DNA from: Prorocentrum cordatum
Taxonomy: Eukaryota > Sar > Dinophyceae > Prorocentrales > Prorocentraceae
Direction: 5' to 3'
DNA: 64,000 nucleotides
Assembly (NCBI GenBank): GCA_963575745.1
Contig: CAUYUJ010018059.1
Coordinates: 1,526,588 to 1,590,587 of the forward strand
Shown here: piece after piece, positions 1 through 64,000 of the stretch
How the letters are laid out: each line of letters opens with the position of its first letter
Position numbering within the stretch: position 1 is the first letter of the stretch
Notes under the pieces: model-generated
What the model was told of the DNA's origin: nothing
Seen by the model: only the letters and a program-made list of their open reading frames with translations
The model's database searches: none
Position numbers and translations under genes: made by a program

Positions 1-133
1 ACCCTTCCCTGCTCAAGGCAGCTGGCCCGGGAGTCGACTCTGGATGGGCTGCGAGGAACACTTTGTTTGGTTCGCGGCTCCAAGGCGAAGGACAGGGAGC
101 GGGACCAACGTCCGGGGCGCGGAACGAAGTAAA

Positions 134-214
134 GACAGCTGTGGGATTTGAGCCCACGCAGCTTGCGCTAGTGGAACTTGAGTCCACCCCCTTAGACCAC
201 TCGGGCAAACTGTC
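134..214 (-). tRNA. tRNA-Leu (anticodon CAA)-like gene
   Basis: Read on the minus strand, these 81 nt fold as a class II tRNA. The 7-bp acceptor stem (GACAGTT with AGCTGTC, one G-U pair) closes a D arm containing CCCGAGTGGTCTAAGGGG, the usual A-box region. A 5-bp anticodon stem GTGGA/TCCAC holds the loop CTCAAGT, giving anticodon CAA. A long variable arm (GC-GCAA-GC stem) and a T stem GTGGG/CCCAC follow. A long variable arm with CAA indicates leucine. Oddities are the T loop CTCAAAT (C where T54 is usual), discriminator T instead of A, and only a short T run downstream. It may be a functional gene, a pseudogene, or the head of a tRNA-derived SINE. Confidence 0.6.
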
Positions 215-424
215 CTTAGAAGCTGCGAGGAACACGCGAAGCCTAAACAACTCCACGATGTGATGTTGTTCACGCTCGCAGCTTTCGCATACCTCGGGGC
301 CACGGGGCCCCCTGAGGGTACGATGGGCAGGGCAGGAGACCCAAATGCCATTACGCAAGCCATGTAGGTGCGTACAGCGCGAAAGGGGACTCTCTCCTTA
401 CCTTTCGCGCCGCAACAAGGGAAG

Positions 425-700
425 ACATTGAGCTCCCTGTGCGACGCGATCCGTTGGAAACGTGCGCCGAAATGGGCAGATGGCCCGCATGCGAAACCGC
501 TCACTGGGGCCGAGTTGGGTGGAGCTTCCTGTGGGGCACGATCCGCATGAGTGGTGCGACGAAGTGAGCGGGAAGACCGCATGCCAACCCGCCCACTGGC
601 ACCGTTCATTGAGCACTCTGTGGGGCACCGTCCGCGTGAAGGTTGTGCCGAAGTGGGCGTCAGCAGCCCCAACTGGCACAAAGAAAGATCGGCAGCAGCG
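425..700. repeat. Three degenerate copies of a ~91-bp tandem repeat
   Basis: Related blocks begin near 430, 521 and 611, each starting with a GAGCnnnCTGTG-like sequence and continuing with a GCACGATCCGC-like stretch and a GAAGTGGGC-like stretch. The copies are clearly diverged. Open frames across them are not protein-like. Confidence 0.55.
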
Positions 701-900
701 TGCAGCGGCAAGGAGGGCAGGAGGGGCGGCAGATCAGCAGCAGCATCATGCAGCAGGCAGTGCAGCAGCAGCGACAGGCAGGGGAGGGGGGAGCGGCAGA
801 CGAGGAGGGAGCGCGCGGCGCGGCGGAAAGGCAGCGAAAATCCAGCGATGCTCTGTGCTGTACTGAACGCTGCTGTGTTGTGTTGCCTTGTAGTGTAATT
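701..900. repeat. GCA/GGC-rich low-complexity tract
   Basis: Irregular runs of GCAGCA and GGCGGA/GGAGG. All frames stay open because of composition. No gene is seen. Confidence 0.5.
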
Positions 901-904
901 CCTG

Positions 905-1640
905 TCGTTGCAATTTAACTGCGTTGTGTTACGTTGCGTGCTTTGCGTTGCTGTCGTCGATGTGCGTTTTCTGTCGCTTCGAGTTGCCGTTGTGGAAAAA
1001 CCTGTGAACACTGTGCTGTTCTTTGGGGCGCATTGCAATGAAACGCATTGCTACGCAACTGAGTTTTGTGACGTTGAACCGTCGTGGATCGCACTTGCAC
1101 GCCAACCAATGCCACGCATTACAATACCTTACAATGCAACGCAGTGCAAGTTAAGACGGTGGAATGCAAAACAATGTGCCGCAGTGCACATGTCAAGCAA
1201 CGCCATGGGACCACAACGCAATAGAATTCACAGCAGTGCAACACAGTACGAAGCAACGTAATGCAACTGACGCTGGGCAATGTAAGCCAGCACAAACAGC
1301 AATAGTGTGCACCCCACAACACGGCAACGCGATGTGAAACATCGCAGGCAACACATGCAATACAAGCCAAATTGTACACAATGTGATGAAACGCTGAGCA
1401 ATGTATAACAAAACTAGGCTACACGAAGCGAAGCAAGGCAAAGCAGCGAAATGCAAGTCAAAGCAGCGCAGTGCAGTACAGAGTACTGCGACACACCGCC
1501 GCATTGCGGTCCAATGAAAGACCATGCAGTGCGACGCACAGAAGCGCTATGTAAAACTGGTGCTACACAATAGAGTGCCAAGCAATGCAATTCTAGGCAA
1601 CGCAAGGCAACGCAGATTCATGCGAACGCATACGACAGTG
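905..1640. repeat. Degenerate pentamer-rich tract (GCAAY/ATGCA type)
   Basis: The tract is saturated with GCAAC, GCAAT, ATGCA and their complements at roughly 5-bp steps. It reads GTTGC-rich in the left part and GCAAC-rich in the right part. Cys/Ala/Val/Leu-rich open frames here follow from the repeat. It looks like an old, mutated pentanucleotide satellite. Confidence 0.5.
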
Positions 1641-1850
1641 CGAAGGCAAACCAAACACTTACGTCGGGCCTGTCCCCTACCGGGGGATTTTGGGCGAAAA
1701 GTCAAAAAATACCCAAACAGACTCCAAACATGCTCAAAAATAGTCAAACAAATCGTCCCCAGACTATTATATGACTATTTTTTGAATATTCCTCCTGTAG
1801 AGGGACAGGCCCGGCTTGAGCAAACACCGACAACTCGGGATCTCTGAGAC
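1641..1850. other. No gene recognised
   Basis: Slightly AT-richer unique sequence with short A runs. No domain-like frame, RNA fold or terminal repeats were recognised. Confidence 0.4.
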
Positions 1851-2130
1851 CTGCCGTTCCAGAGTGCTTCCGGAACGCTCTGGGAGAGCTCTGGGAGGCT
1901 CTGGAGCGGCGCATCTTCGCCCCAGGCTTGCCCACTCCTCCTGAACCGAACATCGGCGGCGAGCCCGAGGGGGAAGTGAGAAAGTGCTGGCCTTCGAAGG
2001 CTTGAAGTCCCCCGGGCCTTCTGCGAAGTCTTCTGAGCCTTCCCCAAAGTCGCAGAGCACCTCTCAGAGGGCGCGAGGGCCTCTGAGAGAAAGCCCGCGG
2101 CCGTCCGAGAAGGCCTCCTCCTTCTCGCGT
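1851..2130. repeat. Cluster of short CTTCnGAAG/CTCTGAGAG palindromes
   Basis: Short inverted repeats such as CCTTCGAAGG, CCTCTCAGAGG and CTCTGAGAG recur every 20-30 bp. The composition resembles the clusters at 6330-6500 and 12540-12815, so this is probably the same low-order repeat family. Confidence 0.45.
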
Positions 2131-2199
2131 CCCCGCCCCGCTCGCCGCCGAGAGCAGATGCGGGCCATCGGCACCTCGACAAAGCGGAGCCCTCCCCCC

Positions 2200-2410
2200 C
2201 CACACCACCCAGCGGCCCTCGCCGTCCGGGGGGGGGGGGGGCGGCAGAAGGAGCCAGCAGCAGCGTCAAGGCAAGGCAGGGACGCCAGGGGGAGGGGGGC
2301 CCCATCCAGGGGAGGGGCCAGCCAGGCCCCCCCAACGCCCCCCCCTGGAGTCCCAACCCTTCCCTCCACTCCTCCTCCTGCTCCTCCTCCTCCTCGCCCA
2401 CGCGGGGCAG
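2200..2410. repeat. G/C homopolymer and CCT-rich tract
   Basis: Contains a G run of 13, several C runs, and CTCCTCCTC. No gene. Confidence 0.5.
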
Positions 2411-3654
2411 GGGCGGTGGTGGCGTCGTTCATTGTGAACGTAGGATTCACTTCCCCTGCTTGGAGGCCGTCTCCATCGGCTGGCCGTCGCCGCGCACTCA
2501 GAATGCGAGCGGCAGGTGCACGGCTTCGGCTCGCGGCTACCTTCCTTCGTTTAGCCGCGTCGCTGGAGGATCCACGGGGGTGGCTCAGGTTCGTGACCGC
2601 GTCTCTGGACACTCTTAGACGGCATCAAATCCCACCCAATGATAAGCACCGCGAGAAGCGAAGCCGTCTAGTAGTTGCACCCAGGCAAGGAATCGAACGG
2701 GGCAGGGCTGTCCAGTAAACACCCAGGGACGTTTAGACAACGCCAATTGTCGGGGTCTGGGTGTTTTTAACCCCCTTGAACTCTCGTTATCATTCTCGCT
2801 CGTGCGAGGCAAGCGGCCGTCGAGGCTCGGCGGGCCCTCGCTGGGCGGGAGCATCACGCCGCGGCGGGCGGAGGGGGGCGCACGTCAGCGGCGAGGAGAA
2901 CACCGATGTCACCTGCCGGGCGAGTGGGGGGTGGGGGGAGGAGGTCAGCACGGCGAGGGGGGGCCATCGGAGTCTTCAGTCGTGCTGGGGGCTTCTTGGG
3001 GATCTCCTTTGGCGCCCACTGGCAAGCGAATCTGTGGACCAAGCTCACCACTGGAGAGGTGAAGGGAAGGACGTTCGACATGTAGAAACAGGTGCAATTG
3101 AGGAGTTCGCAGCAACAGGAGCGCGAGAAGAGCACGGGGGAAGGGAACGAGGGCGGTACGGGGCGGGCGCGTTGGCGCGTTCGTCCAATTGGGTATCCTT
3201 TTCTTGACTTGCGAGTGCATCTGCCGCTGCCCCGTTTGGTCACTGCACGGGCATGGCGCACCGCATCTGAGGGGTTGGCTTTGCCAATGCAACTTCCCGG
3301 GAGCTCATCTTCCCCCACCCTCTCCCGAAACGTACCCCGACTGCATTAGATGTCACAACCGAGTGTCATCGATTCTCCACATGAAAGAAGGCTCGGCATT
3401 CCTAATTGACGAGCCTGTAGCGACACTGCTTCTGCCACAACAAGCGCGTGGGAACAGCCGGCGCCAAGCACTCGGCGCCGACCCTCACCAAGGAATCACT
3501 AGCGACGGGGAAGACACAACATGAGATGGTATACGTAAATCCGCCACCTTGGCTATTGCCACACTACGGCGCGGCAGAACCTGATCGGACAAGAACGGGA
3601 AGCGCCGCTTCTGTGGCTGTAGCTCGCTGGGCAGTATGGGAGCCTGTTCGGGCA
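2411..3654. other. Gene-free unique sequence with two inverted repeats
   Basis: No frame in this 1.2 kb resembles a known protein. Two inverted repeats are visible. Arms around CTTAGACGGC (near 2614) and GCCGTCTAG (near 2664) could pair. A perfect 10-bp pair, AAACACCCAG (2717-2726) with CTGGGTGTTT (2757-2766), encloses a 30-nt loop. A B-box-like GTTCGATTCC lies on the minus strand near 2690, but no tRNA fold closes around it. Confidence 0.4.
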
Positions 3655-3965
3655 CACGTAGGCAAGATGGCCCCCAAACGGCCCAAGAGGCCTCCAAGAG
3701 GCCCCCAAAGGCCTCCAAGAGCCCTCCCAAGAGGCAAAAGTCACCCAAAACCCGAAGCGGCCCGAGAGGTTCCCAAAACGGCCTTCGATGCGTCCTAGAC
3801 GACCCAAGAGATCCAAGACGGCTCCAAAAGGGCCCCACAAGAGGGAACACGAACCACAAATCCGACCCCTCCGCACCAGGAGGCCCCCAGGATGCCCCCA
3901 GAGGCGCCCCGGAAGCCCCCAGAGCCCCTCAGAAAACCCCTACGCTGCCCCCCCAAAGCCAGAGA
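3655..3965. repeat. CCAAGAGGCC-type repeat island
   Basis: Tandem, imperfect CCAAGAGGCC/CCAAGACGGC units at about 14-15-bp steps. The same family returns at 16080-17080, 33939-34940, 58440-58990 and 60340-61680. It gives Pro/Lys/Arg-rich frames on one strand and Gly/Trp/Leu-rich frames on the other, which I regard as artefacts. Confidence 0.65.
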
Positions 3966-4064
3966 TGACCCGCGAGACAGCAAAACTGCCCGCAATACGC
4001 GTCAAAACTGTTTCCACAAATGTCTCCGACAGGCCCCCACGAGATCCCAACGAACAACCCAAGC

Positions 4065-6165
4065 GGGGTGGCGGGCATGCATGGGGGAACATGCGCCGCA
4101 TCTCTTTCCTCACGCGCCCATTCAACCCAGGGCGCTTGCAACGCTTGCATCGCGATGACAAGGGACGATGGTGATGCCCATGGTGACGATGAAAAAAAGT
4201 GGAACTCATGATTATGACGATGATGACGGTGGTGCTGATAATGATGCTGCGATTGCTGCGACTGCTAACACGGATGATGATGATCCGCCATCATGGGTGG
4301 ACCCCCAAATTTCGGGCACAACGCGGCGAACACCGAAGCCTTGCTCATCTGGCGTGGCTGGCGAAACCTGGTGTATCCACCGCGGAAGCCGTCAGCTGAC
4401 TTGGCGGGACGGGGCCGTCGCATCGCAGACCCATACCACCACTGCCTGGAGTGCCATTGCCGGAACTGCCTGGACTGACCTGGGTGTCGCATGGATAGAC
4501 GTCGGCCGTGACGACCGTTTCTGCGACTTGGTCTGATGCTGGGATCCCAAATCCCTCCGAAGATTCCTAACGTGCGCGGGCGATGCCTGCTCTCTCGCGG
4601 AGTACATCGGAAACCCCTTCGGTACTAAACCCCGCCCAGCCTGTCGGGAAAAGCGGGGCGGGATAGTTCTACCCCGCCAACTCCGCGACATGTCGATCGC
4701 GCGGAAAACAAACCGTCTAACATCGGTGCCACAGCGACGGGGGAACATGTGTCCGATCACGCTCCCCACTACCCATCCAACCCACGGCTCTGGCGATGCA
4801 AGCATTGCGATGGCAAGAAACGATGATGACGATGATGATGATTTTGCGCCGCCATCGCAGGCGGACCCTATTCAGAGGTATTTCAAGCACCTCGCGGCCA
4901 ACGTCGAGGTTTTGTTAATCAGGCGTGGCATGCAAAGCTTTTATACACCCAGCGCGGCGGGCGACAATCGACTCTGTCGCATCGCAGCCCTCGCCGCCAT
5001 TGCCCGGACTCCCATTGCCTGAACTGCGGGGACTCGCCTGACTGTCGCACGGATTCAACAAACGGGAAAACACGCGGCGGGCTCGCAGCACGCTCGTTCC
5101 TCACGGATCTATCCAGCCCAGGATCCTGGCGATGACGGCGATGCCGATGAGGATGGTGATGGTGATGGTGATGAGTATGATGACAGTGCTGCTGATGGTG
5201 ATGAAGATGAAGATGACGATGATGATGATGATACTGCTGCTGATGCTGATGATGATGATGATTATGATGCGTCGCCATGGCTGGTGGATCCAACATCGGT
5301 ATTTCAGGCGCCGTGCGGCCAACGTCGAGGCCTTGTCAGCCCAGCGCGGCAGGCGACGCCTGTTATGTCCAGCGCGGCGGCCGACAGTTGACCTGGACAA
5401 ATGAGGTCGTCGCGGCGCAACCATTGTCCTCAGTGCCGGGATTGTCATTGCCTGAGCTGTCTGGCCTTGCTTGCCTGTCGCATGGATACAAACCGAACCG
5501 TAACGCAGCGGGCGCGCGGGATGCGCGCGCCCAATCTCGTTTTTAACAGGCCCATCCAGCCCATGGATCTGGCGATACGTGCAACGCAGTGACAGGAAAC
5601 GATGATGATACAACGGTTACAACGGTGCGTCGCCATCGTGGGTGGACCTTTTCAGCGGTGTTTCAAGCACCGCGCGGCGAACGTCGAGGCCTTGTTAGTC
5701 CGGCGCGGCAGGCGAAGCCTTCTGTATCCAGCGCGGCGGCCGACAATTGACTTGGCGAGGTGAGGCTCCGCACCGCCACTGCCTGGACTGCCATTTCCTG
5801 ACCTGCCTGGACTTGCCTGACTGTCGCTTGGGCCAACGTCGGCAGAGGACGCGGCGGGCATGAACGCAAGGGGAAACGTGCGTCCAACATCAGCCCCCAC
5901 GGGCCCATGACGATCATGATTTCGATGACGATGAAGACGATGGTGGTGGTGATGGTGATGACGATGATGATAATGGTGAAACATGATGATGAGAATGCCG
6001 ATGATGATGATGATGATGATGCTGATGCCGATATGGTGGTGATGATGATGCTGCTGATGATGTTGATGAGAATGATGTTGATGTTGATGTTGATGTTGAT
6101 GATGATGCTGATGCTGATGCTGATGCTGATGATGCTGATGATGATGATGCTGATGATGCTGATGC

Positions 6166-6228
<63 letters not shown>

Positions 6229-6310
6229 GACGCCATAGTGGGGGGGGCCGTCAGCGGCCTTTCAGGCACCGCGCGGCGTACAGCAAACCCGTGTCGGCCA
6301 GAGGGGGCCA
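4065..6310. repeat. Five-unit tandem array with variable GAT cores
   Basis: Five diverged units of about 330-670 bp begin near 4065, 4736, 5063, 5501 and 5866. Each has a leader containing a CCCATCCAGCCCA-like motif, then a GATGATGA core of very different length, then a ~200-bp block (for example 5635-5830). That block contains GCGCGGCGAACGTCGAGGCC, GACTTGGCGAGG and CACTGCCTGGACTGCCATT-like stretches. The last unit is truncated after its core. Nothing suggests translation. Confidence 0.65.
5925..6232. repeat. GAT/GCT microsatellite
   Basis: Compound (GAT)n, (GCTGAT)n and (GTTGAT)n tract ending in an uninterrupted GAT run. It is the expanded core of the fifth array unit. Met-only and His-only translations of it are spurious. 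Confidence 0.85.
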
Positions 6311-6329
6311 GGAAGGGTCTCGCCGGCAC

Positions 6330-6500
6330 ACTGGCGGCACACCCGATAAGGGGGTGGGCCGCGAGGGGGGAGGCCTTCCCCGAATGGCGGGAGGCTTCTC
6401 AGAAGGCAGGGGCCTCCTTCGAAGGATCTGGAGGCTTCTGACACGGCTGCTCGGCAGCCGGGTGGGCTTCCCAGAAGCCACCAGCCTTCTCAAAGCCTCC
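6330..6500. repeat. CTTCTnAGAAG palindrome cluster
   Basis: CTTCTCAGAAG, CCTTCGAAGG and CTTCCCAGAAG occur within 170 bp. This is a smaller version of the cluster at 12540-12815. Confidence 0.5.
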
Positions 6501-6502
6501 CT

Positions 6503-6553
6503 TGAGGAGGAGGAGGAGGAGGAGGAGGAGGAGGAGGAGGAGGAGGAGGAGGA
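6503..6553. repeat. (GGA)n microsatellite
   Basis: Near-perfect GAG/GGA trinucleotide run of about 50 bp. Confidence 0.85.
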
Positions 6554-6654
6554 TTCCCGCGTTTCAGGAGGCCGCCCCCCTCGCACGTGCGCGCCGGCCC
6601 TCCTCGACGTGCCCCCCCCTCGCGCCAAGGACCCCGTCAGCGACGGCCCCCGTT

Positions 6655-6968
6655 CGGTCAGGGATAGCAGACCCAGTATGCGATCCATAACCCTCCTTCG
6701 GTCAGGGATAATCGGGTCGGGCGAAAGGGGGGGATAGAAAAGGGGGGGATTGAGAATCAGCTAACGTAGCTGATTTTCCCGGCGCCCCCCAGCGCCGGGA
6801 GGCGCTCATGTATCGAGGAATGGGCCCGGCGCCGGGGCCGAAACCAGCTGCATGCAGCTAATTTCGTAACCCCCCCTTTCCCTATCCCCCCCTTTCGTCA
6901 GGCCCGAGGTAACAGACCTACTGGGTGACACCTGAACGGGATAACAGACCCACCATGCGATCCAGAGA
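6655..6968. repeat. Direct repeats flanking three palindromes and a G-rich inverted repeat
   Basis: Direct repeats of the form GGATARCAGACCCA plus a GCGATCCA tail flank the segment (near 6662-6688 and 6940-6966). Inside, a G-rich arm (GCGAAAGGGGGGGATAG, near 6721) is inverted near 6870-6903. Between the arms lie AATCAGCTA-ACG-TAGCTGATT (6755-6775), CCCGGCGC/GCGCCGGG arms (6778-6799) and the perfect palindrome AGCTGCATGCAGCT (6846-6859). This could be a small non-autonomous element or a replication or recombination hotspot. No coding potential. Confidence 0.5.
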
Positions 6969-7014
6969 AAGGAGAGAGCGTAATCCACCGCCGCTTTACT
7001 GTGGAAAATTGCCC

Positions 7015-7235
7015 CCTCTTCCTCCGGAGCCCGGGGTCCCTCCGAAAATCCCCCCCCCTGCTGGAACACCCCCCCCCCCTTCCCCTCCCCCGGCAAAACC
7101 CCCCCTCCCCTAACCCCTCCCCCCCCCCCTCCCCCTCGAAAACCGGGAGGGGTCACTCCCGGCTCGAACCCCCCCCCCCTCGAAAACCGGAGGGGGGTCA
7201 CTACCGGTTCGAACCCCTCCCCACCCACCCCACTC
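7015..7235. repeat. C-tract block with GGTCACTACCGGTTCGAACC
   Basis: Long C runs followed by two units of a ~55-bp motif: AAAACCGG, C/G run, GGTCACT, ACCGGTTCGAACC. The same motif occurs in inverted orientation at 9835-10042. Confidence 0.55.
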
Positions 7236-7239
7236 ACCG

Positions 7240-7735
7240 CCAGCAAACGACTCCCGGTCCCTACCACCGTCCGCGCCACATCCCCCACTGTTGTTCCCAA
7301 CACCACTGTCCTCACCACCACTGTCCCCATTGGTTCCACCACCGTCCCTACTGTCCCCACCAGTGTTCCCACCACGGTCGCACTGTCCCCACTGTCCCCA
7401 CCACTGTTCCCACCACGGTTCCACTCTCCCCACTTTCTCCACGGCCCCAACCATTGCCCGACTCTCCCCACTGTCCCCACTGTCCCACTGACTCCTCCGC
7501 TGTCCCGCTGAGCTGTCCCACTGTTCCCACCACTGTCCCCACTGTCCCCACCACTGTCCCCACTGTATCTCTGTCCCATTGTCCCACCGCCGTCCTCGCC
7601 ACCGCCTTCACCACTGTCCCCACCACCACTGTACCCTCCACTGTCCCACTGTTTCCATTCCACCTCCCCCTGTCCCCACACCACTGTCCCCACCACCACC
7701 GTCCCCACCACTGTCCACTGTCCCCACTCACGCAC
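7240..7735. repeat. CCCCACTGTCC minisatellite
   Basis: Degenerate tandem units built on CCACTGTCCC, CCACCACTGTCC and CCCACTGTC, period about 12 with variants. Ser/Pro/Thr/Val-rich and Gly/Val/Thr-rich frames here are artefacts. A shorter run of the same repeat, same orientation, is at 9705-9832. Confidence 0.7.
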
Positions 7736-8569
7736 CGCAACCGCAACCGCAACCGCGGGCCTCCTGACCCTCACGCACCGCAGCCGCAGGCGCTCATGGG
7801 CTAGGCTGCAGTACTGCATTTTCTGCGAGGCCACCTTGGCTCCAGAAGAGGGCCTCTCCCATGCTCTCAATGTGTGCGGCGCATGGACAAAGGGGCGCGC
7901 AGCCTTCGGCCAGGCCCCGGGAGTGGGCGCGGGTGCGGAGCCAGGGGCCTCCCTGGGGGCCGAACCGGGGTCGCCGGGCTACCAGCAGCTGGCAGAGTGG
8001 GCAGGTGCTCTGGACTCTAGTGCCACGGAGTTCTGGAGCGGAGCCCCTTGAAAAGTGCGACCCGGCACTCCCCGTTTTTCTCCCCGCCCTCCTTTTCTCC
8101 CCTGCCAGGGAGGCTGCGTGAAGATGCACCCCCGGGGCGTCCTATCGCCGCCCTCCTGCGCCTCTGGTTTCCTCCTCTCTCTTTTCCCCCTCGTCCCTGC
8201 TCCTGCTTCTCTTGCTCTCTTCCTCTTCGTCCCCGTCTTCGTCTTTGTCCTCCCTCCCCCCTGCTGCGCTATGTTGGTTTCCTGGGGCGGTGACCCCTGG
8301 GGGGCGCTCTCGTTGCCGCGACGGGGTGCGGCAGGGAAGCTGCGTCTCTGCTCGGCTTGGCTCGGGGTTCTGCCCTCTTCTGTCCGTCCCCCCCCCCCCT
8401 TTCGCGCCCTCCCCTGTCGTCCTTGCGCCCCCCCCTCCCTCCGGATTGTCTGGAGGGAGTGCGTTGAGGATCCCCTGATCTTCCTAGCCCCTCCCCATCT
8501 CCGGGGGTGCTGGGTTCTCCCACCTGATGGGAGCTGGGAGTGGTGGAATTTCCAGGGCTCCCCGTCCAC
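7736..8569. other. No gene recognised (C/T-rich)
   Basis: Pyrimidine-rich plus strand with TCCTCTTCG-like runs. Several frames stay open, but none shows domain-like composition. Confidence 0.4.
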
Positions 8570-8690
8570 TCCTCCGTCCAGACTCAGCCGCCTTCGCCCT
8601 CGCCCTGCCGTCTCCGGCTGCTCAGTGCGCCCTGGCCTCAAGGGGATCAGGTAGGACTGAGGCCGCGGAGGTGGGTCGAGGGCGGGGGCA
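8570..8690. repeat. ~115-bp direct repeat, copy 1
   Basis: The segment from CTCCGTCCAGACTCAG through GGTAGGACTGAGGCCGC recurs at 9240-9360 with about ten substitutions. Both copies carry a CAGGTAGG sequence resembling a 5' splice site. No exon could be assigned. Confidence 0.6.
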
Positions 8691-8892
8691 GCGGCTTGAG
8701 CCACCGCGGCTTGAGCCACCGCGGCTTGAGCCACCGCGGCATCCCAGTGCTTCCCCTCCCCCCCCCTTCCGTCGGAAGAGGCCCGAGAGGAGTAGTGTGA
8801 AGGTGACCTCTGGGGCATCCCAGTGCTTCCCCTCCCCCCCCTCCCGTCGGAAGAGGCCCGAGAGGAGCAGTGCGAAGGTGACCTCCGGGGCA
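8691..8892. repeat. Short tandem repeats: 3 x 16 bp and 2 x ~76 bp
   Basis: GGCTTGAGCCACCGC occurs three times head to tail (about 8692-8740). It is followed by two copies of a ~76-bp unit starting GGCATCCCAGTGCTTCCC and ending GAAGGTGACCTC. Confidence 0.65.
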
Positions 8893-8995
8893 TCTCAGCG
8901 CGCCCCCCTCTCTCCGGATGGTGTCCCCTCGCTTCTCGTCTGCCTCCTGCTCCCTTCTCCCTGCTCCTTCCTTCTGGGGCGAGGCCAGCGAGAGC

Positions 8996-9196
8996 GAGCC
9001 CAGGCCAGTCCGGGCCTGCCCAGGCCTGCCCGGGCCTGCCCAGGCCAACCCAGGCCAGCAGAGGCCATCCGAGGCCAGCTCAGGCCAGCCCCGACCAGCC
9101 CAGGCCAGCCTGAGCCAGCCGCGGCCAGTCCGGGCCAGCCGAGGCCAGCCCAGGGCCAGCCCAGGCCAGCCCAGGCCAGCCCAGGCCAGCCATCCT
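8996..9196. repeat. GCCCAGGCCA 10-bp minisatellite
   Basis: About 19 imperfect copies of GCCCAGGCCA/GCCGAGGCCA. All frames are open and low complexity. Confidence 0.75.
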
Positions 9197-9239
9197 TTTC
9201 TCCCTCTTCCCTCCTCCCTCCTCCCTCGTCCCCGTCCTC

Positions 9240-9360
9240 TCCTCCGTCCAGACTCAGTCGCCTTCGCCCTCGCCCTGCCATCTCCGGTTGCTTAGTGCGT
9301 CCTGGCCCCAAGGGGGTCAGGTAGGACTGAGGCCGCGGAGGTGGGTCGGGGGTGGGGGCT
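9240..9360. repeat. ~115-bp direct repeat, copy 2
   Basis: Second copy of the segment at 8570-8690. The pair brackets the 16-bp, 76-bp and 10-bp repeats. Confidence 0.6.
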
Positions 9361-9704
9361 GGGAGCGGATCCGGATGGTCTCCACCACCCACGCTGGCAG
9401 ACTGCGGTATGCCTTGCAAGGACTGGATGGCTGACCCCAGGGCGGATCCCTTTTACAGCTCCCTGTCCGCACTCACGTGCGCTCACTCGGGAAACCCTTG
9501 GTGCAAGGTGGGATGCCCTCCATCCCCTGCTTCCCCTGGGATCGCCAGGGAGGTGGGGGGGCCCTCCTTCCACCAGAGCTGTTGTCCCCTGTGCGCGGAT
9601 GTGGGAGCCGACTGAGGTCAGGCCGCGGCTGGTCCACCTCCTGGCTGCCCTCGGGGTGCTGTCCCTGCAGCCCTCAAAGAATGCCCACAGTGGCCACCAG
9701 CCAG
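9361..9704. other. No gene recognised
   Basis: GC-rich unique sequence. No domain, RNA or repeat recognised. Confidence 0.35.
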
Positions 9705-9832
9705 CCATTGTCCTCACCGCTGTCCCCACCACTACAGTCCCCACCACTGTCCCACTGTCCCCACCACTGTCCCGCTGTTTCCTCACCACTGTCCCCACCA
9801 CCACCGTCCCCACCACTGTCCGCACACCCCCT
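9705..9832. repeat. CCACTGTCCC minisatellite, short block
   Basis: Same repeat as 7240-7735, in the same orientation. Confidence 0.65.
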
Positions 9833-10042
9833 CGGTTTTCAAGGGGGGGGGGGTTCGAACCGGTAGTGACCCCCCCAGTTTTCGAGGGGGGGGGGAGGGG
9901 TTCGAACCGATAGTGACCCCCCCCCTTTTCATGATGAACTGAGGGGGGGGGAAGGGTTCGAACCGGTGGTGACCCCTCCCTGTTTTCCGGAGGGGGGGTG
10001 GAGGGGTTCGAACCGGTAGTGACCCCCCCGGTTTTCCGCCAG
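9833..10042. repeat. Four units of GGTTCGAACCGGTAGTGACC block
   Basis: Four ~50-bp units, each with a GTTTTC start, a G run, GGTTCGAACCGGTAGTGACC (or a one-base variant) and a C run. They are inverted relative to the units at 7130-7225. Confidence 0.65.
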
Positions 10043-10664
10043 CAGCGGTAGAACACGCTCTTTCAGACAAAGAGGCTGCAACGGCCAGAACAAGCATCTG
10101 CACGACATATGTTCTGCAATGCGATAGCGGTGCACTGCATTTTCTCTGCAACCGCTTGCGGATAAACTGCAAAGAAGCCCCACAGGCCGGGCAAAGAAGG
10201 GCCCCCAAACCAAAAAATGCATCGCGGCAGCCGAACATTCCCGTTGCAGACAACCTGTGGCACGTGCTGCATTGAACGCGAAAGCGGAAAGACACTGGAC
10301 TGCAACAAAGTGCGCGTTTGTTAGGGGGAAAAAAAACCTACCTCGCTTTTGACCACCCTCGCTTCCAAGAGATACCAAACGATGCCAAATTGCAGCCTGT
10401 ACTGATCAAGCCGCTTGACGAGGAGGCGCGTGGTATGGCTTGGTTTTGCCTGGAAGCGAAAGCGGGGTAGGTAATTCACGCTCTGATTTGTTGCCTCGAA
10501 CCAACCGTTTCCTGTTACCCCCTCTGCTGTGACCTCGTCTCCGCTTCCCTGCCTCGACGAGCGCCCCGACACTCCGCGCCCCTCCTTGCCGACGGGAGGC
10601 GCCACGCCTGCCGGAAGTCCTGCTGCCAACGCGCCGCGTCGGAGCCGTCCTGCGGTGCACATAC
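10043..10664. other. No gene recognised
   Basis: Unique sequence with more balanced composition. The open minus-strand frames resemble no family and lack supporting features. Confidence 0.4.
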
Positions 10665-10844
10665 CGCCCTCTTTCTCTCCGTTCCTCTCTCCTCCTCCCT
10701 TCCTCCTCCCCCCACGCCCTCATCCTCCTGATCCTCCTCATTCTCCCTCCTCCTCCCTCCCCCTCCTCCTCGTCCTCCTCCTCCTTCTTCTCCTCCTCCT
10801 CCTGATCATCAGCATCAGCATCAGCATCCTCGTCGTCGCTGTCG

Positions 10845-10906
<62 letters not shown>

Positions 10907-11036
10907 ATCATCATCATCAGCATCAGCATCAGCATCATCATCATCATCCTCAACATCATCCTCAACACCACCACCACCAAAGCAACAGCAACACCAACAG
11001 CATCAGCATCAGCATCAACATCAGCACCACCACCAT

Positions 11037-11085
<49 letters not shown>

Positions 11086-11670
11086 TTCACCATCATCGTC
11101 GTCATCATCATCGTCGTCGTCATCACCATCGTCATAGGCATCATCATAACCACCACCAACACCACCATCACAATCATCATCACCACAGTCACCAGCATCC
11201 TCATAATCGTCGTCGTCATCAACATCATTATCAGCAGCATCATCATCACCATCATCATCGTGAGCATGATCATGATCATAATCCGCCTACTCATCATCAT
11301 CACCATCATCATTAGCACCAGCATCATCGTCATCGTCGTCATCATCGAGAGTACAATTATCACCACCACCACACCACCATCATCACAACCATCGTCGCCA
11401 TCACCATCACCATCACCATCACCATCAACATCATCAGCATCGCCGTCATCATCAACATCATCAACATCAACATCATCCATCAGCACTGTCAGCATAACAC
11501 TCATGCTCAAGTTCAATACCAACATCACCCACAATATCATCATCATCAGCAACACCACCACCAACATCAAAGACACCAACACCGCCGTCACGAACCCCAT
11601 CGCGAAAACCATGACAACCATCATCGTCGTTTTCACCATCAACAACAACAACCACAACAACAACATCCGT
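10665..11670. repeat. CTC then CAT/CAG microsatellite region
   Basis: A CTCCTC run (to about 10805) passes into a long compound (CAT)n tract with CAG, CAC and CGT interruptions, then a degenerate CAACAACAT tail. Ile/Ser- and Met-rich frames are artefacts. Confidence 0.8.
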
Positions 11671-12311
11671 CAATTCCTCCTTCTCCGCATGACTCTCATC
11701 CTCCTCCTCATCCATCTCCTCCCTTCCTCCCTCCACCTCCCTTCTCCCATATAATCCCAATCGTTCTCGTAGACACCTCATCATCCTACTTCTTCCTGCT
11801 CCCTCTCATCTTCCTCACCCTCATCATGCTTCGGACTCTCCCTTTGCTCCTAATTGCCATCGCCGCTCAAACAACCCAGGACCCCCCAGATCCTCTGAGG
11901 AAAACCGAGAAAGCCCTGGGGCCTTCTAAAACCCCCTTCTCATCCTCCTTCCTTCGCCCTTCCCCTCCTTTTCCCCCTTCTCGTTCTCCTCCCTGAGGAT
12001 GCTATCCCCTGGTTGTATAAACGAGGTAAGGTCAAACTCGCAGCGACAAGGGTGTGTGGGGGGAGAGCAGGCAAGACAAAATACTAGACAACTGGACCCA
12101 ACGTCCCTCCCAGAGCCGCGAGACTGCACAAACGGCTGAGTAAAAGTCGCTTTGGCTTCAGAAGGAGGAGTTCCAACGGTGAATGTCCCAGTTGACAAGC
12201 AGCGCAACCGCCTGGAGACGTCTCACATGGGCGAGGCCAATGGGTGTCTCATGGCACCATACACTCCCTAGAATAATGCCCCTCCGAACGAGGAGCATAT
12301 CCTCGTGGACC
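11671..12311. other. No gene recognised (downstream of the 12.3-13.3 kb gene)
   Basis: C/T-rich sequence. It lies 3' of the minus-strand gene remnant at 12312-13258 and could include its untranslated end, but nothing in the sequence marks one. Confidence 0.35.
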
Positions 12312-12516
12312 TCACTCCTCTTCCGCAAGCGCCCGCTCCTCCCGCGACTTACAGCCGCCCTTGGGCGCGACATTCTCGGCGGCGACGTGCTCGCTGATCC
12401 ACTTGTTGGGCACGCCATGGCCCCGCCCGTGTTCTGCAGCCGCGTGAAGAAGTAGCTCTCGTCGTGAGTCTGGCCCTCCGACCACGACGAGCCGAGTGGG
12501 ACATCCTTGGGCCTCA
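12312..12516 (-). pseudogene. Downstream exon of unidentified minus-strand gene
   Basis: Two overlapping minus-strand frames each give half of a protein-like stretch. One contains DESYFFTRLQNTGGA; the other continues HGVPNKWISEHVAAEN and ends in REERALAEEE before a stop. A one-base shift at the NTGGA/HGVPN junction joins them, so there is either a frameshift lesion or a base error. The upstream edge carries a pyrimidine tract followed by AAATGAG|GCCCAAGG, a good 3' splice acceptor at about 12516. From memory, the ending resembles a conserved segment of dinoflagellate hypothetical or retroelement-linked proteins, but I cannot name a function. Confidence 0.4.
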
Positions 12517-12841
12517 TTTGGAGGCGCGGACAAGGGGGTAGGGGGAGAGTGGGAAACTTCTTCGAAGGCGGCCGCTTCTTAGAAGGCGCTGGCCGTCCTT
12601 CTAAGAAGCCAGGGGCGCGCCGCTTCTCAGACGCACCCCAGCAGCTTCTTAGAAGTACTGAACTGCTTCTTCGAAGCAAGAACAGCTACTTAGAAGCAAG
12701 CCACCTACTTCTTGGAAACACGCCAGAAGCAGCTTCTAAGAATCAGCCACAAGCTTCTTAGAAGGGGCGACGGCGCCTTCTAAGAAGCAGGGAGCTTCTA
12801 AGAAGCCTTCCCCCTTCCCCTAAACACCCTCTGCGCGTGTC
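12517..12841 (-). other. Putative intron filled with TTCTnAGAA palindromes
   Basis: Between the two coding-like blocks, the minus strand runs from AGAGG|GTGTTT (5' side, about 12841) to the acceptor at 12517. The interval 12540-12815 holds about a dozen 11-bp palindromes: CTTCTTAGAAG, CTTCTAAGAAG, CTTCTTCGAAG and close variants, spaced about 20-27 bp. The intron call is inference. The palindromes are seen directly. Confidence 0.4.
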
Positions 12842-13258
12842 CGGCTCTCTTCGCATAACACGATCTGGCTGCGAATCAGCTCCAAGGATGCAGCGCTGCT
12901 GGCGTCCAGCTGGTCGTAGCACAAGGCCGTCTGGACAATCTTGGACATCTCGGAGTGCTGGGGCATGACGGGATCAACAAGGACCAGGCGACAGGCGGAA
13001 CGGAAAACGACGTGGCGCCTCACTGCCGAGCCGCCGTTCCCCAGGATGAAGATCGCGCGCCATGCGACTGTGCAAAGGGCCGGTGCGACCCAGTCGGACC
13101 AGGTCTGCTGCCGAATCGCCCTGGCGGCGTCGCGGTCCCTCCACCACGGCTTGGGCGATCTGCGCAGCCTCCATGGCGTCCGGCACTGCATGCGGTCCGG
13201 TGTGCGCGACGGCGCCGACAACCCCGCGGGCGGCAAGGTTGGCGTCGTGCTCACTCAA
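12842..13258 (-). pseudogene. Upstream exon(s) of unidentified minus-strand gene
   Basis: Reading leftwards, one frame starts MSEHDANLAARGVVGAVAHT and continues with DAMEAAQIAQAVVEG. Another frame then gives ILGNGGSAVRRHVVFRSACR and CYDQLDASSAASLELIRSQI to about 12842. The amino-acid texture is like an ordinary globular protein, unlike neighbouring frames, but the frame changes at least once near 13080, so it is interrupted by an unrecognised intron or a lesion. No family assigned. Confidence 0.4.
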
Positions 13259-14115
13259 CCCTCAGCGGAGCGGTCCCCATTACTTTGGTAACAACTCTTG
13301 GCCCAAGGGAACTGAACAAACTACCCCCAAACCAAAACACCCGTGGCCCCCACGGGACCGTGAGCGCCCGCGCGTCGAGACACTTCGCGCCCTGGCGCGC
13401 CCCCAGGAAAACCACATGAAAAACTTGATCCCCGAACTCGCTCGACGACGCACGCCGGCCGTTCCCGCAGTCGCGCCCAGGCGCAACCGTGTCTGCTCCG
13501 CGCGCCACAGCAAAACGACGCGCCCGAGCCACGAGCAAACAGATAACTAGTTCGGCAAGTTGCTACCTCCCCCAACGAGGTGCGGCAACGTTCAAGCCAG
13601 GGGCGGGCGCGTGCCTCCAGCAAAAACAGTGCGCAACCTGCCATCTTTGCCCCCCCCCCCCGGACAGGGGTCGGGATGCTCATTTCGTTGCGGACGGTCG
13701 GCTCCGCACGCGGCGCAGCGGGCTGAGGCCAGACGGCGCAGTCCTCGACCGAGGGCGCCCCCGGCCCCAGCGGCACCTCCGCAGCCGGCGGAGGATCGGG
13801 CGGCGGCGCCCCAGTGCCGAGGGGCGGGGCGCCCGATGGAGGCGCGAGGCTGGACCGGAGGCGAGCCCAGCCAGGAAGGGGGGCGAACGTGAACAGCCTG
13901 GACGCCCTTGGCCGCATCTCGAGAACAAAATATCTGAGATGGTCAGTGGGGCGCGACAGCGGCACAGGAGCCCGAAAGAGGTGAGGGGGAACTGCTGTAT
14001 AAAAAAGACCTGGTTGAACAGAATTGCCCCCGCCCCTCCTCCAAGCTGCACAGTGGCCAGCTGATCGAATGGCCAGCAACTCTCATGATGCTTGTGGTTT
14101 AAGAGCTCAACAGCG
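13259..14115. other. No convincing gene; left edge of tandem duplication
   Basis: A 252-codon minus-strand frame spans this stretch, but its Pro/Ala/Arg-rich composition matches the GC content and shows no domain. The segment ends at the left breakpoint of the 17.8-kb duplication. Confidence 0.35.
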
Positions 14116-14186
14116 CCATTTATCACCATCACCACAAGCATCATCACCACCACCATCACCATGGTGATCATTATCATCACCACCAC

Positions 14187-14225
<39 letters not shown>

Positions 14226-14688
14226 CATCAGCATGGTCAGCATCATCATCATCATCATCATCAGCGTCAGCATCATAACCATCATCATCACCATCATCAT
14301 CGTCGTCGTCAGCGTCGTCTTCGTCGTCAGCGTTACCACTATCATCATCAGCATCAAACTCACCAGCGTCGTCATGTGGATCATCATCATCATCATCATC
14401 AGCAGCATCATCAGCATCATCAGCATCATCACCCTCACCATCACCATCATCAACATCAGCATGATCATCATTAGTACCCGAATCACCACCACCCACATCA
14501 TCATCAACATGGCCCTCAGCAATATCACCATGGCCATCATCATCAGCATGGCAATCAGCATCATCATACTCATCATCATACTCAGCAGCATCATCGGTAT
14601 CATTCGCATCACCATCGTCAACACCAACATAATCCTCGACATCATCATACTTCCCACCACAATCGCCGTCGTCATCATCATCACCATG

Positions 14689-14722
<34 letters not shown>

Positions 14723-15141
14723 ACAGCATCAGCATCAGCATCATCACCAGCATCATCGTCAACAACATAAGTAGCATCATCATCATCGTCACCGTCATCC
14801 CCGTCATCCTCGTAAGTCTCAGCATCCTCATCATCATCCTCATTACCCTCATCATCCTCATCATCCTCATTACCCTCATCATCCACATCCTCCTCATCCT
14901 CCTCCTCCCCATGCTCCTCCTCCTCCTCCTCCTCCTCATCGGCGGCGGCGGCGCTGACGGCGGCGGCGGCTCGGGCAGGCGGTCGGCCGAGAGGCACGAC
15001 GAGGGGCACCCCTCCCCGCGCCTCGGTCGGCTTGCTCCACGCCTCGGCGGCCGCGCAGCGCCCCGTGCGGAGGTCGTCGTCGTCGTCCTCGTCGTCGTCG
15101 TTGCCGTTTGGTCGCCGTAGCTGTGGCCGTGGACGTCGCAC
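14107..15141 (-). CDS. Possible Asp-rich acidic protein over CAT microsatellite (left copy)
   Basis: A 344-codon minus-strand frame starts MRRPRPQLRRPNGN, passes an Ala/Glu segment and continues as Asp/Glu/Gly/Ala with interspersed Tyr, Val, Asn and His. The DNA is a compound CAT/CTC microsatellite, and another frame on the same strand is also open, which argues that openness comes from composition. In favour, the Asp frame has a non-repetitive N-terminus and is kept in both duplicates. No signal peptide or known domain is seen. Probably not a real gene. Confidence 0.25.
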
Positions 15142-16079
15142 CGTCCGCTGCCGCCGTCGACGTGATCGTGGCCGTCGTCGGAGGGCAGAGTGAGTAGGAC
15201 GACAGGGGAAGGGTTGGAGTGGGGAGGAGGGGGTGGGCGAGGGGGAAGGAGGAGAGGAAGGAGAATGGGGAGGGAGTGGGGAGGGGACAGAGCAGGGAGG
15301 AGCATAAAAAGCGAGGGAGAGGAACGGATGAGGAGGAGCAGAAAAGAATGATAATGCGGAGGAACAGGGGGGCAGGAGGGATGAGCAAAGGATAGTGGGA
15401 TGAGATTACTTGGGCTCTGCCTTCAATTTGATCGAGGCCCTCAGTGATGACGCCAAGAGAAGGCCACGACGTCGTCGTCGTTCTCCTCCTCCTCGTTCAT
15501 GTCGTCGTCGCCATTGCTCCCACCTTCATCATCCTCCTCCTGCTCCTGCTGTTACTCCTCCTCCTCCCACTTCATCATCCTCCTGCTCCTGCTGTTACTC
15601 CTCCTCCTCCCACCTATCTCTTCATGATCCTTCCTCCTTCCCCTCCTCCGTCTCCAGATTCTCCTCTGCAGCCTACCCCTTCGACGGAAGGGTCAGCAAA
15701 TTCTTTCCTGGGTCTGCTCAAGTTGATTCCGAGCTTGGGCCTGACGCCTGATTCACTTCTCTGTTCCAATGCATGGTCCTTCAATTTCCTGAGCAAGGCA
15801 ATTCGCCTGGCGATCGTTTTGAGATAGGCTTCGGGGTGCGCGAAGCGTCAAGAGTTCGCCGAGCCCCCGCTTGCTGGCGGTGAGAAGGCGTGTGAGATAA
15901 TTGGCTGCCCCTCTCCCCCTTTCCCCCCTCCCCTGGGGTCAAACATCTCATTAGAGGGGGGAGGTGGGAGGGGCGGGGGGGTTCGAGCTTGCCAAAGCAC
16001 CCCAGGGGCCCTCCCGAGCCTCCAAGGAGCCGAAACAATCCAAGAACACATCGAGATGCCCAAGGTAACCCCGCCACAG
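15142..16079. other. No gene recognised (left copy)
   Basis: GGA-rich stretch (15180-15360), then a short CTC tandem (two copies of a ~50-bp CATCATCCTCCTGCTCCTGC unit near 15520-15610), then unique sequence. The same holds for 33001-33938. Confidence 0.4.
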
Positions 16080-17085
16080 TCCAAGATGGCTTCAAGATGG
16101 CTTACGAGGTCCGGTCCGCAAGACGGCCCAAGAGGGCCACCACGAGAACCCCAAAAGGCACCATCGTTTCAGTCCACCTATCGGTTTTGGCGTTGGTTCT
16201 TTTTCCAGGGGAACTCCCCCTGGGGCGTCGGCCCGTCCCGCCAGGGTGCCTATCTCGTCGGATGTTCCGCTCAAGATGGCCCAAGATGGCCTCCAAGATG
16301 CCTCCAAGACGGCCAAGATGGCCTCCAAGACGGCTAAGATGGCCTCAAGACGCCTCCAAGACGGCCCAAGATGCACTCAAGACGCCCTACGATAGCCTCA
16401 AGATGGCCCAAGACAGCCTCAGAAGCCCCCAGGAGGCCTCCAAGACGGCCCAAGACGGCCCAAGGAGCCTCCAAAAGGCCCTCCAGGCAGGCCCAAAGAG
16501 GCCAAATTCATTGATTGTCCCTAGGTGCTTGAATGATTTTGGCATTTGCGTCGTCTCGGCATCCCGACGGCTCAAGACGCCCAAGAGGCCCCCAATATCG
16601 CTCCAAGACCACCCACGAGGCCTCTAAGAAGGCCCCATGACGGCCCAAGAGGCCTCCAAGACGGCCCAAAGACAGCCCAAGAGACCTCCAAGACGCCCAA
16701 TATTGCCTCCAAGACGGCCCCGAAGCGCCCCAAGAGGGCCCCAAGTCGGTTCAGAGAGGCCCCTAAGACGGCTCCCGACGGCGTCAGACGGGCCAGGAGC
16801 CTACCAAGATGGCCGAAGTTGGCTCGAAGCTGGCCCAAGGCGGCCCAAGAGGCTTCCAAGGGGGCCCCCAGGAAGGCATGAAAAGGCCCAAAACAGAGAT
16901 TTCCCTTAGGTTTTTGACGGAGTGTGACATTTGCTTCTTTTCAGCCTTCCGGCGGCCCGAGACGGCCCAACAAAAAACCCAAAGATCGCCCAAAGATCGC
17001 CCAACGATCGCCCCAGATGCCTCCAAGATGGCCCCAGAACGGCCCAAGAGGCCCCCAAAACGGCCCCAAGATGCCTGTTTCGTCC
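16080..17085. repeat. CCAAGAYGGCC repeat island with AT-richer spacers (left copy)
   Basis: Imperfect CCAAGATGGCCT/CCAAGACGGCCC units are interrupted by two ~80-bp spacers near 16495-16570 and 16880-16965. These have the form TTCCCTTAGG, TTTGGCATTTGC, GTCTCGGCATCCCGACGG. The head at 16132-16280 (CACCACGAGAACCCCAAAAG, GGGGAACTCCCCCTGGGGC) recurs near 61245 and 60370, so this is a composite interspersed repeat. Frames here are not genes. Confidence 0.7.
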
Positions 17086-17239
17086 TGCATCATCCCTCCT
17101 CCTTCTCCTGGCAATCCTCCTCCTCCTCGTCCTCGTGCGGAACACGACCCAGAGGAAGCGCACGACGTGCGTCCCAGCCGATACGCGCCGGATGACGACC
17201 CAGAGGAAACGCGCGCCGGAGGATGACCCGGAGGAACCA

Positions 17240-18432
17240 CGTGAGCTGCGGGACCCATAGGAAGGCTCCCGCCTGACGCGTCCTCACAATTCACTCACAG
17301 ACGAGGTTCCCGCTTGATACTTCCTCCAAATTCAGACCAGAGGAGCCCAAAAGTGACGACAGTTACAGGAATCCGATGACCCGCTCGGATTAGCAACATG
17401 ATCTGCGGGCACCATAGGGAGGGGGCCCCCGCCTGAGACTTGCTCGCAATTCACTCACAGACGAGGCTCCCGCTTGATACTTCTTCTAAATTCAGACCTG
17501 AGGAGCCCAAAAGTGAGGACAGTTACAGGAATCCGATGACCCGCTTGGATTAGTAACATGATCTGCGGGCCCCATAGGGAGGGGGCTCCCGCTTGAGACT
17601 TCCTCACAATTCACTCACAGACGAGGTTCCCGCCAGATACTTCCTCCAAATTCAGACCTGAGGAGCCCAAAAGTGAGGACAGTTACAGGAATCCGATGAC
17701 CCGCTTGGATTAAAAACATGATCTGCGGGCCCCATAGGGAGGGGGCTCCCGCCTGAGACTTCCTCACAATTCACTCACCGACGAGGCTCCCGCTTAATAC
17801 TTCCTCCAAATTCAGACCTGAGGAGCCCTAAAATGACGACAGTTACAAGAATCCGATGACCCGCTCGGATTAGTAACATGCTCTACGGGCCCCATAGGGA
17901 GGGGGCTCCCGCCTGACGCGTCCTCACAATTCACTCACAGACGAGGTTCCCGCCTGATACTTCCTCCAAATTCAGACCTGAGGAGCCCAAAAGTGAGGAC
18001 AGTTACAGGAATCCGATGACCCGCTTGGATTAATAACATGATCTGCGGGCCCCATACGGAGGGGGCTCCCGCCTGAGACTTGCTCGCAATGCACTGACAA
18101 ACGAGGCTCCCGCCAGATACTTCCTCCAAATTCAGACCTGAGGAGCCCAAAAGTGAGGACAGTTACAGGAATCCGATGACCCGCTCGGATTAGTAACATG
18201 ATCTGCGGGCCCCAAGGGAGGGGGCTCCCGCCTGAGACTTCCTAGCAATTCACTCACAGACGAGGCTCCCGCTTGATACTTCCTCCAAATTCAGACCTGA
18301 GGAGCCCAAAAGTGACGACAGTTACAGGAATCCGATGACCCGCTCGGATTAGTAACATGATCTGCGGGCCCCATAGGGAGGGGGCTCCCGCCTGAGACTT
18401 CCTCACAATTCACTCACAGACGAGGCTCCCTC
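17240..18432. repeat. 160-bp satellite, about 7.5 units (left copy)
   Basis: Head-to-tail units with landmarks CTCACAATTCACTCACAGAC, CTTCCTCCAAATTCAGACCT and ATCTGCGGGCCCCATAGGGA. The landmark ATCTGCGGGC recurs at about 17401, 17561, 17721, 17881, 18041, 18201 and 18360, a 160-bp period. Units are 90-98% alike by eye. No gene. Confidence 0.9.
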
Positions 18433-18895
<463 letters not shown>

Positions 18896-18969
18896 AAAGG
18901 AGCAGAGGAGAGGGAGGAGGACGAGAGATCCTGCGCGGAGGGTGTGCAGAGAAAACAAGAACCCCACTT

Positions 18970-19305
18970 AGGATGTGGGGAAAAACATATGGGATTTGCC
19001 ACATTTCTGAAATTCGGTGCCACCCCTCACGCAGATCCGCGAGGTCAGGGTCCAAAAACACAGGAGAGTTGCCACATTTCTGAAATTCGGCGCCACCCCT
19101 TTACGCAGATCCGCGGGGTCAGGGTCCAAAAACACATGTGATTTGCCACATTTCTGAAATTCTGTGCCACCCTTCACGCACATCCATCGCAAGGCGTGGT
19201 AACCCAAACTGCGAGAACTCCCTCGGCTCTTTGATCGCAAGGTGTGGTAACCAAGCCCGTAAACCATACACGTCTTACCAATCGCCAGGTGTGGTAACCC
19301 CTCTT
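18970..19305. repeat. ~80-bp tandem (2.7 units) and TCGCAAGGYGTGGTAACC triplet (left copy)
   Basis: The unit TTTGCCACATTTCTGAAATT followed by CGCAGATCCGCG and GGTCCAAAAACACA repeats to about 19180. Three copies of TCGCAAGGTGTGGTAACC (variants) follow near 19187, 19232 and 19281, spaced about 50 bp. Confidence 0.65.
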
Positions 19306-19547
19306 GTGATCAGTTGGTTTTGCTGATTGCGAATCGGCTTCGCATGAAGTTTCGATACTGCTTCACGACAGCGCCAAGGCCTCATGACTTAGCTCTTCCA
19401 TGGCCCATTCTCCGAGAGAGGGGGCCGGCGGCAGGGGGCGAAGCCCTTACGGATTACCACAGAAGGAACGCGCCTATATTATCACAGAAGGAGCGCGCCC
19501 TGTGCCTACACAAAATATGGTGTGGCATTTGCTCATGACCCGTATGG

Positions 19548-21047
19548 TCACTCGAACATTGCCATTGCAACTGACGACACGGAAGAAGGAGCCTCGCTGC
19601 TCGCAATCTCTTCCGACAGAGACACAGGCCTATTACAATCCGCTTGGGGAGTCATGGCATCTTTGTGGTCGTCTTCACCCAGCAAGCCTCCGACGGCAAA
19701 ACCTGCTCGCCCTAAATGCTTCACGTACACATTCAAATACAGGAGTCCACTGTCCGTGCGTCCATGAACGACTTTCAGCTGAACCGCACCAAGGGTAGTC
19801 CATGATGGACTCTCGACTGCACTTTGCGATGCGTCGTAATGGTACCCTCCAACTTGTTTGACCTCTGCCCAAGACCCTGTGACGTTCACTTGTTGAAAAT
19901 ACATTTCCGCGCAATGTCCACCCAATCGGCGCGCATCCGCCTCAACGCGAAGCAATGCGCGTGTCTGCCTCCCGCGAGGGATGTTCACCAGAATATGCTT
20001 GCCCGGCTTCATCACATCGAATCGCTGGCCAAGAACGTTTTGCAGGTGGGGATCGCCAGTGGCAGCCACACCGCCAGCTCCGCCCGCCATGGGAGCTCCA
20101 GGAGGAAACGTCGGGTGTGGCGTCGGCCAGCCCGCAGGATACGTCGGGCTGGGCGTCGGGCTGGCCGTGGGGAAGGGCGTCGGGAAGGCTGTCGGGTAGG
20201 CTGTGGGAAAGGCTGTCGGATAGGACGTTGGGAAAGCCGTCGGGTAGGGCGTCGGGAAAGGCGTGGGGAAAAGCGTCGGGTAGGGCGTAGGGTGGGGCGT
20301 CGGGTAGGGCGTAGGGTACGGCGTCGGGTAAGCCGTCGGGTAGGGCGTCGGGAAAGGCGTGGGGAAAAGCGTCGGGTAGGGTGTAGGGTGAAGCGTCGGG
20401 TAGGACGTAGGGTACGGCGTCGGGTAGGGCGTCGGGTATGGCGTCGGGTATGACGTCGGGCTTGGAGTCGATACCACCTCTGAGCCGAAGGCCTGGAAGT
20501 AGTTCAGGCCACCGCTATACCCGTAGTAGCTGTCCATCACGAACTTGACGTATCGGATTCCACTCGAAGGGCCGGAGTTCGATATGACAAGGGGGATTCC
20601 CGATATCGGAGAACATGCTGTCAGTCTTCCCGAAGCGGCGAATTTATAGCTGACGGCGTCGCTGGACACATATATGCTGTAATCCTTGGTGGACCGATCG
20701 TTGTGTGGCGTGTTGCACGTGTTGAGGAGCTGGAACTCCGTCACAGTGGACGAGCTGTCCAGCATCAAGGTGAACCACGATGTTTGCCCGTTGGGGGACA
20801 GCCACGTCTGCTGATTATAATGACTGCCACCCTGCCATGTCGGATCCAGAACGGCCGACGGTGGGAACCGGTGATCGTAGTAGGGCCCATTCGCGTATAT
20901 GGATGCACCCAGAGCCGTAGGCGTAGAGAAAAATTTGGTTGCATATGTGTGGGTCACGTATTGCTCATGGACCTCCCGTTCTTGGACAGACAAGGCGCCT
21001 ACCTGGCCCAGGAAATTGAAGAGCGAGACGATGCCACACGACTTCAT
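19548..21047 (-). CDS. Secreted discoidin-like/PTPYP-repeat/VWD-like protein (left copy)
   Basis: 499 residues. Residues 1-20 are mildly hydrophobic and could be a signal peptide. Residues about 28-190 resemble an F5/8 type C (discoidin, carbohydrate-binding) fold, with [30 protein letters not shown] and [13 protein letters not shown]. Residues 193-315 are Pro-Thr-Pro-Tyr tetrad repeats, a likely extended linker. GDPH at 331-334 opens a von Willebrand D-like region ([20 protein letters not shown], then [16 protein letters not shown]). This layout is typical of dinoflagellate surface or secreted proteins; the partner is unknown. The frame is uninterrupted and ends TGA. Its start is about 130 bp from the retroelement's 3' LTR, so the insertion may have separated it from its promoter. 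Confidence 0.75.
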
Positions 21048-21544
21048 GTCAACGGGACGAGAAGGGCCACCTCAGAGTGCAGGTACGCAAGCTGCAAACT
21101 TTGATGCAAGATGTATCTTGAATCTAAATGCCTGCGGGTGGGCTCAACCACTTGCGTGTTGGTCTCGGTCCAGACCTGCGAACAGTCGAAAGTGAGCCTG
21201 GTAACTCAAATAGCATCCGCTCCCATGGGAATCGAATGGCAGATAGCGTCCATTACCCTGCTGGGGTGGTTCAGTATGGGGAATGGACGGGTACACCGGA
21301 CTCACTTCTATAGCGCTCACTTCTATAGTGCTCACTTTGAAATTGTGGTCCGGAAGGGGCCGCACATGCAGGCACATGCCGCACAGTCGCATGCACATGC
21401 CCATGCAAATATACAAAAGCCTCAACAGCATTGCCGCACATGCGCGCACATGCCACACCGTCCGACGCACAGTCGAATGCACGGTCAAGCAAAACTCTGA
21501 AAGCATAGACGCACATGCCCGCACATGCCGCAGAGATGTCGCAG

Positions 21545-22500
21545 GCGATAGTGGCCTGACCACCTGAGCTCGGGGCATTTCGCAACCCAGAGTTCCGAGG
21601 ATGTCTCAGGCAAGCGTGGCCGGATCACCATGGGGCAGGGCATCTTGGAAACCAGAGTGGCGAGGATGTCGCTGGTCAAGGTGACCAGACGACCATGGGG
21701 CAGGACACCTCCGAGGTCTGAGTTGTGAGGATGTCTCAAGCGAAAGTGGCCTGACCACCATGGGGCAGGAGATCTCTGAGGTCAGAGTTGCGAGGATGTC
21801 TCTGGGGAGAGTGGTCTGACCACCTCAGCCCAGGGCATCTCGGAGCCCAGAGTTGCGAGGATGTCTCAGGCAGGACTGGCCTGACCACCTGCTCAGGGCA
21901 TCTCAGAACCCAGAGTTGCGAGGGTCTCAAGCGAAAAAGGCCGAGACACTATGGAGCAGGGCATCATTGAGGTCAGAGTTGCGAGGATGTCTCAGGCAAA
22001 AGTGGCCTGAACAGCTCAACTCAGGGCATCTCGGGCGAGGATGTCTAAAGCGAAAGTGGTCTAACCACCTCAACTCAGGGCGTCTCGGAACCCAGAGTTC
22101 CGAGGATGTCTCAGGCGAAAGGGGCCGAGACACTATCGAGCAGGGCATCATTGAGATCAGGGTTGCGAGGATGTCTCAGGCGACAGTGGCTGACCACCTC
22201 AGCTCGGGGCATATCGGAATCGAGACTTGCGAGGATGTCTCAGGCGACCGTGGCCTGACCAGCATGGGGCAGGAGATCTCTGAGGTCAGAGTTGCGAGGA
22301 TGTCTCAGGCGAAAGTGGTCTAACCACCTCAGCTCAGGGCGTCTCGAAACCCAGAGTCCCGAGGATGTCTCAAGCGAAAGTGGCCGGGCCACCATGGGGC
22401 AGGGCATCTCCGAGACCAGAGTTGCGAGGATGTCTCAGGCGAAGGTGGCCAGATCACTTCATGTCAAAGCACGTCGGCCTCCAAATTGCCGACGACGTCT
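21545..22500. repeat. ~62-bp tandem repeat inside the TA element (left copy)
   Basis: About 14 units containing GTTGCGAGGATGTCTCAGGC and GAAAGTGGCCTGACCACC, period 61-66 bp. One further unit is inverted at about 22676-22710 (CACTTTCGCCTGAGAC). No protein. Confidence 0.8.
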
Positions 22501-22710
22501 CACGCGGAACTGGCCGGACGCGAACGCGCCGGCGTCCGGAGACGAACGCCGGCCCCGGCATTCTTGCACGTCCCGCACATGCACTGCACAGGTACGCACA
22601 GTATTCGCACAGGCCGAGCTCGCCGGTGGCCGAGCCAGGCCAGCGATTCCGAGATTCCCTGAGCTCGGGCCGTCAAGCCACTTTCGCCTGAGACAGCCTC
22701 GCAACTCTCA

Positions 22711-23190
22711 CCTCCTCCTCCTCCTCCTCCTCCTCCTCCTCCTCCTCCTTCTCCTCTGGCCGAGCCGAACAGGCAGGCTGGCCAGTGGCCGGGGGCGCCC
22801 GCCTCCTCCGCCCCCCCCTCCTCCCCCCCCACTCCACCTCCCCCCCCCCATCCCTGCTTCTCCAGCCGAGCTGAGAAGGCGCGCGGGAGAGTATTTTATT
22901 AGGCGGGCGCGCCACCGCCAGCTCACGAACCGGGCGAATAACCGCCCCCGCCAGCACCCGCCGCCTCCGCCGAGGCCAGCTCCCGCCGTCCTCCCTGCCC
23001 TCCGCGCCGGCCGGCCGCGGCCGGCGGGGCGGGGCGCAGGAGCAGGGGACGTTCGCGGAGGAGGAGGAGGAGGAGGAGGAGGAGGAGGAGGAGGAGGAGG
23101 AGGCGGCGGAGGGGGAGGAGGGCCTCGAGGAGGAGGAGGAGAAGGAGGAGGAGGAGGAGGAGGAGGAGGAGGAGGAGGAGGAGGAGCCGC
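22711..23190. repeat. CTC, C-run and GGA microsatellites in TA element (left copy)
   Basis: CTC run 22711-22755, C-rich stretch to about 22855, and GGA runs 23057-23100 and 23137-23186. The runs give poly-Leu, poly-Ser and poly-Gly frames. Right-copy equivalent is 40529-41004. Confidence 0.8.
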
Positions 23191-23314
23191 CCCCGCCAGC
23201 AGCGGGCGAGTCTAAACGCACAACAAACTTTTTCAGGAAACCCTGGCACGCCCCAGGTTAGCTCTGCGAATGCCAGGAGGCATTGGAGGCACAGGGGTCC
23301 CAGACAGCTCCTAG

Positions 23315-23690
23315 GGCATGAGCGTGCATGTGCATTGGGATGTGCACGCATGTGCGCCCGCACGCTTCACCGCATGTGCGTGCATGTGCGGGCCCGCGCG
23401 GCCTCCCGAAGAGAGGTTGCACAGGCATGTGCGTGCATGTGCCGATGACAGATCTGCGATTCTCGAACACCTCCCGCATGTGCAGGCACGTGCGCGCATG
23501 TGCGTCGGACTGTGCGTGCATGTGCGTATGATGGATACATCAAAACACAGCGCACATGCCCCCGCACATGCCCGGGCACGACGTGCACAGTAGGAAGTCC
23601 ATCCAATAAGGACCGCACAGGCCTGGCACATGACTGGCACATGCCGCGCACATGCCAGCGCAAAAACGGCCGCACATACACCCACCCAGG
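23315..23690. repeat. GCATGTGC/CACATGC array in TA element (left copy)
   Basis: Dense GTGCATGTGC steps followed by GCACATGC steps. A matching CACATGC array is at 21361-21535 near the other end, so the subterminal regions are themselves inverted. Right-copy equivalents are 39179-39353 and 41133-41518. Confidence 0.7.
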
Positions 23691-23870
23691 GGTATAGATG
23701 TGAGTGCGGTGTATGATAGGATAAGATCGATGTATCGGTCTTTCCAGCACATAGCGAACACTAAGGTAAGTGTCCGGGCAAATAGGGCGCGCGCGCCTTG
23801 AGCCCAAGGCAACGGCGCGCGAGCTATGCTCCCGATACTATAACATCTCCCAAAGAGCTACCCTTAAAGT

Positions 23871-24254
23871 CGGGAGGGGAGGAGACGGAGAGCATAGCCG
23901 CGCAGCCGTTAGGCTCTGCAAAGGCCGCGCGCACAACTGTTCGCAAGAAAGAAAACAGCGTGTACAGTCTGGCCTAACACCAGACTGTATGGCGAGTTTC
24001 CTCGCAAGGCATTTCACGCAAATACAAGATAGCCCCTTCGAACGATGAAGGGCTATCGGCTCAGTTAGAGGCAAGCCAAACGGGCCATACCTCACCGAGC
24101 AAATAGGTATTAAGGCAAAGAGCCTGAGTCATATAAAGCCGGCTCGTTGCCAGGCGTGAAATGTAAGGCTCGTTTTCGAGCAACTAGAAGGGCGCCTCTG
24201 TAGCAGGCGCCCATGCTGGCAAATTGGACCGCGGGGGGGGGCAACAAGGACAGA
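23871..24254 (-). other. 3' noncoding region of retroelement (left copy)
   Basis: Lies between the RNase H stop and the 3' LTR. Holds a perfect 10-bp stem (TACAGTCTGG/CCAGACTGTA with 7-nt loop, about 23963-23989) and two mini-hairpins (23992-24005 and 24168-24181). Confidence 0.5.
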
Positions 24255-25079
24255 CTAAAATTGATTAGACTTAGGTTTGTTTCTGTCCTCGGGACACCGA
24301 AAGGGAACAAACTGCTTCACGTCATACTTGAATGACTGAGTGCCTGACATTACTTCCAGAAGCAGCTCCCGATCGATGCTTCCCTTTGTATGCCCGTCTG
24401 CGGTCACATCCCTAGTATCACACCACTGCACGTTATGTACTACACCTATATCCATGAGCTCACGTATCCAACTGATATGTCCAAGCAGAGTCCGCTCTGT
24501 CGGTATCTTAAGATCCTTGCTTGATAATGGTTTATAAACGGACTCAGCGTCTATGGTAAGAGATACTTTGATGGCTGGGCCTCCAACTTCACGCATATCT
24601 CGTAGTTGTCGTGGAGTCATAGCTCCTGCCTTGAGCTCGTGGAGTGTGATGAGCGCAGGGTAACACTCATCAAGGTTATGCGCAGCTGCGAGTGCCTCCG
24701 CAGCATAGCTGGACCTCACCTGCAGTCGGTGTGATTTGCATAGTCCGTCACAGAGGTGAACGACGGACTTGCCTTGAGGCGAGTTTCCTCGCCGTAGTTC
24801 ATTAGCCCCGCGTATGCCGTAGCCCTTGGTCTCATCCTCCTCCTCCCCGGTGAGCTTCCGATGCCCCGAATCGCTGTGGATGTCAACTTCATTCGCAGGC
24901 TTCATCCGAGGGAAGGTGATGCGTTTCGGGCTGCTGATCAGCTTTCGCGTCACAGCTTTCAGACGTCTGACTTGCAGATTGGTGGGCTCGTGGATTTTCT
25001 GGCGAGAGACCACGTATACCATGAGCCAAATTTGAATAAGAAGGGCATAGGCGAGGGCTCCTCGCAAGCTGACGAACAT
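24255..25079 (-). pseudogene. RNase H (left copy)
   Basis: Duplicate of 42083-42907 with about seven amino-acid differences. It is open over the same 274 codons, but the element upstream is truncated and interrupted. Confidence 0.78.
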
Positions 25080-25160
25080 GTCGGTAATGAGTTTCGTGGC
25101 TTTGGCATCGGCCGCCGCTCCTGTAAGTTCTGGGTGTGTGATGGGACGTAGTTGTTTGAT

Positions 25161-26771
25161 CTACTCGTCCTGATCCATGATCACATCCCCTTGATCATTC
25201 GTAGTGTAGCGAACGGCGCAGTTCGTATATGAGTGTTTGTTGAGCTTGCATTTGCCAAACACTTTTTCGACACGCTGTACATAGACGTCTATATTTTTCT
25301 CTAGGCCTGTCATGTTAATATCATCGACATGTTTTGCCGTTAGCAGATCTTGGCTGAATTCAAACTCAGGGTCATAACTGGTCGGTGTAAGGCCTATAGC
25401 TCGTGTGGTCGTACGAAGTTTGAGAGAGAACGATCTTGGAGCGTCCTTTGTACCCGTTCCTGGTTTGAGGCACCTGAGGCAGTGTCGGCTTTCGTCATAA
25501 GATGAGAAGCCGGGTAGTGTACGAAGTACCTGGGCACTTCCCGGTGGAAGAGCGAAGCAGACCATGCGAGTTTCCTCGCCGGTGGCATGGGCAAGATCCT
25601 CATAGGTCAAGCCCTTGAGGAACGCCTTGTCGATATCCATGGATGCTAAGATCCACTCTCGATGGCATGCCGCCTCACTTGCCAGGAGTCGTTGGGGCTT
25701 CCTTCGGGCGGTTCCCGAGAATGTTTCCACGTCGAAAGCCTCAGTATCCATAAATCCACGAAGGACAAGTCTGAGACGAATGGTTTTAACGTTCTCGGTA
25801 CCCACCTATACAAACTTCCACTTGCATACATACCTGGATGTCATGATGTTGGAAACTTTGGATAAATCATACATCTCAAAAGATCGGTTGTCAATCCAAA
25901 TTTTGAGTTCAGTATACAAAGCTTCACTAACCTCCTTTGGATGTGCTGCTATGTCGGCTTTGGTGAGTAGGTCATCTTCTTTAACGACTACAGCACGTTT
26001 AGCAGCAGAGGATACATATACTCTCATCGTTGCGACCATATCAGTGTCGAGCTGTGCTAGTTGAATCTGACCCAACACTACTTTTGACATTTCTGATGTA
26101 AAACATAATTCAACGCAAGGACCAGATTCATCACTGTCAAGAGAGTAGCTCACGTCAGGTGTGGTTGAGCAGAGAGAGACTAGACAATACTCTCGTGGTT
26201 CAGGCTCGCCTCCGAGCGTGTCCGATGATATGATATCTTCTTCGTCCACAGATGCTGAAACCAAAACACATTGGTCGGGCAGCATGGTTGTTGGGACGCA
26301 GTAAAGATAATCGTCGGTAGTCGTCGTAGGATGAAGATCCATACGTAGTTCGTCGTATCACTCTTCCAGCATCATAGCTTCGATATTATGTTCCTCATTT
26401 TCCTCATAGATTGTCGACAGACGGCCTTCACTCGGCGATGAAGCACCTGGGGTATCTGGAGGCCTGTTTCCAGGCGAATCGTGTTCTCCAGACGTGTTGC
26501 TTGAGTGCTGATATTTAGCCAGGTCGTCGTGAAATCCTAAGGAAGGGACGCGTGAAGTCAAGCATTGAATAAGTCTGGAATGAGTGCTACCAGTGATCTG
26601 GGAAATTTTTAGGCCGGTGCCCACACACTCGTAGTAGTGGAAAGCTGGGCTGACATCGTTGTCATAGTGGATCAGCGTAGACCCGGTGGCGTACTTTACT
26701 GCAGGTAAGCTTGACACACTTTTGGCCAATCTAACTGCTACTGCATGTTCTACTCGGAAGTAGTTTCGCAC
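25161..26771 (-). pseudogene. Reverse transcriptase and linker (left copy, interrupted)
   Basis: Three frames (26358-26771, 25806-26342, 25161-25805) in the same register, separated by stops. The TGA after MMLEE and the terminal TAG are shared with the right copy. The TAG near 25805 replaces a Lys codon (AAG) that is intact in the right copy. The HVDD motif remains. Confidence 0.8.
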
Positions 26772-26834
26772 GAGATACTGTAGTGCTAGATGTACGCGCG
26801 GGTGAAACTTGCTGTCGTCTGAAAGATTGAGGTT

Positions 26835-28377
26835 TCAATTGTAATCTGGGATATAGCCGAAAACTTTGGCAGGTTTCCCTGCGCCGAGGTGTGCCACATA
26901 TGTAAGGACGGTTTGCATGGCCATATTATCCATGCCAAGTTCCCGTGTGAGGAGACATTCGATGTATAGTGTGTGACGAGCATCAGGATACATCGCAATT
27001 ACCTCACGAGATCCTGCCTTGACAACAATATGTCCTCTTTCAGGCACATTACGGATCACCGGGAATGGGCCATTCCAGCCTCCATGATCGTCCTTAGTGG
27101 CAGTGGGTCGATGGTAGTCGACCAAATCCCTTGCAGAGTAAAGGCGAGCACCATCAGGAGCCGTTTTAGCCCTAAGAGCACGATTTGTCTTGGCCACAGC
27201 AGTGGCTTGAGTTATGACTTCTAAACTAACTTCCCTCACACGACGTTCTCGTTCGTGTCCTGATGTCTCGGGTCCCTTGGGAAAGTCAAGGGTGTCGAGG
27301 TCAGGAAGAAAGGAAGGCTGACGTCCTGTGTGTGCTTGGTATGGCGGTACTCCGTTGTGAAACGTAAAAAGGCATTGGTAACGAAGATGCCTTCCGCCAA
27401 TACTCTAGTGAATACAACAGGGATGTTGTGTCTATTCAGTTCTTCCTCAATCATGTGGAGGACGCCTCTGAGAATGCCGTTTCGTGACTCAATCGAAGTC
27501 GCGTGTTGGCCAGGCGCCCGGATACGAAGTTCCTTGCCCTTATTGGCCATCATGGCCTTAGCGGCATCATTGTTCAGGGCGCCTTCTCCGTCTGAGTATA
27601 AGACTTTGAAGGGTCCGTGAAGGATCCGTGATAGGCAATCCAGCAGTAGTGGTAGGCGTCAAGGATAGCGTCACGTTCCCTGTCGGAAATGTCTTGGCCT
27701 GCTGCCAGGCGAATACAACGATCCATGAGGTGAAATATGGTCCGTTTCTTGTAAAACATGAGGTCCATTTCGCCTTCGTCGAGCCAGTTACCAGGAAGGC
27801 TCACCGAAGGTCGCGTTGAGTTTCCTGGACGTTCCCATGCTCTGCATTCCCGACAGGTATCGCAAACTTCTTTGATCATGTTCAGCCGAACGCTATCCAG
27901 CCCCACTTTGTCGAGGATTAGCCTCACCTTGGGTTCCTTCGCATGATACCATCGCAGGTGCAGTTTACGGAGTTCCTTTCTAACGACATGAGGTTCGTGA
28001 CGACGGAGATTTTGCAGACTGCGTTGGATGTCGAATCTCGTCCAGTCGGGTAGTCGTGGAGCCCCAGAGCCGGTAGAGGCAAGAAGGTTCCTTGTGGCTC
28101 TCCGCAGTCGGTCTCCTTCGTCGACTGCATCTGGAGGTGGTGGTACACCTTGTAGGCGGCCACGACGGGCCGCTACCTGTGGCGCTTCGCTAGAGGACGC
28201 AGAAGGCGTGTTTCCACGCTCGGGGGCGTCTCGTAGCACGTCGTAACTGCTGGCACCAGATGTCGGATCAACGTTGCCGAAGGATCGTGGTCGCGGTGGC
28301 CTGGCGCGTGCGCCTCGGCGGCCACCTGAAGCTGAAGCTTGGCCCTCACCAGGTTTAGGTAAGAGGGTTTCCACCAA
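26835..28377 (-). pseudogene. Integrase (left copy, frameshifted)
   Basis: Same protein as 44666-46195 but broken. An 11-bp tandem insertion near 27620 (AAGGATCCGTG, copied from the adjacent GGTCCGTG sequence) and a 2-bp A-run expansion near 27366 both shift the frame. The catalytic Asp205 and Asp259/Glu293 segments fall in different frames. Confidence 0.85.
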
Positions 28378-28418
28378 GCTGGCACGGTTTTGCCTTCGGA
28401 GTCGCGGTCGTCTGGAAG

Positions 28419-29027
28419 TTAAAATGGTTCAGCAAAACGACATTTACCAGGTTCGGTATCGAGGTGGTTCTTAACACCTTTGCTTCTCGTAAAATCCCTC
28501 TGGCATGCGGGACATGGCCAATATACAGAGATGGAATCATTATATTTACACTGCGTAGGGTCTCTGTTATGGCTAGGACTGCCCTTTCGGACGTTGTCGA
28601 TGCATGCCGGGCAGGTGGCCACCTTTGGGATGACACGATCACCGATGCGTCTCATACCTTCGCCTGGTTCAGCTTGATCGGGAAGGTCTGCAGAGTAAGC
28701 ATGTGCAAAACTTGTAGGCGCGTTTCCGCGCGTAGTATCAATGGCTTTCGCCAGATAGACGGCTTCCACAAAGGCAGACTGCAGTCGTCGAGTGTATTTT
28801 TGTGCCAATGAAAGCTCTTTGTTGCCCTGTTGTGCTTGCACATGCTGACCGTTGCATTTGAGTCGCTCAAAGGGTTTAAGAATTGTCTCGTCATTGCTGG
28901 TGATATTGTTCGGCTTCTTCATATAGTCACCAACCGAATATTTGAGTCCCGTAGCACATTGATCAATGCGCACGGTTGTAATGTGCGGTCGGTTGGCAAG
29001 TTTCTTCCATGGGGAAATATCATCCAC
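28419..29027 (-). pseudogene. Methyltransferase-like C-part and C2HC fingers (left copy, truncated)
   Basis: Duplicate of 45991-46845, but a Glu codon (GAA) after CRFAEPF has become TAA, ending the frame at 202 codons. The fingers themselves are intact. This lesion is absent from the right copy, so it arose after duplication. Confidence 0.6.
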
Positions 29028-29120
29028 CCATGTTCCTGTAGGTTGTTCGCGTATAAACCACCTCCGAGCGTCATCTTGGGTTACAGCAATTTTACCACAG
29101 TAAGTTATGCGTGGGAAATC

Positions 29121-30797
29121 TTATTTGTGGTGCTGTTCCCAAGTGTTGTGATTGACTTTGTAGTTGTAGTAGGATGGTGGTCCTGTAGTGCGGCAACTGG
29201 GTTGTAGCATGGCAACTCGTACGTAGCATATAGCGAAGTAATGATCTACAACCCGCTGCACCGATGGGTCTCCCAGGTCGACATATGTAGTCTTGTCTAG
29301 GTTGCCTCCTGAGGAGAGCCCCCATGAGAAGGCAAGCTCTGAGATACCACCCTCGCCGCCACAAAGCTCCAACATATCCACGCAGTTGTTATGACCATAG
29401 CATAGTGTAGCGACTATGCTGTATATGTTAGCGTGTGTGTCGGGCATAAATGTGGGGAGGGTAAGGAACAGGTCATCGTCCTCATCGGAGCTTATCAGCT
29501 CAATAGGGACGTCAGTACTCCAGGTCGCCATGAGATCCTGTCCGAGTCCCGACAAGTCGTCGCCGCAATCATCGCTTCCGTCTTCAACGTGCTTTTTAAT
29601 GCGGCGAGGCTTGATGCCTGCTTCCTTTTCGGCTTTGAGCCTTTCCTTCTGCTTGATACGCGATTCTGTAGGTAAAACTTGCTCGTTTTGTTCGCCGGTC
29701 TGTGCGCCCATTGTCGCGGTTGAGTGGGTACATGCGTCAATCGCCAGAGTCGGGAGGGGGGGAGAACAGTCATCTATGATGACGCGTCGAGGCTTCTGTG
29801 GTGATTGAGTGGGCCCGTTTCCGAGCAAGACCGGTTCCTCGGGTTGCCAATGCAGCCGAGTACTAATGTTGGCAACCCCTGCAGGTAGTGGTGCATGCCA
29901 ATCGTACCCTGTTGGTTGATCGGTAACTGAGATATCCTGAATAACCGCATTGGTATCCAGGTTAATCGTTACACGTCGGGTAACATCAGACCATTTCGGT
30001 CCTCCCTTATTGGTCGTCACGTAATGATGGATGTTATGGTCCGTACGTGTATGAGTGTTTAAATATACAGGCACGTTTCCGTGCGTGGTGGTGCTCCCCA
30101 GACTGTTGTCGTTCAGATGACGGATGAGTGTAGTACGTGTCTGAGCTCGCCATTCAGCATGCCGGACTGCATGGCCGTACCAATCCAACACATGTTGTGG
30201 TATTGCCTGTTTGCATGTACATGCCCACAGCTTCGAGCTAATCGGTATTGATGACGCTACCTGCAAATAAGTACCGCTCGGTGTACTGTCTTGCATATTG
30301 AACCGAATACCGAAATGACACAAACGCATCCGTATTACTGACAACTTAAGATCGTCCAGGGCATCACGTACTGGAGATAACTTCCAAACATATCCTTGGG
30401 GACCAAATCTAATGATTGTCATACGGAGTTTCTTGGCTTTTATCAACAGGTTCTGGATGCGTGACCAATGTGGGGCCACTCTCTTTCCTGGAGTTCGTAA
30501 ATGCCAGTCACCCGGGGTGCTAATCCATATGAGAGTGTAATCTCCACTGATCACCGCACCCAGGCAATCTGTGCCCACGCTTGTCATCAGCTCATTGTGG
30601 GAAATACGGTCACAGATATAACCTCGGGTGCGGAGGTCGGCGCAAGCCTCTCTCGTATCTTCAATGACAAAAGCCCTCTTACTAAGGCAGGTTACCCCGC
30701 TGCCCTTGTTGCCCCCCCGGCTTTTCGACCAACAGGCAAGACGACGAGGGGGCGACGTCGCCCTGCCATCTTCAAGATAAAGAAGATGTGCCTGCAA
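29121..30797 (-). pseudogene. Unknown region plus methyltransferase-like domain (left copy)
   Basis: Duplicate of 46939-48615, with a handful of amino-acid changes. It ends at the same in-frame TAA, so that lesion predates the duplication. Confidence 0.55.
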
Positions 30798-31866
30798 TGT
30801 CTGCCAGCATCTGGGCTTCCCTCAGATGTTGGAGCTCAGCACTGCAGCGCGCCGTGGCCTCAGAGGCGGATTGCTCCGCAAATGCTGTCAGCATGGATGG
30901 ATTATCCATCAGCTGTTTCAGCGCGCCTTTGGACCTAGCGTCGCTGACCGTCTGCAGCTCACGGTTAGTGTACCCCATCACTATCTTCCGGCGGGACCGT
31001 ACAGCGCCCATGGGTACACTTCCACCATGCTGGGCCAGTGTCCTGGCAACGAAGCAATCGAACGATTCAAGATCGTCGATGTTGTCGCCTCGCATAGTGG
31101 CCTTGGCGAGCGTCTCCATCAACCCCTGAGGCAGGTTTCCCTGCAATTGCTCGCGCTCCTGCGCCGGGGTCGGCTCGCCCGTCAGCACCGTCTGGAATGA
31201 CGTGCTGCTTGAGCTCGAGGCGGGTTGCCCCGCAGCTCCAAAACGATCACACCTGATCGACAGATGCCCTGACGGCAACTTCGTCGTCGGCATGATATTG
31301 GAGCCCTCGGGGAGCTCCATTTTGACCTGCCCCTTTCCAGGGAATATCAGCTTCTCCTGGCCTCGTTCAAGCACGATGATCGTGCGTTTGTCCTGCGTAC
31401 TATCGAGGCCTAGGATGGCTGGCAGGTCTTTGCCACAGCCTGACACAATGTTCGTCTTATATGAATCGAGCTGGGTCGACCCCTGGTACTCGCAGGCAAT
31501 ACTGAATGTGCCTACGGTATCCGCTGGGGCCGACCCTTCTCCCACTCCGTTGGTATTCAAACGAGAGCGGGGCTCGAACGTACAAGTACGACCGTGTGCC
31601 TCAGCAGCCTGGACGAACCTGCGGCTCGTGTTCTCGCCCATGATGTTGATCTTCGAGCCTACATCGATGAGGATGGAATTTCCACCATCATCCAGGAACG
31701 TCTTACTCGGCTGCTTGATGCGCACCGTTTCTGAAGTGTCGGCTCTGCCGTCAGGCGGGTTTCCCCGCGAGTAGGTCGCACTCCCTGGCGGGTTGCCCCG
31801 CATGACGCTGGCATACGGCCTGCCTTCGGCCATGCGCACCAGGTCGATGTACTGGAAGTACGACAC
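30772..31866 (-). pseudogene. Retroelement aspartic protease region (left copy)
   Basis: Duplicate of the frame at 48590-49684, 364 codons, with the same DVG site. The element is cut 78 bp upstream by the duplication junction, so no Gag precedes it. The start MSYFQYIDLV differs from the right copy's MSHFQCIDLV. Confidence 0.65.
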
Positions 31867-31929
31867 GTGCTGGAAGTGATCGCCGCGCTCCTCCCGCCAG
31901 TTGGCATGCTCATCACGTATGCTCTTATA

Positions 31930-32514
31930 CTAATACTGCTCGCGCCATTTATCACCATCACCATCACCATAAGCATCATCACCACCACCATCATCATGGT
32001 GATCATTATCATCACCACCACCACCACCACCACCACCATCATCATCATCATCCTCATCAGCATGGTCAGCATCATCATCATCAGCGTCAGCATCATAACC
32101 ATCATCATCACCATCATCATCGTCGTCGTCAGCGTCGTCTTCGTCGTCAGCGTTACCACTATCATCATCAGCATCAAACTCACCAGCGTCGTCATGTGGA
32201 TCATCATCATCATCATCAGCAGCAGCAGCATCATCAGCATCATCAGCATCATCACCCTCACCATCACCATCATCAACATCAGCATGATCATCATTAGTAC
32301 CCGAATCACCACCACCCACATCATCATCAGCATGGCCCTCAGCAATATCACCATGGGAATCATCATCAGCATGGCAATCAGCATCATCATACTCATCATC
32401 ATACTCAGCAGCATCATCGGTATCATTCGCATCACCATCGTCAACACCAACATAATCCTCGACATCATCATACTTCCCACCACAATCGCCGTCGTCATCA
32501 TCATCATCACCATG

Positions 32515-32563
<49 letters not shown>

Positions 32564-33000
32564 ACAGCATCAGCATCAGCATCATCACCAGCATCATCGT
32601 CAACAACATAAGTAGCATCATCATCATCGTCACCGTCATCCCCGTCATCCTCGTAAGTCTCAGCATCCTCATCATCATCCTCATTACCCTCATCATCCTC
32701 ATCATCCTCATTACCCTCATCATCCACATCCTCCTCATCCTCCTCCTCCTCCCCATGCTCCTCCTCCTCCTCCTCCTCCTCCTCCTCCTCCTCCTCATCG
32801 GCGGCGGCGGCGCTGACGGCGGCGGCGGCTCGGGCAGGCGGTCGGCCGAGAGGCACGACGAGGGGCACCCCTCCCCGCGCCTCGGTCGGCTTGCTCCACG
32901 CCTCGGCGGCCGCGCAGCGCCCCGTGCGGAGGTCGTCGTCGTCGTCCTCGTCGTCGTCGTTGCCGTTTGGTCGCCGTAGCTGTGGCCGTGGACGTCGCAC
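31930..33000 (-). CDS. Possible Asp-rich acidic protein (right copy), chimeric C-terminus
   Basis: Same frame as at 14107-15141, with a few extra Glu and Asp codons from repeat expansion. Its last codons cross the duplication junction. The left copy ends DKWRC; this one ends in REQY, which belongs to the retroelement frame. The fusion is a by-product of the breakpoint. As in the left copy, translation is doubtful. Confidence 0.25.
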
Positions 33001-33938
33001 CGTCCGCTGCCGCCGTCGACGTGATCGTGGCCGTCGTCGGAGGGCAGAGTGAGTAGGACGACAGGGGAAGGGTTGGAGTGGGGAGGAGGGGGTGGGCGAG
33101 GGGGAAGGAGGAGAGGAAGGAGAATGGGGAGGGAGTGGGGAGGGGACAGAGCAGGGAGGAGCATAAAAAGCGAGGGAGAGGAACGGATGAGGAGGAGCAG
33201 AAAAGAATGATAATGCGGAGGAACAGGGGGGCAGGAGGGATGAGCAAAGGATAGTGGGATGAGATTACTTGGGCTCTGCCTTCAATTTGATCGAGGCCCT
33301 CAGTGATGACGCCAAGAGAAGGCCACGACGTCGTCGTCGTTCTCCTCCTCCTCGTTCATGTCGTCGTCGCCATTGCTCCCACCTTCATCATCCTCCTCCT
33401 GCTCCTGCTGTTACTCCTCCTCCTCCCACTTCATCATCCTCCTGCTCCTGCTGTTACTCCTCCTCCTCCCACCTATCTCTTCATGATCCTTCCTCCTTCC
33501 CCTCCTCCGTCTCCAGATTCTCCTCTGCAGCCTACCCCTTCGACGGAAGGGTCAGCAAATTCTTTCCTGGGTCTGCTCAAGTTGATTCCGAGCTTGGGCC
33601 TGACGCCTGATTCACTTCTCTGTTCCAATGCATGGTCCTTCAATTTCCTGAGCAAGGCAATTCGCCTGGCGATCGTTTTGAGATAGGCTTCGGGGTGCGC
33701 GAAGCGTCAAGAGTTCGCCGAGCCCCCGCTTGCTGGCGGTGAGAAGGCGTGTGAGATAATTGGCTGCCCCTCTCCCCCTTTCCCCCCTCCCCTGGGGTCA
33801 AACATCTCATTAGAGGGGGGAGGTGGGAGAGGCGGGGGGGTTCGAGCTTGCCAAAGCACCCCAGGGGCCCTCCCGAGCCTCCAAGGAGCCGAAACAATCC
33901 AAGAACACATCGAGATGCCCAAGGTAACCCCGCCACAG
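33001..33938. other. No gene recognised (right copy)
   Basis: Duplicate of 15142-16079 with very few differences. Confidence 0.4.
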
Positions 33939-34945
33939 TCCAAGATGGCTTCAAGATGGCTTACGAGGTCCGGTCCGCAAGACGGCCCAAGAGGGCCACC
34001 ACGAGAACCCCAAAAGGCACCATCGTTTCAGTCCACCTATCGGTTTTGGCGTTGGTTCTTTTTCCAGGGGAACTCCCCCTGGGGCGTCGGCCCGTCCCGC
34101 CAGGGTGCCTATCTCGTCGGATGTTCCGCTCAAGATGGCCCAAGATGGCCTCCAAGATGCCTCCAAGACGGCCAAGATGGCCTCCAAGACGGCTAAGATG
34201 GCCTCAAGACGCCTCCAAGACGGCCCAAGATGCACTCAAGACGCCCTACGATAGCCTCAAGATGGCCCAAGACAGCCTCAGAAGCCCCCAGGAGGCCTCC
34301 AAGACGGCCCAAGACGGCCCAAGGAGCCTCCAAAAGGCCCTCCAGGCAGGCCCAAAGAGGCCAAATTCATTGATTGTCCCTAGGTGCTTGAATGATTTTG
34401 GCATTTGCGTCGTCTCGGCATCCCGACGGCTCAAGACGCCCAAGAGGCCCCCAATATCGCTCCAAGACCACCCACGAGGCCTCTAAGAAGGCCCCATGAC
34501 GGCCCAAGAGGCCTCCAAGACGGCCCAAAGACAGCCCAAGAGACCTCCAAGACGCCCAATATTGCCTCCAAGACGGCCCCGAAGCGCCCCAAGAGGGCCC
34601 CAAGTCGGTTCAGAGAGGCCCCTAAGACGGCTCCCGACGGCGTCAGACGGGCCAGGAGCCTACCAAGATGGCCGAAGTTGGCTCGAAGCTGGCCCAAGGC
34701 GGCCCAAGAGGCTTCCAAGGGGGCCCCCAGGAAGGAATGAAAAGGCCCAAAACAGAGATTTCCCTTAGGTTTTTGACGGAGTGTGACATTTGCTTCTTTC
34801 AGCCTTCCGGCGGCCCGAGACGGCCCAACAAAAAACCCAAAGATCGCCCAAAGATCGCCCAACGATCGCCCCAGATGCCTCCAAGATGGCCCCAGAACGG
34901 CCCAAGAGGCCCCCAAAACGGCCCCAAGATGCCTGTTTCGTCCTG
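33939..34945. repeat. CCAAGAYGGCC repeat island (right copy)
   Basis: Duplicate of 16080-17085. It is one T shorter in the second spacer and has single substitutions. Confidence 0.7.
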
Positions 34946-35098
34946 CATCATCCCTCCTCCTTCTCCTGGCAATCCTCCTCCTCCTCGTCCTCGTGCGGAA
35001 CACGACCCAGAGGAAGCGCACGACGTGCGTCCCAGCCGATACGCGCCGGATGACGACCCAGAGGAAGCGCGCGCCGGAGGATGACCCGGAGGAACCAC

Positions 35099-36291
35099 GT
35101 GAGCTGCGGGACCCATAGGAAGGCTCCCGCCTGACGCGTCCTCACAATTCACTCACAGACGAGGCTCCCGCTTGATACTTCCTCCAAATTCAGACCAGAG
35201 GAGCCCAAAAGTGACGACAGTTACAGGAATCCGATGACCCGCTCGGATTAGTAACATGATCTGCGGGCACCATAGGGAGGGGGCCCCCGCCTGAGACTTG
35301 CTCGCAATTCACTCACAGACGAGGCTCCCGCTTGATACTTCTTCTAAATTCAGACCTGAGGAGCCCAAAAGTGAGGACAGTTACAGGAATCCGATGACCC
35401 GCTTGGATTAGTAACATGATCTGCGGGCCCCATAGGGAGGGGGCTCCCGCTTGAGACTTCCTCACAATTCACTCACAGACGAGGCTCCCGCCAGATACTT
35501 CCTCCAAATTCAGACCTGAGGAGCCCAAAAGTGAGGACAGTTACAGGAATCCGATGACCCGCTTGGATTAAAAACATGATCTGCGGGCCCCATAGGGAGG
35601 GGGCTCCCGCCTGAGACTTCCTCACAATTCACTCACCGACGAGGCTCCCGCTTAATACTTCCTCCAAATTCAGACCTGAGGAGCCCTAAAATGACGACAG
35701 TTACAAGAATCCGATGACCCGCTCGGATTAGTAACATGCTCTACGGGCCCCATAGGGAGGGGGCTCCCGCCTGACGCGTCCTCACAATTCACTCACAGAC
35801 GAGGTTCCCGCTGATACTTCCTCCAAATTCAGACCTGAGGAGCCCAAAAGTGAGGACAGTTACAGGAATCCGATGACCCGCTTGGATTAATAACATGATC
35901 TGCGGGCCCCATACGGAGGGGGCTCCCGCCTGAGACTTGCTCGCAATGCACTGACAAACGAGGCTCCCGCCAGATACTTCCTCCAAATTCAGACCTGAGG
36001 AGCCCAAAAGTGACGACAGTTACAGGAATCCGATGACCCGCTCGGATTAGTAACATGATCTGCGGGCCCCATAGGGAGGGGGCTCCCGCCTGAGACTTCC
36101 TAGCAATTCACTCACAGACGAGGCTCCCGCTTGATACTTCCTCCAAATTCAGACCTGAGGAGCCCAAAAGTGACGACAGTTACAGGAATCCGATGACCCG
36201 CTCGGATTAGTAACATGATCTGCGGGCCCCATAGGGAGGGGGCTCCCGCCTGAGACTTCCTCACAATTCACTCACAGACGAGGCTCCCTCT
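35099..36291. repeat. 160-bp satellite, about 7.5 units (right copy)
   Basis: Same array as 17240-18432 with the same number and order of variant units (for example the TTAAAAACATG variant in unit three). The copies therefore duplicated as a block and have not exchanged units since. Confidence 0.9.
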
Positions 36292-36713
<422 letters not shown>

Positions 36714-36788
36714 AAAAGGAGCAGAGGAGAGGGAGGAGGACGAGAGATCCTGCGCGGAGGGTGTGCAGAGAAAACAAGAACCCCACTT

Positions 36789-37123
36789 AGGATGTGGGGA
36801 AAAACATAGGGGATTTGCCACATTTCTGAAATTCGGTGCCACCCCTCACGCAGATCCGCGAGGTCAGGGTCCAAAAACACAGGGGAGTTGCCACATTTCT
36901 GAAATTCGGCGCCACCCCTTACGCAGATCCGCGGGGTCAGGGTCCAAAAACACATGTGATTTGCCACATTTCTGAAATTCTGTGCCACCCTTCACGCACA
37001 TCCATCGCAAGGCGTGGTAACCCAAACTGCGAGAACTCCCTCGGCTCTTTGATCGCAAGGTGTGGTAACCAAGCCCGTAAACCATACACGTCTTACCAAT
37101 CGCCAGGTGTGGTAACCCCTCTT
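36789..37123. repeat. ~80-bp tandem and TCGCAAGGYGTGGTAACC triplet (right copy)
   Basis: Duplicate of 18970-19305, with one fewer T in the second unit. Confidence 0.65.
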
Positions 37124-37365
37124 GTGATCAGTTGGTTTTGCTGATTGCGAATCGGCTTCGCATGAAGTTTCGATACTGCTTCACGACAGCGCCAAGGCCT
37201 CATGACTTAGCTCTTCCATGGCCCATTCTCCGAGAGAGGGGGCCGGCGGCAGGGGGCGAAGCCCTTACGGATTACCACAGAAGGAACGCGCCTATATTAT
37301 CACAGAAGGAGCGCGCCCTGTGCCTACACAAAATATGGTGTGGCATTTGCTCATGACCCGTATGG

Positions 37366-38865
37366 TCACTCGAACATTGCCATTGCAACTGACGACACGG
37401 AAGAAGGAGCCTCGCTGCTCGCAATCTCTTCCGACAGAGACACAGGCCTATTACAATCCGCTTGGGGAGTCATGGCATCTTTGTGGTCGTCTTCACCCAG
37501 CAAGCCTCCGACGGCAAAACCTGCTCGCCCTAAATGCTTCACGTACACATTCAAATACAGGAGTCCACTGTCCGTGCGTCCATGAACGACTTTCAGCTGA
37601 ACCGCACCAAGGGTAGTCCATGATGGACTCTCGACTGCACTTTGCGATGCGTCGTAATGGTACCCTCCAACTTGTTTGACCTCTGCCCAAGACCCTGTGA
37701 CGTTCACTTGTTGAAAATACATTTCCGCGCAATGTCCACCCAATCGGCGCGCATCCGCCTCAACGCGAAGCAATGCGCGTGTCTGCCTCCCGCGAGGGAT
37801 GTTCACCAGAATATGCTTGCCCGGCTTCATCACATCGAATCGCTGGCCAAGAACGTTTTGCAGGTGGGGATCGCCAGTGGCAGCCACACCGCCAGCTCCG
37901 CCCGCCATGGGAGCTCCAGGAGGAAACGTCGGGTGTGGCGTCGGCCAGCCCGCAGGATACGTCGGGCTGGGCGTCGGGCTGGCCGTGGGGAAGGGCGTCG
38001 GGAAGGCTGTCGGGTAGGCTGTGGGAAAGGCTGTCGGATAGGACGTTGGGAAAGCCGTCGGGTAGGGCGTCGGGAAAGGCGTGGGGAAAAGCGTCGGGTA
38101 GGGCGTAGGGTGGGGCGTCGGGTAGGGCGTAGGGTACGGCGTCGGGTAAGCCGTCGGGTAGGGCGTCGGGAAAGGCGTGGGGAAAAGCGTCGGGTAGGGT
38201 GTAGGGTGGGGCGTCGGGTAGGACGTAGGGTACGGCGTCGGGTAGGGCGTCGGGTATGGCGTCGGGTATGACGTCGGGCTTGGAGTCGATACCACCTCTG
38301 AGCCGAAGGCCTGGAAGTAGTTCAGGCCACCGCTATACCCGTAGTAGCTGTCCATCACGAACTTGACGTATCGGATTCCACTCGAAGGGCCGGAGTTCGA
38401 TATGACAAGGGGGATTCCCGATATCGGAGAACATGCTGTCAGTCTTCCCGAAGCGGCGAATTTATAGCTGACGGCGTCGCTGGACACATATATGCTGTAA
38501 TCCTTGGTGGACCGATCGTTGTGTGGCGTGTTGCACGTGTTGAGGAGCTGGAACTCCGTCACAGTGGACGAGCTGTCCAGCATCAAGGTGAACCACGATG
38601 TTTGCCCGTTGGGGGACAGCCACGTCTGCTGATTATAATGACTGCCACCCTGCCATGTCGGATCCAGAACGGCCGACGGTGGGAACCGGTGATCGTAGTA
38701 GGGCCCATTCGCGTATATGGATGCACCCAGCGCCGTAGGCGTAGAGAAAAATTTGGTTGCATATGTGTGGGTCACGTATTGCTCATGGACCTCCCGTTCT
38801 TGGACAGACAAGGCGCCTACCTGGCCCAGGAAATTGAAGAGCGAAACGATGCCACACGACTTCAT
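37366..38865 (-). CDS. Secreted discoidin-like/PTPYP-repeat/VWD-like protein (right copy)
   Basis: Duplicate of the gene at 19548-21047. The one protein difference noticed is Leu219 to Pro within the PT-repeat linker; a few silent changes occur. Both reading frames are intact, so the duplication doubled a possibly working gene, each copy with the same retroelement 3' LTR just upstream. The 12-bp DNA period of the PTPY repeat has not changed length. Confidence 0.75.
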
Positions 38866-39111
38866 GTCAACGGGACGAGAAGGGCCACCTCAGAGTGCAG
38901 GTACGCAAGCTGCAAACTTTGATGCAAGATGTATCTTGAATCTAAATGCCTGCGGGTGGGCTCAACCACTTGCGTGTTGGTCTCGGTCCAGACCTGCGAA
39001 CAGTCGAAAGTGAGCCTGGTAACTCAAATAGCATCCGCTCCCATGGGAATCGAATGGCAGATAGCGTCCATTACCCTGCTGGGGTGGTTCAGTATGGGGA
39101 ATGGACGGGTA

Positions 39112-41539
39112 CACCGGACTCACTTCTATAGCGTTCACTTCTATAGTGCTCACTTTGAAATTGTGGTCCGGAAGGGGCCGCACATGCAGGCACATGCCGC
39201 ACAGTCGCATGCACATGCCCATGCAAATATACAAAAGCCTCAACAGCATTGCCGCACATGCGCGCACATGCCACACCGTCCGACGCACAGTCGAATGCAC
39301 GGTCAAGCAAAACTCTGAAAGCATAGACGCACATGCCCGCACATGCCGCAGAGATGTCGCAGGCGATAGTGGCCTGACCACCTGAGCTCGGGGCATTTCG
39401 CAACCCAGAGTTCCGAGGATGTCTCAGGCAAGCGTGGCCGGATCACCATGGGGCAGGGCATCTTGGAAACCAGAGTGGCGAGGATGTCGCTGGTCAAGGT
39501 GACCAGACGACCATGGGGCAGGACACCTCCGAGGTCTGAGTTGTGAGGATGTCTCAAGCGAAAGTGGCCTGACCACCATGGGGCAGGAGATCTCTGAGGT
39601 CAGAGTTGCGAGGATGTCTCTGGGGAGAGTGGTCTGACCACCTCAGCCCAGGGCATCTCGGAGCCCAGAGTTGCGAGGATGTCTCAGGCAGGACTGGCCT
39701 GACCACCTGCTCAGGGCATCTCAGAACCCAGAGTTGCGAGGGTCTCAGGCGAAAAAGGCCGAGACACTATGGAGCAGGGCATCATTGAGGTCAGAGTTGC
39801 GAGGATGTCTCAGGCAAAAGTGGCCTGAACAGCTCAACTCAGGGCATCGCGGGCGAGGATGTCTAAAGCGAAAGTGGTCTAACCACCTCAACTCAGGGCG
39901 TCTCGGAACCCAGAGTTCCGAGGATGTCTCAGGCGAAAGGGGCCGAGACACTATCGAGCAGGGCATCATTGAGATCAGGGTTGCGAGGATGTCTCAGGCG
40001 ACAGTGGCTGACCACCTCAGCTCGGGGCATATCGGAATCGAGACTTGCGAGGATGTCTCAGGCGACCGTGGCCTGACCAGCATGGGGCAGGAGATCTCTG
40101 AGGTCAGAGTTGCGAGGATGTCTCATGCGAAAGTGGTCTAACCACCTCAGCTCAGGGCGTCTCGAAACCCAGAGTCCCGAGGATGTCTCAAGCGAAAGTG
40201 GCCGGGCCACCATGGGGCAGGGCATCTCCGAGACCAGAGTTGCGAGGATGTCTCAGGCGAAGGTGGCCAGATCACTTCATGTCAAAGCACGTCGGCCTCC
40301 AAATTGCCGACGACGTCTCACGCGGAACTGGCCGGACGCGAACGCGCCGGCGTCCGGAGACGAACGCCGGCCCCGGCATTCTTGCACGTCCCGCACATGC
40401 ACTGCACAGGTACGCACAGTATTCGCACAGGCCGAGCTCGCCGGTGGCCGAGCCAGGCCAGCGATTCCGAGATTCCCTGAGCTCGGGCCGTCAAGCCACT
40501 TTCGCCTGAGACAGCCTCGCAACTCTCACCTCCTCCTCCTCCTCCTCCTCCTCCTCCTCCTCCTCCTTCTCCTCTGGCCGAGCCGAACAGGCAGGCTGGC
40601 CAGTGGCCGGGGGCGCCCGCCTCCTCCGCCCCCCCCTCCTCCCCCCCCACTCCACCTCCCCCCCCCCATCCCTGCTTCTCCAGCCGAGCTGAGAAGGCGC
40701 GCGGGAGAGTATTTTATTAGGCGGGCGCGCCACCGCCAGCTCACGAACCGGGCGAATAACCGCCCCCGCCAGCACCCGCCGCCTCCGCCGAGGCCAGCTC
40801 CCGCCGTCCTCCCTGCCCTCCGCGCCGGCCGGCCGCGGCCGGCGGGGCGGGGCGCAGGAGCAGGGGACGTTCGCGGAGGAGGAGGAGGAGGAGGAGGAGG
40901 AGGAGGAGGAGGAGGAGGAGGCGGCGGAGGGGGAGGAGGGCCTCGAGGAGGAGGAGGAGAAGGAGGAGGAGGAGGAGGAGGAGGAGGAGGAGGAGGAGGA
41001 GGAGCCGCCCCCGCCAGCAGCGGGCGAGTCTAAACGCACAACAAACTTTTTCAGGAAACCCTGGCACGCCCCAGGTTAGCTCTGCGAATGCCAGGAGGCA
41101 TTGGAGGCACAGGGGTCCCAGACAGCTCCTAGGGCATGAGCGTGCATGTGCATTGGGATGTGCACGCATGTGCGCCCGCACGCTTCACCGCATGTGCGTG
41201 CATGTGCGGGCCCGCGCGGCCTCCCGAAGAGAGGTTGCACAGGCATGTGCGTGCATGTGCCGATGACAGATCTGCGATTCTCGAACACCTCCCGCATGCG
41301 CAGGCATGTGCGCGCATGTGCGTCGGACTGTGCGTGCATGTGCGTATGATGGATACATCAAAACACAGCGCACATGCCCCCGCACATGCCCGGGCACGAC
41401 GTGCACAGTAGGAAGTCCATCCAATAAGGACCGCACAGGCCTGGCACATGACTGGCACATGCCGCGCACATGCGCGCACATGACAGCGCAAAAACGGCCG
41501 CACATACACCCACCCAGGGGTATAGATGTGAGTGCGGTG
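39112..41539. mobile_element. Nested non-autonomous TA-target transposon (right copy)
   Basis: Same element as 21294-23711, 10 bp longer because of an extra GCGCACATGA-like step near 41470. Termini are 39112-39130 and 41521-41539, with TA at 39110-39111 and 41540-41541. Confidence 0.85.
39363..40318. repeat. ~62-bp tandem repeat inside the TA element (right copy)
   Basis: Duplicate of 21545-22500 with point differences. The inverted unit is at about 40494-40528. Confidence 0.8.
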
Positions 41540-41698
41540 TATGATAGGATAAGATCGATGTGTCGGTCTTTCCAGCACATAGCGAACACTAAGGTAAGTG
41601 TCCGGGCAAATAGGGCGCGCGCGCCTTGAGCCCAAGGCAACGGCGCGCGAGCTATGCTCCCGATACTATAACATCTCCCAAAGAGCTACCCTTAAAGT

Positions 41699-42082
41699 CG
41701 GGAGGGGAGGAGACGGAGAGCATAGCCGCGCAGCCGTTAGGCTCTGCAAAGGCCGCGCGCACAACTGTTTGCAAGAAAGAAAACAGCGTGTACAGTCTGG
41801 CCTAACACCAGACTGTATGGCGAGTTTCCTCGCAAGGCATTTCACGCAAATACAAGATAGCCCCTTCGAACGATGAAGGGCGATCGGCTCAGTTAGAGGC
41901 AAGCCAAACGGGCCATACCTCACCGAGCAAATAGGTATTAAGGCAAAGAGCCTGAGTCATATAAAGCCGGCTCGCTGCCAGGCGTGAAATGTAAGGCTCG
42001 TTTTCGAGCAACTAGAAGGGCGCCTCTGTAGTAGGCGCCCATGCTGGCAAATTGGACCGCGGGGGGGGGCAACAAGGACAGA
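41699..42082 (-). other. 3' noncoding region of retroelement (right copy)
   Basis: As in the left copy. The 10-bp stem is at 41791-41817 and is followed within 3 nt by mini-hairpin 41820-41833. A further mini-hairpin at 41996-42009 has loop AAAA in sense. Confidence 0.5.
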
Positions 42083-42907
42083 CTAAAATTGATTAGACTT
42101 AGGTTTGTTTCTGTCCTCGGGACACCGAAAGGGAACAAACTGCTTCACGTCATACTTGAATGACTGAGTGCCTGACATTACTTCCAGAAGCAGCTCCCGA
42201 TCGATGCTTCCCTTTGTATGCCCGTCTGCGGTCACATCCCTAGTATCACACCACTGCACGTTATGTACTACACCTATATCCATGAGCTCACGTATCCAAC
42301 TGATATGTCCAAGCAGAGTCCGCTCTGTCGGTATCTTAAGATCCTTGCTTGATAATGATTTATAAACGGACTCAGCGTCTATGGTAAGAGATACTTTGAT
42401 GGCTGGGCCTCCAACTTCACGCATATCTCGTAGTTGTCGTGGAGTCATAGCTCCTGCCTTGAGCTCGTGGAGTGTGATGAGCGCAGGGTAACACTCATCA
42501 AGGTTATGCGCAGCTGCGAGTGCCTCCGCAGCATAGCTGGACCTCACCTGCAGTCGGTGTGATTTGCATAGTCCGTCACAGAGGTGAACGACGGACTTGC
42601 CTTGAGGCGAGTTTCCTCGCCGTAGTTCATTAGCCCCGCGTGTGCCGTAGCCCTTGGTCTCATCCTCCTCCTCCCCGGTGAGCTTCCGATGCCCCGAATC
42701 GCTGTGGATGTCAACTTCATTCGTAGGCTTCATCCGAGGGAAGGTGATGCGTTTCGGGCTGCTGATCAGCTTTCGCGTCACAGCATTCAGACGTCTGACT
42801 TGCAGATTGGTGGGCTCGTGGATTTTCTGGCGAGAGACCACGTGTACCATGAGCCTAATTTGAATAAGAAGGGCATCGGCGAGGGCTCCTCGCAAGCTGA
42901 CGAACAT
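42083..42907 (-). CDS. RNase H (right copy)
   Basis: 274 codons, in the RT frame after one TAG. Likely catalytic acids are D70 (DIHSDSGH), E128 (SYAAEALAA), D177 (LTIDAESVY) and D228 (TADGHTKGS), the D-E-D-D set of copia RNase H, which removes template RNA. Residues 98-101 (RGNS) are a mini-hairpin. The stop is followed by the 3' noncoding region and LTR. Confidence 0.82.
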   Translation of the reverse strand: MFVSLRGALADALLIQIRLMVHVVSRQKIHEPTNLQVRRLNAVTRKLISSPKRITFPRMKPTNEVDIHSDSGHRKLTGEEEDETKGYGTRGANELRRGNSPQGKSVVHLCDGLCKSHRLQVRSSYAAEALAAAHNLDECYPALITLHELKAGAMTPRQLRDMREVGGPAIKVSLTIDAESVYKSLSSKDLKIPTERTLLGHISWIRELMDIGVVHNVQWCDTRDVTADGHTKGSIDRELLLEVMSGTQSFKYDVKQFVPFRCPEDRNKPKSNQF

Positions 42908-42988
42908 GTCGGTAATGAGTTTCGTGGCTTTGGCATCGGCCGCCGCTCCTGTAAGTTCTGGGTGTGTGATAGGACGTAGTTGTTTGAT

Positions 42989-44170
42989 CTACTCGTCCTG
43001 ATCCATGATCACACCCCCTTGATCATTCTTAGTGTAGCGAACGGCGCAGTTCGTATATGAGTGTTTGTTGATCTTGCATTTGCCAAACACTTTTTCGACA
43101 CGCTGTACATAGTCGTCTATATTTTTCTCTAGGCCTGTCATGTTAATATCATCGACATGTTTTGCCGTTAGCAGATCTTGGCTGAATTCAAACTCAGGGT
43201 CATAACTGGTCGGTGTAAGGCCTATAGCTCGTGTGGTCGTACGAAGTTTGAGAGAGAACGATCTTGGAGCGTCCTTTGTACCCGTTCCTGGTTTGAGGCA
43301 CCTGAGGCAGTGTCGGCTTTCGTCATAAGATGAGAAGCCGGGTAATGTACGAAGTACCTGGGCACTTCCCGGTGGAAGAGTGAAGCAGACCATGCGAGTT
43401 TCCTCGCCGGTGGCATGGGCAAGATCCTCATAGGTCAAGCCCTTGAGGAACGCCTTGTCGATATCCATGGATGCTAAGATCCACTCTCGATGGCATGCCG
43501 CCTCACTTGCCAGGTGTCGTTGGGGCTTCCTTCGGGCGGTTCCCGAGAATGTTTCCACGTCGAAAGCCTCAGTATCCATAAATCCACGAAGGACACGTCT
43601 GAGACGAATGGTTTTAACGTTCTCGGTACCCACCTTTACAAACTTCCACTTGCACACATACCTGGATGTCATGATGTTGGAAACTTTGGATAAATCATAC
43701 ATCTCAAAAGATCGGTTGTCAATCCATATTTTGAGTTCAGTATACAAAGCTTCACTAACCTCCTTTGGATGTGCTGCTATGTCGGCTTTGGTGAGTAGGT
43801 CATCTTCTTTAACGACTACAGCACGTTTAGCAGCAGAGGATACATATACTCTCATCGTTGCGACCATATCAGTGTCGAGCTGTGCTAGTTGAATCTGACC
43901 CAACACTACTTTTGACATTTCTGATGTAAAACATAATTCAACGCAAGGACCATATTCATCACTGTCAAGAGAGTAGCTCACGTCAGGTGTGGTTGAGCAG
44001 ACAGAGACTAGACAAGACTCTCGTGGTTCAGGCTCGCCTCCGAGCGTGTCCGATGATATGATATCTTCTTCGTCCACAGATGCTGAAACCAAAACACATT
44101 GGTCGGGCAGCATGGTTGTTGGGACGCAGTAAAGATAATCGTCGGTAGTCGTCGTAGGATGAAGATCCAT
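42989..44170 (-). CDS. Reverse transcriptase (right copy, open)
   Basis: 393 codons of Ty1/copia-type RT. YVCKWKFVKVG (171-181) is the entry strand; RVLRGFMDTEAFDVETFSGT (192-211) and SMDIDKAFLKG (234-244) contain motif A aspartates; KHVDDINMTG (337-346) is the catalytic YxDD-type motif with His-Val. It copies element RNA into DNA. The GEETR sequence at 255-259 is a mini-hairpin read in frame 3. The frame stops at TAG (42991-42989) at a position where related elements usually have Tyr (MDQDE-stop-IKQLRP), then continues in frame into RNase H. Confidence 0.85.
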   Translation of the reverse strand: MDLHPTTTTDDYLYCVPTTMLPDQCVLVSASVDEEDIISSDTLGGEPEPRESCLVSVCSTTPDVSYSLDSDEYGPCVELCFTSEMSKVVLGQIQLAQLDTDMVATMRVYVSSAAKRAVVVKEDDLLTKADIAAHPKEVSEALYTELKIWIDNRSFEMYDLSKVSNIMTSRYVCKWKFVKVGTENVKTIRLRRVLRGFMDTEAFDVETFSGTARRKPQRHLASEAACHREWILASMDIDKAFLKGLTYEDLAHATGEETRMVCFTLPPGSAQVLRTLPGFSSYDESRHCLRCLKPGTGTKDAPRSFSLKLRTTTRAIGLTPTSYDPEFEFSQDLLTAKHVDDINMTGLEKNIDDYVQRVEKVFGKCKINKHSYTNCAVRYTKNDQGGVIMDQDE

Positions 44171-44191
44171 ACGTAGTTCGTCGTATCACTC

Positions 44192-44665
44192 TTCCAGCAT
44201 CATAGCTTCGATATTATGTTCCTCATTTTCCTCATAGATTGTCGACAGACGGCCTTCACTCGGCGATGAAGCACCTGGGGTATCTGGAGGAGGCCTGTTT
44301 CCAGGCGAATCGTGTTCTCCAGACGTGTTGCTTGAGTGCTGCTATTTAGCCAGGTCGTCGTGAAATCCTAAGGAAGGGACGCGTGAAGTCAAGCATTGAA
44401 TAAGTCTGGAATGAGTGCTACCAGTGATCTGGGAAATGTTTAGGCCGGTGCCCACACACTCGTAGTAGTGGAAAGCTGGGCTGACATCGTTGTCATAGTG
44501 GATCAGCGTAGACCCGGTGGCGTACTTTACTGCAGGTAAGCTTGACATACTTTTGGCCAATCTAACTGCTACTACATGTTCTACTCGGAAGTAGTTTCGC
44601 ACGAGATGCTGTAGTGCTAGATGTACGCGCGGGTGAAACTTACTGTCGTCTGAAAGATTGAGGTT
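44192..44665 (-). CDS. Linker between integrase and RT (right copy)
   Basis: Continues the integrase frame after TGA with VRLAKSMSSLPAVKYATGST and a Ser/Pro/Glu-rich segment carrying the PGNRP hairpin (44293). Interrupted by TAG at 44344-44342 and TGA at 44188-44186, both in frame. The TAG is TAT (Tyr) in the left copy. Confidence 0.5.
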
Positions 44666-46195
44666 TCAATTGTAATCTGGGATATAGCCGAAAACTTTGG
44701 CAGGTTTCCCTGCGCCGAGGTGTGCCACATATGTAAGGACGGTTTGCATGGCCATATTATCCATGCCAAGTTCCCGTGTGAGGAGACATTCGATGTATAG
44801 TGTGTGACGAGCATCAGGATACATCACAATTACCTCACGAGATCCTGCCTTGACAACAATATGTCCTCTTTCAGGCACATTACGGATCACCGGGAATGGG
44901 CCATTCCAGCCTCCATGATCGTCCTTAGTGGCAGTGGGTCGATGGTAGTCGACCAAATCCCCTGCAGAGTAAAGGCGAGCACCATCAGGAGCCGTTTTAG
45001 CCCTAAGAGCACGATTTGTCTTGGCCACAGCAGTGGCTTGAGTTATGACTTCTAAACTAACTTCCCTCACACGACGTTCTCGTTCGTGACCTGATGTCTC
45101 GGGTCCCTTGGGAAAGTCAAGGGTGTCGAGGTCAGGAAGAAAGGAGGGCTGACGTCCTGTGCGTGCTTGGTATGGCGGTACTCCGTTGTAAAACGTAAAG
45201 GCATTGGTAACGAAGATGCCTTCCGCCAATACTCTAGTGAATACAACAGGGATGTTGTGTCTATTCAGTTCTTCCTCAATCATGTGGAGGACGCCTCTGA
45301 GAATGCCGTTTCGTGACTCAATCGAAGTCGCGTGTTGGCCAGGCGCCCGGATACGAAGTTCCTTGCCCTTATTGGCCATCATGGCCTTAGCGGCATCATT
45401 GTTCAGGGCGCCTTCTCCGTCTGAGTATAAGACTTTGAAGGGTCCGTGATAGGCAATCCAGCAGTAGTGGTAGGCGTCAAGGATAGCGTCACGTTCCCTG
45501 TCGGAAATGTCTTGGCCTGCTGCCAGGCGAATACAACGATCCATGATGTGAAATATGGTCCGTTTCTTGTAGAACATGAGGTCCATTTCGCCTTCATCGA
45601 GCCAGTTACCAGGAAGGCTCACCGAAGGTAGTGTTGAGTTTCCTGGACGTTCCCATGCTCTGCATTCCCGACAGGTATCGCAAACTTCTTTGATCATGTT
45701 CAGCCGAACGCTATCCAGCCCCACTTTGTCGAGGATTAGCCTCATCTTGGGTTCCTTCGCATGATACCATCGCAGGTGCAGTTTACGGAGTTCCTTTCTA
45801 ACGACATGAAGTTCGTGACTACGGAGATTTTGCAGACTGCGTTGGATGTCGAATCTCGCCCAGTCGGGTAGTCGTGGAGCCCCAGAGCCGGTAGAGGCAA
45901 GAAGGTTCCTTGTGGCTCTCCGCAGTCGGTCTCCTTCGTCGACTGCATCTGGAGGTGGTGGTACACCTTGTAGGCGGCCACGACGGGCCGCTACCTGTGG
46001 CGCTTCGCTAGAGGACGCAGAAGGCGTGTTTCCACGCTCGGGGGCGTCTCGTAGCATGTCGTAACTGCTGGCACCAGATGTCGGATCAACGTTGCCGAAG
46101 GATCGTGGTCGCGGTGGCCTGGCGCGTGCGCCTTGGCGGCCACCTGAAGCTGAAGCTTGGCCCTCACCAGGTTTAGGTAAGAGGGTTTCCACCAA
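44666..46195 (-). CDS. Integrase (right copy, open)
   Basis: 509 codons. The HHCC zinc site is H140, H145, C172, C175. The catalytic triad is D205 (EMDLMF), D259 (LYSDGEG) and E293 (ATSIESRNG), spacing D-x53-D-x33-E, matching the D,D35E integrase fold that inserts cDNA. A C-terminal region (GDLVDYHRP, WNGPFPVI) looks like the small SH3-like DNA-binding domain. The N-terminal 100 residues are Pro/Ala/Ser-rich linker with the RGNTP hairpin. The frame ends TGA at 44668-44666 and then continues in the same frame into the RT region. Confidence 0.85.
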   Translation of the reverse strand: MVETLLPKPGEGQASASGGRQGARARPPRPRSFGNVDPTSGASSYDMLRDAPERGNTPSASSSEAPQVAARRGRLQGVPPPPDAVDEGDRLRRATRNLLASTGSGAPRLPDWARFDIQRSLQNLRSHELHVVRKELRKLHLRWYHAKEPKMRLILDKVGLDSVRLNMIKEVCDTCRECRAWERPGNSTLPSVSLPGNWLDEGEMDLMFYKKRTIFHIMDRCIRLAAGQDISDRERDAILDAYHYCWIAYHGPFKVLYSDGEGALNNDAAKAMMANKGKELRIRAPGQHATSIESRNGILRGVLHMIEEELNRHNIPVVFTRVLAEGIFVTNAFTFYNGVPPYQARTGRQPSFLPDLDTLDFPKGPETSGHERERRVREVSLEVITQATAVAKTNRALRAKTAPDGARLYSAGDLVDYHRPTATKDDHGGWNGPFPVIRNVPERGHIVVKAGSREVIVMYPDARHTLYIECLLTRELGMDNMAMQTVLTYVAHLGAGKPAKVFGYIPDYN

Positions 46196-46845
46196 GCTGG
46201 CACGGTTTTGCCTTCGGAGTCGTGGTCGTCTGGAAGTTCAAATGGTTCAGCAAAACGACATTTACCAGGTTCGGTATCGAGGTGGTTCTTAACACCTTTG
46301 CTTCTCGTAAAATCCCTCTGGCATGCGGGACATGGCCAATATACAGAGATGGAATCATTATATTTACACTGCGTAGGGTCTCTGTTATGGCTAGGACTGT
46401 CCTTTCGGACGTTGTCGATGCATGCCGGGCAGGTGGCCACCTTTGGGATGACACGATCACCGATGCGTCTCATACCTTCGCCTGGTTCAGCTTGATCGGG
46501 AAGGTCTGCAGGGTAAGCATGTGCAAAACTTGTAGGCGCGTTTCCGCGCGTAGTATCAATGGCTTTCGCCAGATAGACGGCTTCCACAAAGGCAGACTGC
46601 AGTCGTCGAGTGTATTTTTGTGCCAGTGAAAGCTCTTTGTTGCCCTGTTGTGCTTGCACATGCTGACCGTTGCATTGGAGTCGCTCAAAGGGTTTAAGAA
46701 TTGTCTCGTCATTGCTGGTGATATTGTTCGGCTTCTTCATATAGTCACCAACCGAATCTTTGAGTCCCGTAGCACATGAATCAATGCGCACGGTTGTAAT
46801 GTGCGGTCGGTTGGCAAGCTTCTTCCATGGGGAAATATCATCCAC
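45991..46845 (-). CDS. Methyltransferase-like C-part and two C2HC zinc fingers (right copy)
   Basis: 284 codons, in frame with the preceding region apart from the TAA. Residues 1-90 finish the methyltransferase-like domain (SCATGLKDSVGDYMKKPNN, QCNGQH). Residues 139-160 form C-x2-C-x10-H-x6-C, and residues 172-196 form C-x2-C-x12-H-x7-C, two tandem C2HC fingers that could bind nucleic acid. After residue 218 the integrase is reached by a frame change near 46195. Confidence 0.6.
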   Translation of the reverse strand: MDDISPWKKLANRPHITTVRIDSCATGLKDSVGDYMKKPNNITSNDETILKPFERLQCNGQHVQAQQGNKELSLAQKYTRRLQSAFVEAVYLAKAIDTTRGNAPTSFAHAYPADLPDQAEPGEGMRRIGDRVIPKVATCPACIDNVRKDSPSHNRDPTQCKYNDSISVYWPCPACQRDFTRSKGVKNHLDTEPGKCRFAEPFELPDDHDSEGKTVPAWWKPSYLNLVRAKLQLQVAAKAHAPGHRDHDPSATLIRHLVPAVTTCYETPPSVETRLLRPLAKRHR

Positions 46846-46938
46846 CCATGTTCCTGTAGGTTGTTCGCGAATAAACCACCTCCGAGCGTCATCTTGGGTT
46901 ACAGCAATTTTACCACAGTAAGTTATGTGTGGTAAATC

Positions 46939-48615
46939 TTATGTGTGGTGCTGTTCCCAAGTGTTGTGATTGACTTTGTAGTTGTAGTAGGATGGTGGTC
47001 CTGTAGTGCGGCAACTGGGTTGTAGCATGGCAACTCGTACGTAGCATATAGCGAAGTAATGATCTACAACCCGCTGCACCGATGGGTCTCCCAGGTCGAC
47101 ATATGTAGTCTTGTCTAGGTTGCCTCCTGAGGAGAGTCCCCTTGAGAAGGCAAGCTCTGAGATACCACCCTCGCCGCCACAAAGCTCCAACATATCCACG
47201 CAGTTGTTATGGCCATAGCATAGTGTAGCGACTATGCTGTATATGTTAGCGCGTGTGTCGGGCATAAATGTGGGGAGGGTAAGGAACAGGTCATCGTCCT
47301 CATCGGAGCTTATCAGCTCAATAGGGACGTCAGTACTCCAGGTCGCCATGAGATCCTGTCCGAGTCCCGACAAGTCGTCGCCGCAATCATCGCTTCCGTC
47401 TTCAACGTGCTTTTTAATGCGGCGAGGCTTGATGCCTGCTTCCTTTTCGGCTTTGAGCCTTTCCTTCTGCTTGATACGCGATTCTGTAGGTAAAACTTGC
47501 TCGTTTTGTTCGCCGGTCTGTGTGCCCATTGTCGTGGTTGAGTGGGCACATGCGTCAATCGCCAGAGTCGGGGGGGGGAGAGAACAGTCATCTATGATGA
47601 CGCGTCGAGGCTTCTGTGGTGATTGAGTGGGCCCGTTTCCGAGCAAGACCGGTTCCTCGGGTTGCCAATGCAGCCGAGTACTAATGTTGGCAACCCCTGC
47701 AGGTAGTGGTGCATGCCAATCGTACCCTGTTGGTTGATCGGTAACTGAGATATCCTGAATAACCGCATTGGTATCCAGGTTAATCGTTACACGTCGGGTA
47801 ACATCAGACCATTTCGGTCCTCCCTTATTGGTCGTCACGTAATGATGGATGTTATGGTCCGTACGTGTATGAGTGTTTAAATATACAGGCACGTTTCCGT
47901 GCGTGGTGGTGCTCCCCAGACTGTTGTCGTTCAGATGACGGATGAGTGTAGTACGTGTCTGAGCTCGCCATTCAGCATGCCGGACTGTATGGCCGTACCA
48001 ATCCAACACATGTTGTGGTATTGCCTGTTTGCATGTACATGCCCACAGCTTCGAGCTAATCGGTATTGATGACGCTACCTGCATATAAGTACCGCTCGGT
48101 GTACTGTCTTGCATATCGAACCGAATACCGAAATGACACAAACGCATCCGTATTACTGACAACTTAAGATCGTCCAGGGCATCACGTACTGGAGATAACT
48201 TCCAAACATATCCTGGGGGACCAAATCTAATGATTGTCATACGGAGTTTCTTGGCTTTTATCAACAGGTTCTGGATACGTGACCAATGTGGGGCCACTCT
48301 CTTTCCTGGAGTTCGTAAATACCAGTCGCCCGGGGTACTAATCCATATGAGAGTGTAATCTCCACTGATCACCGCACCCAGGCAATCTGTGCCCACGCTT
48401 GTCATCAGCTCATCGTGGGAAATACGATCACAGATATAACCTCGGGTGCGGAGGTCGGCGCAAGCCTCTCTCGTATCTTCAATGACAAAAGCCCTCTTAC
48501 TAAGGCAGGTTACCCCGCTGCCCTTGTTGCCCCCCCGGCTTTTCGACCAACAGGCAAGACGACGAGGGGGCGACGTCGCCCTGCCATCTTCAAGATAAAG
48601 AAGATGTGCCTGCAA
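46939..48615 (-). CDS. Unknown region plus methyltransferase-like domain, N-part (right copy)
   Basis: 558 codons. Residues 1-440 are unassigned; they include ISGDYTLIWISTPGDW and a Lys/Glu-rich stretch. From residue 471 (47205), VDMLELCGGEGGISELAF resembles the SAM-binding motif I (FxGxGG) of C5-cytosine methyltransferases, and QPSCRTTGPPSYYN resembles the catalytic P-C motif IV. The frame stops at TAA (46941-46939); the same frame then continues as DLPHITYCGK and FIREQPTGTWVDDISPW, corresponding to the ENP/ENV motif. Cytosine methyltransferases inside dinoflagellate retrotransposons have been reported; assignment here is by motif only. Confidence 0.6.
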   Translation of the reverse strand: MQAHLLYLEDGRATSPPRRLACWSKSRGGNKGSGVTCLSKRAFVIEDTREACADLRTRGYICDRISHDELMTSVGTDCLGAVISGDYTLIWISTPGDWYLRTPGKRVAPHWSRIQNLLIKAKKLRMTIIRFGPPGYVWKLSPVRDALDDLKLSVIRMRLCHFGIRFDMQDSTPSGTYMQVASSIPISSKLWACTCKQAIPQHVLDWYGHTVRHAEWRAQTRTTLIRHLNDNSLGSTTTHGNVPVYLNTHTRTDHNIHHYVTTNKGGPKWSDVTRRVTINLDTNAVIQDISVTDQPTGYDWHAPLPAGVANISTRLHWQPEEPVLLGNGPTQSPQKPRRVIIDDCSLPPPTLAIDACAHSTTTMGTQTGEQNEQVLPTESRIKQKERLKAEKEAGIKPRRIKKHVEDGSDDCGDDLSGLGQDLMATWSTDVPIELISSDEDDDLFLTLPTFMPDTRANIYSIVATLCYGHNNCVDMLELCGGEGGISELAFSRGLSSGGNLDKTTYVDLGDPSVQRVVDHYFAICYVRVAMLQPSCRTTGPPSYYNYKVNHNTWEQHHT

Positions 48616-49684
48616 TGTCTGCCAGCATCTGGGCTTCCCTCAGATGCTGGAGCTCAGCGCTGCAGCGCGCCGTGGCCTCAGAGGCGGATTGCTCCGCAAA
48701 TGCTGTCAGCATGGATGGATTATCCATCAGCTGTTTCAGCGCGCCTTTGGACCTAGCGTCGCTGACCGTCTGCAGCTCACGGTTAGTGTACCCCATCACT
48801 ATCTTCCGGCGGGACCGTACAGCGCCCATGGGTACACTTCCACCATGCTGGGCCAGTGTCCTGGCAACGAAGCAATCGAACGATTCAAGATCGTCGATGT
48901 TGTCGCCTCGCATAGTGGCCTTGGCGAGCGTCTCCATCAACCCCTGAGGCAGGTTTCCCTGCAATTGCTCGCGCTCCTGCGCCGGGGTCGGCTCGCCCGT
49001 CAGCACCGTCTGGAATGACGTGCTGCTTGAGCTCGAGGCGGGTTGCCCCGCAGCTCCAAAACGATCGCACCTGATCGACAGATGCCCTGACGGCAACTTC
49101 GTCGTCGGCATGATATTGGAGCCCTCGGGGAGCTCCATTTTGACCTGCCACTTTCCAGGGAATATCAGCTTCTCCTGGCCTCGTTCAAGCACGATGATCG
49201 TGCGATTGTCCTGCGTACTATCGAGGCCTAGGATGGCCGGCAGGTCTTTGCCACAGCCTGACACAATGTTCGTCTTATATGAATCGAGCTGGGTCGACCC
49301 CTGGTACTCGCAGGCAATACTGAATGTGCCTACGGTATCCGCTGGGGCCGACCCTTCTCCCACTCCGTTGATATTCAAACGAGAGCGGGGCTCGAACGTA
49401 CAAGTACGACCGTGTGCCTCAGCAGCCTGGACGAACCTGCGGCTCGCGTTCTCGCCCATGATGTTGATCTTCGAGCCTACATCGATGAGGATGGAATTTC
49501 CACCATCATCCAGGAACGTCTTACTCGGCTGCTTGATGCGCACCGTTTCTGAAGTGTCGGCTCTGCCGTCAGGCGGGTTTCCCCGCGAGTAGGTCGCACT
49601 CCCTGGCGGGTTGCCCCGCGTGACGCTGGCATACGGCCTGCCTTCGGCCATGCGCACCAGGTCGATGCACTGGAAGTGCGACAC
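48590..49684 (-). CDS. Retroelement aspartic protease region (right copy)
   Basis: 364 codons. ILIDVGSKINIMG (residues 65-77) is the retropepsin active-site loop with Asp68-Val-Gly in place of the usual D-T/S-G. LPAILGLDS further on matches the ILG motif of the flap-side strand. The protease would cut the polyprotein. The first residues hold two adjacent RGNPP hairpins (49606 and 49573). The frame is preceded in frame by a TAG at 49748 and leaves the next frame by a +1 shift near 48600. Confidence 0.7.
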   Translation of the reverse strand: MSHFQCIDLVRMAEGRPYASVTRGNPPGSATYSRGNPPDGRADTSETVRIKQPSKTFLDDGGNSILIDVGSKINIMGENASRRFVQAAEAHGRTCTFEPRSRLNINGVGEGSAPADTVGTFSIACEYQGSTQLDSYKTNIVSGCGKDLPAILGLDSTQDNRTIIVLERGQEKLIFPGKWQVKMELPEGSNIMPTTKLPSGHLSIRCDRFGAAGQPASSSSSTSFQTVLTGEPTPAQEREQLQGNLPQGLMETLAKATMRGDNIDDLESFDCFVARTLAQHGGSVPMGAVRSRRKIVMGYTNRELQTVSDARSKGALKQLMDNPSMLTAFAEQSASEATARCSAELQHLREAQMLADIAGTSSLS

Positions 49685-49747
49685 GTGCTGGAAGTGATCG
49701 CCGCGCTCCTCCCGCCAGTTGGCATGCTCATCACGTATGCTCTTATA

Positions 49748-50457
49748 CTAATACTGCTCGCGGGTCGTGCGTCTCGTCAGCGTCAGATACGAGTGAAGGG
49801 CAATATCCTGCAGCCCCTCATTCGTGAGGTGATCCCTGTATTGCAGCCACTCCTCGAACTCCTCGTTCGTCGCTGTGATATCGACGGCCCTGGCTGCCGT
49901 TGCTGCTGTTGCCACTGAGGAATCTGAGATGTCAAACGACGGACTATCAGTCTCAGGATTATCGGCATCCAGCATAAAAAGGTTGTGTGTGCATTATCCA
50001 TTTGATTCTGGAAATGCCGAACACGCAACTCACGCAGCTGGTCAGGGTCCAGTGCCATCTCTGCCCCGTCCCCACTCTGGGGAGACATCTGAGGAGTATT
50101 AGACAGGTTTCCCTGCTGAGGCGCCGTCATCGGGATGAGCTGATCGAAGTATCCCGTCTCCATCGGCGGCCTCACCTCCTCTGGCAGGTTTCCCTGCTGT
50201 TGGGGCTGAGCTGTCTGCCTATCTAGCATCCTTGCCGTCATCTCCTCCACCATGCTCCTCAACTCCCGCAGCTCCCTCGCTGCTTGCTCAGGAGTCTGAG
50301 TGAAGGAGCCGGTCCACGGGAATGATGACGCTATGATGCCAGGTGCTCGGCAGATAGCACATGGTGGCTGCTGAGGATCTCCCTCGCGCTGGTTTGCCAC
50401 ATGGCCCACCGCATTTGAATTCCAGCACCCCTCATGGAACAAGTGATTACACCTCAA
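49748..50457 (-). CDS. Linker between RING-H2 and protease
   Basis: After the RING the frame carries Gln/Pro-rich sequence with two xGNL hairpins (50184 and 50103). It shifts -1 at a T5 run near 49976 and continues as EEFEEWLQYRDHLTNEGLQD to a TAG at 49750-49748. Downstream of the TAG the same frame runs on into the protease. The duplication breakpoint (49762) lies just before that TAG. No domain recognised. Confidence 0.5.
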
Positions 50458-51056
50458 ACGGTAAACACTTTACCTGGGCTGAAATTCTTCGAGGCATACC
50501 GCACAGGTATCTTCCATTCCAGTGACAACTTCCACATCTACTGCTCTGGGATATACCCGCCGCTGTCTCTCCAATACCGTCTCGGAGGGCATGAAGGCAG
50601 CTGGGGGAGCTCCTGATGGACCCAGCACCTCCGGCACTCCGGCATTTGGCACGGAGGCGGTAGGGGTCGCAGCGGGCGAGTTTCCTCGCAAAGGTGAGCC
50701 TCTGTTTCTCACAACCTCAAGTGCAGCTGCACGTGAGATTGATCACTACAGCGCACGTTAGTGAGGCTGTGGAGCTGATCCGCCAATTCGCGAACAAACT
50801 TGTTCGGGACTCTAGACCCATCAGGGTACAATGGCGGATTCATGTGCGCTGGCGGTGGCCTCTGGCCCTGGGCCATACTCGGGTGAGCATTGAGCGCTGG
50901 GATGAGGGCTCGTTGCCGAGCAGGATCCCTTGGGTTGGGACCCTCAGGCTCCCAGGACCAGGCCGGCCTCCACCTCTGACCACTTGGGTGAGGCAGATTA
51001 TGGCTCTGCACCTGCTGCACAGCGGCCGCCACTCTTGCACGGTAGTCATCAGGCAC
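50340..51056 (-). pseudogene. RING-H2 finger region, interrupted by TAA
   Basis: Two consecutive frames on the minus strand (50709-51056 and 50470-50712, joined by a shift) lead into DTCAVCLEEFQPR, then a TAA codon (50472-50470), then in the same frame RCNHLFHEGCW and, after 21 residues, CAIC. Spacing across the stop is C-x2-C-x14-C-x1-H-x2-H-x2-C-x21-C-x2-C, a complete RING-H2 pattern with TAA replacing one residue of the x14 stretch. RING-H2 fingers are usually ubiquitin E3 ligases. The stop may be a nonsense mutation; a short intron is possible because AGGTAAAGT resembles a 5' splice site. Confidence 0.65.
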
Positions 51057-52519
51057 ACCGCGACTGTGGTTTGTCCAGCAAACGGCCGATGATGGCTTGG
51101 GGTGCCAGGCAGGTTTCCCTGCTGACTCGTTGGAGTGCCGGGCGGCATCATGTTCAGGAGAGCTGTACCATGCTCGGCCCTAGCCGCTGCGATCCTCTCC
51201 ATGAGGGTGCCGTTCGTGGCAGGGCGGCCAGGAGTCCCGAACGGAGACTGTGCAGGTGGCGTAGCCATTGGGGTCATGCCCCTCGGTGTGTGCATGCTCT
51301 GCGAGGGGCTCCCATGCATCTGCTCAAATCGAGCAGGCTCTCCAAAGATGCGGCCGAACGTCTGCGGGTCTCCCTGCGGCTCAGGCATCTCAGCTCTGAG
51401 TCCATTTATAGGCAGGTTTCTCTGCATGGCCTGACGATTTCGCGTCGCCATGGCGGACATTGCTCCCTGGCCTGCGGCCCAGGGGTCCTGTTGATATAAC
51501 CTATCCGCCCATTGCTCCACCTGTTCAGGGTTCAAAGCGGCCGCTATCTGGTCCAAGTCCGAGGTGCTGATGGCCTGCCAAGGCACGGCGCTAGGCCCTT
51601 GACTTGGGGCGCGGCTTGGAGCCGCGCTCCCGGCCTCACTCTCGGTGATCATGAAGATCTGGTGGACCTCAGGCTGGTTTCCCAGCTTGGCGGGACTGTA
51701 GTGGTCCCCAACCTCCCTGTGGAGGTAGACCATGGGAGGGTCGACGCCCTCTTGGTCTCGGGACCACTGGTGTTTGACGCTGGCACTGCCAACGTCAGCC
51801 CACCTGCCAGGGGCCGACAGCACGGCGGGGGGGACTCGCGCCCGGCGATCCCCCATGTACTCAGGATTGTGCCAGTGCTTCCCCGTGGCCAGGTCCTCTA
51901 CGTGGGAAATGTAGTACGGTTCAATGATACCGTTGTTTCCCTCGGACAAAAGGACTCCGTTACCAGACCAACAGAATTTAATACAATCTTGCATGGCATT
52001 ATGCCAATCTACGAAGATGATGATGTCGGAGTCTGGGTCCCACCCACTGTTTACGGCACGACGGCGGACCGTCGGCACGAAGTGGATGTGTGACCAGCCT
52101 GTTCCCCGTTTCCTCGTGTTGTGCTCGGGTCTACAGGACAGACCGTGCCACATGATGCCTTCGAAGGCATGCCACCGAGTGCCATGCATGGCTACCTCGG
52201 GGTACGGGGCCGGTCTCCCGGCAGGTTGGTCGCACAGTACAATATAGTTGTACAGCGACCATGGAGCTTTCAATGTCCATGAATGCCCCTGAGAGGCGCG
52301 GATGAAGATCTCGGGCTCACCGGAGTCCCGCATTAACACCTTGAACTGAAGGCGCTGTTTTTCTTCTCCGTCTGGTTCACGGACATGAACCACTTCCATC
52401 ATGATGGCTGCCAGTTGGTCAACCGTGCAACCATATAGGTTCGCATTGATGACTTTGGCCTCGTCATGTCTGGGATTATACCCGTCGTGTCTCGATTTTC
52501 CTGTTCCACGGATAATCAT
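50840..52519 (-). CDS. Tpt1/KptA-like RNA 2'-phosphotransferase domain (main part)
   Basis: 559 codons. Residues 15-210 complete the phosphotransferase fold begun upstream: IFIRASQGHSW (71-81), VAMHGT (109-114), SHIHF (143-147), IIIFVDWHNAMQDCIKFCWS (166-185) and SGNGVLLSEGNNGIIEPYYI (185-204). In the known family these are the IRAxQGHS, YHGT, HxHF and S-NGV motifs that bind NAD and the 2'-phosphate; Tpt1 removes the splice-junction 2'-phosphate of tRNA using NAD. Arg and His of the RH motif are in the upstream part. Residues 210-559 are Pro/Gln-rich linker with xGNxP hairpins. The link to upstream Gag needs a +1 shift at about 52490. Confidence 0.75.
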   Translation of the reverse strand: MIIRGTGKSRHDGYNPRHDEAKVINANLYGCTVDQLAAIMMEVVHVREPDGEEKQRLQFKVLMRDSGEPEIFIRASQGHSWTLKAPWSLYNYIVLCDQPAGRPAPYPEVAMHGTRWHAFEGIMWHGLSCRPEHNTRKRGTGWSHIHFVPTVRRRAVNSGWDPDSDIIIFVDWHNAMQDCIKFCWSGNGVLLSEGNNGIIEPYYISHVEDLATGKHWHNPEYMGDRRARVPPAVLSAPGRWADVGSASVKHQWSRDQEGVDPPMVYLHREVGDHYSPAKLGNQPEVHQIFMITESEAGSAAPSRAPSQGPSAVPWQAISTSDLDQIAAALNPEQVEQWADRLYQQDPWAAGQGAMSAMATRNRQAMQRNLPINGLRAEMPEPQGDPQTFGRIFGEPARFEQMHGSPSQSMHTPRGMTPMATPPAQSPFGTPGRPATNGTLMERIAAARAEHGTALLNMMPPGTPTSQQGNLPGTPSHHRPFAGQTTVAVCLMTTVQEWRPLCSRCRAIICLTQVVRGGGRPGPGSLRVPTQGILLGNEPSSQRSMLTRVWPRARGHRQRT

Positions 52520-55500
52520 TCACGAGTTCCACGAGGTTAACCCAACCATCATGATCATCGAAGGAAGCCAGGTCCCACACAGGATTGTGTGGTTTGTCTG
52601 GCGCATGTCTGCATATCCTGCTGAGAGCTTTACTCAGCTGTTTGAGAGTGTGATTGGATGTAGGAAGGATGTTAGCTTGCCTGCATTTCTTCATGAATGC
52701 CTCATCCACCGAGCGTATCGGTGGGAGCTTCCGCAGAGCAAGTCTATCCCTGATCACACTCGGAGTCCCACTGGTGAAGGACGTGTCCCCTGGGTGGCGC
52801 AGCTGATCCACGGGCGGGTTTCCCCGCATAGGAGCCTCTGTCGCTGAAGAGGCTGCGGCTCCTGAAGAGGAGGAAGCTGCAGCGGCAGCGCCTGGCGGGT
52901 TTCCCCGCGGTGATCCGCGACTGGCGCTGCCCCTAATCGTCGGCGCCCAGGTACCCCTAGACATAGCACCTTCGTCGGACCTTTTGGAACGGGCCGCCAC
53001 AGGCGAAGCTGGCGCAGGGGCATGCCCGGTGCGCTCGAAAGCTGCCGCCCTTTTAGCAATGGAATTGCTGCGACTAAGCGGGCGTATCCGTGCCTCCGCG
53101 GGGTCCTGAGGTTGCTGCTTGGGCTCAGACGCTTGCGTAGGAGTTGCGCCAATCGGCTGTCTCGGAGTTGCAGAGCGAGGCGCCTCCATCTGCACATCTG
53201 GCCCAGGATCCTGAGAGCGCGCCTTCGGTTTCACCTCCGAAGACGACTTCGGCGCCGGGGTTTCACTCTTAGCCTTCGAAAGTAGTGGGGGCGGGGGGTT
53301 CCTAGCCCCCTTCATGTAAATCTTGTTGGAATCCTCCAACATCTTGCGAGTTGCCTCGCGTGCGCGTTCGTCTGCTATCCGCATACGTTCCTCGTCTTCC
53401 GCAACGCGTTGGGCCTTCTGTTCATCCTTAGATGTCAGTTCTGGTTGTTGGGGCTGACTAGAAACGCTGGGCGAGTTTCCTCGCGCACCAGGAAGACTAA
53501 AGAGCGCGTCTTTCTCTTCCTGGGTCATGGGCACCAGTCCTCCCCTTGGAACCGGGGTAGACTTCTCCTCTTCCTGTTTCGGATCCAAGTGGCCCAGGAT
53601 CCCGAGACGACGATTCACTTCTGCGATCTCGTCCTGTGTCATCGGGATAAGTGGCGGATGGCCCTCTTCATGAGGGGTTTTGCCCCTGTTTGGGCTCAGA
53701 CCATCATTGTTGCCAACGGGGCATCCCGGCCTGTGGTTCTGGAACGGCTCGGAACAAGGTCCGCAAGCTGCTTGAGGCCTATACTGCTTGCGAGCCGCGA
53801 TGATGTGTCGCAGCTGCGCCCGCACTTCTTCAATTTCAGGGCGGCGGATGTTTGTTGCAAGCTGATAACCTCCGCGGATGGCTTTACCCTCAGCGTCCCT
53901 ATAGGCAGGGTTGCCCTTGCCGAAGGCCAAGCGTTCCCCCTTGAGGCGTCTTGGGTCATTATACGGAAGCAGCTGGCCTCCTCGCCTGAGAGCGCGTTCT
54001 TTCGGACCAGCCTGCCTCCACTCACGAGGAAGCCGAGCCTGTGGATGTGGCTCTCCTCTGACACGCGGATGGGGACGAGACCTTCCAGCATTCTCATCAG
54101 AAGAGGCTGCCGAAGCAGCCTGAGTGGTAGCCGGCGGAGGTGCCTGCGGAGGCTCCTGTGCAATCCCAGGTGGATCGGCCACATGAGGCAGGTTTCCCTG
54201 CTGGCTGGAGCTCGGCGCAAATGGCGCTTGTGTCGATGGTGATGGTGCTTCAGGCTCGTCGGGATCAAAGTCCACCTCTACCTCCCCGTTGACTTCCATC
54301 ATGAGGATTGTGGCTTCGTCCTCGCATAGCCCGCAACCATCGCCCTCTTCTTCTTCTGATGTAGAACTGCCAATGATGATGGCCATTGGCGCAGCCGGGA
54401 CAGGCAGGTTTCCCTGCATAGCCGGCGTCTGTGCTTCGCTCGGCTGTCCCGGGGTAGGCGGCACGGTCGTCGGCTCAGGCTCGTTGCCGAGCACAGGCTG
54501 CCCGGCAATGTTGCGCATGGCCGTATTGCGTGGCCATAGTCCCACCGCCTGGAGACCCCATCCTGGCGGAGAAAGAGCCTGACCGCGCATGGCGATGGCC
54601 CTTTCAAGAGCATCACGCCATCTCCCGCGGGAGTATATTACACGTCTCTGCACGTCCTCAGGATGCACGCTGTCGATGAGGGCCAAAGCTGCCAACGCTA
54701 ACTCCGAGTCATCGCAGGCGTCGGTGTCCTGCAGCATCATGATGCCAGCTTCGATGCTCTCTTGACTCTCGGGATATGCGATGATAAGTATCTCATGCAT
54801 CCTCATGAGGGTTTGCAGAAGTGCACGCGGTCCGTGCTCGCCTGGAGCAAGCGAACCAGGGGGTGCACATGGGATCTCTGGTTCACCTGCAATGAAAGCT
54901 TGAACAAACGCTTGAGGCTCTATATCTATAAGTTCTTCATTAGTTTGGGGATAGGTAGGTCTGTTTCCAGGCGGGAGTTCAGGTGGAGGTTGGAGGTTGC
55001 GTTCAACCTCGGAAGGCGAGGCCTCCACAGTGATGTCCTCGCCACTGCTTTCGTAGGCCATGATGTTGCCTGGGTTCCCGAACATCCAGTCGAAGAAAGA
55101 CAGAGGCTGGTTTCCCAGCGTACCGTGATCCACGGGAGTGAGCTCGTTGTTGCCAATAACGAACCGGCGGACGTACTCGAGGTAGTACGCGTACAACCCA
55201 TGACCATACGCCTCGAGCTCGTCGACGTTGTCCATGCAACTGACCCAAATGTAAAATATCTGTTCCATGGCCTCAAAATCCTGGAGGCTCAGATATTCGA
55301 TGAATGGTTCACTTGAGCCAAAATGGACTTCGGTTGACCTGCCCTTTCCATTTTCCTTCGTTGGACAATCCCGCACAAGATGGTCGGTACTGTCGCATTC
55401 ATGGCACTTAAGAACCTGGCCGTCTCTACCTCGCGGGTTTCCCCGCCTACCCTTGCCTTTTCCTGAGGTCTCTCTACGGCCCTTGCCACGGCCCTTTCCC

Positions 55501-56330
55501 CCGAAGAATATCTCATCATATTGTTCATCTGAGAGCCTCTGGAGGAAGGCCGTGATGCCTCGTCCGTTCAACCTCCGACGACCTCGTTTACCTTTACCTT
55601 TTCCCTTGAAGCTCCTCCGTATCCTCCTCCTAACACGACGCGCTGGTTTTCGTGTGAACCTCCTCCACCTCCGTTTAGCCTGTTGTAATAACCAACACAA
55701 ATGTTCAGCGCGCTGATTGTCATTATCCATATTCATAATATCTGACCTATCTAAAGCTTCAACACCGTCTGATGATATAGTATCTGCGTCGGTGCCGGAG
55801 TCGAAATCCTCGTCTCCCAAGTAGGTGGATACACCGTCGGTTAGGGGGTTCGATTCACCCCATAGAGAACGGTGTGGTTGTGGTTTTCTAGAAGGAGGGC
55901 TGGTTGCCCAGCTTGGTTGTGATCGATCTCCTGCTAGCAGAGCAGTGGATTCTCCAGGATCGTCGGCCCATGTGCTTGGGGGCCCGTTTCCAGGCTGGGC
56001 TTCAGTGGTTAAGGTAGTGTAGAAGTTCCCACTACCAGATCCCCTTCCCCTTCCAAACACAGATCCTATATTACCAAGAGACCGTTCAGATGGGTGGCCT
56101 ATCGAACGCATCCTCTCCAGCAACTCATCATACTGTTGTTGTGTTCGGGGCATTTGGTGATTGAGTGGCTGTAAGAGTTGCATGACTCGCTGGTTGCCGA
56201 CGCCTAAGGCGCGGAACAGGGCCGTGGCTAGTAGTTGGAAGTTGGGAAGGTCAAATCCCACCGACTGTGCCTCAAGTCGGGCCATTTCGAATCGGGTGAG
56301 GGTGACATCGATTCGTTCTCCGTGAGGCAC
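52476..56330 (-). CDS. gag: Gag with CCHC knuckle and N-part of Tpt1-like domain
   Basis: 1284 codons. Residues 1-92 are a Gag core (GERIDVTLTRFEMARLEAQ, MQLLQPLNHQMPRTQQQYDE, NIGSVFGRGRG). Residues 218-300 are strongly basic (RRRIRRS, KGKGKGKRGRRR). C309-x2-C312-x4-H317-x4-C322 is a retroviral-type zinc knuckle for RNA binding. Residues 333-340 are encoded by a spliced-leader-like sequence. Residues 340-1215 are mostly Pro/Glu/Ala-rich and probably disordered. Residues 1229-1278 (LSKALSRICRHAP, DDHDGWVNLVELV) match the start of Tpt1/KptA phosphotransferases. The frame stops there and continues, shifted +1, in the next open frame. Confidence 0.75.
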   Translation of the reverse strand: MPHGERIDVTLTRFEMARLEAQSVGFDLPNFQLLATALFRALGVGNQRVMQLLQPLNHQMPRTQQQYDELLERMRSIGHPSERSLGNIGSVFGRGRGSGSGNFYTTLTTEAQPGNGPPSTWADDPGESTALLAGDRSQPSWATSPPSRKPQPHRSLWGESNPLTDGVSTYLGDEDFDSGTDADTISSDGVEALDRSDIMNMDNDNQRAEHLCWLLQQAKRRWRRFTRKPARRVRRRIRRSFKGKGKGKRGRRRLNGRGITAFLQRLSDEQYDEIFFGGKGRGKGRRETSGKGKGRRGNPRGRDGQVLKCHECDSTDHLVRDCPTKENGKGRSTEVHFGSSEPFIEYLSLQDFEAMEQIFYIWVSCMDNVDELEAYGHGLYAYYLEYVRRFVIGNNELTPVDHGTLGNQPLSFFDWMFGNPGNIMAYESSGEDITVEASPSEVERNLQPPPELPPGNRPTYPQTNEELIDIEPQAFVQAFIAGEPEIPCAPPGSLAPGEHGPRALLQTLMRMHEILIIAYPESQESIEAGIMMLQDTDACDDSELALAALALIDSVHPEDVQRRVIYSRGRWRDALERAIAMRGQALSPPGWGLQAVGLWPRNTAMRNIAGQPVLGNEPEPTTVPPTPGQPSEAQTPAMQGNLPVPAAPMAIIIGSSTSEEEEGDGCGLCEDEATILMMEVNGEVEVDFDPDEPEAPSPSTQAPFAPSSSQQGNLPHVADPPGIAQEPPQAPPPATTQAASAASSDENAGRSRPHPRVRGEPHPQARLPREWRQAGPKERALRRGGQLLPYNDPRRLKGERLAFGKGNPAYRDAEGKAIRGGYQLATNIRRPEIEEVRAQLRHIIAARKQYRPQAACGPCSEPFQNHRPGCPVGNNDGLSPNRGKTPHEEGHPPLIPMTQDEIAEVNRRLGILGHLDPKQEEEKSTPVPRGGLVPMTQEEKDALFSLPGARGNSPSVSSQPQQPELTSKDEQKAQRVAEDEERMRIADERAREATRKMLEDSNKIYMKGARNPPPPLLSKAKSETPAPKSSSEVKPKARSQDPGPDVQMEAPRSATPRQPIGATPTQASEPKQQPQDPAEARIRPLSRSNSIAKRAAAFERTGHAPAPASPVAARSKRSDEGAMSRGTWAPTIRGSASRGSPRGNPPGAAAAASSSSGAAASSATEAPMRGNPPVDQLRHPGDTSFTSGTPSVIRDRLALRKLPPIRSVDEAFMKKCRQANILPTSNHTLKQLSKALSRICRHAPDKPHNPVWDLASFDDHDGWVNLVELVNDYPWNRKIETRRV
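55312..55333 (-). other. Spliced-leader-like sequence inside gag
   Basis: On the minus strand this reads CCGAAGT then CCATTTTGGCTCAAG. The last 15 nt are identical to the 3' 15 nt of the dinoflagellate spliced leader as I remember it, and the CCG-AG before it resembles the leader's CCGTAG. It lies directly after the zinc knuckle and is read as TEVHFGSS. It may mark where cDNA of a trans-spliced host mRNA joined the element, or be a coincidence. Confidence 0.5.
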
Positions 56331-57087
56331 GTGGAAATCGATGAGTTAGTTGTGTGCCGGAAGTGAGCTGGCGCTTATCTTCCAGGCGTTCGAACTTCAT
56401 GCTTAGGAGGAACATGATGTAGGTCACTGGGTCGGTGTGGACCCCATCGATGTCAGCACCATAATTTATAATGTCAGGCGGTACCCTCATGGCGAGTGTC
56501 CTCGCTAGGCCACCCAGGCCGCGTTGTATGGCGGCCGCTTGGGCCTGTGGCGTCATACGTCCGCTTGTGACGTTGAGCCATGCGTTGACCTCATAAACGT
56601 AGTCGCGGAAAGGCACGTTGCTTTGAGGGTCCCAATATGGGCCATGTGTTTGCCCATCGGTGCTGTTGTCTCCACGACGCATGTGTCCGATTGCTGCCCC
56701 CAGCGCGAACCATATGATAGCGAAGATAACCAGCCCAAGGCTGTGTAGATAGGGGTGGTTATGAGGCGCGTTGCCGCGCTGGGGTAGCGCCTTGTCGAGT
56801 CTTCGAGGCGCTCTATCTGGCGGATCTCTCCGCCCATGCTTCAGGTATTGCGCTTTTGGCTCGTTGCCGAGCGGTTGGTAGTAGCGCAATGATGAAACGC
56901 ATATGGTACCAATGTCGTTGTCTAGACGTCGTACCTCTCGTGTCGCTTCTTGCTCTTGGATAGATCCTCGTAAACGTACTGGGAGTGATAGCGCAGGGTG
57001 GTAGGTGGTCACGAAGATCGTGCCGAAGAGTATGAGGCTAAGAAGAGCAAGAGCTGACCACACGAGTGCGGCCAGCTCCGCAACCAA
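56272..57087 (-). CDS. Gag N-terminal region with two membrane helices
   Basis: This frame opens exactly at the LTR/PBS edge (first codon TTG; no ATG is forced) and runs 271 codons. It has two hydrophobic helices, residues about 5-29 (ALVWSALALLSLILFGTIFV) and about 116-134 (LGLVIFAIIWFALGAAIGHM), separated by a charged loop. The following part (residues about 155-240) reads like the start of a copia Gag core. It leaves the Gag frame at about 56345 by a +1 shift. Membrane helices ahead of Gag are unusual; possible roles are membrane anchoring of particles or an unrelated captured exon. Confidence 0.6.
   Translation of the reverse strand: MVAELAALVWSALALLSLILFGTIFVTTYHPALSLPVRLRGSIQEQEATREVRRLDNDIGTICVSSLRYYQPLGNEPKAQYLKHGRRDPPDRAPRRLDKALPQRGNAPHNHPYLHSLGLVIFAIIWFALGAAIGHMRRGDNSTDGQTHGPYWDPQSNVPFRDYVYEVNAWLNVTSGRMTPQAQAAAIQRGLGGLARTLAMRVPPDIINYGADIDGVHTDPVTYIMFLLSMKFERLEDKRQLTSGTQLTHRFPRASRRTNRCHPHPIRNGPT
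57070..57086 (-). promoter_or_regulatory. Candidate primer-binding site
   Basis: Directly after the 5' LTR the sense strand reads TGGTTGCGGAGCTGG. Starting with TGG at the LTR edge is what a site complementary to a tRNA 3' end (CCA) should look like. The tRNA is not identified. Confidence 0.5.
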
Positions 57088-57356
57088 GTCGAAAGTGAGC
57101 CTGGTAACTCAAATAGCATCCGTTCCCATGGGAATCGAATGGCAGATCGCGTCCATTACCCTGCTGGGGTGGTTCAGTATGGGGAATGAATGGACTGGTA
57201 TGATAGGAAAAGATCGATGTATTGTCTTTCCAGCACATAACGAACACTAAGGTAAGTGTCCGGGCAAATAGGGCGCGCGTGCCTTGAGCGCAAGGCAACG
57301 GCGCGCGAGCTATGCTCCCGATACTATAACATCACCCAAAGAGCTACCCTTAAAGT
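57087..57356 (-). repeat. 5' LTR of the retroelement (intact, 270 bp)
   Basis: In sense it starts ACTTTAAGGGTAGC and ends CACTTTCGACT, without the usual TG...CA ends. It contains a strong stem-loop at 57273-57306 (GCGCGC and GCCTTG arms). It also preserves the uninterrupted TA site (GGACTGG-TA-TGATAGG) that is occupied in the 3' LTR. Confidence 0.88.
57273..57306. repeat. LTR stem-loop
   Basis: GCGCGC (57273-57278) pairs with 57301-57306, and GCCTTG (57281-57286) pairs with CAAGGC (57291-57296) around a 4-nt loop. The same structure is near 41604-41641 and 23786-23823 in the other LTR copies. It may lie in the transcribed R region. Confidence 0.5.
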
Positions 57357-58440
57357 CGAACGACCTACCCGGAAACAATCGGCTTGAACCCTGCGACCCG
57401 CTCTACTCGTCACGTGGCAACGCCTGGGGAGCGAAGTACAATCGTCACGTTCTACCCTTTACGTGGAATCGCAGTGAACAAGAAAAAAAAAACACAAAAA
57501 ACATCAACTCGACATATCATTGACGTGGCAGCGCAGGGAAACGGAAAAGATACTGTTCTGCTCCACTCGTTTGGTACATTCAGGAGACGTGGCCCCGAGG
57601 GGTGGAACATGCACGTCCATGGCCCCGTGCGCAACACGGCGCACGCCTGCAAGCGGCCTAGATTTATTCCTGCGGGTCGAAACTATCGTACCATCGGCGT
57701 CCTCTGTCGAGCAAGAGGTCGTGGTCTGTCGGGGGAGGAGGTAGAGGGAGCGGAGGAAGCAAGGCGGAACGGACGGAGGGGGGAGCGCGAAAGCCGGGCC
57801 TCGCTGGCGCGTGCACTGTGTGATCGCACGCAATGTGGGTGGCGAGGAACCGGCCTTCCTGGAACGCCCGCGCCCAGTGCAAGTGAAGACGTGCCTCGCT
57901 CACGAGCTGCGCATTACATTGGGTGCTACCTCTGACCCTGTCTAAGCAGCGAACTAATGCCAAGCACTTTGGCGCTCTAAGTGGGCGTAACCCTTGATGG
58001 AGGAGCACGAAGAGGGAAAGATAACATGGGGGGAATCAATAACTGCTACTGTATTCGTGTTACGCAGGCGGCGACTGGGAAGCTAACTGCTAGGAGGTAA
58101 GCTCGCGCGGGAGCGGTGACGCGTGGCACCTCTGCTGGTCTTCGCTCCCCTTCCATCGCTTGATTCGAATCGCTCCTTCCTTCCCCTACACATTGGCCTG
58201 CGCGCGAAAGCTGGGCCTCGCTGGCGCGCGCAATGCTGGATCGCACGCAGTGTGGGTGGCAAAGATCGGAGCAGCAGGCCGGTTTGATACTGTGGCTTGG
58301 TACTGCCCCGCAGATTCTGCTGGGGCGACGATCGGAAGCGGCACCACCGGAACGCAAGGAAAAGCTCTCACGCCGACGGCTCAAACTGCATTGTCCAAAC
58401 GCGAATGCCATTTCGTTTCCAAGTCAATCCTGGGTCTGGA
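57357..58440. other. No gene recognised; two copies of a ~55-bp direct repeat
   Basis: GCGAAAGCYGGGCCTCGCTG...CGCACGCARTGTGGGTGGC occurs at 57789-57843 and 58204-58260. Open frames on both strands lack domains. The first bases include the retroelement's target duplication (57357-57361). Confidence 0.4.
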
Positions 58441-58990
58441 CGGGGGGCCCGCGATGTGTCAGAGAGCGTCCTTCGTGGTCCAAGTTGGCTTCAAGAGGGC
58501 CCTCGATAGCCTAATATGGTCTCCACGATGGCCCAAGATGCCTCAAAATTGCCTGGGATTGCCTCCGACATGCCTCCAAGAGGCCTCAAGACGGTTCCAA
58601 GTGCACGCGAGCCTTCCAGGGCAAACACAAGAGGCCAATTTTTGTTTAACAGCCAATGGAAAAGTCATGCTATTGTTCTGCATTGTCGCACGTTCGCTTC
58701 CCATGTGCTTTTTGAGGCCTCAAGATGGCCCAAGGGAGTTCCAGGAGGGGCCCAAGAGGGCCCCAAGACGACCGCAAGAGCGCTCCAAGAGCGGCCCAAG
58801 AGCGGCCTGTCTGAGCTTCTGAGGGGGGTCTGAATTGAGGGGGCCATTCTTTTTGAGCCATGGGGCCCAAGACGGCCCCAAGAGGCCACCCAAATCTCCC
58901 AAAGAGCCCCAAGAGGGCCTCAAGAGTACCCCAAGAGGACCCCAAAAGAGCCCCAAAATGGCTCCAAGAACCTTCAAAGAACCTCTCATA
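58441..58990. repeat. CCAAGAGGCC repeat island
   Basis: Sparse CCAAGATGGC/CCAAGAGGGCC units with one AT-richer spacer near 58620-58720. Same family as at 16080. Confidence 0.6.
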
Positions 58991-60339
58991 GCAACAACTC
59001 AACTCGCCTGGGCATCGTTTCTTGATGGGCTGGTGGGGATACGCCGGGCGCCTGGGCCCTCCCTGGCGTGCGGGGCGCGCCAGGGGAGGCGCCAGAGGCG
59101 CCTCCAGAGTGCCCTGGCGCCGATCCGAGGAAGCCGCGCGGACCTCCCAGTTGATATGCTTCTGTCGTTGCCTGTTCCCCGAGATGAGCACAAGGCCACA
59201 CGCGGGCACGGGCGCGCCCATGGCTGGTCGTGGCTGCAACTGCACGGCAGGTTCGGGTCGTGCCGACTTCCGCGTATTGGCCTCTGACACCACAGGCATC
59301 GTTCAATCTCGAACGATCGGCTGGGTCCGACTCGTCAGATCGCTCCACATCCACCGCTTCTGGGCCGCCAGCTGCGTTCCAGGCTGGACGCGACCGTGGC
59401 GTGGCCGCCGCCGGTCGACACGACACGCGCCTACCGTACGCCGTGCTCCCCGAAGCCACGACGTCCGACAATCCTCTGGGGACGCGTGGCCCGAGGCCGG
59501 AACGCCTTGCCCGCGGACCCGCCCGCGGACCCGCCGGCGCGCCTGCGGACGCTCAGCGCCCGCACGGAGGGATGCGGGAAGGCGGGGACGCTGGCACGGG
59601 AACTCGGCCTCGCTCGGTGCCTGCCCGAACAGTGGCTGGGCTCCAGAACCGCCCAAAGTGGCCCGGCGAAGACCCACGCATCGGCGCATCGCGTCCTCAC
59701 TTTTCGCCGCCATCCTATTGCGCTCTGACGCGTTGTTCTCGCATCCTCCTTTTCGTCCTCGTCGCCGCCGTCCTCCCCCCTCTCCGGTCGCTCTTTCGGT
59801 CCGCAGCCTCCGTCCTCCTTCTACCCCCACCGATGGAAAGACTCGCCCGGCAGGCGATCTCTCCACCCTCCCTCGCGAACGTCGAATGCCCTGCCTCCTT
59901 GCCTCTCCTGCCGTCCCCTCCCTCCGTCTTCACATCGTCTCGGTCTTCCCCCGTTTGCTCTCCCCGCTCTTCTGAGGTGTGTCCTTCTCTGGGTCATGCT
60001 TGACGTGCCGTCGCTCTCCCCTCCAGGCCACATCCTTTGTTGTGGCGGTGCCCCATACGAGTTCAGTGGGGCGTGCGACGCGTAGGAACCCAATGCTAAT
60101 TTCTAGGAGAAAGATGCTTTCCTTGCGAGGCCATGACCCGTTCGGACGAGCCCATCGATCTTGACAGTTGATGATTCGCACGGAATGGGTATCTGACCAC
60201 GTAATTGCACAGTGTATCGGACACAACGTCACCCCTTTCTACTACGAGGGCAGGGAGCGGCGTTGACTCGCCGCAGGCGTCTTCGATCCGCCGCCCCCTG
60301 TCAAATCATCGCAGGGGTGCCTGGACTGCTGGATCGTTT
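58991..60339. other. No gene recognised (GC-rich)
   Basis: Includes a GGCGCCAGAGGCGCC-type palindromic stretch near 59080-59130 and C/T-rich stretches near 59750-59950. Long frames on both strands overlap each other and show only compositional bias. Confidence 0.4.
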
Positions 60340-61685
60340 CGGCTTTGGTTTTGGATCTTTGTCCCAAAGAACTCCCCCTGGGGCTTCGCCCCGTCCCGCT
60401 GGTCACCCGAAAAGGAGCACAGTTCCCCAATGTTTCGTTCAAGATGGCCCACGATGGCCTCCAAGACGGCCACGTCGGCCCAAGATGGCCTCCGAGATGG
60501 TCCAAGATGGCTTCCAAGTCCGCCCAAGATGGTCCAAGAAGGCCTCCAAGACGGCCAAAGAGAGTCCATGATACCTCCACGTTCGCCCAAGAGGCCTCCA
60601 AGACGGCCCAAGACGACCCAAGAGGTCCCAAGATGTCCTCGAGGAGGGCCCGAATATGCCAAAATTAATAATTTTCCAAAGGATTTTGAAGGAATTGGAG
60701 ATTCGCTTCTTCTCGGCATTCCGACTCCGTTTTGTCGCTCAAGATGGCCCACGATGGCTTCCAAGACGGCCACGTTGGCCCAAGATGGCCTCCGAAATGG
60801 TCCAAGATGGCTTCCAAGTCCGCCCAAGATGGTCCAAGACGGCCTCCAATACGGCCCAAGAGAGTCCAAGATACCTCCACGTTCGCCCAAGAGTCCTCCA
60901 AGACGACCCAAGACGACCCAAGAGGTCCTCAAGGAGGGCCCGAAGAGACAAACATTATTGATTTCCCGTAGATTTTGAGATTCGCTTCTTCTCGGCATTC
61001 CGACGGCTCAAGACGGCCCAAGAGGCCCTCAAGATTGCCCCAAAATCGCCCGAGAGGCCTCCAAGATGGCCCCCATGACGGCCCAAGAGGCCTCCAAGAC
61101 GCCCAAGATGGCCTCTAAGACTGCCCTGGAGCACCCCAAGAGGGCCCCAAACTGGCTCAGAAAGGCCCCCCCAACGGCTTCCGACGGCGTCAGACGGGCC
61201 AGGAGCCCACCAAGACGGCCGAAGATGGCCCAAAAATGGCCCAAGAGGGCTACCACGAGAACCCCAAAAGGCACCATCGTTTTAGTCCAACCGTAAAACT
61301 TGAATGTTCTACATTTACACCTTTTTCGTCTTGGCAGTGTCCACTACGGCCCAAAGAACCCCCAAGAGCGTCCTCAGACGGCCCAAGAGGCCCCCAAGAG
61401 GGCACCAAACCTGCTCAATAGAGCCCCAAGAAGGCCCTAGAGGGGCCCAAGACAGCCCCCAAGACGGCCAAGGATGGCCCCAAAAGTGGCAATACGAATG
61501 TACATCTTTATAGTCTTTCCCGCCGTCATGGCTCCAAGAGCCCCCCAGTGATTCCTGGGGCGCCACCAAGAGGCGCCAAGAGGCTGCCCAGAGGCACCCA
61601 AGAGGCCACCGAGAGGCCCCCCAACGCCAACCAGATGCCTTCCAAAACCCTCGAAGATGCCCCTGAGAGCAGTCTAGGAGACCTT
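60340..61685. repeat. CCAAGAYGGCC repeat island with duplicated ~300-bp unit
   Basis: The block 60437-60730 is repeated at 60740-61010. Each copy is an array of CCAAGATGG/CCAAGACGG units followed by an AT-richer spacer with GATTCGCTTCTTCTCGGCAT. Head and tail motifs (CTCCCCCTGGGGC near 60370 and CACCACGAGAACCCCAAAAG near 61250) match those in the 16.1-kb island. Confidence 0.7.
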
Positions 61686-62554
61686 CATATGTACCCCCGA
61701 GGCTCCTGACCCCACAGGCTAGGCACGGTGGCACGACCCTTGACGAATTTACTGTTACGAGGGTCGTCGGAATGGCGTAAGCATCTTGAACAATCGATAG
61801 GGCGGGTAGGATGACGGATGAGGGATTGGACCTAGTTCGCACTGCCTGCGGCGAGAGAAGTTGCCTCAGTTGTGTATCTCCTGCCGTTGCTAGCAAATAA
61901 AATTCCCGACGAACAAACTCAGAACAAAATGCAAAAAGCATGGACTGGACGCAACAGACTGTAACCAACGCGGCTTGCATAATGATGCGGAATCCCAGGG
62001 TTAAGGAAAACATCACGTGGGATGGGGCCAAAACAAACATAGTGCTCCCGGCACGCCGTCTTCAGAACCACATATTGCGCCCAGTGCCTCTCGCCTCAAC
62101 TCCCTCCTCGTGCTCACGGAAGTGGCGTTTCCCTTAGTGGTCGCGGCACGCACAGCATCGAACGCAGAGTCGCCACCCGAAAAAGATCGATGAATCCTGC
62201 TGCTGGCTCCAAACTTGTTGTGCCGGATGTGCAAGAGATGGGCGGTTCCTGGCCACAAAAAAAGATCCCGAACAACTGAATGTATGGTATCTTCGGGTGG
62301 AGATCCAACGTGCGCCAATGTTCAACAACTCTTCCGTGCACGATGCTGGCTGGGCATTTCGCAATTCGCGTCCATCTCGATTTATTCAGTCATTCCCCAA
62401 CGGCGGCAGGCCCGAGCCTCGTTGAAGGCGCGCGACTGGGCGATGCCCTCCTTACTCAAGGGGTGGTCGAAACCCGCAAGGCCCGATATGTCCATCTCGT
62501 GTTGCGCCTGGGGTCGCTTTGGAAGTGGAGCTGGGGGGATGGATGGAAGGAGGA
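61686..62554. other. No gene recognised
   Basis: Unique, more balanced sequence. No frame, RNA or repeat recognised with any confidence. Confidence 0.35.
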
Positions 62555-62640
62555 GGCGGATGGAGGAGGAGGACATGACATGGGGACAGGAGAAGGAGGC
62601 GGAGGAGGAAGAAGAAGAAGAGGAGGAGGAGGAGGAGGTG
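62555..62640. repeat. GGA/GAA microsatellite
   Basis: Purine-rich run of GGAGGA, GAAGAA and GAGGAGG. Confidence 0.75.
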
Positions 62641-63340
62641 CACGAGAGGCAGAACGAGGGGCAGGATGAGGTGGAAGCAGTGGAGGGTGGGAGGAGGAAT
62701 ACGGGGGTAGGCGGCAGAGGGTGCAAGGCACGAGGGCTCGAGCGAAGACAGCTTACGTCAGCTGGCTGACGCTCTGGCAAAGGAATCGTAAAGAACCGGG
62801 CCCCCTGCTGGTTTCATATGCGCATGGGCGCACGAGGGGCGCTGACACAAAACAGCAAGGAACGAAGTGGGACATAGGAACGCCGCTGGAAAAACTTATC
62901 TAGCAACAAAGCGTGCGAAACGAGCATCTCACCCAAAACTGTACCAAGACCCTGCGCACGCACAAGCATAACGCACCCCACCAGATATAACGCCAAAGCC
63001 CCCGCCAAAAAAGATTACCCCCTGGGGCCCCCGGGCAACCGCTGGGAGGGAGGTGCCCCTCCGCGTGCCCCGCTGGGCACAGCCACCTTGCTGAAGTTCA
63101 ACTACCATGAAGGTCCATTTGCATGACGAAGAGAAACAGGTTCTGCGCGACATGGCACGGCGACCTGACGCGGTGGCTTACGCGGGCCGCCAGCGCGGCA
63201 CGCCATACTGGAGAGACGAGGGCGCTTGCGCGCCGTCGCACGCGGGCAGCTTACGCGCCAGTGCCGAGGAGGGCGACTCAGTCGTTCTGCGTCGCCCATT
63301 CGAGAAACCTCTGGTGAGAACGCGCCGCTTCCCCCGCCCC
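62641..63340. other. No gene recognised
   Basis: Mixed sequence between two GGA tracts. No convincing coding frame. Confidence 0.35.
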
Positions 63341-63495
63341 CCAGCAGCAGAGGAGGAGGAGGAGGAGGAGGAGGGAGGAGGAGGAGGAGGAGAGGAGGAG
63401 GGAGGAGGAGGAGGAGGAGGAGGAGGAGGAGGAGGAGGAGGGAGGAGGAGGAGGAGGCGGAGGAGGAGGAGGAGGCGGAGGAGGAGGAGGAGCAC
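63341..63495. repeat. GGA microsatellite
   Basis: About 150 bp of GGA/GAG with occasional GCG. It produces Glu-, Gly- and Pro-rich frames on both strands. Confidence 0.85.
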
Positions 63496-63726
63496 CCGCC
63501 CACCGCGCCTCCCCCGCCCTCGCCCCGCCTGTCCTGGCTGGGCAGCGGGCGCCTGCACTCGCGCAAGTGCCGCCTCTTGCCAGGGGCGCGAGGCGAGGCC
63601 GCGCACTGGCCCGCCAGGCCCCTGCCACACCAGACTCTGGGTTCGCAGAGGATGGTGCCGTCAAATACGAAACCGATGTTGCATCACAGCAGCAATTCGG
63701 CCCCTGACTTTCGTCCTGGGCTCGGT

Positions 63727-63837
63727 TTAGTGAAGTGATGAATTTCGGGGTCCTTACTTGGGAAAAAACATCACTTCACTAATCTGGGGCCCCTGGGGCC
63801 TCAGTGGGCCCCGGGGCCCAAAATTAGTGAAGTGATG
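63727..63837. repeat. Three copies of TTAGTGAAGTGATG, middle one inverted
   Basis: Perfect 14-mers at 63727-63740 (plus), 63769-63782 (inverted) and 63824-63837 (plus). The first and third share a further TTTCGGG-like extension. The middle copy can pair with either neighbour, giving two alternative hairpins. GGGGCCC-type palindromes lie between the second and third. Confidence 0.7.
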
Positions 63838-64000
63838 GTTTTCGGGCTTCGGATCAAAGGTGCAGGACTCGAGCGGGCCCGATGCTGTCCGACAAACTGC
63901 CGGGGAAAAGAACAACCAATCGAAATGGCGTGCTGGCCAAACTCACGCGTTATGGTGGACGATGGAGATGCACTAGCAGCAGGCGCAGCCTGCACACGGC

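Follow-up and report, generated by a model that had tools for sequence, protein, structure and literature searches.

A covarying GNNA-loop mini-hairpin repeated along a copia-type retrotransposon of the dinoflagellate Prorocentrum cordatum

The boxB hairpin of lambda, which acts in antitermination, has a five-pair stem and a five-letter loop of GNRA-like fold, and its partner is the arginine-rich N peptide. Gammaretrovirus packaging involves a pair of hairpins with GACG loops in the 5′ leader, and the Rickettsia palindromic elements and mitochondrial double-hairpin elements are short palindromes in genes, inserted as units. For MS2, picornaviruses and hepatitis B, dispersed RNA packaging signals that bind the coat protein have been proposed (PMC6281560). 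Ty1 is described as able to retrotranspose, with proteins supplied in trans, from no more than a 380-nt 5′ domain and 357 nt of the 3′ end (PMC5454406); thus, dispersed sites would not generally be needed by copia elements. Symbiodinium retrotransposons with DNMT (methyltransferase) domains belong to the LINE and DIRS types; the Copia elements described there carry no DNMT domain, and the strings “hairpin” and “palindrom” do not occur in the main text (PMC5890265).

The window, a 64,000-nt stretch of the P. cordatum genome, contains an LTR/copia-type element (family A) at 39002..57358 on the minus strand, with its 5′ end at 57358, recognized from LTR pieces, an RVT_2 match and a Tpt1 domain (Table 1). 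Along the element's sense RNA, a five-pair hairpin recurs about 35 times; its base is formed by G-C and C-G pairs and its top by G-C, under a GNNA tetraloop, and the inner two pairs and the middle two loop letters vary freely provided that the stem pairs. Copies occur in gag and the pol linkers, inside the ORFs for RT and RNase H, and in the untranslated 3′ part. The hairpin resembles lambda boxB in its five-pair stem, GNRA-like fold and arginine-rich partner (here a candidate in Gag), but its loop has four letters, not five. Gammaretroviruses, too, package a retro-RNA bearing short stem-loops whose tetraloop starts with G; that loop also ends in G and the hairpins are not dispersed, whereas the present ones are GNNA and dispersed. 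Short in-frame palindromes repeated inside genes are shared with the Rickettsia and mitochondrial elements; here, by contrast, length changes of one unit are almost lacking and compensatory changes keep the stems paired, and relatives do not show the whole-unit presence or absence of an inserting class. Two marks of dispersed packaging signals, a motif common to hairpins across the genomic RNA and a location on the sense strand, are found. In RNA viruses, too, many stem-loops with a common loop motif are spread over the packaged strand, but there they vary around a short recognition motif instead of forming a strict five-pair GNNA hairpin (PMC6281560). Unlike those signals, the hairpins belong to a retrotransposon, covary clearly and are putative as binding sites. 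The packaging/dimerization domain of Ty1 likewise belongs to an LTR/copia element and comprises cis-acting RNA hairpins with Gag implicated, but its signals fall within the first 380 nt and act through kissing loops (PMC5454406); confinement to the 5′ leader and the start of gag was not found here, the hairpins running from the leader to the 3′ end, even past the stop. The Symbiodinium elements are alike in being dinoflagellate retroelements with acquired host-type enzymes (PMC5890265).

The element has the terminal repeats of copia-type LTR elements, the 3′ LTR being split by an insert of 2,435 bp (39104-41538, about 2.4 kb), and the RVT_2 domain characteristic of that type reaches 44.8 bits in family B (cut-off 31.6). 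Just inside the 5′ LTR lies TGGTTGCGGAGC, which is presumably a tRNA primer site, and L259 has one 19/21 match to the spliced leader, which, like the genome size of 4.13 Gb, is in keeping with a dinoflagellate host. Pfam gave no match for the RNase H ORF or for the probable integrase ORF; the ORF order fits an integrase ahead of the reverse transcriptase. A profile search found the Tpt1/KptA domain also in family B, where RING domains are present and the counterpart of the Gag knuckle scores below the zf-CCHC cut-off (E 0.0014, 19.1 bits, cut-off 20.8). The hairpins recur in a second, partial copy because 14,122-31,944 and 31,957-49,762 are a tandem duplication with 98.6% identity.

Table 1. 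Features of the element and its hairpins (positions in the window; C2, C15 and C26 are relatives of family A)
Feature	Position	Strand	Remarks
5′ LTR	57087..57358	-	about 272 bp; matches 41539-41700 at 95%, 39002-39103 at 98%
3′ LTR, first part	41539..41700	-	162 bp, 95% match to 5′ LTR
3′ LTR, second part	39002..39103	-	102 bp, 98% match to 5′ LTR
Gag arginine-rich motif, candidate hairpin reader	55557..55685	-	same motif in family B Gag
Gag CCHC zinc knuckle	55365..55409	-	by eye
ORF with Tpt1/KptA RNA 2′-phosphotransferase domain	50843..52519	-	PF01885, 68.1 bits
RING-type region	49786..50469	-	similarity to P0046
Protease-like ORF	48593..49747	-	putative, from D-x-G-S motif and order
Probable integrase ORF	44669..46237	-	from order and sequence
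Reverse transcriptase ORF	42992..44185	-	RVT_2 E 1.2e-5, 25.4 bits, below cut-off
Putative RNase H ORF	42086..42988	-	stop at 42085
Second, partial element copy with hairpins	23992..31896	-	from tandem duplication
GCTCG-GCAA-CGAGC	56859..56872	-	leader
GCGGA-GAGA-TCCGC	56820..56833	-	not among the 36; C2, C26 GCGGG-GAGA-CCCGC (two-sided)
GCGCG-GCAA-CGCGC	56766..56779	-	leader; lost in C2
GCGAG-GACA-CTCGC	56492..56505	-	C15: 1-nt insertion
Hairpin with U-G pair	55982..55995	-	kept in 3/3 relatives
GCTGG-GCAA-CCAGC	55899..55912	-	
GCGGG-GAAA-CCCGC	55433..55446	-	
GCTGG-GAAA-CCAGC	55106..55119	-	C2 GCTCG-GAAA-CGAGC (G-C to C-G)
GCTCG-GCAA-CGAGC	54479..54492	-	lost in C2
GCAGG-GAAA-CCTGC	54404..54417	-	
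GCAGG-GAAA-CCTGC	54188..54201	-	
GCGAG-GAAA-CTCGC	53471..53484	-	C15, C26 GCGGG-GAAA-CCCGC
GCGAG-GCAA-CTCGC	53346..53359	-	another frame
GCGGG-GAAA-CCCGC	52895..52908	-	
GCGGG-GAAA-CCCGC	52814..52827	-	
GCCGG-GAGA-CCGGC	52209..52222	-	another frame
GCTGG-GAAA-CCAGC	51673..51686	-	
GCAGG-GAGA-CCCGC	51364..51377	-	A-C mismatch
GCAGG-GAAA-CCTGC	51109..51122	-	
GCTCG-GCAA-CGAGC	50908..50921	-	
GCGAG-GAAA-CTCGC	50676..50689	-	outside listed ORFs
GCAGG-GAAA-CCTGC	50184..50197	-	C15, C26 GCGGG-GAAA-CCCGC
GCGGG-GCAA-CCCGC	49606..49619	-	
GCGGG-GAAA-CCCGC	49573..49586	-	peptide RGNP; aligned P0045/P0046 RGDT
GCGGG-GCAA-CCCGC	49038..49051	-	peptide AGQPA, common to P0045/P0046
GCAGG-GAAA-CCTGC	48949..48962	-	
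GCCAG-GACA-CTGGC	48852..48865	-	
Hairpin with G-U pair	48505..48518	-	kept in 3/3 relatives
GCACG-GAAA-CGTGC	47889..47902	-	
Hairpin with U-G pair	47631..47644	-	3/3 relatives fully paired
GCGCG-GAAA-CGCGC	46536..46549	-	
GCGTG-GAAA-CACGC	46024..46037	-	within two ORFs
GCAGG-GAAA-CCTGC	44700..44713	-	family B GCGGG-GAAA-CCCGC, peptide AGKPA in both
GCCTG-GAAA-CAGGC	44293..44306	-	outside listed ORFs
GCGAG-GAAA-CTCGC	43394..43407	-	RT core; absent in families B, C without length change
GCGAG-GAAA-CTCGC	42607..42620	-	families B, C GCGTG/CACGC (A-U to U-A)
Hairpin, loop AAAA	41996..42009	-	3′ untranslated; GAAA in 3/3 relatives; not among the 36
GCGAG-GAAA-CTCGC	41820..41833	-	3′ untranslated; C15: 16-nt insertion

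On the sense (minus) strand of 41,701-57,087, 36 sites fit GCNNG-GNNA-CNNGC (span 41820-56872) and 32 of them have perfect stems, against 2.25 expected with free letters (36/16; binomial 1.3e-34); the antisense strand of this interval has none. The covarying mini-hairpins noticed in a first-pass annotation are thus real, and the strict count replaces its figure of about 31 perfect stems in 37. Its claim of diverse stems holds, with 11 types (AG, GA, GG, TC, TG, GC, CT, GT, AC, CA and CG) instead of ten, CA being the addition. Sense-strand specificity of the loop was likewise borne out, whereas the proposed GNRA rule has to be relaxed to GNNA, since GACA occurs twice in the window; relatives also have GTCA, GCCA, GCTA, GATA and GGCA. 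Perfect stems with other loops occur at 41,996 (AAAA), 44,032 (GAGG) and 45,515 (GCAG), and the perfect stem at 56,820 has a different closing pair (A-T). In a 146-nt context, 27 of the 32 hairpins have a predicted middle-pair probability >0.5; Rfam at gathering score returned no match in the window. Comparable density was absent from shuffled and unrelated DNA, as the annotation's own test demanded. Dinucleotide shuffles of 41,700-57,000 (n=300) gave a mean of 0.043 perfect sites (maximum 1), and shuffling synonymous codons within the ten listed ORFs (n=300), with protein and codon usage kept, gave 1.15 (maximum 5) against 30 observed, a figure reached because the site at 46,024 falls in two ORFs. 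Outside 23.9-57.2 kb (30.7 kb, both strands) there were two pattern matches and within 32.0-41.7 kb one, none perfect, and both strands of 240 pieces of viral contigs (2.06 Mb) yielded 98 matches, 8 of them perfect, beyond the one match by which each piece was chosen.

The element was compared with relatives from the same 4.13 Gb genome, namely four family A elements (this one included), two of family B, one of family C that looks decayed and one of family D that is a partial sequence. In alignments with three elements at 11.5-17.3% divergence, differences affect 0-4% of 94 cells at stem positions and 14-37% in the flanks. At main-frame sites, differences are seen in 6/244 cells for the third codon positions G1, N4, C5 and G2′ and in 8/61 for loop letter L2, also a third codon position, compared with 1,230/3,643 (34%) for third positions of the gag frame. 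Two-sided compensatory changes occur within family A at 55106, 56820, 53471 and 50184, and against family B at 44700, where the peptide is unchanged, and 42607. The covariation score is 0.560 (22 two-sided cells), against 0.094 in shuffles and at most 0.113 for slid structures. Hence, the hairpins are under purifying selection with two-sided compensatory change, and the earlier suggestion of selection for pairing, not for a fixed sequence, is upheld by relatives that keep complementarity. The usual loop differs by family within one genome, mostly GNAA in A and mostly GNCA in B. In A and B, stems extend to a sixth Watson-Crick pair less often than expected; such a pair is present in 4/17 and 2/11 sites of C and D, so that an exact five-pair length is not seen there. 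Family C has 7 perfect stems among 20 sites, and B and C have one antisense pattern match each. In homologous sequences drawn from metagenomes and from entries labelled Pyramimonas, the codon-complement rule holds for 28 of 44 x-G-[NDH]-x peptides (9.8 expected).

The four imperfect stems in the window comprise three with a sense G-U pair and one with a sense A-C, and not the three sense and two antisense wobbles first listed. That wobble evidence is weak, as was then conceded, is true of the window alone and ceases to be so once relatives are added: single-mismatch stems of the window and its relatives number 26 with sense G-U, 4 with A-C and 3 others, a count that takes in orthologous sites and copied units, whereas unrelated DNA gave 3, 5 and 23. 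By distinct site, a hand count gave about 19 G-U and 3 A-C (p 0.0009 if independent). The excess of sense G-U thus indicates that folding happens in the sense RNA. Action of the structure in single-stranded or cruciform DNA, in cDNA handling or recombination, is very unlikely, since, although DNA also forms stable GNNA-type loops, the loops are strand-specific and this wobble excess would not be expected. Even less credible is selection on a peptide motif (x-G-N-x-P or A-G-x-P-A) with the palindrome as a by-product. One peptide form is indeed common to most sites of a family, but the perfect sites are distributed over three frames (21 read x-G-N-x(-P) and similar, 5 and 3 the other two), 3 of the 32 lie outside the listed ORFs against 29 inside, and the hairpin at 41,820 lies downstream of the stop codon of the RNase H ORF (42,085); nucleic-acid structure is therefore what is shared, as first proposed. 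The held third positions, the shortfall of synonymous-codon shuffles and the change of both stem letters at 44700 with AGKPA intact add a silent constraint by which the peptide reading is already contradicted.

The annotation had also entertained a selfish 15-nt palindrome inserted in frame at many places. Of 399 perfect-hairpin checks, made in 12 directed comparisons among the four elements of family A, 385 align 14:14; of the remaining 14, seven concern leader sites unaligned in C15, one a hairpin within an 88-nt indel and six two C15 sites, with 1 extra nt and with the 16-nt insertion at 41,820. The latter, which resembles a decayed second unit, is the sole unit-sized event seen. Nine sites were also compared with elements of families B to D, which are about 65% alike; at seven of them the hairpin is present or absent without any indel in the site, and the other two are poorly aligned leader sites, leader 2 with a 15-column gap. 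The alignment of orthologous elements thus gave the compensatory double changes that had been looked for and almost no gain or loss of whole units. On the other hand, all 23 perfect sites of the family B element L256 have the stem GG, many with unrelated flanks, which points to local copying of units; the one dominant stem in B, and less so in C and D, is as compatible with copying as with selection, and the single frame of most coding sites would also suit a selfish insert. However, length is unchanged at the sites that fall in conserved regions such as RT and RNase H, compensatory change would not preserve the pairing of a selfish insert, and, with one 16-nt insertion against so many gapless checks, an inserting palindrome is improbable.

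A tentative possibility of more weight is that the hairpins are RNA-level sites for a function other than Gag packaging (stability, export, escape from silencing or translation pacing), read by a host or element protein, with Tpt1 or the RING product as conceivable partners. Such sites would account equally for the structure and for selection in the sense RNA, and both A and B encode a RING region together with a domain of Tpt1/KptA, an enzyme acting on RNA. Hairpins beyond the stop codon, however, fit translation pacing poorly, and the difference in usual loop between co-resident families is easier to reconcile with a reader encoded by the element than with one host reader. We favor, at a probability of about 0.5, a reading in which the repeated hairpins each serve as a binding site for a single RNA-binding protein, most likely the element's own Gag, in packaging or compaction. 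The long arginine-rich motif and CCHC knuckle of Gag are conserved between A and B, which is consistent with such a link, although nonspecific RNA binding by the arginine-rich motif is also conceivable. Under the Gag reading, a sense RNA of 15 kb would carry many putative Gag sites from leader to 3′ end; these would mark the RNA as self, collect Gag along it and condense it in preparation for particle assembly, in the manner proposed for the dispersed packaging signals of RNA viruses. New sites may arise through point changes where domains are constrained; some families may also gain them by short local duplication in linkers. If this is true, the element uses the hairpins to recognize or pack its own RNA.

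Between the LTRs of the copia-type element (41,701-57,087), the minus strand, which is its sense strand, carries 36 sites of the strict pattern GCNNG-GNNA-CNNGC. The two inner stem pairs, which the pattern leaves free, are perfectly complementary in 32 of these sites, compared with 2.25 expected, and 99% of cells over the 36 sites pair. The antisense strand of the same interval contains no pattern site, and the window contains no perfect site beyond the element and its tandem-duplicated part. The covariation score was 0.560 (36 sites, 20 distinct), compared with 0.094 for shuffled sites and at most 0.113 for slid structures. The shuffled controls proposed in the first-pass annotation did not reproduce the density of sites: dinucleotide shuffles gave a mean of 0.04 perfect sites, and synonymous-codon shuffles within the listed ORFs gave 1.15 (maximum 5), compared with 30 in the real sequence. 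Among the unrelated viral DNA pieces listed, 98 chance matches included 8 perfect ones. Thus, the covarying mini-hairpins described in that annotation are borne out, but its GNRA loop rule has to be relaxed to G-N-N-A. The hairpins, which have no match in Rfam, are spread over a 15 kb RNA at approximately one per 480 nt (mean spacing 485, CV 0.71) with no fixed period seen, and are also present 3′ of the stop codon.

A scan of the assembly (4.13 Gb, 21,875 contigs) identified 38,124 occurrences of GCNNGGAAACNNGC, the GAAA form alone, compared with 7,419 of the reversed control pattern. The comparison covered eight elements: the window copy and three relatives (C2, C15, and C26) of family A, and elements of families B, C, and D, all but the window copy being read in pieces. 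Perfect GNNA sites number 32, 35, 30, and 36 in the family A elements and 34 in family B, with 8 more in a partial second copy; antisense matches are absent from the compared elements, save single ones in B and in C. Families C and D are weaker cases: family C, which looks decayed, has 20 sites, including 7 perfect and 9 G-U stems, and the partial sequence of family D has 11 (8 perfect, 3 G-U). The usual loop differs by family (GNAA, GNCA), and GNGA may be that of a further family, judging from protein letters. Two other genome pieces collected around a hairpin match (L259 and L265) contain one perfect site each, with no relation to the element seen.

Stems with a single mismatch in all eight elements comprise 26 sense G-U, 4 sense A-C, and 3 others, whereas the same classes in unrelated DNA number 3, 5, and 23. 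The 26:4 count includes orthologous sites and copied units and is hence non-independent; counted by hand by distinct site, the ratio is approximately 19 to 3 (p 0.0009 if independent). This fits the sense RNA as the molecule that folds. A sixth pair is rarer in families A and B (1/35, 2/37, 1/34, 3/39, and 2/36) than the approximately 25% expected, and is not depleted in C (4/17) and D (2/11). Two features of the window copy were rejected as general: the C at position +1 follows 29/32 window hairpins but only 11/36 in B, 4/17 in C, and 1/11 in D, and stems whose inner pairs are both A/T, missing from the window copy (p 6e-4), exist in the other families, as AA in B, C, and D and as AT in C and D.

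The background divergence of the window copy from its three family A relatives is 11.5, 17.3, and 17.0%. Against these relatives (94 cells per position), 0-4% of cells differ at the stem letters, 2% at the loop ends, 9-10% at the loop middles, 6% at position +1, and 14-37% at the remaining adjacent flanks. At 21 main-frame sites, only 6/244 cells differ at the third codon positions G1, N4, C5, and G2′, compared with 8/61 at loop letter L2, likewise a third position, 27/60 at the third position just outside the hairpin (+2), and 1,230/3,643 at gag-frame third positions overall. The low third-position change inside the hairpins indicates that the constraint acts on the nucleic acid and not on the peptide alone.

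Changes of both partners of a pair, with pairing kept and without indels, were found at 55106 in C2 (G-C to C-G), at 56820 in C2 and C26, and at 53471 and 50184, both in C15 and C26. Against elements approximately 65% alike, A-U at site 44700 is replaced by G-C without altering the encoded AGKPA, and A-U at site 42607 by U-A, together with a loop change from GAAA to GCCA in family B. Hairpins have also been lost in C2 (54479 and 56766), C15 (51673, 44293, 56492 by a 1-nt insertion, and 41820 by a 16-nt insertion), and C26 (53346 and 48852). Such post-insertion decay of each copy is expected, given that the LTRs of the window copy differ by 2-5%.

The first-pass annotation had also considered a 15-nt selfish palindrome. 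In 12 directed comparisons among the four family A elements, 385/399 perfect hairpins align 14:14; the other 14 checks comprise 7 of leader sites unaligned in C15, 1 in an 88-nt indel, and 6 on two C15 sites (+1 and +16 nt). The latter 16-nt insertion (piece L252), which looks like a decayed second hairpin unit, is the sole unit-sized event seen. Thus, on this time scale, the hairpins do not show, beyond this one event, the unit insertion that defines inserting palindromic elements, and the selfish palindrome is not upheld. The reverse transcriptase (RT) site 43394, found in family A only, involves no length change; 33/38 aligned homologues have E-R at this place and the window has T-R. In the linkers of family B (piece L256), 23/24 sites are perfect, all with stem GG, and encode mostly A-G-x-P-A, partly in short tandem repeats; this single recurring form implies that local duplication also yields units.

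In sense order, the element encodes Gag, Tpt1/KptA, RING, a protease-like ORF, an ORF of unassigned role, a probable integrase, a copia-type RT, and a probable RNase H; three of these (protease, integrase, RNase H) were assigned from ORF order and sequence, not Pfam. Gag carries a CCHC knuckle and an arginine-rich motif. Reading frames of the window copy are disrupted at several places, and its 3′ LTR is interrupted by a 2.4 kb insert. A tandem duplication of 17.8 kb (14,122-31,944 and 31,957-49,762), one of whose breakpoints falls within the element, accounts for a further, partial copy in the window. Substitutions between the duplicates amount to 1.15% within the element and 0.43% in the adjoining 7 kb; the 15 hairpins show 0 changes where approximately 2.6 are expected, numbers too small to weigh. 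Tpt1/KptA and RING, paired in two families approximately 65% alike, are to our knowledge unusual retrotransposon cargo; a protein search with the Tpt1 ORF gave no match at E 0.001 among 7,994 scored. Another conserved ORF has no Pfam family above cut-off, and its ELCGGEGG stretch and later P-S-C tentatively suggest a methyltransferase. A polypyrimidine run stands directly before the 3′ LTR, at the place usual for a polypurine tract, and recurs there in L250, L252, L254, L255, L263, and L258.

Features of the element and its neighbourhood (window positions unless a genome piece is named)
Feature	Position	Strand	Remarks
LTRs		minus	~272 bp; 162 bp match at 95%, 102 bp at 98%
Gag arginine-rich motif	55557-55685	minus	
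Tpt1/KptA RNA 2′-phosphotransferase and nearby RING domains	50843-52519; L256:2401-4800		
Conserved ORF	46942-48639; L256:7249-8998		~560 aa; 50% identity, family A vs B
Polypyrimidine run (TCTCC...)	41701-41725	minus (sense)	conserved
~160 bp repeat arrays	17239-18435; 35097-36293		within duplicated segment
ORF just past 3′ end of element	37366-38865		weak F5/8 type C match, E 2e-5, below cut-off
Spliced-leader-like stretch	55312-55332	minus	15 nt equal leader end; gag frame (V-H-F-G-S-S); chance possible
Spliced-leader-like stretch	L259:~2009-2029	minus	19/21 match to dinoflagellate leader; hint of the host

Outside this genome, 44 RT and 6 protease homologues were collected from metagenomes and other public sets, including Pyramimonas-labelled EukProt entries. 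The 50 proteins together contain 44 x-G-[NDH]-x peptides, 28 of which follow the codon-complement rule (permutation mean 9.8; 0/20,000 as high), for example RGDA/RGDT (P0045-P0046), QGHL/RGHP (P0014, P0026), and HGNV/RGNA (P0030, P0049); the count retains the N-G-D-V peptides at the RT place (P0021, P0036), weak examples whose resident sequence is already motif-like. Read from protein letters alone, these homologues may also carry hairpins. Close RT homologues among the EukProt entries (P0013, P0016, and others) are labelled Pyramimonas sp., for which horizontal transfer, common descent, or mixed cultures may account. Scans of viral and genome contigs with the RT protein and an 18-row alignment gave 1, 21, 143, and 30 pattern stretches and no confirmed relatives, and exact hairpin 15-mers, each matching at least 120 viral contig pieces, gave background only (at most 2 perfect sites per locus strand among the matches listed). 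A literature search of limited coverage found no account of such hairpins in any retrotransposon.

The element thus carries strict, selected RNA hairpins on its sense strand, repeated along its length and continuing after the stop codon. One RNA-binding protein would read them all, and the natural candidate is the element's own Gag, which would package or compact the element RNA, because its arginine-rich motif and knuckle recur in family B despite 43-45% identity and because the usual loop differs among families in one genome. We give this reading a probability of approximately 0.5; other RNA-level roles of the hairpins are somewhat less probable. More tentatively, the hairpins might form a clade-wide address code, in which an element-encoded reader meets a hairpin approximately every 480 nt and the family-specific loop distinguishes self from coexisting families, the array switching loop type as families split while its sites keep pairing by compensation.

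How an LTR element selects its own RNA among cell messages is little understood, according to PMC5454406, which places the packaging sequences of Ty1 in a 380-nt 5′ domain, unlike the dispersed hairpins of this element. The hairpins would work much as the packaging signals do that have been proposed to lie dispersed along the genomes of RNA viruses (PMC6281560), although the motif here is far stricter. In our judgement, the looseness of their motifs makes the viral signals difficult to test. By contrast, the element combines a strict motif, at least 30 copies in each compared family A element, strand resolution by G-U pairs, compensation, and silent-site constraint, and several families with different usual loops coexist in one genome. 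A motif this strict, abundant, and strand-resolved makes both loop-specific reading and the idea of dispersed signals testable with short synthetic hairpins.
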